The notes beneath the pieces were generated by a model that was not told the DNA's origin, did not search any database, and saw only the letters and a program-made list of their open reading frames with translations. 64,000 bases of DNA from Hypomesus transpacificus (taxonomy: Eukaryota > Chordata > Actinopteri > Osmeriformes > Osmeridae). Below are positions 1 through 64,000 of the stretch, one piece after another (position 1 is the stretch's first letter; each line of letters begins with the position of its first letter). The DNA is taken from contig NC_061065.1 in assembly GCF_021917145.1 (NCBI RefSeq), positions 2,314,767-2,378,766 of the forward strand, given 5' to 3'. A program made the translations under genes and the position numbers.

Positions 1-1378
1 TGTTACCTCGGCTGAAAACCGCCATAATGTAACGTGACCAAAGAAACTGATGAAAGCCGCTGCCGTTCCCTCCCGTCAGAAAGTGGGTACTGCATCCGCG
101 TGTAGGGGTTATATATATTTCGGCCAGGAGGGGTGCTGTGTCAAACATGAAAGAAAAACAACATTTCATTGAAGTTCAAAATGACGATGAGGTTTATTAC
201 TTGTCACCTGTTATAACACTGCTGGAACTTTAAAGTTGCAGCACGATACTTCTAAAAAGTTATAATGCATTCAATATAGGTAATGCATGTTTTTTTTCTT
301 CTTCCTAATCTTTTAGACGATACATATATTCACAAAATGCTGTCACAAGGTGCTTTCTAATCCCTTTAAAAATTATAAAATTAACCGTCTCACTCAAATT
401 ACATCTTAGGGCACAGCTGTTACTAGGTCTAGTCTTGGGTAGTGTTGGACATGGAAACTCAGGTCGTTCTAGTGATAACAGTGCATGCATCTTCTCCCTT
501 GTTTGGTCACAAGAATCAGAAACTTCTGGACAAAAACAACAACTTGTGTTTCAAAAGGCAATCAATGTTACATTGTTCATGGGACTCAATTCATCCATCA
601 CTTAAAAAAACCATACTTAAAATAAGTGTTTCTTGGGGCTTCAACAGAAGTACAGACACAACAACAAGAGGGAGTACAAACCAAAAATAAACGCACATTC
701 TGAGCAGGTAAGAAGATTAAGGACATGACTGAATCTACTGTGTTTCCATTTTGACAAAACAAAATCCCTAATAACACAGTTGACACCACTGACACAAGAC
801 CACCATCCTGCACTACAGTACAGCATATCACTATCCAAGATATCAAATGCAGGCTACTGTACAGAAACCACATGCTATTGGTTAAATACTTTGTGTATTT
901 AAAGAAGAGGTCTAACATATAAGATACAAGGATGATATTATAGATCCACAAGTGAGGCACAGTCTTTTCATAGAAGGGGGAAGTCAAAAGCTAAACAACT
1001 CCAGACCCACTCTTTAAGGTTAGAAACGATTATTGAATCCTAAAGTTAGAATACAAGACAACTTCAAAAGAAACGGAAAAAGGAGTTAACGAAGTACTGG
1101 AATACAAAGAATAAGACCCATTATAGGATAACAATGACCTCCGTGTTCAACAGTTGTAACGGACGAAACGCTCGCTTCGTTCTGCATGGTCTCCCGGATG
1201 GCTGGAGCTCGTCAACGCCCCGAGCCGTGAGGAGCAGTGTCTGTGTCTCCCTCACCACCCCATCGGCAGGAACATTCTCACCAGCACCACGGTTCAAATC
1301 CCCCCGCCCCGGTGCCCCGCAGGGCAGCCTTCCAGAGCAGGGGGAGGATGCCACAGCGGATCTTCCCAGACGGTCCCC
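1..1378 (-). other. znf512: znf512 3' UTR and downstream flank
   Basis: No convincing coding exon is seen here. The segment follows the znf512 stop codon in the direction of transcription (leftward), so the part nearest 1378 is inferred to be 3' UTR. The short open frames lack splice-site support and family resemblance. I could not fix the polyadenylation site. Confidence 0.5.
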
Positions 1379-4300
1379 TTAATTGTTGTTCCTGTGTCGC
1401 TTAGAAACCTCGGGCCCCGCGTCCATGACGACAGGCCTCTTCAGAGCCCATTGGTCGTGATGTCTCTGTCCGCCGGGCACCTCAGTCTCTGATTCGCTGC
1501 TGGAGCTGCCGCTGCTGCTGCTGCTGTGGCTGTCTCCGCCGTTGAACTTGCCCCCTCCCCCCCCCCGCTCCCTCCTCTTCCCCTCCGCCTCCCCCGGCGC
1601 CTCCCTCTGAGCGTGGGGGGGTTCGGGCCTGCGCTCCAGCCAGGACTCCAGGGGGGTGTACTGGAGGACCGGGGGCTGGGGCTGGGGGGGGTGGAGCTGG
1701 GGTTGCAGCTGTTGGAGCAGGGGCTGGTTCTGGTCGTGGAGGTGGGGGTGTTGATACTGCAGGTGGTGCTCGTGGTGGGGCAGGAACTGCTGCTGGTGGT
1801 GTGGCTGCTCCACCAGCTGCTGCTGGAGATGCTGCTGCTGAAGATGATGCTGCTGTTGATGGTGCTGATGTTGTTGATGGTGGTGGTGCATCTCTGGGAG
1901 GTGCTGGTGCTGCTGGTGGTGGAGCAGGTCCAGGTGGTGGAGGTGGTGGAGATGGAGATGGTGGTGGTGGTTGCTGGATTCATCAGGACTGTGTTTGGGT
2001 TTCATCTTCAGAAATTTCTCAAATTTTATGGACGCTTTCTTGTTCACCACGAACCAGTCCTGAAAGAGAAAGACGACTCAGTGTTCCACGGCACTGAAAA
2101 TAGGGGACTAGGGAAAGATGGCTGTTGAGGGCAGCTTGCTGCTGACACTGTGCCTACCTGAGAGTGGACAGAGTTGATGTGGTACTTAACGCCACTCTCA
2201 GAGTTAAACTCCTTGTTGCAGATCAGGCACCGGTACTTCCCTGCCTCAAAGTCTCCCTGCAGGCACAGGGAGACAGGAAGACAGGGAGACAGGACAACAG
2301 GGAGACAGGACAACAGGACAACAGGAAGACAGGTAAGAATAGGCTGGTCTGGGCCAAATAAGAAAGCACAGAAACCAAGACTATGTTGTGCCTTCTACAA
2401 CAACAACAGAAAGAAAAAGCATTTCAAATGTCGAGTTTCAAAGAGTCCGTTGGTGCAAGAGTTTGTACAGCAACAATCTCAACTGTCATGCCGTGACAGC
2501 TGAACAGAACTGGAGGTGTGTGAGAGGAAGAGCGTACCCTGCAGCAGAGCCCCAGGTGAGCCTTGAGCCCGGACACACTGGTGTACACACAGTCACAGCC
2601 CTGGAGGATACGGCAAGGTAGTATTATTTCAGATTATTGTGTGTAGCATACAGATTATTGTGTAGCATACAGATTATTGTGTGTAGCATACAGATTATTG
2701 TGTGTAGCATACAGATTATCTGAAGATATTTAATCCTTCCTGGTTGTGGCATTATTTAAATAATTGTGTAATATCCAGTAAATGTAATGTATGTGTGTAC
2801 TCTAGCAGCCCCTCTTACCTGGTTGGGGCACTGAACCTGTGTGTAATGTAGCAGACCCTCTTACCTGGTTGGGGCACTGAACCTGTGTGTAATGTAGCAG
2901 CCCCTCTTACCTGGTTGGGGCACTGAACCTGTGTGTAATGTAGCAGACCCTCTTACCTGGTTGGGGCACTGAACCTGTGTGTAATGTAGCAGCCCCTCTT
3001 ACCTGGTTGGGGCACTGAACCTTCCTCTGCAGCTTCACCTCGTTCTTCCACTTCCTCAGCACCTCCTGGCTGAAGGACGGCAGGCCTGGGCGGGAGTACT
3101 TCAGCTGGGGAGACAACAGACCACTGAGGGGTGTGTTCGTGTGTGTGTGACCAACACACCACTGAGGGGTGTGTGTGTGTGTGTGTGACCAACACATCAC
3201 TGAGGGGTGTGTTCGTGTGTGTGTGACCAACACACCACTGAGGGGTGTGTGTGACCAACAGACAACTGAGGGGTGTGTTCGTGTGTGTGTGTGGTTGCAT
3301 GAGTACCGTGGCTCCGCCTCACCTTCCGGTCGTCAGGTACGAGGTCTCGGAGGAACTTCTTCTTGGGCCAGTCCTTTGACAGCTCGTCGTTGGCGATCTC
3401 CTGCAGGTGAAACACAGCCACCTGGGCGGACTGGCGCTGCACGCGCCCACTGTGGCTCCACTCTGCGTTGGGCTCCCGCTGGGCCTTCAGCCCCTCCTCA
3501 TCCTCCTCCACCGGCTGGGGCACCTGGGGGACACAGTGGGTCACACACACGCTGCCCCGACCGGGAGGGTCTTCCCTAACTCTGCTGGGTTACCTCTCAC
3601 ACCGTGTCAGGGTTAGGGAGGGGGTTTGATCATAGCTGTGATATGGAGGTATGTTCAGCAGTGAAGGAGTGAGGTGTGCAGTGTGGTGCTGGACTGACTG
3701 GAGCGTGTTCAGACTTGAGGTGGTATTCCAGACCAGCCTTGGACTTGTAGGCCTTGCCACAGTGACTGCAGTTTAACAGCAGCTTCTCCAGCTCAGACTC
3801 CTCCTTGCCACACTTCTTCATGTGGTACAGGTATCCCATAATGCTGGTGAAGCTGCCACTGCAGCCCTGCAGAGGAGACACGACCGTCACCACGGAGACA
3901 CGGCCGTCACCACGGTGACACAGGTGTCCCCACAGAGACACAGGCGTCACCATGGAGACATGGGACACTTCGGAATGGAACTCAGAACCGTTCCAGAAAG
4001 TCTGAATTCTCAAAACCAAGCTGTGCTAAGATATGGTTGGTGTACGAACCTCTTTGGAGCATTTTAATCGTCCGAGTCTCTTCAGAACCTTCCTCAGTTT
4101 CTCCTTCACCGACTGGTCATCCAGAGCAAGCCCGTCCCCTGGAGACGGCTGGCAACACAACAACCAGCACCCTTACACTGTATTCATTAAGCAGGTGCTG
4201 TCAGCGCCATACAGGTAGTACATACAGAACATACAGCAGAAAGTCAAGGATCAGAATGGCACAGTTTTGATTATTAGGTTGAAGAGAAAGCTAGTCATAT

Positions 4301-7300
4301 TCCCCTCCACCTGAGGCTGAGTTGCAGGTCCATCCTGATGGAGAGCGTTGTTCTTACCAAGTTGCTGTGGTCGGCCATGATGTGATACTTCATCCCAGTA
4401 GAAGACTTGAGCTGTTTCCCACAGTGCTGACAGGTGAAGGGGGTCTGAACAGGACAGGAACACACTCAGACACCACTGTACACTCCTGGCATACAGCCAA
4501 CAGATTGTGACAACTCCCCAAAACTTAACAGAATAAGCTAAACCCCAGTTCATCCACTTGCCAGCGGTCTATGAACAGGGCTAGGAGCCTAACCCTATGA
4601 ACCCATTTCAGTAATCTAGTGGACAATTTTGAACCAAAACGAACATACAAGTAGTGCATCTAGAAAGTAATGTGCTGTTCTTACCAGTCTGCAGGACTCC
4701 ATGTGCTTCTTCAGTCCCTCCACAGTCTTCCTGCTCACGCTCTTACACTTAGGGCACGTCACTCTGCCTTTATCCAGGATCTGCAGCTGCCAGCGCTCCT
4801 CCTGGCTGCCTGGAAAACAACCACCGCTCACTGTCTGGCGAGCTACAGCCTACCTAGCTACAGCCCGCCTAGCTACAGCCCGCCTAGCTACAGCCTACCT
4901 AGCTACAGCCCACCTAGCTACAGCCCACCTAGCCACAGCCCGCCTAGCTACAGCCGGCCTAGCTACAGCCCGCCTAGCTACAGCCTGCCTAGCTACAGCC
5001 CGCCTAGCTACAGCCCACCTGTACTGTTACTGTACGTTACTGTTGATCTCTCATCTGTCCATCATCGTATAAAGCCCGCCCTGACCATTTCGTTGGTCCG
5101 CCCAGATCCTGGTTTTATATAGTTTGTCCACAATACGAGACCCTCCAGACCCAACTTCCCGACCAAATTTTTTTGTGGGCGGGGCTACGTTGGGCTGGAA
5201 GCCAGGCTATAAGGAGGGTACAAAGGTGCCCCAATTTAACACACTTCTTGAGAGAAACGAGCTGAGGCAACTGAACAGTCATCTGAGCGGGATGACTGTT
5301 TTCGTAGCCAATATCAATAGAACGTCATCGATTAACTGGGTATTAGGGGGGGTAGCGGGCAATTTCCAGGAATGTCATTCTGACATTCTGATACGAGGGA
5401 GAATGGAACGTATTCAGAGATTACCACTAGGACCTTGAGCTGAGGCCCAGCCAGAGACAGAACAAACAGAGCACGTAGAAGGTCAATGTCTTGTCATAAA
5501 CTGACCAATCAAACTGTATAAAGATGTACTGAATATGCTCTCGCCAGAGTGATCTCCTTATGTATGATCTGAACTTATGCCAATAAAGCGCATTCTTGCA
5601 TACTGAACCTGAACCAAACTCTCCAAGCTTTATTCTCAAAAGACGCAGCCTGGGAACCTGAAACCGCCTTCCACAATAAGAAAACAGGTTTCCTGATCCC
5701 AAACTAAACTACCTCTGAATAAACAACACCATGGTGTCAGTCTGAAGGGCAGTGAGATGATGGGTCTCTGGAGGGCTTGAGGAAGGGGCCTCACAGGGCA
5801 TCCCAGACCTGGAGGTTCATCCACAGCTCATACCTGGAGGGTAGACAGGAGGCTCCTTCTTGGTTGAGAAGGAGATGGGAGTCTTGTTCTTGGGTTCCTC
5901 TGAAGGCTGGGATGGCGTTGGGCTGGCCTGGGAGAAGCTGCCACTAACCAGGCTGTTCTGGGAAAAGCCAGCAGCACCAGGAATGTTCTGGACGTAAGCA
6001 CTGGCAACCGGAGCTGGAACTATCATGAACAGGAAGACACATTTAGTAGAACAGTTAAATAAGAAAGCCGGATGAACAACTTATGAGGCACTGCAACCTT
6101 GCTGAGACAAACCGTGAAATATATATATTAAAAAAAAATATATGTATATTTTAATGCTGTGTTTATTTAGCAATGTTTTTATCCAGAGCGACATACAGTA
6201 CAGGGATGGGGGGATTCTAACCTGTGACCTCCTGATCTACAGTCACATGCTCTGCCACAGAGCTAAACCCTTCCCCAAATGGGAGAGGTTTTCAGAGAGG
6301 ATGAAATGAGTGACTAACCATTCAGTCTCACTTCAGAAGCGAAGCTAGTGACAGGTGCCGATCTTTCCATTTCTACTCTCGGCATTTTCTTCATGATGAA
6401 ATCTGAGAGACAACAGGACAGGTTAATTTGCAGTCGTTGTGAAGGGTGTGCGGACTTTCCCCCCAGTCTACAGCCCCCCTTCACTGCCTTCTGCACCCAT
6501 CATACCATACCCAGAGGGTGACTGATGAACCTGTACAGTAAGAAAGGTGCAGGACTGGGTAATGACGTAGTATATCATGCACTGCCTACCGTTCCTCCAG
6601 GCCTGGTCCTGCCCCCTGTCTCTCCCCTGGTCCAGGTGTGGGATGGGGCCAGGGATGGGGCCGGGGCCCAGGCTGAGGCTGGAACTGAGGCCAGGGCTGG
6701 GCCAGCAGTCTTTAGCCACCAGCCTAGGGGGCATCCTGGTCAGGGGCGGTGCAAAACCCCCCTCCATCCCATTGGCCAGGCTGGATGACATCACAGCGCA
6801 GCAGGAAGGGTCAGGGATAGGGTAGCCTACACCCACAGGGCCTGGAGTCACATTCTGCAGGTCTTCATACCTGAAGGAGAAAGTTACCCTGAAATCTGGA
6901 TACACACACAATATGCTCGCCCAGGGAGATGAACATTGGTTTGTCTGTAAGCAACAGTAAAAGAGAAAGCCGTTATGGTGAACTATATGACCATGTGCAG
7001 TGCTCGTCTTATGGATAACTCTACTATAGGTAGATGTTTCTATACGACGTGTGTTATTCTTCCAGTCTGAGCTGTTAGCAGAAAGAGAGGACATGGCTGT
7101 TTACCTTTTCCTCCCATAAGACCGTTTCATCTTCTGAGCTTCGAGGGCTTGAGCCTCGTCATTCTGAAACACGTGCAGAACAGTAACACAGTCTGGCGCG
7201 GCGTGCAGCTACACAGGCTGCTGCTACACAGGCTGCAGCTACACAGGCTGCAGCTACACAGGCTGCAGCTACACAGGCAAAACAGGGCAATGCTGCTGGG

Positions 7301-8009
7301 TGACTAGCGCATCTACCGCATCTCTAGGCTGATTAGTGTTGTGAACAGAAGCAGGTGTTTATGACTTGTCTGCTCCCACCTCCTCAGGAAGGGTTGGGTG
7401 AAGAGTAGAACTAAACATTGGAAGACACTGATGCATGCTGGCTAGACAGATTGATAATGTACTAAAGATGCCATAAACAAAACCAGAACACAGTTTAGAT
7501 CTGAAACACAGTGTTGTATTGAAGACAGTTACACCCAAAACATACAATTCTGTATTAGACACACAGTAGCTTAATTAAGCCCAGAGTATCTGAATTAAGC
7601 CCATAGTAGCTGTATCAAGGCTCACCCGGGGAAGTCCGATCACACTCATCTCAAACGACCTTTCAGGCATGCGCTGGACAACTGTTGAACAACAATAACA
7701 GCCCCCAATATTCAGTCACTGTACAAGTTCAACTAAAGCATAGTTAATCATTCACAATAACGTCTTCAATAATAAATATGCATAAATGCAGTAATAATGT
7801 CATGTATTCACTTTGCTGATGCCGCTAACCTAAGTGACACGCGGATGAGAATCTGCGACCTCGTGATCTGTAGTAAAAATGCTCTAACCACTGAGCTACC
7901 TCCCTCGCCTACCTGGATACGGAACGCTGCTCCTCTGTTGAGGCGGAGCGGTCTTCCTCTTCCTGGGAACGTACGAAGGCGACATGCCTCCCATGTAAGC
8001 TGGGTCCAT
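1379..8009 (-). CDS. znf512: Zinc finger protein 512-like, 15 coding exons, 795 aa
   Basis: Coding exons in transcript order: 8009-7913, 7681-7626, 7163-7105, 6870-6590, 6402-6319, 6019-5834, 4809-4685, 4444-4358, 4148-4050, 3866-3699, 3523-3323, 3104-3003, 2600-2538, 2256-2158, 2059-1379. All join in phase with GT-AG introns (796 codons including stop). Several atypical zinc fingers are visible: CPKC..HMESC (exon 7), CQHC..HIMADH (exon 8), [15 protein letters not shown] and [17 protein letters not shown] (exon 10), CPNQGCDC..HLGLC (exons 12-13) and [14 protein letters not shown] (exon 14). The run '[20 protein letters not shown]' and the terminal [14 protein letters not shown] match the ZNF512 family. 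The start at 8009 (MDPAYMGG) is the best in-frame ATG; an upstream noncoding exon is possible. The protein is over 200 residues longer than human ZNF512, because of extra N-terminal sequence and a His/Gln/Pro-rich last exon. The family is nuclear and presumed DNA-binding; the precise function is not evident from sequence. Confidence 0.9.
1440..1990 (-). repeat. znf512: Imperfect CAC/CAT/CAG triplet tract coding a His/Gln-rich tail
   Basis: The last znf512 exon carries a long run of His, Gln and Leu codons, followed by Pro/Gln, Gly and Ser-rich stretches. It reads as [13 protein letters not shown]-type sequence in the sense frame. Human ZNF512 has a basic, non-His-rich tail at this place. The tract stays open in the sense frame through to the stop at 1379, which supports real coding sequence. 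Confidence 0.8.
2260..2335. repeat. Short purine-rich tandem repeat (gggagacaggacaaca)
   Basis: Imperfect 10-16 bp units lie directly upstream of the exon-14 acceptor of znf512 on the minus strand. They form its pyrimidine-rich tract in sense orientation. Confidence 0.7.
2635..2722. repeat. 21-bp minisatellite, about 4 copies
   Basis: The unit 'acagattattgtgtgtagcat' type repeats four times in a znf512 intron, with one copy two bases shorter. Confidence 0.85.
2805..3002 (-). repeat. znf512: 46-bp minisatellite copying the znf512 exon-12 end and splice donor
   Basis: Four copies end at positions 2819, 2865, 2911 and 2957, and the real exon ends at 3003, an exact 46-bp spacing. Each copy keeps the last 20 bases of exon 12 (coding VQCPNQ) plus the GTAAGAG donor. 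Beyond the 20 bases the copies switch to 'gtgtgtaatgtagcag'-type sequence. Confidence 0.9.
3115..3300. repeat. GT-rich minisatellite in znf512 intron
   Basis: Five units of 'accactgaggggtgtgt' type alternate with (GT)n runs and 'gaccaacac'. Confidence 0.85.
4830..5025. repeat. 15-bp minisatellite (ctagctacagcccgc), about 13 copies
   Basis: It begins within about 25 bases of the znf512 exon-7 acceptor (exon edge at 4809). Units differ by single transitions. Confidence 0.9.
5026..5833. other. znf512 intron, no gene seen
   Basis: Unique or old repetitive sequence without recognisable exons. The short open frames here lack splice-site or family support. Confidence 0.5.
6140..6280 (-). repeat. 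tRNA-derived SINE remnant
   Basis: The reverse complement gives a tRNA-like head (TAGCTCTGTGGCAGAGCA, then GGTTAGAATCC as a B box). It is followed by a 'ccagagcgacatacagt' type tail like other fish SINE/L2 tails. It lies in a znf512 intron. Confidence 0.7.
7200..7285. repeat. 15-bp minisatellite (acacaggctgcagct)
   Basis: About five near-identical units in a znf512 intron. Confidence 0.85.
7812..7910 (-). repeat. tRNA-derived SINE next to the znf512 exon-1 donor
   Basis: The reverse complement contains GGTAGCTCAGTGGTTAGAGC (A-box-like, 7881-7900) and a degenerate B-box region with GAGGTCGCAGATTC. Its head starts about 10 bases inside the intron after the splice donor at 7912. Confidence 0.75.
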
Positions 8010-8946
8010 GGCTGTAGTTAGGCTGGAGTGGAGACTCGCAGAGCTGCACAACCGGACGGAAAGATAGCCTGGGTTAGCCAAGAAGAGTTTGGCCTTCAGG
8101 TATCAAGCTACGAATGATGAAGCCTCCATTTCAGGGGTACAGCCTACTATTATTTGGTATGGAACGATGGGTTATTTTAGTTTTGATAAGGGCATGCAGC
8201 TATGATTGCAATTTCTTCACTTGACAGATTATTTGCTATGGACTTCTAGCATTGTAGGCCACTGAAGCCTGTCCTGATGTCCACATACAATTAAGACAAC
8301 CTACAGACCCGTACATGAATTAAAGATGGGAAGGAAAGTGTACACAACTCGTAGCCAGATCAAGTCCTCGTGCTGTTCGTCTCGAAGGAGCAGACCTGTA
8401 CTTTACTGGGTTTGTGGTGTTACAGCAATGTATTCAGCAAAAGCCACGGTCATTGTCCGCGGATGGCCTCGCGAAAAAGGGGGGACGTTTGCAGACCGCC
8501 GACGCGTACGGTAAATCACTCTGCATAAGGCGACGTAAAATGTAACCGTTGTCCTGAATTCTTCACATAACACACACAGGCGCACTCACAATTATCCTAA
8601 ACCCACAACTGACTTGGTTTGTAACAGTAACTGTGAAATATGTACCCGTAGCATACCGTGTACCCTCCCCTTAGCAAGGTTAGCTAGTCTGCTCTGTATC
8701 TCCACCGATCACTTCCCTTTTGCCTTTACCCCGGCAATGATCCACCGAACCAGCCGTGGTTTTCGCAAGGCCAACGGCAGACGTGTTAGAAAACAACAGA
8801 ACGTCAACAATAGTATGTTAAAAATATGGAGTTATTCTCCATAAAAACACCAACAATTCTCCATACCCCTAATCATAATTACTTCATTCGCGAAACGCCC
8901 TCTTAGCAGCGAGAACAAATGAGCATGGCATCTAGTTCACGCCGTC

Positions 8947-8954
8947 TATAAAAG
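8947..8954 (+). promoter_or_regulatory. TATA-box-like element
   Basis: TATAAAAG followed by a GC-rich stretch, in plus orientation. No first exon could be assigned. It could serve an upstream noncoding exon of the gene at 10.3 kb, or be fortuitous. Confidence 0.35.
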
Positions 8955-9608
8955 GGGCGGTTCCTCGCACACAACCAGCGCAAACAGGTTTTTTGGGGAG
9001 GCCTCTTGAACAGATTACAGATCACTAGTTAATCTCAACTCTCTTCATATTGTTAACCAGATGTGCTATACTTTTAACTGATCCTGAGACAGGATCTAAT
9101 GTAGGCCTATGTATATATATATACATTATACATATATTACATTATATATATACATAAAACATCTTGAGCATCATAAAAATGCTGTAAATTATTATTACAA
9201 TTATTAAACTTAAATGTCCACGTTAATTTATATACACCCATTTCCGTTGGCTATATGCTCACAACAGTAATATTTCCGGGGTGAAATAGGCCAGGTCTAG
9301 AACTTCCAGTTAGACGTTAGAAAGTTTTTAACATTAGCAAGCCAAAACTCTTTCTAGCATGTGTATTGACAGGGAGAGCCTATAACCTGTCAGCTGTGTT
9401 GTCTATAATAATAAAAATAAATAAAAAATATCCAGTGAAATTAGTGATTTATTAGCATTGGGGTTTAACACATTTGCAAGGACTATATCGATGTCACATT
9501 CTCATTGGGGGCTGAGCCCCCCTAAAGGTCTGATCCTAGAGTGCAGGTACGAACAGGGCAGGTGCGAGGGGTCGGGACTTAGTTATAGGTCTATGGTTTA
9601 CTCAGAGT

Positions 9609-9620
9609 GAAAGTGAAAGT
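9609..9620 (+). promoter_or_regulatory. ISRE/IRF-element-like motif
   Basis: GAAAGTGAAAGT fits the GAAANNGAAANN core of interferon-stimulated response elements. It lies about 720 bases upstream of the start codon of the small tail-anchored gene. That gene has a splice acceptor at 10285-10286 in its 5' UTR, so a noncoding first exon near this motif is plausible. Function is inferred. Confidence 0.5.
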
Positions 9621-9954
9621 TACAATTTGAAAACAATTGCTTCGACACTCTTCAATGTAAACTCTACCTCCTCCATTCTGTCTTCTGGTAGCGAACAAAT
9701 CACATATCCAACTATCGAGTAAGAATACAATTTTATTATTTAAAAAAAACATAAATAGGCTATTATCTTATTTTTGGGGATAATAACCTGCTTAAAACTG
9801 TTGGTGATTTAGCACAGTGTTCAGTCGGTAGATTCTGCAGATAAACTGGTATTTACATTTTGAGATAAGCGCTCAAATAACTTGCAATGCAGTATGCTCG
9901 ATTGATGATACTGGGGTGCAAAAGACAGGGAATAACTAACAAAGACATAGCCTA

Positions 9955-10105
9955 CATTTATTCATTTAGCAGACGCTTGTATCCAAAGCGACTTCCAAGA
10001 GAGAGCTTTATATGATCATAACAACAAGATAGCCCCAAACATTGCGGGTAGCCAAAACATGAAGCATACATTGTGAAAAACCAAATGAGTGCCCAAGGGA
10101 AGAAC
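9955..10105. repeat. Dispersed repeat, same family as 23762-23865
   Basis: Shares 'catttagcagacgc', 'gcgacttccaagagagagctt' and 'gatcataacaacaagatagccccaaac'-type blocks in the same order with the copy at 23.76 kb. The start resembles the 3' tail of fish SINE/L2 elements. Confidence 0.75.
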
Positions 10106-10328
10106 CATAAGAGCATGTAGTTAAACAAGTTAGAATTTAACACAATTAACCTCAAAAGTGCAAGGGTGTACCTGTAGAAACAATGGTGAAGAAGCAACAA
10201 AACACAGGTGTGTTATAGTGAAAGAACAAACTAGATTTTTATATTTTTTATGAGATGTATTATTACAGAAGCATTTTCTTTCTCAGACGCAGAGAATACA
10301 ACTTTGCGATACATAAGGGATTTCAAAG

Positions 10329-11392
10329 ATGAAATTCTTGTTTGTAGTGACGGGTGAAACGCTACTGTGTCACCAGGAGGTCAACCGACATCTCAGCTCG
10401 ATGGGCTGGACGGAAGTGTATTACCCTGCAGACGGTGACGTTATCCTGGTTTACTGTCCCGTTGGGTCTCAGCTGGGGACTGACATTCAGGCAGCTCTGG
10501 AAAAAATTAGATGTAAATAATAAACATTTATAAATAATGCCTATAGTTAATCTTTCCAATCAGGTTTATATTATTTATCTATGTGCTTTACTATGCTAAA
10601 ATATATATTTCTCACTCCCTCTCTATATTTTTGCTCCCCTTCATCTCTCCTTCTATCTCTCCCCCCTCTCCCCTACAGCTGGTCTCCCTGTCATCCTGGT
10701 GGTCCTGCATCACACCTTCAGTCCAGCCTTCTGTGTTCCAGACAGCAGCAGATATGCCACCAAGGCGCTCTCCTTAACTGTGGACATGCTGTTCCATCAG
10801 AGCTGCGGGCTGCTGAGGTGCTCCACCAACGACATAGCAATTAAAAACATTTTGAATTGGGTACAGTAAAGATAATTAAATTAATTGATTTATCTTACAG
10901 TGTTATTTCCTGAAAATGCCAGAGGGGCTGACTAACATACAGTATAACAGTACAATTTTAATTTCATTTTAATATTGACCAAGATCAGTGCTTTTAAAAA
11001 GAGTGACAAAACTAACTCAAAATATTGATGTGTTGTGGTTGTAAATAATAAATATATAAGGATAAATGTTTTTCTTTATTCTTTTTCCCAGTACAAGATC
11101 AACAATGCCTCAAAAAATCATCTCATTCAACGTAGGTTGTTATTCACTCATGCTGTGATTGTCACCCATTGTAGAAGTAATCATGACTTGCCTGCAGTAT
11201 AAAGTAATACAGCCCTAGCAAACCCTAACTCTGAAGTCATGATCAGTTACTGAGACACCCTCTTGATAATATGCACTTCCCTTTTGTTTTACAGTGTTCC
11301 AGGTCTACGAAAGTGAAATCATCTTCACCCTGTTGTTCTTGTTGTTGCTGCTGATTTTTGGGGTCATAATGTATGGTGAGGAACTCTTCTAG
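10329..11392 (+). CDS. Unrecognised small protein with C-terminal membrane anchor, 4 coding exons, 167 aa
   Basis: Coding exons 10329-10512, 10679-10860, 11092-11131 and 11295-11392 join in phase (168 codons with stop). A 5' acceptor at 10285-10286 implies a noncoding first exon. The N-terminal part alternates hydrophobic strands and helices (MKFLFVVTGETLL; DVILVYCPVGSQLGTDIQAAL; LPVILVVLHHTFSP), suggesting a small Rossmann-like alpha/beta fold. The last exon encodes an uninterrupted hydrophobic segment (IIFTLLFLLLLLIFGVIMY) close to the C terminus, as in tail-anchored proteins. No signal peptide is evident. I recall similar uncharacterised fish proteins sharing the CPV.S..GTDI and VLHHTF motifs, but no named family. 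A GTGAGG donor at 11377 could splice to an acceptor at about 11720 and change the last residues. The upstream GAAAGTGAAAGT motif hints at interferon control. Function is unknown. Confidence 0.75.
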
Positions 11393-13021
11393 ATGATGTG
11401 GAGCACCCACAGAAGTTCACCCCAGGTCCTCTGCTGCACGTCTTCCTGTCTACCTTAAAATGTCTAAAAGTATGAAAATGATCTATAAAACATCCTTTAA
11501 AAAAACTTTTAAAAGGCTTTTTACTGACCAAAAATTGTATTTACATATTTACCACAGTTTAACAGCTTTGAATTGTGTTTAGTGGGTACGCTAACATGTT
11601 TGGTAAATCACATGACAGTACAAGACCACACATAGGACTGTAACTATGGGTTGACAAAAAATAAAATGAATGAACATAAAACTTGAATTATTTAATTTAT
11701 GAATGTATTTCTTTTTTCAGATGTATAGTGACTATTTTCATCAGGAAGTTAGCAAGATATTGTCAAATTTATTGAATTAATTTGATGCTTACAAATATGA
11801 TAATTCACACAAAAAACACACACTCAAGACAATGATAAAATACATCTGTTTACGTTTATGTCACACAACATTGTAATGAGAAACAGCTTTGCTTCGCCAG
11901 GGCAATGAATCAAAAACGAAAAGCGCATAACAAGTTAACACAGGGTGGCGCTGTTTGAGCGTAAACGAGCACTTAGACGGTATTATATGGCCGCTGCTTG
12001 AGGTAGGTTGACAGGTCAGATATCTCCAGCTAAAAAATGTTATTGGTGGAATTCAGTGGTGCTGTATATTTTACGAAATGCTCTTTTTTATATGTATGTA
12101 GTTGGTGGTGATGCTCAATAGATTAACTTAAGTATACATCACCAGCTAAATACAAGACGGCCATCGTTTTGCTACCTAGCGACATCACTGCCCATTGTTT
12201 TGGTTTGCACTGCAGACGGAGGACCTAGTGGTGGACCTTGTTCTCCAGACTGTAGCTAGCAAATATGTGCTGATCAAGCAAGTGTGTAGCAAAAAGAAAT
12301 ATTTGCAGCTGCAGATTCTATAGTTTCCATTGAGATATCGTGGTGCATCCTTCCTGTACATGACGGTGCCGCTATATCGAAAGGTAAAGCGTTAGCAGAT
12401 TACAGTAGGTGCTGCACGTAACTATAGTATTAGTACTAGCTACGAACTTCAATGGATATGGACCTGTTTTACTGATCGGCTGTCTTGATCACCATCTGTC
12501 TATTGTTGGAAACACTGGTTCGTACATACCGCTAATTGTTTTAGCTCGCTAGTAGCTGTTAGCTTTGAACAACAAATTGTACTATTGCTAACAATACTGT
12601 AGCTAAACTAGCAACCGAAATGTTTCATTAGACTGTATGTGTGGTTTTAAACGTTATATGTAGTGACAGACGATCATACGTGCCATGTGTCATTTCTAAT
12701 TGCGGGGAAACTTGGAAAAGCCCTCATCACTTCATCATTCAGGATTCCTAGGATCAATACCGTGCGGCCCCCGTGGTTTCAACTATCATCACCGTTTTCC
12801 GGGGTTTATTGTGCTGGTAATAGACAGAGCGTCCACCACTACGCCATCAATTTCATTTACGCAGTTTTCCGTCCCCTCCCCTCTCCATTAGGGTACGGAA
12901 GTGTAGGAGCTCCGCGTGAGAGGGAACAGAGTGCATATCACCACATAACTGCTCCCTGCTCTCCTGGGTGTGTGTGGGACAACTGCATGCGGCGTTAACA
13001 CACCACACACACACCCCACAG
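11393..13021 (+). other. 3' UTR of the small gene, intergenic sequence and ncoa7 5' region
   Basis: A polyadenylation signal AATAAA lies at 11660-11665, about 270 bases after the stop. From about 12.0 kb the sequence is the presumed ncoa7 promoter and 5' UTR. No other exon was identified. Confidence 0.55.
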
Positions 13022-21075
<8,054 letters not shown>

Positions 21076-22660
21076 CCTTCCATAGGGGGAGTCTGGGGCT
21101 GCTGGTCCTGGGCTGCTTCCTCCTGGACGTGGAGTTACGCAAGAATTATGTGTGGATTCCTCTCATTCTATTGGCTGGCTTATACCTTCCACGCCACACA
21201 TAGCAATGGTAGCATGCAGCCTGCCTAGCAACAAGAGGCCGCTGAGGTCTGGAGAGGGGCAGGAGGGAAGGCCAATGAGGAGTTGGCTCACGTTGAAGAC
21301 GGCGTCTTATGACGTATAAGAAACAGACAGCCAGCTAAAACGACCAGAAACCAGTCAGAAACAACAACAACAGGTGAAGGCACATTCTAGGACAAAGTTC
21401 AGGTAGAGATGAAGGAGGAAGACACACTATCCTCAACGGAGAGGTGGATGATGGGGGAACATGCTTACAGGGAGACCAGTCGGCACTTATTCTAGACTGC
21501 AGCGCACAACACACCTATCAACACGTTCACACACAGAACGAGGATTCATCGTTTACCGAGAGAAGAGTTGAACCATCTCCCTTTCATATCCTGATCCCCA
21601 ATGTACTGAGAAAGTTCTAGTGCATTTTGATATTAACAAGCCTGCCAGGGCTCCTCACCAAACAGCTGGCTCTAGAGAAGGGAAAGTTCTACATCCTACA
21701 ATGACCAAATGTTTCTGTTTGAGTTTTATACTGGTGTACTGTATAGCCTTGATAAGGTTTTTTTGTTTTTTTCTATAATTTATTTTTATACTTCAATGTA
21801 TTGTTTTTATGAATGTATGTTTGTCTTTTGAAATTGTTTCTTTTCTGTTTCTGTTTAGAGAATGTATTTAGTTTGTGCGTTTCGTTTTTTCTGTTTTGCT
21901 TGGTTTAAGAAGGGATTGTGGTTTGTAAGGCTGATTTAAGTCCAAGACTGAAAAGACTGCAGTATTAGTGTCTCCTTGGTTTCCTGTCTTTGTTCATAAT
22001 AGTTATTTAACAGAGATCTGACCCCTTTCATCCTGATGGAAGACCATTTGCACTGTAATTTAGTTAAAAACATTTCATGAAGCTCTTTCAACTGCCTGTT
22101 TTTTGTTGTTTTTCTCGTAATGATCTGTGAGTAGGGAACTATAGTTAATTTTGTCAAAACCTGTCCCTGGTGGTCTTATGTACCATTCTATTCAAGCCAG
22201 TTGTTCCCTGATATAAATCATGCTGCTATTCACAAGTTGGGCATTCCATTTAGTCATGATGAAAAGAGAAAGGTGAGATGATGGGAGAATATGTCGCTTT
22301 ATCCGCCTTCTCCGCTTCTGTTAAGTATTTACCAGCACGCACTAGTTTCACGGCCGTTCTGCCAGCATGAATAACTGGTTCTACATCAGGCTTGGTGCTT
22401 CGCTCTGAATCCTCGTGATAGAACCGCAGCCGTCGCTTTGACGTGATCAGTGATTCCTCTGTACATGTTGAGTGTTGTCTCGCTAACTGTGAATGTTCCC
22501 TGTGTGTTATTTCCCTGTGAAGTCAAACCCGTCATGTTGTATGCAACATCACCGTCAATATAGGTATTATTCCACATTTAATACTTCACTAGGCTAAACA
22601 AAGTTAGGCTATACTGTACAAATGGCCTATGAATTAATAAAACATTTGTCCTCTTATGGT
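21076..22660 (+). other. ncoa7: ncoa7 3' UTR
   Basis: AT-rich sequence follows the stop. An AATAAA signal at 22636-22641 is the likely end, giving a 3' UTR of about 1.6 kb. No other gene was seen. Confidence 0.6.
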
Positions 22661-23373
22661 CCCTTACATATGTTTAAAAAGACAGCGTCCACTATAAAGA
22701 TATGAATAACCGAATTCTCTATTAAACTTTTAGGCCTTATTTGGGTTATATAATATTTATATATGAATATGCGTGTATAGGCTCCATCATCCGGAGGTGT
22801 TTCAAAAAGCGGGTTTCGTAAAAACTTACAGTTGACCGTCAATTCTGACCAGTGGCGGTCCTAGCACATTTGCTGCCCCGGGCAAGGGTTTTCCCCTGCA
22901 ACTCAGAAGATGTTGTTGACGCTGCTTTACAAGGCCGTAATGATAATATTAAATTCTGGTCAAAATCCCCCCCCCCCAATATATTGATATAAAAATGTAT
23001 ATAAATGTGCTACGCTACGACAGGCAACCACCCACGCTGTCCAAAACTATTAAAAAAATGACTCGTCCCCCCCAATGTTGACTCCATGGCTCTAGCCTTG
23101 CTGCTTTAAGACAAACCTCCTGTCTCCTTCCCATAACTGAAACATAGTGCCGTGTGGGTTAAATGTGGTCATGATGGGCGGGATTGAGGAAGTTCGGAGT
23201 TTTATACCACTGTCATTTAGGCTACAGTTAAGGTAGGCTACTGTAGGCTACTTTTACCGTAAGGAAATCGTGTTTGACACAAGCCTGTCATTGAGAACTG
23301 TTATAAATTAGTGGGCTACATTTGATTACATTAAATATATATATAGCCTACGGCCTGGGTTGATGTAGGCTAT
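22661..23373. other. Intergenic region, hint3 upstream
   Basis: AT-rich. Includes a dispersed-repeat-like stretch around 22850-22900 ('gtggcggtcctagcacattt') and a poly-C run at 22968. It presumably holds the hint3 promoter; no motif was decisive. Confidence 0.4.
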
Positions 23374-26300
23374 ATGGAGGACGACTCGATCCCAGTCCAA
23401 CACAGTCAAGACACCATCGTCTACAGTGAACAACAACATACGGATTATGACGAAAATGCTGATTTTAGCGACGACGACTGCGTTTTTTGTATGATCGTCA
23501 ACGGCATGAATGAAGGCACAGAAATTCTTAAAAAGGTTGGCCTTCTGCCCGCATGGTTGTCATGACGCAATACGCAGGGTTTTACCGGTTAACGTCAACC
23601 GGTAGCCTACTACATAACCTGGACACACATATTCTTTGGTATTTTGCTTTTATTTGGACGCTCTCAGATGTGACGTAATTAATGCTTAGTAACTTGTGAT
23701 GTTTGGAATTTGTCGTAGGCTACTTTCAACTGCTCATCCCCTTCGAACTCCTATAGCCTAAACATTTACATTTAGCAGACGCGCAGCGACTTCCAAGAGA
23801 GAGCTTACAAAAGAGCATAGGTCACAGATCATAACAACGAGATAGTCCCAAACATTGCTAAACATTTTCATTATTTACAAGGGCTACGCTATTTATCTAT
23901 TTAACATTTTATCGACATTGTCCTGTCTGCATCTTGTCCTAAAATCTCTTTACAGGATGCAGAACTTGTCTGTTTTCGAGACATTTTGCCTGCTGCTCCG
24001 CATCACTACCTGGTCGTGACGAGACGTCACATTGTCAGCTGTCGCTCTCTCTGCACCGAGGAGCACGTGGATCTCGGTAAAAACATAATTATATTTATGG
24101 AAGCAAATCGGTGACAATGTTTTGAATTAAAAGGCATTGAATACTGAATAACACCACCGAATTTGTTGGTTTTGAATTCGCCTCTTAAAGATCCCATGAC
24201 AGTCATGCTTTTTTATAGTCCTTAGTGGTCCCCTAATACTGTAGCCTATCTGAAGTTTCTTTCCCGAGATTCAGCCTTGGTGCAGAATTAGCCACTACGA
24301 GCAGTCCCACAAAGAGCTTTCCTCAGGACGTGCTGTTTCTGTGTCTGTACCTTTAAATGCTATGAGGAAGAAAGAAGCAATCAGAATCGATTTTATTCGC
24401 CATGAAAGTTTGCACAGACAAGGAATTTGCTTTGGTAGGAAGGTGCATACAATAAACATATAAGAATCTTACATTTAAATGAGGACTAACTATTTGTAAG
24501 GGTACATAACTAGCAATAACTAAGTCGAATTATAATAAAGTAAACTGTGCAATAAAATATTAAATAAAATATACATTTATACAATATAAAAATACAAGAA
24601 ATACAAATATTACAAAAAAAACAAATGGTACAAGACACAATTGTGTGATGCAGTGCAAAAAGCGATGTGTTTTAAGGACATTTAGTCATAAAAGTCAGTG
24701 TGAACCTTGGCCTTATTGAAGAGGCCAGCGGTAAGGGAAGAAAAAGCAGCCTTCTGCCGGAGGGGAGGGACTGAAACAGGGAGTGTCCAGGGTGGGAGGA
24801 GTCTGCCGGAGGGGAGGGACTGAAATAGGGAGTGTCCAGGGTGGGAGGAGTCTGCCGGAGGGGAGGGACTGAAACAGGGAGTGTCCAGGGTGGGAGGAGT
24901 CTGCCGGAGGGGAGGGACTGAAACAGGGAGTGTCCAGGGTGGGAGGAGTCTGCCGGAGGGGAGGGACTGAAACAGGGAGTGTCCAGGGTGGGAGGAGTCC
25001 GCCACAATCTTCCTCGCTTGCCTCAGGGTCATCGAGGTGTTCAGGTCCTCAAGGGTTGCCAGGACCTCGAGGCTGTGCAGGTCCTCGAGGGTGGGCTAAT
25101 TGCAGCCAATCACCTTCTCAGCAGGGCTGAGCGGGGCTCAGGGGGCTGCGCTCGCATGGTCATAGTTCATGTTCTCATTGGTGGGCTACATTTTCTGTGC
25201 GGGCAAAGCAGAGAAAGGGGACGTAACCTTCGCTATTATGACGTCATAGAACCAGCATTTTCAAAACCGAGCGTTTCAGCTTTCATTTTCTCAAAGGCGG
25301 AGAAGAATACCCAGGGCTTGGTTTACACCTTTCGAAATTTCTAGCCACTGGGGGACCAAAGGCAGGCTAGGGGAACTCGTATTAATTAAGAAGGTAAAAA
25401 AAAATGACGTACAATTTAGAACCCACCCCCCCATGTGATCCATCTCACTTCGGAGAAGTGAGATGGCCTGAATGCAGCCTGAATTCTGTTCTATTTGAAT
25501 TTCTGAAGCTTGAATTTTTTATTTGGGGCATTTTAATTTCAATGTTTGAATTGAGAAACCTGAACTACCAAAATCAATTCATATTTCAATTTTAAAGAGG
25601 TGAATTCAAAACCAACAAATTCGGTGGCGTTTAAATTTCAATATTAAGTATTCAGTGACTTTTAAAATAAAATAAAATTTGTCACTAATTTGCTTCCTAC
25701 AACAGCGTATTGCTGCCACTCCAGAAAAACTGATCAGTATCACGTTATAACATGATATGTTTCTTGTTAAGATGTTTATCATGTTATAACAAGGTATTTT
25801 CACGTTGTAAAGTGATGCAAACATATCACGTTCTAACAATAAACTGCAAATGTTTCCTCTTCGACAGGTCTGCAAACGCCTTTGTAAACAGATTTGTTAA
25901 AACATTTGTTAACTGAGACCGTAGGTCGAGTTATTTTCACGTTAGAACGTGAAAATAACTTGTTTGAACATGATAAACATCTTGTTATAACAAGAAGCAT
26001 ATCGTGTTATAATGTGACACTGATCCGTTTTTCTTTTTGTGGAGTGGCAGCAAGATGCTGCCGTGGCTTCCATATACATTGTGCCGGAGCAGGGCTAGTA
26101 AAAATCAGGGGTTGTGGAACAACAGTTGCGTGTTCTGTGTTGCAGTAAAGAGAATGGCTGAGATGGGCAGGCGTGTTCTGAAGGACAACAATGTCACCAA
26201 CAGGGAGGACGTCAGGTATGACACATCTTCATCTGAGGATAACTGGTTGTTTGAGGAAGCCCCTAAATGAATATAGAAGTAAAATTACCAGAAAGATTTA

Positions 26301-27138
26301 TTTATGAAAATATGGTCAAGTGAAGATTTAAATTGGAGAGTCATAATGTGAACATAAACTGCATATGTGCACTTTATAACATATATAGGTTTTAACATAA
26401 TATATACTGTAGATATAACATATATTTTATATATAACATAAGTGCGAAAGTATTTTCTAAATGAATATTGTCTGAAAAATATAAAGGTGTCCTTTGTATT
26501 TGTGTGGCTGTATAAAAGTACAGGGTTGAGAAATATCTTGTTTAGTCTTTCATTGAATTATTTTAAAGCATTTTTCCTAAACTTTTTGTTGTTCTTATTT
26601 GTGCCCAAGACTTTTGTGCAGTACTGTGTGTGATGTGTTTCCTGTGTGTGATGCGTTTCCTGTCCTCTCAGGATGGGATTCCACTGGCCTCCCTACATCT
26701 CCATCCCTCACCTCCACCTCCACGTTCTGGCACCAGCCAGCCAGATATCTGACTACATGGCCCACAAGTTCTTGCCCCACACAGACAGGTTTATCACGGT
26801 GAGTACACGATCACACACACCACATGCAGATGAAGCTCTGGTCCAGTATTGTTTGGCGGTGGCACATTTAGCAACATTGTTTTCCCAGTGTTGCAAAGTG
26901 CTGCAAAGTGTTTTCAACTGCTGAATGGAGGCATGAATAAAAACTCAGTGTTTCTCATGGAAACACACAAACATACAACACACATGAACACACGCACTTA
27001 CTATGTAATTGTTGTACGGTTGTACACTTGAACACCAAAGTGTTTATGTTGTAGGAGGACTGTCTTCGTGCCAGACTGAAATCTGATCTTGGGGTTGTCC
27101 AGCATCACAGGACCTGCCAAACATGGTATTGTTGTTGA
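23374..27138 (+). CDS. hint3: Histidine triad nucleotide-binding protein 3, 5 exons, 187 aa
   Basis: Exons 23374-23535, 23956-24076, 26146-26215, 26672-26798 and 27055-27138 join in phase (188 codons). The HIT domain opens with CVFCMIVNGMNEGTEILKK and continues ELVCFRDILPAAPHHYLVVTRRHI. The catalytic triad motif HLHLHVL lies at residues ~131-137, preceded by MGFHWPPYISIP. HINT3 enzymes hydrolyse adenosine phosphoramidates and aminoacyl-adenylates. Length agrees with human HINT3 (about 182). The acidic N-terminal 35 residues and the last exon (EDCLRARLKSDL..) are less conserved; the last exon is the least certain part. Position directly after ncoa7 on the same strand matches the human order. 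Intron 2 is enlarged by nested transposable elements. Confidence 0.9.
23762..23865. repeat. Dispersed repeat, same family as 9955-10105
   Basis: Shares ordered sequence blocks with the 9.96 kb copy. It lies in hint3 intron 1. Confidence 0.75.
24370..25055 (-). mobile_element. 5'-truncated non-LTR retrotransposon fragment
   Basis: On the minus strand a frame ends ..LRQARKIVADSSHPGHSLFQ..LPSGRR.., resembling the C terminus of fish LINE ORF2 proteins (a SHPGH..F..LPSGR motif). It is followed by a 3' UTR-like AT-rich tail toward 24370. The coding end is expanded by a 49-bp tandem repeat that breaks the frame. Family assignment is uncertain. Confidence 0.55.
24760..25005 (-). repeat. 49-bp tandem repeat, 5 copies, inside the LINE coding end
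   Basis: Unit: 'tctgccggaggggagggact' plus 'gaaacagggagtgtccagggtgggagga' type. Copies are nearly identical, with one a/t difference. Because 49 is not a multiple of 3, the motif is read in a different frame in each successive copy. Confidence 0.9.
25440..25466. other. Perfect 12-bp hairpin with 3-base loop
   Basis: CCATCTCACTTC-GGA-GAAGTGAGATGG, inside the putative transposon. Confidence 0.85.
25695..26055. mobile_element. Palindromic foldback/MITE-like element
   Basis: The left arm (from about 25703, 'ttgctgccactccagaaaaa' ... 'ttcacgttgt') is matched in reverse complement by the right arm ending at about 26051 ('..tggagtggcagcaa'). Arms are about 110-125 bases with some mismatches and an extra TTTTG-type insertion. 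No coding capacity. It lies next to the inverted-repeat element in hint3 intron 2. Confidence 0.7.
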
Positions 27139-27186
27139 GAATAATGTTGTTGAAACAGAGGAGATATAATATAGCTTTAAATACAG

Positions 27187-27385
27187 GGGGTCAGATGGAT
27201 GAGCGGTTACAGAATTGGGCTATTAATCAGAAGGTTGCCGGTTTGATTCCCGGCCATGACAAATGACGTTGTGTCCTTGGGCAAGGCACTTCACCCTACT
27301 TGCCTCGGGGAGAATGTTGCTGTGCTTACTGTAAGTTGCTCTGGATAAGAGCGTCTGCTAAATGACTGAATGTAATGTAATGTTA
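27187..27385 (+). repeat. Near-complete tRNA-derived SINE
   Basis: Head 'gatggatgagcggttacag' with B box GGTTTGATTCC, a central 'gtccttgggcaaggcacttc' block, and tail 'ctctggataagagcgtctgc' plus 'taaatgactgaatgtaatg' short repeats. This is the layout of V-SINE-like fish elements with an L2-type tail. Confidence 0.85.
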
Positions 27386-27446
27386 ATAGCTTAACAGCTG
27401 AATAGCTTAACCACAGTTTTCTTTTATAATTGTTTTTGGTCTTGGG

Positions 27447-27520
27447 GGATGGGTATATCTCAGTGGTAGAGCATTTGACTGCAGATCAAACAGTTATAGG
27501 TTCAAATCCCCCTGTACATG
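27447..27520 (+). repeat. tRNA-Cys-like pseudogene or SINE head
   Basis: Matches tRNA-Cys(GCA) closely through the D and anticodon arms (TATCTCAGTGGTAGAGCATT, CTGCAGATCAA). The variable and T arms are degraded and the acceptor stem does not pair, so it is unlikely to be a working tRNA. Confidence 0.65.
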
Positions 27521-28185
27521 TTGTGTTAAACCAGCCAATGGTAATACGTCAGCTCTAATGTACTTCCTGGCTTGATGTCATAGTTCTATCCTAAATTGAT
27601 ATGTTATATGTTTTATCCTGATTTGATATGTCATATGTTTCTTTTCTGGACAGTGATCCTACCTCAGGGAGACTTAACCATGAAATCAAGTTAGAGTTGT
27701 TCAGCCATTTATAAGGACTGTCCAGCTGTCACCGAGGGCTTTATATCACTGACTTTCTCTTTCTCTGGGCTAGTTTCTCACTTTTAAATAATACAATTTG
27801 TTATTTGTACAATTGTTTTTACTTTGATTAAAACACAAGAGCATTTCAAAGATTAATGTTCTGCTTAAAAGGTCGAATTATCTTTGTCCAAATATTACAT
27901 GTTTGCTTGTCTTTTGTCGTATGGGTGTGTGTCATTAAAAAAGGTTCACTAATTTATTTCACTCATATTATGACCTTGGGTTCCTTCTCTCATGGAATCC
28001 TGATGACATTATTTTTTAGAACCCTTGGTGCTGATAGCGTCCTACAAATCAGACTTTTGAAAGTCATTTGCATAAGGATAAATTCGTGTCGAGAGAAGAT
28101 TTATGATAATCGAGTTTAGAAACCAATCATTAAGAAAACGCACGAGGGCGCTAAACCTCTAAATCCGGCTCTGTGTCTGCATTAC

Positions 28186-28193
28186 TGACGTCA
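28186..28193 (+). promoter_or_regulatory. cenpw: CRE palindrome TGACGTCA upstream of cenpw
   Basis: A perfect CREB/ATF site lies 90 bases before the cenpw start codon, a typical core-promoter position. Function is inferred. Confidence 0.5.
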
Positions 28194-28282
28194 TATCATG
28201 CGCCGGTAGTAAACAGGCGGGAAATTGGAAAACATAAACAAAGCTGCCTGTTGTTTGAAAGAGCTAATCTGACGTCGTCAAC

Positions 28283-29068
28283 ATGGTGAAAAGGGCACCA
28301 AGGAGCAAACTAAAGTCTTTAATGAAGAAGAAATCTCACATTCGTGTTGGCACCGCAGCAGATGCAATGGTAAGTTGCTAAAAGCGGAACTTTTTTAACA
28401 ACGTCAATGTTCGTCCTTATCGCTCCCACGGCTATCTACCTACCTAGGTTATATCAGTAGTGTTGTTGAGATGCAGACAGAGAAATAGCGTTAATCCAAA
28501 CGTTAATCAATGTTATAAACGCAAGTAGGCCTACCTTTTGGGAGATTATTTTACAGAGTGACCATGGTCGTCTGAGGCTTCGTATTTATTTAATCTTAAA
28601 TGTCCATCTCCGGTCCTGTCGCTTTCAGGTGGAGCTGAGCGTGCTGCTATTCATGCACAGTCTCGCGGAGGAGGCGAGGGCGCGAGCTTTCGAGGGGAAA
28701 ACCGCGACCATCAAGGCTCAGCACGTGGCAGCAGTGGCCAAGGTCTAATGGACAGCTCAGCTAGAAAATACAACCATGTTTAACTGAACGTTTTAAACAA
28801 AACAAATACAAACGTTTGAATTGGGCTTCAACAGTCACTTTAGTGGGCTTACTTACGTTTATAGAGCTACATTTAATATAACTGGTTTAACCAAGCATCG
28901 CAATTGTATTGTGTATTCAACGTTATAATTGTAAAAATCTGAATGTCTATTGATTGTTTTTTGTGTAAAACATACTAGTGTCAGTATACTTTAAGAATAG
29001 TAAAAAATAATGTTCAAATATTATTTTTCTTGTGTTTGTAGAAAGTGCTAAAGAGAGCCAGAGGTTGA
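28283..29068 (+). CDS. cenpw: Centromere protein W, 3 exons, 75 aa
   Basis: Exons 28283-28369, 28629-28742 and 29042-29068 join in phase (76 codons). MVKRAPRSKLKSLMKKK.. is the basic N terminus. The rest is a histone fold (ELSVLLFMHSLAEEARARAF, then TIKAQHVAAVAKKVLKRARG). CENP-W dimerises with CENP-T in the CCAN complex and helps build the kinetochore on centromeric DNA. Human CENP-W has 88 residues, so this one is slightly short but complete. The final exon has only nine codons. A polyadenylation signal AATAAA follows at 29348-29353. Confidence 0.93.
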
Positions 29069-31417
29069 ATCGACACTCCTGGACAGTGACAACAGCAACC
29101 ACTTCACTTCGTCCTGTAGAGCCCACGCCTTGATACCAACAGTCTTACATTTTATGTATTTCACATTTGTTGCTAGACATGCATTATTATTTTTTATTTT
29201 GATGTATGACAATTTTAATTTTCTGTGTATTTGATTACATTTGTGTTCAATGTCGAGGGTTTTTTGAAAACTTCTGAAGTTTCGTTCCAAGTCTTCATCC
29301 CGGGGACAAACCATGAACCAGGAGCGGCTCCGCAGTAGGCAAAGTTCAATAAAAACGACTTATTTAAATCCTTTTCTTACAAAATTGTTCATACATTGAT
29401 GATGAAAATGATAGTCTAGGTATAGAAATATTACAAATGTTTTCATTTTCCAAGAGGAAGCAGGCGGTTTCATATGGCCAGATTCAGTGAGTGTATTGCA
29501 CCAGAGAATGTCTAACATAGATTGCACTCAGTGCCAGAGACTGGTCTCTCGTTACTAAATTGACCAATCAGAATGGATGTTCAAATATTGCAACGTCACT
29601 TGTTTACCTCGAAAAAGGCAGAGCCATAGAGCCAGAGAATGTCTAAAAAAAGCAGACCTACTGCTCTCTGAATCACCCTGGTCCTGGTCATCCAGGATGT
29701 AATACTCTCCTCTCCCACAGGGAGGCCAGTGTGGAGTTCATCTTCTCCCAGGATGGAAGATGTTATAGATGCAGTTGAAGATTAGTGAAGCAGTATCTAT
29801 CTAGTCATAGGACAATTTGTAATACAATAATTTGTATTCTTACTGCAACATTTTCTCCAGCCTCTGGTCTGCACCTCTCTGTGTCTCTGACCGTCTCTGG
29901 AGGAGGGGATCCCTCACTGAACTGCTCTTCCCAAGGTTTCTTACCTTTTTTTCAATGAGCTTTTGGGGAGTTTGTTTACGTTGGTTATAGCTGTTGATCT
30001 GTGGGCATCTATGAAGCCTTCTGTAACATTATTTGTAAAAAGGACAATAGATCAAATTTGATTTGAAGATCTTGTGAGGAGACACCAACATTTGAGCTTG
30101 TTCATTGGATATCTGGCACACCACTTAATGTGCAATACTGCATGCTGCTACGGCCATTTGTGATGACCTCATGGGTCAAATAAATAGTTGACACACAGGT
30201 GATTCCCCAAGTGCATGTGTTTGCTGTGGTTTTCTAAAGACTGGTGGGGTTTTCCAAGCACAGGACCTATTAACACTACTTGTAATAATGAATGTAAAAA
30301 TTGTCTACTAAGTGAATACATTATGACATAAAACTAAAGATTTAATCTGATGGTAGTTGTATTTCTGATCTTACTGTCAAGATCAAAAGTACACACGCAC
30401 ACACAATACTGAGATGGCTGCAGGCACACCTGCTCAGGTAAACTGACACCCGACACCTGCCAGTTGCCATGACGCTCCTGGGGGGAAGCAGGGCTTGATG
30501 GGAAATATTTGAGGTTAGGAGGACACACAACCAGCTTCAGCAGACGAGACCTGCATCTATCCCTACCTCTCTCTCTCTCCGTGCCCTACACACACGCACA
30601 CATCCTGGGAGCTTCCAGAAGGCCAGGGACAGCTGGATCGCTTAGCTGTTGTGCTTCTTGCCTTTATCGGACGTTGTGTTTTGGACGACTCCTCTGGAGC
30701 GCTGCGTAGAGTGTGTCAGCCAGGGTAAGCGACACTGAAATATTGATGTGGCGACAAGTGTGATCCTTACCCCCACAGCCCTCACCCTCCTGGCCACATG
30801 CACGCTACGGTGAGGGGGTGTCGATGCCCCCAAGACCACCTGCACCACGGACACCAGCACTGGTAAGTACCAACAGCGTCCTCTTGTCCCTCAACTTCCT
30901 GTTCCTTTTCCTCAACTTCCTGTTCCTGTCAACATCCTGGTCTTGGATCCCTCCAACAGATCAGTTATGAAACAATGTGAGAGCTGGAGAGGTATAAGAG
31001 GATGAGGGAGACTGTACTGCCCCTTTTTGGAGAGAGGGATGAGAGTGGATGAGGGCTGGTAGAAAGTAGGCCACTGTAACGAGCGTGTCTCCAGTTACAC
31101 GGTTATCTCTGCTGCGTGTGTCTGATCACCTTTCAAAGAAAGGACTGTTGACTTGTCCCTTTCACCTGCATGAGACCCACAGACGACAGAGAAAGGAGAG
31201 AAAAAAAGAGATCTGAGGCGTTTACTGATGATAACAGCATGTGTGGACCGACACAGAACCATCTAGAACAGAAACATAAGTCGGCCTGTCTGTCTTTTCC
31301 AGGCCTCTGGCTCAGTTTACCACTGACGGGTCGATCTACAGGTCCTTTCCTCCAGGAATAACTGTTCTCCTTGTCCCCACCTCCCAACACTCCACCCTCC
31401 TTCCACTCCCTCCCCAG
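29069..31417. other. Interval between cenpw and the usherin-like tail exons
   Basis: Holds the cenpw 3' UTR and undefined sequence. A possible extra exon at 30780-30863 has good splice sites. Read in the phase needed by the next exon it carries an upstream stop, then GGVDAPKTTC.. No fibronectin III or laminin G exons were found. Confidence 0.5.
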
Positions 31418-33043
31418 ATCCAGTAAGGCCCACTCCTCCCAGCGGGGGAGGGGGTGAGCGAGCGGAGGGGGGGCAGGGAGAGTCGCCCCTCTTCTACCGA
31501 GAGCTGTGGTTCATCTGTGTGATGGCGGGTGTGGCCCTGCTCCTCCTGGCCCTCATCCTGGCCCTCATCCTCCACAAGGCCCTGAACAAGCCCCCCTTCA
31601 CCCGAGAGCGCCCCCCTCTGGCTGCCTTGCCCCTGCAGAAGAGGATCCCCATGGTGGTAACCCCTCACTCCCACCTGAGGAAGCACCTCACACCTGGAAA
31701 GCACACCTGTAATGTGAAAACCTTACAAGCTGCTTGACAAACTCACTCTTCTTACAGTTTGAAACGGTGCCTGATACGACAAACGCTTCCAACAGCGTCA
31801 CTCTCAAAGGGTTCACTATGCATCTAGAGGTGAGACATACACACACCTACTTGTAAACACAGACCATTCCTTGACCCTGACCACTGAAATACTGTTAGAA
31901 CTCTCCACATCTGATCCTTGATCTTCTGCTGTACTTTCTAGTTGCACTGTTTTAATGTTGCTTTTGGATGACTGCTTCTGCTGAATGAATAGCTACAATG
32001 TGGATGTAAAAATGTACCTGGTAACTATGCGTCTAAGTGTAACTGTGTACCTGTGAAGGGGGTACAGTACCTGGTAACTATGAGTCTCTGTGTACCTGTG
32101 AAGGGGGTACTGGACAGCAAGCTGGGGCCGGGAGGAGACGGACCTGCGGAGGCAGACCTGGGGATCTTCAGCGTGTCCTCTCTCTATGCCGTGCCCCCGG
32201 ACCCTTCACAGAATTCCCTGCGGCGCAGCGTGAGCCAGCTGATAGACAGGAAGTCCCTGACGGAGGACGAGGAAGTGTGGGACCCCCACGTCCACGGACA
32301 CGACAGCGGGATGGTGAGTCATGAACAACTACACCTGCTATCCACACATAGCTAGCTAATACCTGAACACCTGCTATCCATGCATAGCTAGTTAGTACCT
32401 GAATACCTGCTATCAACACATAGCTAGTTAGTACCTGAATACCTGCTATCAACACATAGCTAGCTAGTACCTGAACACCTGCTATCAACACATAGTTAGC
32501 TAGTACCTGAATACCTGCTATCAACACATAGCTAGCTAGTACCTGAACACCTGCTATCAACACATAGCTAGCTAATACCTTAACACCTGCTATCCACACA
32601 TAGCTAGCTAGTACCAGAATACTTGCTATCAACACATAGCTAGCACCTGGATACCTGCGTGCTAATCAAGTGATGAAGCTAGAAGACTAGAAAAACCCTG
32701 TAGGCTACGTTGCTTTGGACAAAACAGTTGGAAAAACATAAATACTTTTCCATTGATTGTAATGAACAATTTGCACGGTCAGAACTTTACACAACATGAT
32801 TTATAGGATTACAGTTACAGTAGATCCCACACTACATATGGATACTGTATAGTGTATAAAAAAACAGATTCTGTCTTTGACTGGATATGATGCATCTGAT
32901 CAAGTATCAAACTGACCCAGATCATCTTCCGGTCGTTCTGTTCCCCATGTCAGTTCATGGAGGACGAGGAGTTTGTCGACACGATCAAAGGCTTCAGCAC
33001 AGTGAGGAAGGAGCACACCATGTTTACCGACACTAACCTTTGA
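31418..33043 (+). CDS. Usherin-like transmembrane and cytoplasmic tail (4 exons, 5' end unresolved)
   Basis: Exons 31418-31656, 31758-31829, 32104-32313 and 32954-33043 join in phase to a stop at 33041. A juxtamembrane FYRELWF is followed by a hydrophobic span (GVALLLLALILALILHKAL), then ERPPLAALPLQKR. The tail has SLRRSVSQLIDRKSL, GHDSGM and EDEEFVDTIKGFSTVRKEHT, and ends in the PDZ ligand DTNL. Human USH2A shares FYRELWF, RERPPLVPLQKRM, LHRSVSQLMD, GHNSGL and a terminal DTHL. In usherin this tail binds whirlin and harmonin at the stereocilia ankle links and photoreceptor periciliary membrane. The large extracellular region is not visible upstream, where cenpw and hint3 lie. Either this is a tail-only paralogue or partial duplicate, or the ectodomain exons lie beyond these genes. 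Exon coordinates are a minimal model and the start codon is not defined. Confidence 0.75.
31850..31995. repeat. Dispersed repeat, copy 1 of a three-copy family
   Basis: Shares 'ccttgaccctgaccactgaa', 'tactgttagaac' and 'atcttctgctgtactttct' with the copies at 43.1 and 49.65 kb. A SINE-like 3' tail ('ggatgactgcttctgctgaa') follows. Confidence 0.7.
32010..32110 (+). repeat. 45-bp duplication spanning the acceptor of usherin-like exon 3
   Basis: 'tgtacctgtgaagggggtac' occurs at 32046 and again at 32091, where it includes the acceptor AG (32102-32103) and the first exon bases. The surrounding 'acctggtaactatg' is duplicated too. Confidence 0.8.
32320..32650. repeat. 36-38-bp minisatellite, about 9 copies
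   Basis: Unit 'tagctagtacctgaatacct' plus 'gctatcaacacatagc', in the last intron of the usherin-like gene. Confidence 0.9.
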
Positions 33044-34440
33044 CCTCCGAAGGACTCCTGGATTTCACACTCGACCTCTACGGCAGGAAGCGACGAGCTA
33101 CGAGAAGCATCACACCAAGCTTAGTGGTTAGAGGGGATGAACACTGACACACTTCAGAGGCATCTGCTGGTGATGTCGTTAATAACATTAAGAGTTGTTG
33201 TGTCATCGTTGACCATCTGTACTGGAGCGATACCTGAAACTTCCAACACTTACCAAGGTCGACATGTAGGACTGATGGGAGGCGTGTGGCTCCATAAAAG
33301 TGTCAGTGAACAATAATAGTGATCATTTATTAATTTTGAGATGGCATGCAAACATGACATGCTAGTGGAATAGACAGCTGGTTTCACTGGCAAAATATTT
33401 CATGGTATTGACAGTATTATTGCTACATTAAGATGACCGTTTCAGTTGTCATGTCTCAGGCTGTAGTGTAAAACATGCATGTTTTTGTACACAAATATCT
33501 GTCCTTGCGATTTCTTACATTTTCAAGCCAGGTTCGTTACTGCATTGCATCGTGCATTTTAATCTGTATTTGGTGGCACGATCAATATTATTTCTCGTTA
33601 TTGTGCGCCGGTTTTCGCTTTCCGTCTATCACGCACAACAAACGTAAGGTGGTCAACAAAGCTACTATGGAGCAAAGCAGAAGGCAACACATTTTTTTTT
33701 GGGGGGGGGGGGGGGGGAGTAACGAAAATAACGTTTCTAAATGTAGAAAAATATTTCTAAAGGTTTAAAACATTTTCACAAAATGTTTCTAAAGGTTGAA
33801 AGAAAAACGTTTTTGAAAAGGACTTGATTAAGACTCTACTGTGCTCTACTCCTTTTTAGACTTCCCAGTTCTCCCCTCCTCTCTCACCCTTTCAACTGTG
33901 TGGAAAAAAAGTTTCTATTGGTTAAAATAATATTTTCTAATGGTAAAAAAAAGAAACGTGCGCTGCGTGTCTATAGTGTCTTTTTGTAGGAATGTATTAA
34001 TATGATGTGAGGTCCAACAGCTAGTAGTATGCCTGTTCTTTACTGAAGTAGATGTCAGAGTAGATGTCTTTTTTAACTTGAAGTGTAGTCAGCACTTCAA
34101 CTTTTACCAGTCTTTTTAAACATGAGTAGCCTATCTGTACTTTTACTTGAGTGAAGGATGTGTGTGTTTTGCCATCTCTGATTAAGCGAGGAAAACATTA
34201 AAATATAAGAAACTTACATGATCCAATTTAAATCATTATGCGCCCACCAAAATACAACACTGACAGGTTCGCCCCCTGGTGGCTTACTTGGGAAGAGCGG
34301 ACCACTAAGGCTGAGGCCTTAACCCCGGCGTTTGATTCCGGTCTGGGCCATTTCCTGTATGTTTTTTCTCCCTCTGCCTTCTTGTCCATAGGTCAATGAA
34401 GCCAATAAATAAATTATACAAACAACACTAACACAAGTAG
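33044..34440 (+). other. 3' UTR and flank of the usherin-like gene
   Basis: AT-rich, with a poly-T/poly-G run at 33690-33718. No exon was seen. It lies between two convergent genes. Confidence 0.5.
34265..34410 (+). repeat. tRNA-derived repeat remnant
   Basis: A B-box-like 'gtttgattccgg' is preceded by 'gagcggaccactaaggctga' and followed by 'gtcaatgaagccaataaata'. Degraded. Confidence 0.45.
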
Positions 34441-34452
34441 TAAACATATGGA

Positions 34453-37003
34453 TTTATTTGAAATTCGTTGCAATTCAATTCTGGCACAAAACACATGTAC
34501 CACTACAGTTGATAATACGGTTACAAAACAAACATTTTCTTAATAAATTAATGTACTTAAGTTCACATCACATGACAAGGATAACAGAAAACAGAAAAAC
34601 CCCAAATGGGGGAACAAGTATTTTAGCATTAAAAATAATCGAGTCGATTCAATATACAAAAATGTCAGGCGTTTAGAAAGGCAGCCTTATTTGTTGTTTG
34701 AGTTTCTCTATAAATATAAATCTCTTGTTAAGCATGAATATGATGATATGTCTGCTAAAAAGACCAGGCCGGACGGGGCGGGGCTTAGTCTCAGTCCGTA
34801 AACTGACCACGTACTTAACGACAACACCTAGCAACCGTCCTGCTACCAAGCAGCAGGGACGAGGAAATCTATCTGAAAATCTTGGAACACATTTCAGTTC
34901 GACATTACTTGTTTGTTTTTTTTAACATGAACAATGGTTCGCTGCCCGTGGATACTGTATATATCCGATATATAGCCCGTCTAGTGTGATACAATTCATA
35001 TATTCAGGTGTCATTCTCTAAATATGTTTGCAGCTGTAACGTGCATGCAACCCATGCGGGTGTTGAATGCTTTTAAAAGGTGTTTACAATTTACGAGACG
35101 ATTAGCTACCAACATTAATCTATACACCAACTACTGTGGGGCTGGTTTCAATTACTGAAGTTGACGAGGCATATTCATTACTTTCCTTGTTGGTCAATAA
35201 CGCCTCAAAGAATTCGCACACACACACACAGACTGAATGATCCCCGGACGACATCCCAAACATTCTAAATGCCAACCTTAGGAATCCCTTTAATTGGGTT
35301 AATCTACCATGATCTGTCAAAGTACGAAAACATGTCCCGATGCTACTAAACAAGGCTGAAGGTACTAGCGCCACAACAATGCTAGTATCACTACACCGCT
35401 ACATCTGCTTACTGATATCACATCACAACCACTAATAAGTCCTTAAAGGGTAGCCTACAACACTAGAATGTTGGAGATACCACACATGTAGCTTTAGCTA
35501 CTGGAGATTTAGGGATGAGGATTCAGTTTACGGTCTTTAAACAAAGAGTAGCAGGCTAACAGATACAACATCAACTAACGTCAACTAATGCTAAAGTAAC
35601 AAGAAACTCAGCCAGGAGAACCAGCACAACATGAGTGTGGTTGAAGAACGGTGCTATAGTCTGCACTGCTGGCAGACATCTACACTGAGCTTGTTCATCA
35701 TTATCCTTAGTGACGGTGGTTCAGGGTCACATGGATGCGGTGTACCTGACCAAGTACCTGAGGGTAGTTAGGGGCACCTAGGACGTGTGTGTGTTGTGTA
35801 CATGTGTGTGTATGTATGTATGCCTAGATGCATCTAGGGTGTGTGTGTATAAGTATGCATGTGTACGTGCATACGTGTGTGTGTGTGTATAAAAAGCACA
35901 TCAGTGCACACTCTCGATGATAGATGTGTTGTTAGTGTCTGATAGTACCACTACCACACTGTACTGATGTAGTAGTGATGCTTCGGCACTGTAAAAACAT
36001 GGATGTACGATGAGCAGCAAATAATAAATCTTTCACGATATCAACCTTCAGTCTCATTCTTCGTCAGACTAGCGATCTCCTGCAGACTGATGCATCACTA
36101 CATCTGTTGGCTCAGCATGATGCTGGACTCTGGTCACCAGACCTGGTCGCTGCTCGGCAACATCCTCTCGGACTAACATCCTCTCGGACTAACATCCTCT
36201 CAGACTAGCACCGTCACAGCCTCTAATCTCAAAACCACCACCTTCCAGCAACAACATCATCTACACATCCAACATCCTTTACACATCCAACATCCTCTAC
36301 ACATTCCACTTCAGTCCCTACATTTCCTGTCCCTTTTGTTAAGAAATTATCATAAAAAGTGTTTCCAAACTGTGCAATTTTAAGATCATAAGTATATAAA
36401 ATATATGTTTGTTTTTCTTCTAATGTTTGTGTACCTACACTATTAGAGTATAAAGCAGCATGGAGAACAGGTGCAACGCTATATTGACGATGTGATAGAA
36501 GGTTGTAACATTCCTCTTTTAGGAAAACAAGATGTCAGCTGACTGCCAGAGCTGTCCATCATCTACTGCTATGAACCAATGGGTGCTCTCTGATTGAAGG
36601 AGCCAAGCTCCCATTGGTTCCCACAACTCATCCTGCCCACTGAGACACAAAGTCACTACAGCATCCTGTCACGGCAAATGGCCAATCAGAGTGCAGGTTG
36701 CAATGAGTAATACTGCTAATAAAGAGAACCTAACATGCAGAGACAACGTACAAATTTACGAGAGATAGTACTTAAACATTAAAACACGCTTAAGATTGGA
36801 AAAGGGTACAGGCAGTCAATCAGCTAAAATATCACACGTTAAAATCTCAACACTCGAGGGTGTCGAGGAGAAAAACAGCCACAGGAAGAAGCCTCGTACT
36901 ACAGAAAGGGGGAGGGGCTTAATTCATGGGAGTGTTCCAGAATGTCCCAACGCTTGGCGTGTTCCATTTGTGACTTCTAGAATGTTCTGGAACTCGTCTG
37001 GGT
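34453..37003 (-). other. fez2: fez2 3' UTR
   Basis: Follows the fez2 stop codon leftward. A minus-strand AATAAA (TTTATT on plus at 34453-34458) is a candidate end, giving a long 3' UTR of about 2.5 kb. GT-rich microsatellite sequence lies at 35780-35890. No other gene was seen. Confidence 0.5.
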
Positions 37004-40000
37004 TTAAGTAGGGCACAGAACTGCGAAGACAAGCAGAGAAACAGTCACTCACAACACGATCCACACAACAGTTACACAGGAGGAGAGGAATGAGGGGTGA
37101 GGAGGAGAGAGGGGGGTGAGTAGGAGAGAGACGTGAGGAAGATAGAGAGGGGTGAGGAAGAGAGGGGTGAGGAGAGAGAGGGGTGAGGAGGAGAGAGGGG
37201 TGAGGAGGAGAGAAAGGGGTGAGGAAGAGAGGGGTGAGGAAGAGAGGGGTGAGGAAGAGAGAGGGGTGAGGAAGAGAGAGGGGTGAGGAGGAGAGAGAGG
37301 GGTGAGGAGGAGAGAGAGGGGTGAGGAAGAGAGGGGTGAGGAAGAGAGAGGGGTGAGGAAGAGAGAGGGGTGAGGAGAGAGAGGGGTGAGGAGAGAGAGG
37401 GGTGAGGAAGAGAGAGGGGTGAGGAAGAGAGGGGTGAGAAAGAGAGAGAGGGGTGAGGAGGAGAGAAAAGATGCTGATTAGTTCTGGTAAGCAGCACTGA
37501 CACGGAGAGCTTTCTGAAACTATAAGCTGGCAGACGGGGTGGTGGGGGGGCGGGGGTGAGGTGAGAGAGAGAGCGAGTGAGCATGATCAAACCACAAGCA
37601 CAGTATGGGGCACTACAGTCCGAGCCAGCGAGGAAAGCTTTAAGGGTTCATCTTGTGAGTAGGTGTGTGTGAGTAGGTGTGTGTGAGTAAGTGTGCGTTT
37701 GAGTGAGTGTGTGCGCGTCTGTGTGCATGTGTGTGGGAGTGTGTATGCACGCGTGTGAGAGTGTGTGTGCGTCTGTGTGTGTGCCTCACAAACCTCCAGG
37801 TCCACTGCTCCTATACCAGAGCTAGTAAGAGAACGCAGCAGAGATGAGAAACAGGGTCACAGGTCAAAGAGGAAAGCACAAAACCACCAGTAGGTTAGCA
37901 GTAGTGCTAGTAGTGTTACAGGGGTTCTAGCAGCAGTGCAGTAGTGGTATTAAGGCCTTGTACTGTAGGTGTGTTAGTCATCATGTATCAGTGAATAAAG
38001 ACCTCTCCTTAAAGGAGGCCAGGCTATAATACCCCCCGCCCCCCATCAAACACCAGGGGGCAGAGTGACAGGGGCAGAGTGACAGGCACAGAGTGTGTGC
38101 GCTACCTGGCCGGTATGTCAAGCCGCACACGCACCTATCCTCATCCCTGACCTCAGATTAATGAAGACTGATGGAGAGGTTCCACTGCCCTTCAGCAACA
38201 ACTGGACTCATGTAAAGACAGTGTGTGTGTGCATGTGAATGTTACCTTTCAGAATGTAGTCTGTTAGCAGACTGGGCACCTTGTCACTGTCGTCTCTCAT
38301 AGCGTGCAGGACTGAGGAAACAAACACACATGATAAACACAACATCCAGAGCTGAGCTAGATGTGGAAGATGTCTGATCCTAAACCAGAAGGGAAACGCA
38401 CTCTTGGTGAGGATCTGGAGGTCTTCCACCGAGCAAGTCTTCCTCTCATAGGGGATCACTGTGGTCAGGTACTGAGGAGACAGCACACAGAGAGACAGAG
38501 AGACAGAGACAGAGAGAGAGAGAGACATATCAAGAGGGGAGAGGATAAACAGGACATTTGAAAAAAACATATTGTGAATCAGGAAGTGAAGAGTTGACAT
38601 GACATGCCGACACAAAAAAGATCAAACGAGATGGACATCATCCGGGCTGTCTGTGAGACGGGAGGTCAGGGTGGGGTCAGGGTGGGGGGGGTCAGGGTGG
38701 GGTCAGGGGGGGGGGGGGGGGGGGGGTCAGGGGGGGGGGGGGTCAGGGTGGGGTCAGGGTGGGGTCAGGGGGGGGGGGGTCAGGGTGGGGGGGGGGGTCA
38801 GGGTGGGGTCAGGGTGGGGTCAGGGGGGGGTGGGGTCAGGGGGGGGGGGTCAGGGGGGGGGGGGGTCAGGGTGGGTCTGAAAACCCAAACTACATTCACC
38901 ACAGCGGTGTGTTCACAAACAGCAAATGAATGAACAGGACAAAGCAGAGAACAGAAAAACATATAAAGAGAGATAAACGAGCAGATTATACAGAGCTGTA
39001 ACAGTTCACCAGAGGGTCTACTGAGAGAAAAGACAAACATGGGTAAAAGAAGAAAATCAGAAGAGAACCAAACTAAAGAAACTCAGGAAGCAGCAGCTGC
39101 AAACAAAAAGAACCAAGAGTCAGTGAAGAGAAGGAGAGGGGAGAGAGAGGAGAGAAAGATAGAGCGAGAGAGAGAGAGAAGGAGAGGGGAGAGAGAGGAG
39201 AGAGAGAAAGATGGAGAGAGGGGTAAGGAGAGGGTAGAGAGAGAAAGATAGAGGAGAGAGAGAGAGACAGGCACCTGCTTGTCCCTTCCTGTTGTGCTGA
39301 AAGTTTGACGGAGGCCATTTTGAATGACAGAGGAGAGTCCCTCTATAGTGAAGAGCTACGAGAGGGAGGGAGGAAGAGATGGAGAGAGCATAAGAGAGAG
39401 ATAAGCAGTAAAAGTAACAGAACAGAATAGCAGGAGAAGGCTTTGTGGCTGGATTCAAACATGCAACTGTGAAGGTAATATCTCCCAGCATGCATCAACA
39501 TGCACTTGAGTGTGTGTACGTATGGTGTGTGTGTGTCCTCACCGTCCCCGGTACGTGTGTGCGGTGGGCGCGGGCCCCCTGGGGGGCAGGCCGGGTCTTC
39601 CTCCTCTGCTCCCTCAGCTCCTTCTGCCTGTTCTGCACCTCGATCAGCAGAGAGATGAAGCCGTTCTTCACCTCCTTCTCAAAGTCCAGCTCGTCTCTGA
39701 GAGCCAGCTGCTGGATGAGCTCCTCGCTGAAGGCTCTGATCTGCCTCTCCACCTCCTCCAGAGCCTCCGTCAGCGCAGGCACTGTAAGCTGCCTCAGTCC
39801 TGGGGGGGAGAGAGAGGGGGCTTACCCTGAAACTAGCCTTTTATACATCCCCAGTCACACACACAACATAAAGAAGCTGTAAATGAAAGACATTGCCAGT
39901 TTTTTTGCCACAGTTGAGAAGGGACTAATCAGATAAGGGGGGGTGTTTTGAGTGAATTATGCCATAACAGCAGACAGGACCGGGGCAAAGTCTAAGACCC

Positions 40001-40804
40001 TGAGGTGACTCACAATCAACCAGTAGGGGCTGAGGTCCTGGAAGTCATACACACTGCCAAACACAGTAGGGCAGGGTGGCTGATTCAACTGGTGCTTGGG
40101 TGATATGGCTCAGTGCTAGATAATCTAACTGCAAGAGAGTTTAATTAAAATCTGTATCCCTTTGGGTAGTGTCTGCTAAATTCTGATGATGGTTTTGAGT
40201 GAACTGTGCCTTTAGCAGGTGGTGTGTGTGAGGTTATGTAAGGTTTGGAGCAGCAGTGGTTGTGTGTGGTTACGTCACAGTCCTGTGCATCCCACACTCC
40301 CAGGGAGAAGAATCTGGGAACGTGTCTATATATATTCAGAGGAAGCACAGGATGCTGTAAGACACACACACACAGACACACGCACACACTGTGGTGGTAC
40401 TCACGGAGAAGGCAGCTGGAGCCAGGGTGTGCGAGCATGCTCAGTTCAGGGGGGAGGGTCTGTCTCTCATCCTCCATGTCTGGAGACTCCTGCATGATCT
40501 CCTCAATCTCCTCCATCACCTGGACACACACACACACACACACACAGATGAGCATACGGGAGCCACATGTGAGTGTGTGTGAGTCCATTCTTATGTGTGT
40601 GTGTGTACCTGCTCAGCAGTGAAGAGGGGCTCGTTGCTGATGCAGGATACGATGATGGAGTGCATGTCCATCTGCTCCCTCAGATCCTCATCATCAGACA
40701 GCTCCAGAGGACAGCTCTCCTGCTGCTGTACCGGGGGGACAACATGCCAGACTGATAACCTAACAGACAGGTGCTGAACGTTGTGAGTGTACTGTGGCTT
40801 GGAA

Positions 40805-40841
<37 letters not shown>

Positions 40842-41691
40842 TCCGTACCTGCTGGTCTCTCAGGTTGAGTGTGGGGAGGTGGAGAGAGCGTGTGTGAGAT
40901 GTCCTCCAGTCCACAGGCATCACGTTGCCATAGTTATCAGTCAGCGCGTTCCACACCCTGGAAGAGGAGTAGAGAGGAGGAAGAGAGAGGGAGGAGATGG
41001 AGTAGAGAGAGGAGGAAGAGAGAGGGAGGAGATGGAGTAGAGAGAGGAGGAAGAGAGAGGGAGGAGATGGAGTAGAGAGAGGAGGAAGAGAGAGGGAGGA
41101 GATGGCGTAGAGAGAGGAGGAAGAGAGAGGGAGGAGATGGAGTAGAGAGAGGAGGAAGAGAGAGGGAGGAGATGGCGTAGAGAGAGGAGGAAGAGAGAGG
41201 GAGGAGATGGAGTAGAGAGAGGAGGAAGAGAGAGGGAGGAGATGGAGTAGAGAGAGGAGGAAGAGAGAGGGAGGAGATGGAGTAGAGAAAGGAGGAAGAG
41301 AGAGGGAGATGGAGTAGAGAGAGGAGGAAGAGAGAGGGAGGAGATGGAGTAGAGAGAGGAGGAAGAGAGAGGGGGGAGATGGAGTAGAGAAAGGAGGAAG
41401 AGAGAGGGAGATGGAGTAGAGAGAGGAGGAAGAGAGAGGGAGGAGATGGAGTAGAGAGAGGAGGAAGAGGGATCAGCGGGGATGACAGGTGATACTAGAA
41501 GTCTCTGCTCAGACAAAATGCAGATCTCTCTCTCACTACCGCCCACTCTGGTGCTACATGTGAAGATGGGTCTGTGTGGAAGAGAAGAGTACGAGCCTGT
41601 GAGTGTGTGTTCCTGACCCCCTGGTACTGCGGACACTGTGAGGACGACCCTGGGAGCCTGCGTGTCAAAAACACTTCTAATCAAATGGATG

Positions 41692-41726
<35 letters not shown>

Positions 41727-42086
41727 CTGACTTTCCCTCTGAAGTCTCTTCCACTCTCACTCACTAACATCCCCATCACACACACACACAGCTTGGTGGG
41801 GGGGGGGGGGGGGGGGGGTGTTCTGAACACACACAGCTTGGGGGGGGGGGGGGGGGGGGGGGGTGTTCTGAACACACACAGCTTGGTGGGGGGGGGGGGG
41901 GTGTTCTGAACACACACAGCTTGGGGGGGGGGGGGGGGGGGGGGGTGTTCTGAACACACACAGCTTGGGGGGGGGGGGGGGTGTTCTGAACACACACAGC
42001 TTGGGGGGGGGGGGGGGCTAGCCTGAAGGCCCAACCTGGTTAGACAACACTTCCTGTTCTCTTACTCACACATTATATACCCAACA

Positions 42087-42129
<43 letters not shown>

Positions 42130-42499
42130 TTATATACCCAACATCTCTCTCTCACTCCCTGCCTCCTCCCTGGAGGAGGCTGGAGGTCTCATTAGGAGCT
42201 CAGTCACGTGCAGATGAAGCTCATCATTTCAGAAAGGCCTTTGCTTCACTGCTCCCCCCTAGAGCTGGCTCTATGTGCTCTGCTCATGTCCAGACCCCCC
42301 CCCCCCCCCACCACTCCCCAAGAGCGACCCATAGAGTCTTTCACTCCAGTAGGTTTGGTTTGTATATCTATGATGGTGTGTGTGTGTAGATGCTGCTCTG
42401 TGTTTGTGAGCACCCTACTTCAGCACATGCTTCTGTATGATCACAGCTGAATGCTCCCTGGTGTGTGTGTGTCTATATGATCACAGCTGAATGCTTTCT

Positions 42500-42531
<32 letters not shown>

Positions 42532-44359
42532 TATATGATCACAACTGACTGTGTTTCCACTTGGCTCTGACATTTCAGGAGGCCATTTTATGACACGCTA
42601 CAGTCTGATGAAGAATCCTAGCCCAGAGTCCTACATCCTGATACAGCCCATCATGGTTCTACATCCTGATACAGCCCATGGTCCTACATCCTGATACAGC
42701 CCATGGTCCTACATCCTGATACAGCCCATGGTCCTACATGCTGATACAGCCCATGGTCCTACATCCTGATACAGCCCATGGTCCTACATGCTGATACAGC
42801 CCACGGTCCTACATCCTGATACAGCCCAGAGTCCTACATCCTGATACAGCCCATGGTCCTACATCCTGATACAGCCCATGGTCCTACATCCTGATACAGC
42901 CCATGGTTCTACATCCTGATACAGCCCATGGTCCTACATCCTGATACAGCCCATGGTCCTACATGCTGATACAGCCCATGGTCCTACATCCTGATACAGC
43001 CCATCATGGTCCTACATCCTGATACAGCCCATGGTCCTACATCCTGATACAGCCCATGGTCCTACATGCTGATACAGCCCATGCTAGGGGCAACATGCAC
43101 GGTTATTCTAGATGTCCTTGACTCTCACCACCAAAATACTGTTAAAACGCTCTGCTGATCCTTCTGCTGTACTTCCTGTATGCACTATTTGTATGTTGCC
43201 GTGGGTAAGTGTCTGTTAAATGACAAATAAATATATAAACGTGATGTTAAGATTCCAGAAAGAAACCTAAATACATTAAGGCAGGGAATGGATACACGAT
43301 CTAACAACGTGTATCCATCATCCATGGGTCAATGATTGCAGCTGTAAGTTACTCAACGTTAAACACGAGAATTGGTCTCAAACTACTGGGCTGTACAGAC
43401 CATCATCTCTGATACCCTGGCGATAACGCACGTCCTCACAAGTCAGGGACTATCTACTTTCACTACAGGCACAGTAAAAGTGACGGACGTTCGTCCCAGT
43501 GTTGTGCATTTACAGGGAGACTATCTGCGACTATGGTCTGGTGTCAACTCTGTTTAGACTCCACCGAAATTACCCCAACATCACCGCTAGTCCACGCAAC
43601 TCTGAGGTCTGCCATGTCTGTATTTGTTCATGGAGAGCTATACGCAATTTATGCTAACTAAATGCAATGTTCGCTTCCAGCTATAAAGGAATGATTGGAA
43701 AGATGGAGTGCTGGCTACCTGACACGACATTCATGCAAATTCTGCAGCAAGGAGTTAGCTCTAGGCTAGCTGGCTAGGGTACTCAACTTTGATTATAACT
43801 TAATTAAAAACAATATTAATAGCAGATAATGGAATGTTGTTGTTTATACTGTGCCACTTGTAGGCTAATGTATTTGACTGGAATACCATTTTATGTAGCG
43901 AATCCATTCCAGGATTTTTTCCGGGACAGAGTTAGCACTAGCATGCTAGCTACTCTTACCTTATTCTTACTTCAGCTGTTTGCACAACACAGATTGCTAG
44001 TTAGCTAGTATAGCTTTACAAACATAAAGTACTGATACTTCATTCACTTACTCGTCATCTTTCAGGAAAGTGTCTTCCGCTATAGGTTTAATGGGGGCTA
44101 TGTTTTCGGTTTTAGAGTTGTAATTTCGGAAGCACACGTTCAGCTTTTCATCGAAGTCATGGACAAGGTCTTCCATCGATTTGAAGCTGCAAATTTCACC
44201 GGAGAAGCTGTTGTCCAGGTCGGACAAATCTTCCAGGCCCGACGACGAGTCGCCGGTGTTCGAGTTCAGAAGATCCAGTCGGTTTGGAGAATCGGTCACC
44301 GGCTTGAATTCGTTAAAATCTTGCCAGTCCTCATCGAAGTGGGCTAACGGCGCCGCCAT
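37004..44359 (-). CDS. fez2: Fasciculation and elongation protein zeta-2, 9 exons, 379 aa
   Basis: Exons in transcript order: 44359-44052, 40957-40849, 40725-40609, 40519-40405, 39799-39543, 39355-39275, 38471-38402, 38311-38246, 37020-37004. All are in phase (380 codons). The N terminus (DEDWQDFNEF..) and EVWNALTDNYGNVMPVDWRTS with LHLPTLNL identify FEZ2 rather than FEZ1. SFKSMEDLVHDFDEKLNVCF is shared with FEZ1. NEPLFTAEQVMEEIEEIMQE is the acidic kinesin/partner-binding stretch. The coiled coil is ALTEALEEVERQ..LALRDELDFEKEVKN (residues ~220-290), then IQNGLRQTF, YLTTVIPYERK, SVEDLQILTKIL and the terminal VLCPT. FEZ proteins are cytosolic adaptors linking kinesin-1 to cargo, acting in axon outgrowth and autophagy. 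The last coding exon is only 17 bases. Introns carry many simple repeats. Confidence 0.93.
37075..37465. repeat. Purine minisatellite (gaggaagagaggggt), about 22 copies
   Basis: 15-20 bp units on the plus strand, polypyrimidine in the fez2 sense strand. It ends within 60 bases of the last fez2 acceptor. Confidence 0.9.
37655..37795. repeat. (GT)n-rich microsatellite
   Basis: Imperfect GT repeats with 'gagtaggtgtgt' units in the last fez2 intron. Confidence 0.85.
38660..38880. repeat. G-rich array (ggggtcaggg)n with long G runs
   Basis: Units of GGTCAGGGTGGG interleaved with G runs of up to about 20. Plus strand is potential G-quadruplex; fez2 sense strand is C-rich. Confidence 0.9.
39125..39270. 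repeat. Purine-rich (gagaga) tract beside a fez2 donor
   Basis: Runs up to the exon 39355-39275 donor. Purine on the plus strand. Confidence 0.85.
40085..40200 (+). repeat. Degraded tRNA-like SINE
   Basis: 'gatatggctcagtgctagat' and 'ctaactgcaagagag' recall the tRNA-Cys-like head. Tail: 'gggtagtgtctgctaaattc'. Confidence 0.5.
40965..41470. repeat. 33-bp purine minisatellite, about 15 copies
   Basis: Unit 'agagaggaggaagagagagg' plus 'gaggagatggagt', with a few 29-30 bp units. It lies directly upstream of the fez2 exon-2 acceptor (exon edge 40957) and forms its pyrimidine tract in sense. Confidence 0.92.
41695..41725. repeat. (CA)n microsatellite
   Basis: About 14 CA dinucleotides in fez2 intron 1. 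Confidence 0.9.
41785..42018. repeat. Poly-G plus ACACACAGCTTGG minisatellite with TGTTCTGAACA palindrome
   Basis: Six units alternate 13-24 G with 'tgttctgaacacacacagct'. The element TGTTCTGAACA is palindromic and recurs five times. Confidence 0.9.
42470..42535. repeat. (GT)n and 'tatgatcacagctgaatgct' duplication
   Basis: A short block repeated three times around (GT)n in fez2 intron 1. Confidence 0.75.
42615..43085. repeat. 25-bp minisatellite, about 18 copies
   Basis: Unit 'tggtcctacatcctgatacagccca' with c/g and g/a variants, in fez2 intron 1. Confidence 0.93.
43110..43235. repeat. Dispersed repeat, copy 2 of a three-copy family
   Basis: Same ordered blocks as at 31.86 and 49.65 kb, with a SINE-like tail 'taagtgtctgttaaatgac'. 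Confidence 0.7.
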
Positions 44360-44930
44360 GACTGCCGTAGGACACCGTTGGATTTTGTCCTCCCCGTTCA
44401 GCTGCTAGACGGTGTTGTTCATCGGTGTTGGACAAGAATCGAAAAACAGCAGAGCAAAAAGGGGGCGGATCCTTCAAGCTGACGTGACGTGCGAGAATCC
44501 TTCCCATTCCCAGGAGAACAGATGCCATAAATCCTAACATCTCCAATATAGAAAATGTATCTTAACTTGAATACATATAATATATATATTTTTTAAAGTG
44601 GACTATTTTCACCCACTTCTAAAAGCTCTCCATCATCAAAGATTTCCAATGTAAATAACTTTTACACATGAATCACCCTCCCCGCTAGTTAGTAGGGTTA
44701 GGATACTAGTAGGGTAGGGCCATGCAGGGCAGGATAGGGCAGAGTAGTGTGTTGGTAGTGTAGGTTAAGGGTAGAGTTATGGTAGGGGTAGCATAGGGTG
44801 CGGTAGGGGTAATTAAGGGTAGTGTAGGGGTAGCTTGGGCCAGGTGGTTCAGGGCAGGGGTAGTTTAGGGGTGCCGAGTTGAGCTCACTTCTGGACATCC
44901 TCACGGGCCACATCTCTTTTCAAAACCCTG
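44360..44930. other. fez2 promoter side and wdr26 downstream flank
   Basis: Presumed fez2 5' UTR and promoter close to 44.36-44.55 kb. A 'ggtagggtagtgt'-type loose repeat lies at 44690-44870. No gene was seen. Confidence 0.5.
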
Positions 44931-44935
44931 AAAGC

Positions 44936-46345
44936 TTTATTGAAAATATACATACATAACACTTCTCCTACACAACAATACAAAACAGTACAATCACTTT
45001 GTAAATAACACATTAAACGCAAACAGGTCCCCTGTCACCCCCCCCCCCCCCCCCCCCCCCCCTACACTCCCCAGAACTCTTCTTCTGCTGAGAAGCCCTT
45101 GCCACCTCCAGACCTCTAGCGATAAAGGAAACTTACATCACCAGCTCAGCCCCAGTAAACTGAAACTAAGTAACAGAGTAGACACCAAGTTGCATACAGA
45201 CACAGCAGTGTTCGTCACTGATGAGTGAGAAAAGGGTGAAAAGCTTTTGGCGTTTTAACTTCACTTTTCGATTTGCTCGGAGTCTTCAGACATGGGAGGG
45301 TCCGCGTTGTGGAGGTCGCAAGTTCATTCAACACTCCAAAGAGGAGGAGGAGGGGGTATAGCAAGTGAGAAACAGAACGTGACACACACACACAACTTAT
45401 ACAACACCCATAGAACCACTACTGTGTTTATCAAGTGTTTTGGTTTTCAGTTAAGGGTGGAACTGGTAACCAACAGTGGCACATAGAAAGAGATTTCAGT
45501 CTATTACACAGACATGCAAGAACAAGCTCTGCTCACAAGGTGTCTCTTGTTAAAGGCGAGGGGTGGGTAGTTCCTGATTGAAGATAACACACTCCCAGAC
45601 TCCTCCCTCTTGTATGGGCATGGGTGTTCCTGTGCATATTCACTAGTAGGATTTTAAAGTAGTGGAGAACGTAAACAATTTAAATAAAAATAAAAAAGCA
45701 ACCCGAAAATAGACCCAAAGGAAGAAAATAAAAACAAATAGTTAAGAGGGATTACAAATGATTATAAAATAAGGAGGACTCCAGTTGTCTGGTTATATTT
45801 TAATATGATAATACAGGGAGAAGTCAACCCAAAAAATGATATAATGAGAAAAAAGAACAAGTAACAAAATTCAATAAAAACAGACAGAAAAGCATTATTT
45901 TTAAACATTTTTTTTTATCAGTCTGTAGCAAATAATCATGACACACCCTGAACAGGGGAGGAAGAAGCATTGTGAAGTGAACTTGACCACTGCCAGATGG
46001 GCTTGGCTAGAGTGCAGGAGGAATGACTGTAACATGGAGCCCCACCATCTGTGTGTTTGAAGCGTAACGAGAGCATGTAACTGCATAGGAAGCTACTAGA
46101 CCAGTGTGGGCATCTGTTCCAATATAACCCTAGTCTCCTGACTGCACTGAGCTGCCAGCCCAGCAGTGCCCCTGGTCAGCATGGGGAAAGTGCCAGGGCT
46201 TGTTTTGGGATTGGGCTGTTTCAGGTGCAGCTGAGCCATGAGAATCCACCTTTGAAAGTGCTGCTAGGGTGCATACACCCTGAGTAGGTGTATGTGCGCA
46301 CGGGTGACCAGGATAATGTGTGTGTGTGTGTGTGCTGGGGCTAGG

Positions 46346-46384
<39 letters not shown>

Positions 46385-47447
46385 CTGGGGCTAGGCTGTG
46401 TGTGTGTGTTTCTCTTCCTTCACTGACCTGCCAAACATTAGCCTTCCATCTACAACATAACAATCCACTCCTCTTATGAAATGACTGGTTGCTCAACACG
46501 AGAGCTTACAGCTTTTAGAAACCAAGGTCATTTAGCTTTTCATTGTATTATTTCCTGTCTCCCCACAAAAATCTATCAATGCCAATCCTGCAGTGCTATC
46601 TGAATGCTGTGGTAAGGACAAGTATAAAAGTCAAATGTAAAATGAAAACCCCCAGATAAAAATAAAATAAACGTTTTTTTCAAACTGGCTCTGAAGTGTT
46701 TGTTTGTTTGAAGTGTCTGTTTCCACAGATGGAGGTTACTATGGGTATGAGGCTGTGTCACCAGGGGATGAGGGGGGGCACGGGTCGTCTGATGCTGGTG
46801 TGACTTGAACACACATACACACAACACATCCACACCTGAAATAACACACCAACACAGGCATGCATGCACCTGTGGTCAGCTGTTCCACCCAAGCACACAC
46901 ACACACACACACACACCTGCACAGAAGTGCGTGCGCACACACACACAGTCTTTAGTGCACTAAAAAAAGAAGCACTTTTCACTCCTCTACGGGGGGGGGG
47001 GGGGGGGGGGGGAAGAGTCCTTCCAGGGGGGGCGTTTACCCCCACAACACCCCTCATGACCCTGGACCTCTCAGGTAACGCTGACCCATGACCCTCTCAG
47101 GTGAAGTTATGAGCTGGGGGCTCGAGAGACACAGGAGGAAACTGGATAAAAAGAGCTCATTTAGAGTGGGATGTTTTCGGGAGTGTTTTCTACTTTCACA
47201 CTGAAGCCCTCCACAGCCCCAGAATGCACATGTGCAAGGCTAACAACACTACGATTGTCACCCAGCAACCCAACACTAGCATGGCCGTTCTCGTTGTCAC
47301 TACGTCGATCAGGTGAGTGTGGATGATTACCAGCCTTCATTCGATAACTTAGGTGCAAAGAAAGGAGGAAGATGATGGAAAACAAATCGAGCGAAGAGTC
47401 TGCTATTTTCCCCTTCCACCAACCTCGCCCCTTCCACCCCCCCTCCC

Positions 47448-47485
<38 letters not shown>

Positions 47486-47936
47486 CAGGTGAAAGAGATG
47501 CTCCGCAGACCGCAGGTGTGAGATGGGTGCGTGGAGGTGGATCAGGGGAAGGACTCAGGCCTTGAGGCCTGGAAAAGAGATGCCTCTGCAGGGTTAGGGT
47601 TGGAGAGGACAGTCCCTGGAGCAGCTGGAGCCGGAGGGCCGGCTGGGGGAGGAGAGGGAGGCCGGCGAGGCTGAATGTGGGAGGGGGGTCCTGGTCTCGT
47701 GGAGGGGTGCGGGGGGGGGGGGGGGCTGGTTCAGGATGAACACCCTGCTTGTCTAAGAGTGCGTTCGCCCTCACCTCCAGAGTTTCTCCAGGTCAAGAGA
47801 CTCAACTACTTTGCGTTTCTGTTTGTCTTTTTTTACTTGGTTGTTTTTTCTCTTGTTGGATTTTGTTGCTAGTTGGGATGTTTGTGTTTCTGTCATTGTT
47901 GTTGAAGTGAAGGAGTCTTCTGTTCCAAAGTCACCA
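44936..47936 (-). other. wdr26: wdr26 3' UTR
   Basis: A minus-strand AATAAA (TTTATT at 44936-44941) marks a likely end, giving a 3' UTR of about 3 kb. It includes poly-C at 45041-45062, GT repeats at 46317-46410 and 46890-46920, a poly-G run at 46990-47012 and a CA run at 47450. The open frame at 47771-47980 overlaps the wdr26 stop and is not a separate gene. Confidence 0.55.
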
Positions 47937-59227
<11,291 letters not shown>

Positions 59228-59700
59228 GTTGCTGCTAAGGTTGTTGACGATGCTTCGGTTAAAGTGAATAGCAGAGCTGGCTTGAGAGTGAAGTGAAGAT
59301 GTAGCAAGTCCGAGAACAACTCCAGACAGGCCCAACACAACTGTTGAAGCCCCGGGCTCTCCTGCTCCCTCCGCCGCCGAGGCTCGGTGTTTCTTCCGCG
59401 GGGGCGGCGACGCTCCGCCGGTGTCCGAGTCGGAGGAGGAGGAAGCGGAGGCCAGAGTTTCCTCACCGAGAGCGGCCGTGGTTAGAAGCCGGCGAAGCCC
59501 CGGGTGGGAAAGGAGGTTTCAGCTCCCCGGATTCAGACCTCGTAACCCGGCTTGAACGCGCTGACACTGTAGAAGCCCCGTCAGTCGTCCCGTTTTTGTT
59601 GTTGTTTCTGTCAAAACAGCTGCAACCCCCTAATGGAGTCCAGACACGCTGACGTAACCGGAAATTCCTACACTACCCACTTCCGGGTAGAATTATATAA
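59228..59700 (-). promoter_or_regulatory. wdr26: wdr26 5' UTR and GC-rich promoter region
   Basis: GC- and CpG-rich stretch (59300-59530) just upstream of the start codon, as in CpG-island promoters. It ends within about 110 bases of the adcy3-like polyadenylation signal. Confidence 0.5.
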
Positions 59701-59746
59701 TCCATAAAGTGGCGCATAAGAAGCAATTTTGCATATTGGTAACAAT

Positions 59747-60932
59747 TTTATTAGAGCAATCAATGTAAACATTAACATTTGCGACACAATGTACTAGAGT
59801 CACGTATTTTTTCTAAAATTCTAAACATTTTATACAAAAAAAAGAACATTCTAAAAACGTTTTTCTTAGAAAGGCATTATGTGACAACATAATTCCCGAT
59901 AATTTCCTAGTGCCTCAGAAAGGAATCACTGCTTCAGAATGGACATCAGCGATGACAGCGAATAGTGCACTTACCTAAAGCAAGAGTGTTGACCATAAGA
60001 TACTTATGCTGCCATCTCTGATAATCAACCTACATTCTTTAAACTTTATCAAGGATTAAATGAAGTATGTCTTCCTTTCTAAAATAGGATTTAGGACGAG
60101 AAAGAGTTTTTAATGGCCTACTCTTGTCCTAGATCTGTAAAGACCAATTCAGAGAGCAAAGAGGACATTCAGGGGCCAAAAGCAGGACTGCAACTGAACG
60201 TTAAATTAAAAACAACGAACCATTTAAGGCAAACATTTTTAATAACTGAATAATAAATAAATTATGCATAACCTAAAATAGTACAGAACCTGAGCTCCAC
60301 AGTTTGAAATAAATGAATATGGCAGATAATATCTCTTACTGTTTGAAAATCCTAGCGCTGACCTGGAGAGAATAGAGAATATTGATAATCTTGCAGTTCT
60401 ATGAAATAATTCTTGACGTTGATGTATCTATTCTTGCTGATATACTCAGTGTTCAAAGTCTTCAGATGCTTACTGTGTTAGTTCTTACCTTGACTACGCT
60501 AGTTCTAGATGTATAAAAGTTGTGTAACTAGACTTGTGGGTGGATGATTTCATATTGATATACATTTTTTGATTTTTCTCAAACAGTTAGTAATGATCTT
60601 ACAAAACCCCTCTCTGTTATACGTCTGCACCACTCAAATTTCTTGAAACGTTTCTGATCACTAGGGGATTAAATAATGGAGATTTATCAAAAATCAATAA
60701 CACTTTTGCAAAGATTCGTTGGAATCAAGACCAGGATTTATGAGTAGAGCGATGTGTGAGTATGAACTTTACGGGTTTTGAAGTTACATTTTTAAACCAT
60801 GTCAGTGTCCAGAAACAGGACACACAGAGCTAACAATAGCTTAATGATGTCTATGTATAAACATATTTGTCTGAGAGAGTAAAATGTTGGTATTTTTACA
60901 GAAAAAAACATGATTTGTTAATGTATTTCTTG
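59747..60932 (-). other. adcy3-like 3' UTR
   Basis: AT-rich, following the cyclase stop codon. A minus-strand AATAAA (TTTATT at 59747-59752) is the likely end. Confidence 0.55.
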
Positions 60933-63900
60933 TCAGGACCGCTCCAGGACTTGGTGTGGGAGGGTGGTGGTGGTGGTTGTGTTCGTCTGTTTGTCTTTTC
61001 CCTTCATGAAGAAGGTTAGCAGCTCCCCCTTCCCTTTCACGAAGATCGGCCCCCTGCGGACGAAACGGAAGCCGTACTCCTTCAGGATGTCGTAGCAGTC
61101 CTCCACCACCTGGGGGCAGCACAGCAGTGTGTGTTACCTGTATGTTCCCCATCAACCCGGTAGAACCTGTATGTGTGTGTGTGTTACCTGGATGTTCCCC
61201 ATCACCCCAGTAGGACCTGTATGTGTGTGTGTGTTACCTGGATGTTCCCCATCACCCCAGTAGAACCTGTATGTGTGTGTGTGTGTTACCTGGATGTTCC
61301 CCATCACCCCAGTAGAACCTGTATGTGTGTGTGTTACCTGGATGTTCCCCATCACCCCAGTAGACTCCATCCTGCTCGCCACATTCACTGCGTTTCCCCA
61401 GATGTCGTAGTGAGGCTTCCGGGCGCCGATCACCCCCGCCAGCACTGGCCCTTTATTCAGCCCTGCAGAGGAGAGACACATGAAACACCCACACACTCAC
61501 ACACACACTCACACACACACTCACAGGCCGTACTGACCGATGCGGAGCATGAAGTTGTTGAAGGACTGGCTGTTGAGGTTGGCCAGCGTGACCTTCATGG
61601 CCAGAGCGAAGTCTGCCAGGGCGGCCAGGTGCATCCAGCGCTCCAACAACACCTGGTCCTCCAGCTAGGACACAGGAGGTCTTCATCATTATCATCATCA
61701 TCATTATCATTATCCTCCATCCTTGCGGTTGCTGTAGTCATGGTTACCTTGCGGTTGCTGTAGTCATGGTTACCTTGCGGTTGCTGTAGCCGTTGGTGTT
61801 GCTCTCGGGAGAGACGCCCGAAGCGGCCATGTAGGTGCTGCCGATCGTCTTGATTTTAGTGATGCACAGAAACTCAGACCTGTCCAGTAACTAGCATACA
61901 CAGAAACTTAGACCTGTCCAGTAACTAGCATACACAGAAACTTAGACCTGTCCATTAACTAGCATACACAGAAACTCAGACCTGTCCAGTAACTAGCATA
62001 CACAGAAACTCAGACCTGTCCAGTAACTAGCATACACAGAAACTCAGACCTGTCCAGTAACTAGCATACACAGAAACTCAGACCTGTCCAGTAACTAGCA
62101 TACACAGAAACTTAGACCTGTCCAGTAACTAGCATACACAGAAACTCAGACCTGTCCAGTAACTAGCATACACAGAAACTTAGACCTGTCCAGTAACTAG
62201 CACACACAGAAACTCAGACCTGTCCAGTAACTAGCATACACAGAAACTTAGACCTGTCCAGTAACTAGCACATACACACACACACACAAAGGAACTTAAA
62301 CCTGTCTAGTAACTAACACACACAGAAACTCAGACCTGTCCAGTAACTAGCACATACACACACACACACACACAAAGGAACTTAAACCTGTCCAGTAACT
62401 AGCACACACAGAAACTCAGACCTGTCCAGTAACTAGCACACACAGAAACTCAGACCTGTCCAGTAACTAGCACACACAGAAACTCAGACCTGTCTAGTAA
62501 CTAACACACACACACACTTGACTCACGCTGTCGAAGTCAGAGATGATCTCGTTGAGGATTCGGAGGCACTCGATGCCCCCGTTGTTGATGCCCTCCTCCG
62601 TGTAGAAGTCTGAGAAGTTGGGGATGGAGGCAAACATCACCCCGATCTCATCGTACGACTGGCTGTACAGCTCCTGGACACCAGAGGGCACAAGCTTTCA
62701 CCGTCTCATCTGCCTCAAGAACACGTAATCCCTCTTCCCCCCTCACCTCACCTCACATGCCCTCCCCTTTCACCCTCATCTCACCTCACATGCCCTGCCC
62801 TTTCATCCCCCCCTCACCTCGTCTCTCTTCTTGGTACCCAGGAAGTGTTTGGCCACATGTTCAGGCAGCATGTTGGTGACCAGGGCCTCGTTACGTTCCC
62901 TCATGTCCAGCACCTGCTCCTTCTGCTCTTGCACCCCGATCCTCCACAGGAACATCCTGCGAGACTGCCTCTCCACCTGAGGGGCGGGGCGTACATTTTA
63001 TCACGGACAACAGTGCAACCTGTGATCCGTGATAAAATAAAGCAGATTCATTATTTACCCTATAAATCGGACGCTGTGTGTGTGTGTGTATCAAGACGAT
63101 GAGGACTCACATGCCGGGAAAAGTAGTAGAAGCTGATCATCATGATGATGATCATGACGGTCATCAGATACCTGGAGGGGATCACAGACGTACTGAGGAG
63201 ACAGAGAGGAAGGACATCTTAAGAGTTGAGTCAAACTAAAAGAATTATATATAAATAAATAAAAAGCTGATAAAATATTAGGAAAGCAACCAATTCCACT
63301 CTCCGATTTGGTTACTTTAAACTGTGCCTGGTAGCTGAGATGTTACTTTACACTGTGCCTGGTAGCTGAGATGTTACTTTACACTGTGTTTGGTAACTGA
63401 GATGTGGTTACTTTACACTGTGTCTGGTAACTGAGATGTGGTTACTTTACACTGTGCCTGGTAGCTGAGATGTTACTTTACACTGTGTCTGGTAACTGAG
63501 ATGTGGTTACTTTACACTGTGTCTGGTAGCTGAGATGTGGTTACTTTAAACTGTGCCTGGTAGCTGAGATGTTACTTTACACTGTGCCTGGTAGCTGAGA
63601 TGTTACTTTACACTGTGTTTGGTAACTGAGATGTGGTTACTTTACACTGTGTCTGGTAGCTGAGATGTGGTTACTTTACACTGTGTCTGGTAGCTGAGAT
63701 GTGGTTACTTTACACTGTGTCTGGTAGCTGAGATGTGGTTACTTTACACTGTGTTTGGTAACTGAGATGTGGTTACTTTACACTGTGTCTGGTAACTGAG
63801 ATGTGGTTACTTTACACTGTGTCTGGTAGCTGAGATGTGGTTACTTTACACTGCGTCTGGTAACTGAGATGTGGTAAATTTACACTGTGTCTGGTATAAG

Positions 63901-64000
63901 CTGCACAGACTGGCATTAAATAAACGCTGTGAAGGACGTGGACTCCTCTAACCTGGAGAACAGCATGATGTCATACTCTCACCTGGAGAACAGCATGATG
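60933..64000 (-). CDS. adcy3: Adenylate cyclase type 3-like, C2 catalytic part (partial, 8 exons visible)
   Basis: Exons in transcript order: 64000(partial)-63983, 63192-63111, 62976-62818, 62673-62527, 61890-61774, 61664-61538, 61462-61338, 61109-60933. All are in phase. IMLFSS and [19 protein letters not shown] are the final membrane segment. [19 protein letters not shown] precedes the C2 domain. The C2 domain has [69 protein letters not shown] and [20 protein letters not shown] (the D..WG..VN..SRM core for ATP and forskolin-type contacts). It ends [20 protein letters not shown] and a short Thr-rich tail. [10 protein letters not shown] and EEYGFRF-like sequence with [11 protein letters not shown] favour ADCY3, the olfactory and ciliary cAMP producer, over ADCY1/8. 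The C1 half is off the window. Four of the exon edges are copied in adjoining tandem repeats. Confidence 0.9.
61130..61337 (-). repeat. adcy3: About 50-bp minisatellite copying a cyclase exon end and donor
   Basis: Exon-end copies begin at 61138, 61188, 61238 and 61290; the real one is at 61338. Each keeps up to 27 exon bases (coding STGVMGNIQ) and the GTAACAC donor, separated by (GT)n and 'agaacctgtat'. Confidence 0.93.
61724..61773 (-). repeat. adcy3: 26-bp repeat copying a cyclase exon end and donor
   Basis: 'gcggttgctgtag' recurs at 61725, 61751 and 61777, the last being the real exon (coding YSNRK, edge 61774). Each copy is followed by the GTAACC donor. Confidence 0.92.
61891..62515 (-). 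repeat. adcy3: 34-bp minisatellite copying a cyclase exon start and acceptor, about 18 copies
   Basis: Each unit contains 24 bases of the exon start (sense TTACTGGACAGGTCTGAGTT.., coding LLDRSEFL) plus the CTAG acceptor. A few units are interrupted by (CA)n. The array runs from the real acceptor (exon edge 61890) back almost to the preceding exon's donor at 62526. Confidence 0.93.
63295..63895. repeat. 32-37-bp minisatellite, about 17 copies
   Basis: Unit 'ggttactttacactgtgtct' plus 'ggtagctgagatgt', with length variants lacking 'ggtta'. It lies in a cyclase intron. Confidence 0.93.
63951..63982 (-). repeat. adcy3: 30-bp duplicate of a cyclase exon end and donor
   Basis: 'acctggagaacagcatgatg' occurs at 63951 and 63981. 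The second has a GTGAGAG donor and the first a GTTAGAG donor, so either could define the exon end. The true exon is taken to be the outer (right) copy. Confidence 0.8.

Follow-up and report, generated by a model that had tools for sequence, protein, structure and literature searches.

Minisatellites whose repeat unit is the edge of an exon together with the adjoining splice site lie at exon-intron junctions of several genes in a 64,000-nucleotide stretch of the Hypomesus transpacificus genome (the window), and of further genes outside it. On balance, we consider these arrays to be mirage-type minisatellites that were founded at or across exon-intron junctions and then expanded into the intron.

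The initial annotation had described the unit in znf512, wdr26 and an adcy3-like gene as an exon edge plus GT or AG, and reading of the sequence together with TRF bore this out for all six arrays that it named (Table 1). TRF detected five of the six within the window and the sixth, at the window end, once flanking sequence had been added. The znf512 unit, read directly, is 20 coding bases followed by GTAAGAG..., with the donor VQCPNQ/GTAAGAG (slashes mark exon limits); an NCBIfam search with one piece of this protein returned no match. In wdr26 (50626-50797), 24 coding bases are followed by GTGAGTAT. The three donor arrays of the adcy3-like gene carry 27 coding bases in the 50-bp unit (donor MGNIQ/GTAACA; the array occupies nearly the entire intron), 16 in the 26-bp unit (NRK/GTAACC) and 24 in the 30-bp unit (CCAG/GTGAGAG), and the 34-bp unit of its acceptor array consists of 8 intron and 26 coding bases, with the acceptor TAG/TTACTGGACAGG. 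The 30-bp array had been noted at 63951-63982 as a pair of copies; it is an array, but that pair is the tail of one of about 27 copies. Single copies were found as described before, one diverged copy in ncoa7 (20282) and one extra copy in the usherin-like gene (32046/32091), and TRF placed five junction-adjacent arrays (three in wdr26, one in fez2, one in ncoa7 at 17559) where they had been reported.

Table 1. Arrays and single copies at or beside exon-intron junctions.
Feature	Position	Strand	Unit, basis and junction
znf512 donor array	2792..3022	-	TRF 46 bp x 5.0; real donor 3002/3003
wdr26 donor array	50626..50797	-	TRF 32 bp x 5.4; real donor 50773/50774
adcy3-like donor array	61127..61364	-	TRF 50 bp x 4.8; real donor 61337/61338
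adcy3-like donor array	61721..61789	-	TRF 26 bp x 2.7; real donor 61773/61774
adcy3-like acceptor array	61865..62519	-	34-bp unit; top TRF row 68 bp x 9.7; real acceptor 61890/61891
adcy3-like donor array	63946..64000, on past the window to window-scale 64755 (locus L032)	-	TRF 30 bp x 27.0; real donor 64731/64732
enah EVH1 exon donor array	window-scale 77649-77883		spans junction
L052 adenylyl cyclase donor array			34 bp x 18; spans junction
L044 guanylyl cyclase donor array			44 bp x 6; spans junction
L042 cyclase acceptor array			30 bp x 3.3; spans junction
L007 myosin donor array			28 bp x 10; spans junction
ncoa7, old diverged copy of TLDc exon end with own donor, inside intron	20282..20336 (approximate limits)	+	sequence; TLD domain
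usherin-like, two ~45-bp copies at acceptor of exon predicted at 32104-32313	32016..32111 (approximate limits)	+	sequence
ncoa7 array	17044..17556	+	TRF 25 bp x 21; ends 3 bp from acceptor
ncoa7 CT-rich array, most of intron	20342..20502	+	TRF, sequence; 4 bp from acceptor
znf512 array	3114..3250	-	TRF 38 bp x 3.6; 9 bp from acceptor of donor-array exon
fez2 pyrimidine-rich array	40971..41469	-	TRF 35 bp x 14; ends 13 bp from acceptor
wdr26 array	48081..48246	-	TRF 29 bp x 5.7; 11 bp from donor
wdr26 array	53133..53476	-	TRF 49 bp x 7; begins 2 bp into intron from its donor
wdr26 pyrimidine-rich array (sense strand)	54206..54320	-	TRF; ends 2 bp from acceptor
wdr26 pyrimidine-rich array	55745..56859	-	TRF 17 bp x 67; ends 5 bp from acceptor

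That several unrelated genes are affected, as had been claimed, is extended by five spanning arrays in genes outside the window. Among strictly defined arrays, 11 span a predicted junction with at least 5 bp on either side in the 341 kb sampled, nine at donors and two at acceptors; four of the 11 belong to one gene. In TRF the myosin array (L007) reaches 8 bp into its exon; its inner copies have lost the donor, and no decoy was found in it.

Each array had also been expected to give a ladder of decoy splice sites. By consensus score this is so for most copies, which equal the real site in ten arrays (L007 being the exception), but some copies are degraded: in the adcy3-like 30-bp array six donor-like copies have a weaker-scoring GTTAGAG, and GT is missing from the final copy of the 26-bp array. 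Two of 66 donor decoys would be in frame and keep the frame open. Three affected junctions, in the two genes that this check covered, aligned without gaps: WDR26 over QFYQC/DLDG against chain 7 of PDB entry 8qbn, and the adcy3-like cyclase across DFDS/LLDRSEF and GNIQ/VVED against a solved structure. Judged by these alignments, the conserved protein requires the exon-proximal copy in both wdr26 and the adcy3-like gene. The cyclase at L051, which by eye we take to be the adcy3 paralogue, shares the exon limits (127 and 125 bp) and has no copied edge at the donor that matches the 50-bp array. No new intron position was seen at the 50-bp array, where the limits are common to L051, or at the aligned ADCY and WDR26 junctions.

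The initial annotation had suggested that junctions may be preferred seeds of minisatellites, or that the arrays may be tolerated because splicing keeps to the outer or inner copy, and had proposed a count against random positions. Such a count was made here on a sample of 341 kb with 745 predicted splice junctions, with repeat units placed randomly in 4000 permutations. Strict minisatellites spanning a junction, a class picked after the loose counts were partly known, numbered 11 against 4.0 expected (2.8-fold, p = 0.002). Donors carried this excess (9 against 2.0), and acceptors had none (2 against 2.1). Spanning arrays under the loose definition were not in excess (11 against 8.2, p = 0.2, overall, and 6 against 5.8 outside the window). 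The strongest signal came from arrays beside junctions: 65 loose array edges fell in the first 20 bp of the intron against 12.7 expected, a 5-fold excess that none of the 4000 permutations reached (39 against 9.4 outside the window), and strict adjacent arrays numbered 25 against 4.2. In this sample adjacent and strict spanning arrays are commoner at junctions than chance would give, and loose spanning ones are not. Preferred seeding is partly supported by this, although a pile-up against a constrained edge may also account for the adjacent arrays.

Several choices affect these counts. The junctions are predictions from a stricter, retrained version of the gene predictor, the earlier one having over-predicted tiny intronic exons, and at least one wdr26 acceptor (by 17 residues) and one adcy3 donor (by 9 bases) are misplaced. 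The exons at L044 and L052, missed by the predictor, were added by hand after an array had been noticed, and since both carry spanning arrays the spanning count is raised. When the hand-added exons were left out, permutation gave 9 spanning arrays against 8.4, 7.7 and 6.9 expected (p = 0.46, 0.36 and 0.24) at period thresholds of 10, 15 and 20, and an analytic count without L044 and L052 gave 9 strict spanning arrays against 3.8, or 7 against 2.5 at 90% matches or more. Conversely, 27 exon calls in the C6 region whose gene identity was unclear were taken out manually once array positions were known; as several of these were adjoined or crossed by arrays, this lowered the counts. The basis throughout is one assembly of a single individual of one species.

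In a genome rich in minisatellites some units must straddle exon edges by chance. Tandem repeats make up 26% of a 164-kb region, and repeat density declines away from the contig end (rho -0.45, p = 0.002, 44 sampled loci), near which the studied region lies. The loose spanning count fits chance overlap, and for these arrays pure chance is not rejected. By permutation it is rejected for adjacent arrays, whose excess holds inside and outside the window, and for strict spanning arrays, with their excess at donors, and as an account of the whole we consider chance improbable.

A more serious contender, which we nevertheless think unlikely, is that arrays are born anywhere in introns and end up directly next to the splice signals, because the unconstrained unique spacer is deleted or because arrays adjoining exons resist deletion. 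The adjacent signal is indeed far stronger than the spanning one; of 71 introns with arrays, 22 retain fewer than 70 unique bases, compared with 4 of 233 that lack arrays, a difference due in part to the founding unit being counted as array; and decoy motifs, which are free of constraint, show little pile-up. Such a process, however, yields no units with exon sequence in every copy, and the array edges are scattered over 0-20 bp, entering the acceptor tract, with no fixed stop. The adjacent signal also persists in long introns: where at least 150 bases are unique, 35 array edges lie within 20 bp of the junction, at densities of 0.0056 and 0.0034 per bp, and densities farther in are 0.0003-0.0010 per bp. 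Because the excess holds in these introns, saturation of short introns is rejected as its source. Adjacent arrays, moreover, are no older than interior ones by copy identity (86 against 87.5%), which leaves longer survival of arrays beside exons unsupported. Copies match each other better in strict spanning arrays than in interior arrays (median match 96 against 87.5%, p = 0.04; 96 against 88%, p = 0.07, at periods of at least 15), and the high copy identity in most spanning arrays suggests recent turnover.

Splice signals might themselves act as seeds, since simple sequence slips more easily and both pyrimidine tracts and GT-rich donors are of this type. In long introns, the sense strand is at least 75% pyrimidine in 10 of the 24 arrays adjacent to acceptors, and at array-free junctions the first 20 bp show an excess of about 1.4-fold in 6-mers that are repeated nearby. 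That figure, however, is far below 5-fold, and in introns of this kind a pyrimidine-rich composition is equally frequent (7 of 14) among arrays lying over 35 bp from the acceptor. As a control we used decoys, splice-like sites taken at the same score threshold as real sites, although with a different distribution of scores. At a score of at least 3, loose arrays lay within 20 bp of 21 of 70 real acceptors against 68 of 1747 decoys in the C6 region, and of 14 of 57 real donors against 41 of 1050; at other loci the counts were 10/121 against 13/606 for acceptors and 8/129 against 3/357 for donors. Arrays are thus 4 to 8 times rarer beside decoys. At a threshold of 4.5 decoys were 2.6 to 7 times rarer beside arrays, where decoys had any, with the contrast at acceptors of other loci down to 7/94 against 6/211; strict arrays at donors of other loci gave no contrast (real 0/53, decoys 1/188). 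Since decoys lie beside arrays far less often, the exon edge matters, and not the GT or pyrimidine motif alone. The 6-mer rates and the decoy control together weaken the splice motif as sole cause, and we regard seeding by splice signals as quite improbable.

An artefact of gene finding was rejected by re-prediction without repeat masking, in which only exons overlapping the confident masked set were kept. Rates were similar: 16/63 real acceptors and 14/55 real donors against 74/1906 and 48/1160 decoys in C6, and 9/112 and 9/116 against 15/741 and 3/449 at other loci, with 385 of 419 confident exons identical in the masked and unmasked runs. It is hardly credible that the assembler produced the arrays as false tandem copies in difficult regions. 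Runs of N do occur in L032, L035 and L036, and copy numbers may be wrong, but the copies differ by substitutions, the arrays lie on several contigs, and an assembler has no reason to prefer exon edges.

If the arrays were founded at junctions, as we favour, a tandem duplication would supply a first unit that straddles or abuts the exon-intron junction, and head-to-tail expansion would then carry the array into the intron. Small tandem duplications may arise preferentially near junctions, through replication or break repair; those entering the exon would be partly purged by selection, and splicing would tolerate the ladder through use of the exon-proximal copy. More tentatively, a junction window of a few tens of bases could be a hotspot in this genome, several times likelier than other intron sequence to found a minisatellite. 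The cause would then lie in the exon edge and go beyond the splice motif; candidates are transcription, co-transcriptional splicing, exon nucleosomes, non-B DNA and break repair. If the excess at junctions holds genome-wide, a mutational process linked to the exon edge would be indicated. A vertebrate genome with frequent mirages allows them to be counted and dated against relatives, and RNA reads could show how splicing selects among about 20 equally good donors in the adcy3 30-bp array. The arrays bear on the movement of splice boundaries and on intron growth, and at the junctions that carry them annotation and variant calling from short reads may not be reliable.

Related structures have been described in other systems. 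In sea bream, introns of the growth hormone (GH) and myostatin-2 genes hold polymorphic repeats, and one myostatin-2 allele adds a predicted acceptor (PMC3045353); these too are variable repeats in fish introns, and an exon edge within the repeats is not described in the available part of that report. Intron gain by tandem duplication (the Rogers model, with a potato RdRp case) starts from a duplication across an intron-exon boundary that copies the splice signals (PMC4974935). Splice signals are copied here as well, but no new intron is seen: the ADCY and WDR26 readings continue across the affected junctions and the exon limits are common to L051. In human genes within segmental duplications, minisatellites of about 30 bp lie at exon-intron boundaries and can supply alternative splice sites; these internal tandem repeats came to light where recent paralogues differ, and transcripts support altered introns (PMC2812944). 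They likewise are boundary minisatellites, whereas no new intron is seen with the arrays studied here, which are described from genomic DNA.

The closest parallel is amphioxus, where mirage minisatellites span 5' or 3' exon boundaries in Adh3, the globins BflGb6 and BflGb9, PGBD5 and troponin C. Many of their units carry AG/GT signals while the real gene reading is unaffected, and reported properties also include length instability, somatic polymorphism and normal splicing (PMC3087553, PMC3902484). The build of the fish arrays matches that of these mirages, so their kind is already known: the unit spans the exon-intron boundary, copies carry AG/GT, donors and acceptors are both affected, and the normal protein would be encoded through the exon-proximal copy, going by the WDR26 and ADCY alignments. 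Among the literature that we found, mirages in print are case reports from amphioxus. In a search that covered few subscription papers, we recognised no report of edge-spanning arrays in fish or of a measured junction excess of minisatellites. The present arrays differ from the amphioxus mirages in their host, a fish, in their number (11 strict spanning arrays within 341 kb, of which a single gene has four, with units of 20-50 bp), and in the measured excess of arrays beside junctions.

In the window, which has 123 TRF rows, reading of the sequence confirmed that six arrays are built from an exon edge plus its splice signal, as the initial annotation had proposed for znf512, wdr26 and the adcy3-like gene (see the table). 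The single or diverged copies claimed in ncoa7 and the usherin-like gene were also present, and for the five arrays listed as junction-adjacent the distance to the junction is 2 to 13 bp. One adcy3-like intron is nearly all exon-edge array, and without the array would be shorter than almost every array-free intron sampled. The TLDc exon of ncoa7 has a diverged copy of its end in the intron. Since this copy brings a donor of its own and the frame stays open from the exon onwards, the exon predictor fused the two; a longer in-frame TLDc exon is conceivable from the sequence. At several acceptors a pyrimidine-rich array, up to 1.1 kb long, either forms the pyrimidine tract with its own end or adjoins it.

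Arrays and related features (bare positions on the window scale; L numbers are sampled stretches, C numbers contigs; znf512, wdr26 and adcy3-like arrays from sequence reading)
Feature	Position	Side	Details
znf512 array		donor	46-bp unit
wdr26 array		donor	32-bp unit
adcy3-like arrays		donors	50- and 26-bp units
adcy3-like array	63951	donor	30-bp unit, about 27 copies, continuing beyond window end
adcy3-like array		acceptor	34-bp unit
adcy3-like intron	61110-61337		between last two exons
ncoa7 copy	20282		single or diverged
usherin-like copies	32046/32091		single or diverged
ncoa7 TLDc exon with the 20282 copy	20109-20330	donor	diverged
Pyrimidine-rich arrays	54206-54320, 55745-56859, 49103-49150, 40971-41469, 20342-20502	acceptors
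enah EVH1 exon		donor	CACCAG|GTGAGG, 11.9 copies, 6 exon bases
L052 cyclase		donor	34 bp x 18
L044 guanylyl cyclase		donor	44 bp x 6
L042 cyclase		acceptor	30 bp x 3.3, 7 exon bases
L007 myosin		donor	8 exon bases; donor lost in inner copies
L032 exon prediction	71147-71507		reverse-transcriptase-like
L033 exon prediction	74802-74910		Tc1-transposase-like
Match pair	G000:C101:134203-134523 and 149702-150022		equal score, equally spaced
Match pair	G000:C13:1428337 and 1432623		equal score, equally spaced

The window (G000:C6:2314767-2378766; genome 437 Mb, 376 contigs) contains portions of znf512, ncoa7, hint3, a usherin-like gene, fez2, wdr26 and the adcy3-like gene; gtf3c2-, slc30a- and uckl1-like genes flank it at one end, enah at the other. 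Support for the names comes from Pfam (ZNF512, TLD for ncoa7, FEZ, WH1 for enah, uridine kinase, cation efflux) and from PDB matches for WDR26 (8qbn chain 7, E 2.8e-231) and adenylyl cyclase. We take the cyclase gene to be adcy3 and not another cyclase; hint3, where the only Pfam match is DcpS_C, and the usherin-like and gtf3c2 labels are likewise presumed. Tandem repeat makes up 26% of the 164-kb stretch C6:2264767-2428690. N runs of 500, 4437 and 1063 bases in flanking stretches L032, L035 and L036 show that assembly of this repeat-rich region is incomplete. Two exon predictions resemble, by eye, transposable-element remnants.

Sampling covered 341 kb in 53 stretches, out of 437 Mb, and included 100 kb of flanking sequence as well as 60 loci around the top Pfam hits for myosin heads and cyclase domains, picked without regard to repeats (one of them, L056, lies inside the window). 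It revealed further arrays that span an exon edge, in enah, L052, L044, L042 and L007 (see the table). A simple exon finder, run with tandem repeats masked, combined splice matrices with a codon-usage model built from 68 Pfam-supported segments; the finder was retrained once ahead of the final predictions, and high-scoring or Pfam-supported exons were kept. Hand editing of the exon list and the staged examination of array classes both bear on the counts, and the junctions are predictions, some of them misplaced (by 17 residues at a wdr26 acceptor and by 9 bases at an adcy3 donor). For the permutation, every array was reduced to a single unit, and the units were redistributed randomly over the same sequences in 4000 rounds, against 745 junctions.

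Strict arrays (n = 100; period of 20 or more, 2.5 or more copies, 80% or more matches) spanned a junction, with at least 5 bp on either side, 11 times versus 4.0 expected (p = 0.002), although p-values here flatter the evidence, because 4 of the 11 lie in a single gene and the permutation assumes independent arrays. The excess was at donors (9 versus 2.0 expected; acceptors, 2 versus 2.1). Outside the window there were 6 versus 2.5 expected (p = 0.03), one of which starts in the window and belongs to the original finding, leaving 5. Loose arrays (period at least 10; n = 254) spanned junctions no more often than chance (11 versus 8.2 expected, p = 0.2; outside the window, 6 versus 5.8).

The strongest regularity, secondary in the initial annotation, is the crowding of arrays beside junctions, on their intron side. 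Between 4 bp inside the exon and 20 bp into the intron, we found 65 loose array edges versus 12.7 expected and 25 strict versus 4.2 (outside the window, 39 versus 9.4 and 13 versus 2.8), counts reached by none of the 4000 permutations. Loose edges were still in excess at 21-35 bp (16 versus 7.5, p = 0.004) and at 36-200 bp numbered 68 versus 73.6 expected (analytic profile, period-10 class). The proposal that junctions are preferred seeds of minisatellites is partly supported, by the strict spanning and adjacent excesses but not by loose spanning arrays.

The crowding was not explained by short introns, as it holds in introns that have 150 or more unique bases, where the array-edge rate per base was 0.0056 at 0-5 bp, 0.0034 at 6-20 bp and 0.0003-0.0010 deeper. 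Nor does the splice motif alone explain it: arrays within 20 bp were far rarer beside splice-like decoys, located 120 bp or more from any confident exon, than beside real junctions. At a site score of at least 3, the C6 region gave 21/70 real versus 68/1747 decoy acceptors and 14/57 versus 41/1050 donors, and the other loci 10/121 versus 13/606 and 8/129 versus 3/357. At a threshold of 4.5 the respective counts were 17/53 versus 26/591, 6/38 versus 10/281, 7/94 versus 6/211 and 3/89 versus 0/112. With strict arrays (score at least 3) they were 8/70 versus 29/1858 and 8/58 versus 21/1203 in the C6 region and 5/51 versus 6/315 at acceptors elsewhere; donors at the other loci gave 0/53 versus 1/188, so the donor signal outside the C6 region depends on loose arrays. 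Units were pyrimidine-rich in 10 of 24 cases beside acceptors, and equally often at distances over 35 bp (7 of 14). Array age is not supported as the cause either, adjacent and interior arrays being equally homogeneous (median 86 versus 87.5% matches). Strict spanning arrays were more homogeneous (96%, p = 0.04; p = 0.07 with a wider class), as would be expected of young arrays that are prone to removal.

Two candidate causes of the crowding are left: arrays may be born preferentially at exon edges, or they may pile up there through loss of the unconstrained spacer between array and junction. Consistent with pile-up, 22 of 71 array-bearing introns retain fewer than 70 unique bases, versus 4 of 233 array-free introns; part of this difference arises because the tally treats the founding unit as array. 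For spanning arrays birth at the exon edge is favoured, because their units contain exon sequence; adjacent arrays may have arisen either way. The L051 cyclase, which by eye is the paralogue of the adcy3-like gene, shares that gene's exon limits (127 and 125 bp) and has no copied edge at the donor matching that of the 50-bp array, which would most simply mean that the array postdates the gene duplication and the intron predates it. The match pairs on C101 and C13 point either to genes duplicated in tandem not long ago or to duplicates created in assembly.

Joined via the exon-proximal copy, WDR26 exons are identical to the solved protein over 20 protein letters, and cyclase exons align gap-free over stretches of 17 and 11. 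Most decoy copies equal the real site in score, by a generic vertebrate splice matrix, not a species-trained one. A reading-frame test covered the nine donor arrays. In eight of them, 2 of 66 decoys would leave the frame open, both belonging to the adcy3 50-bp array; in the ninth, L007, the test found no decoy. Use of a donor decoy would therefore be predicted to break the protein almost always.

The farther a locus lies from the contig end, the lower its tandem repeat density (rho -0.45, p = 0.002, 44 loci on contigs longer than 7 Mb; cyclase loci alone, rho -0.51, p = 0.01, 24 loci). Many loci less than 3 Mb from an end are repeat-rich, up to 42%, with at most 5.5% beyond; hardly any repeats occur in the myosin-head clusters of C8 and C10. 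Minisatellites are known to be unstable near telomeres, and human meiotic break repair makes side-by-side duplications (PMC7615360); the gradient would fit both.

Our literature search found no report of edge-spanning arrays in fish and no measured minisatellite excess at junctions. Precedents are the amphioxus mirage minisatellites (PMC3087553, PMC3902484), repeats at human exon-intron boundaries (PMC2812944), and variable repeats in introns of sea bream, of which one brings an extra predicted acceptor (PMC3045353). On these precedents, the exon-edge arrays described here are a further case of an already described kind of repeat.
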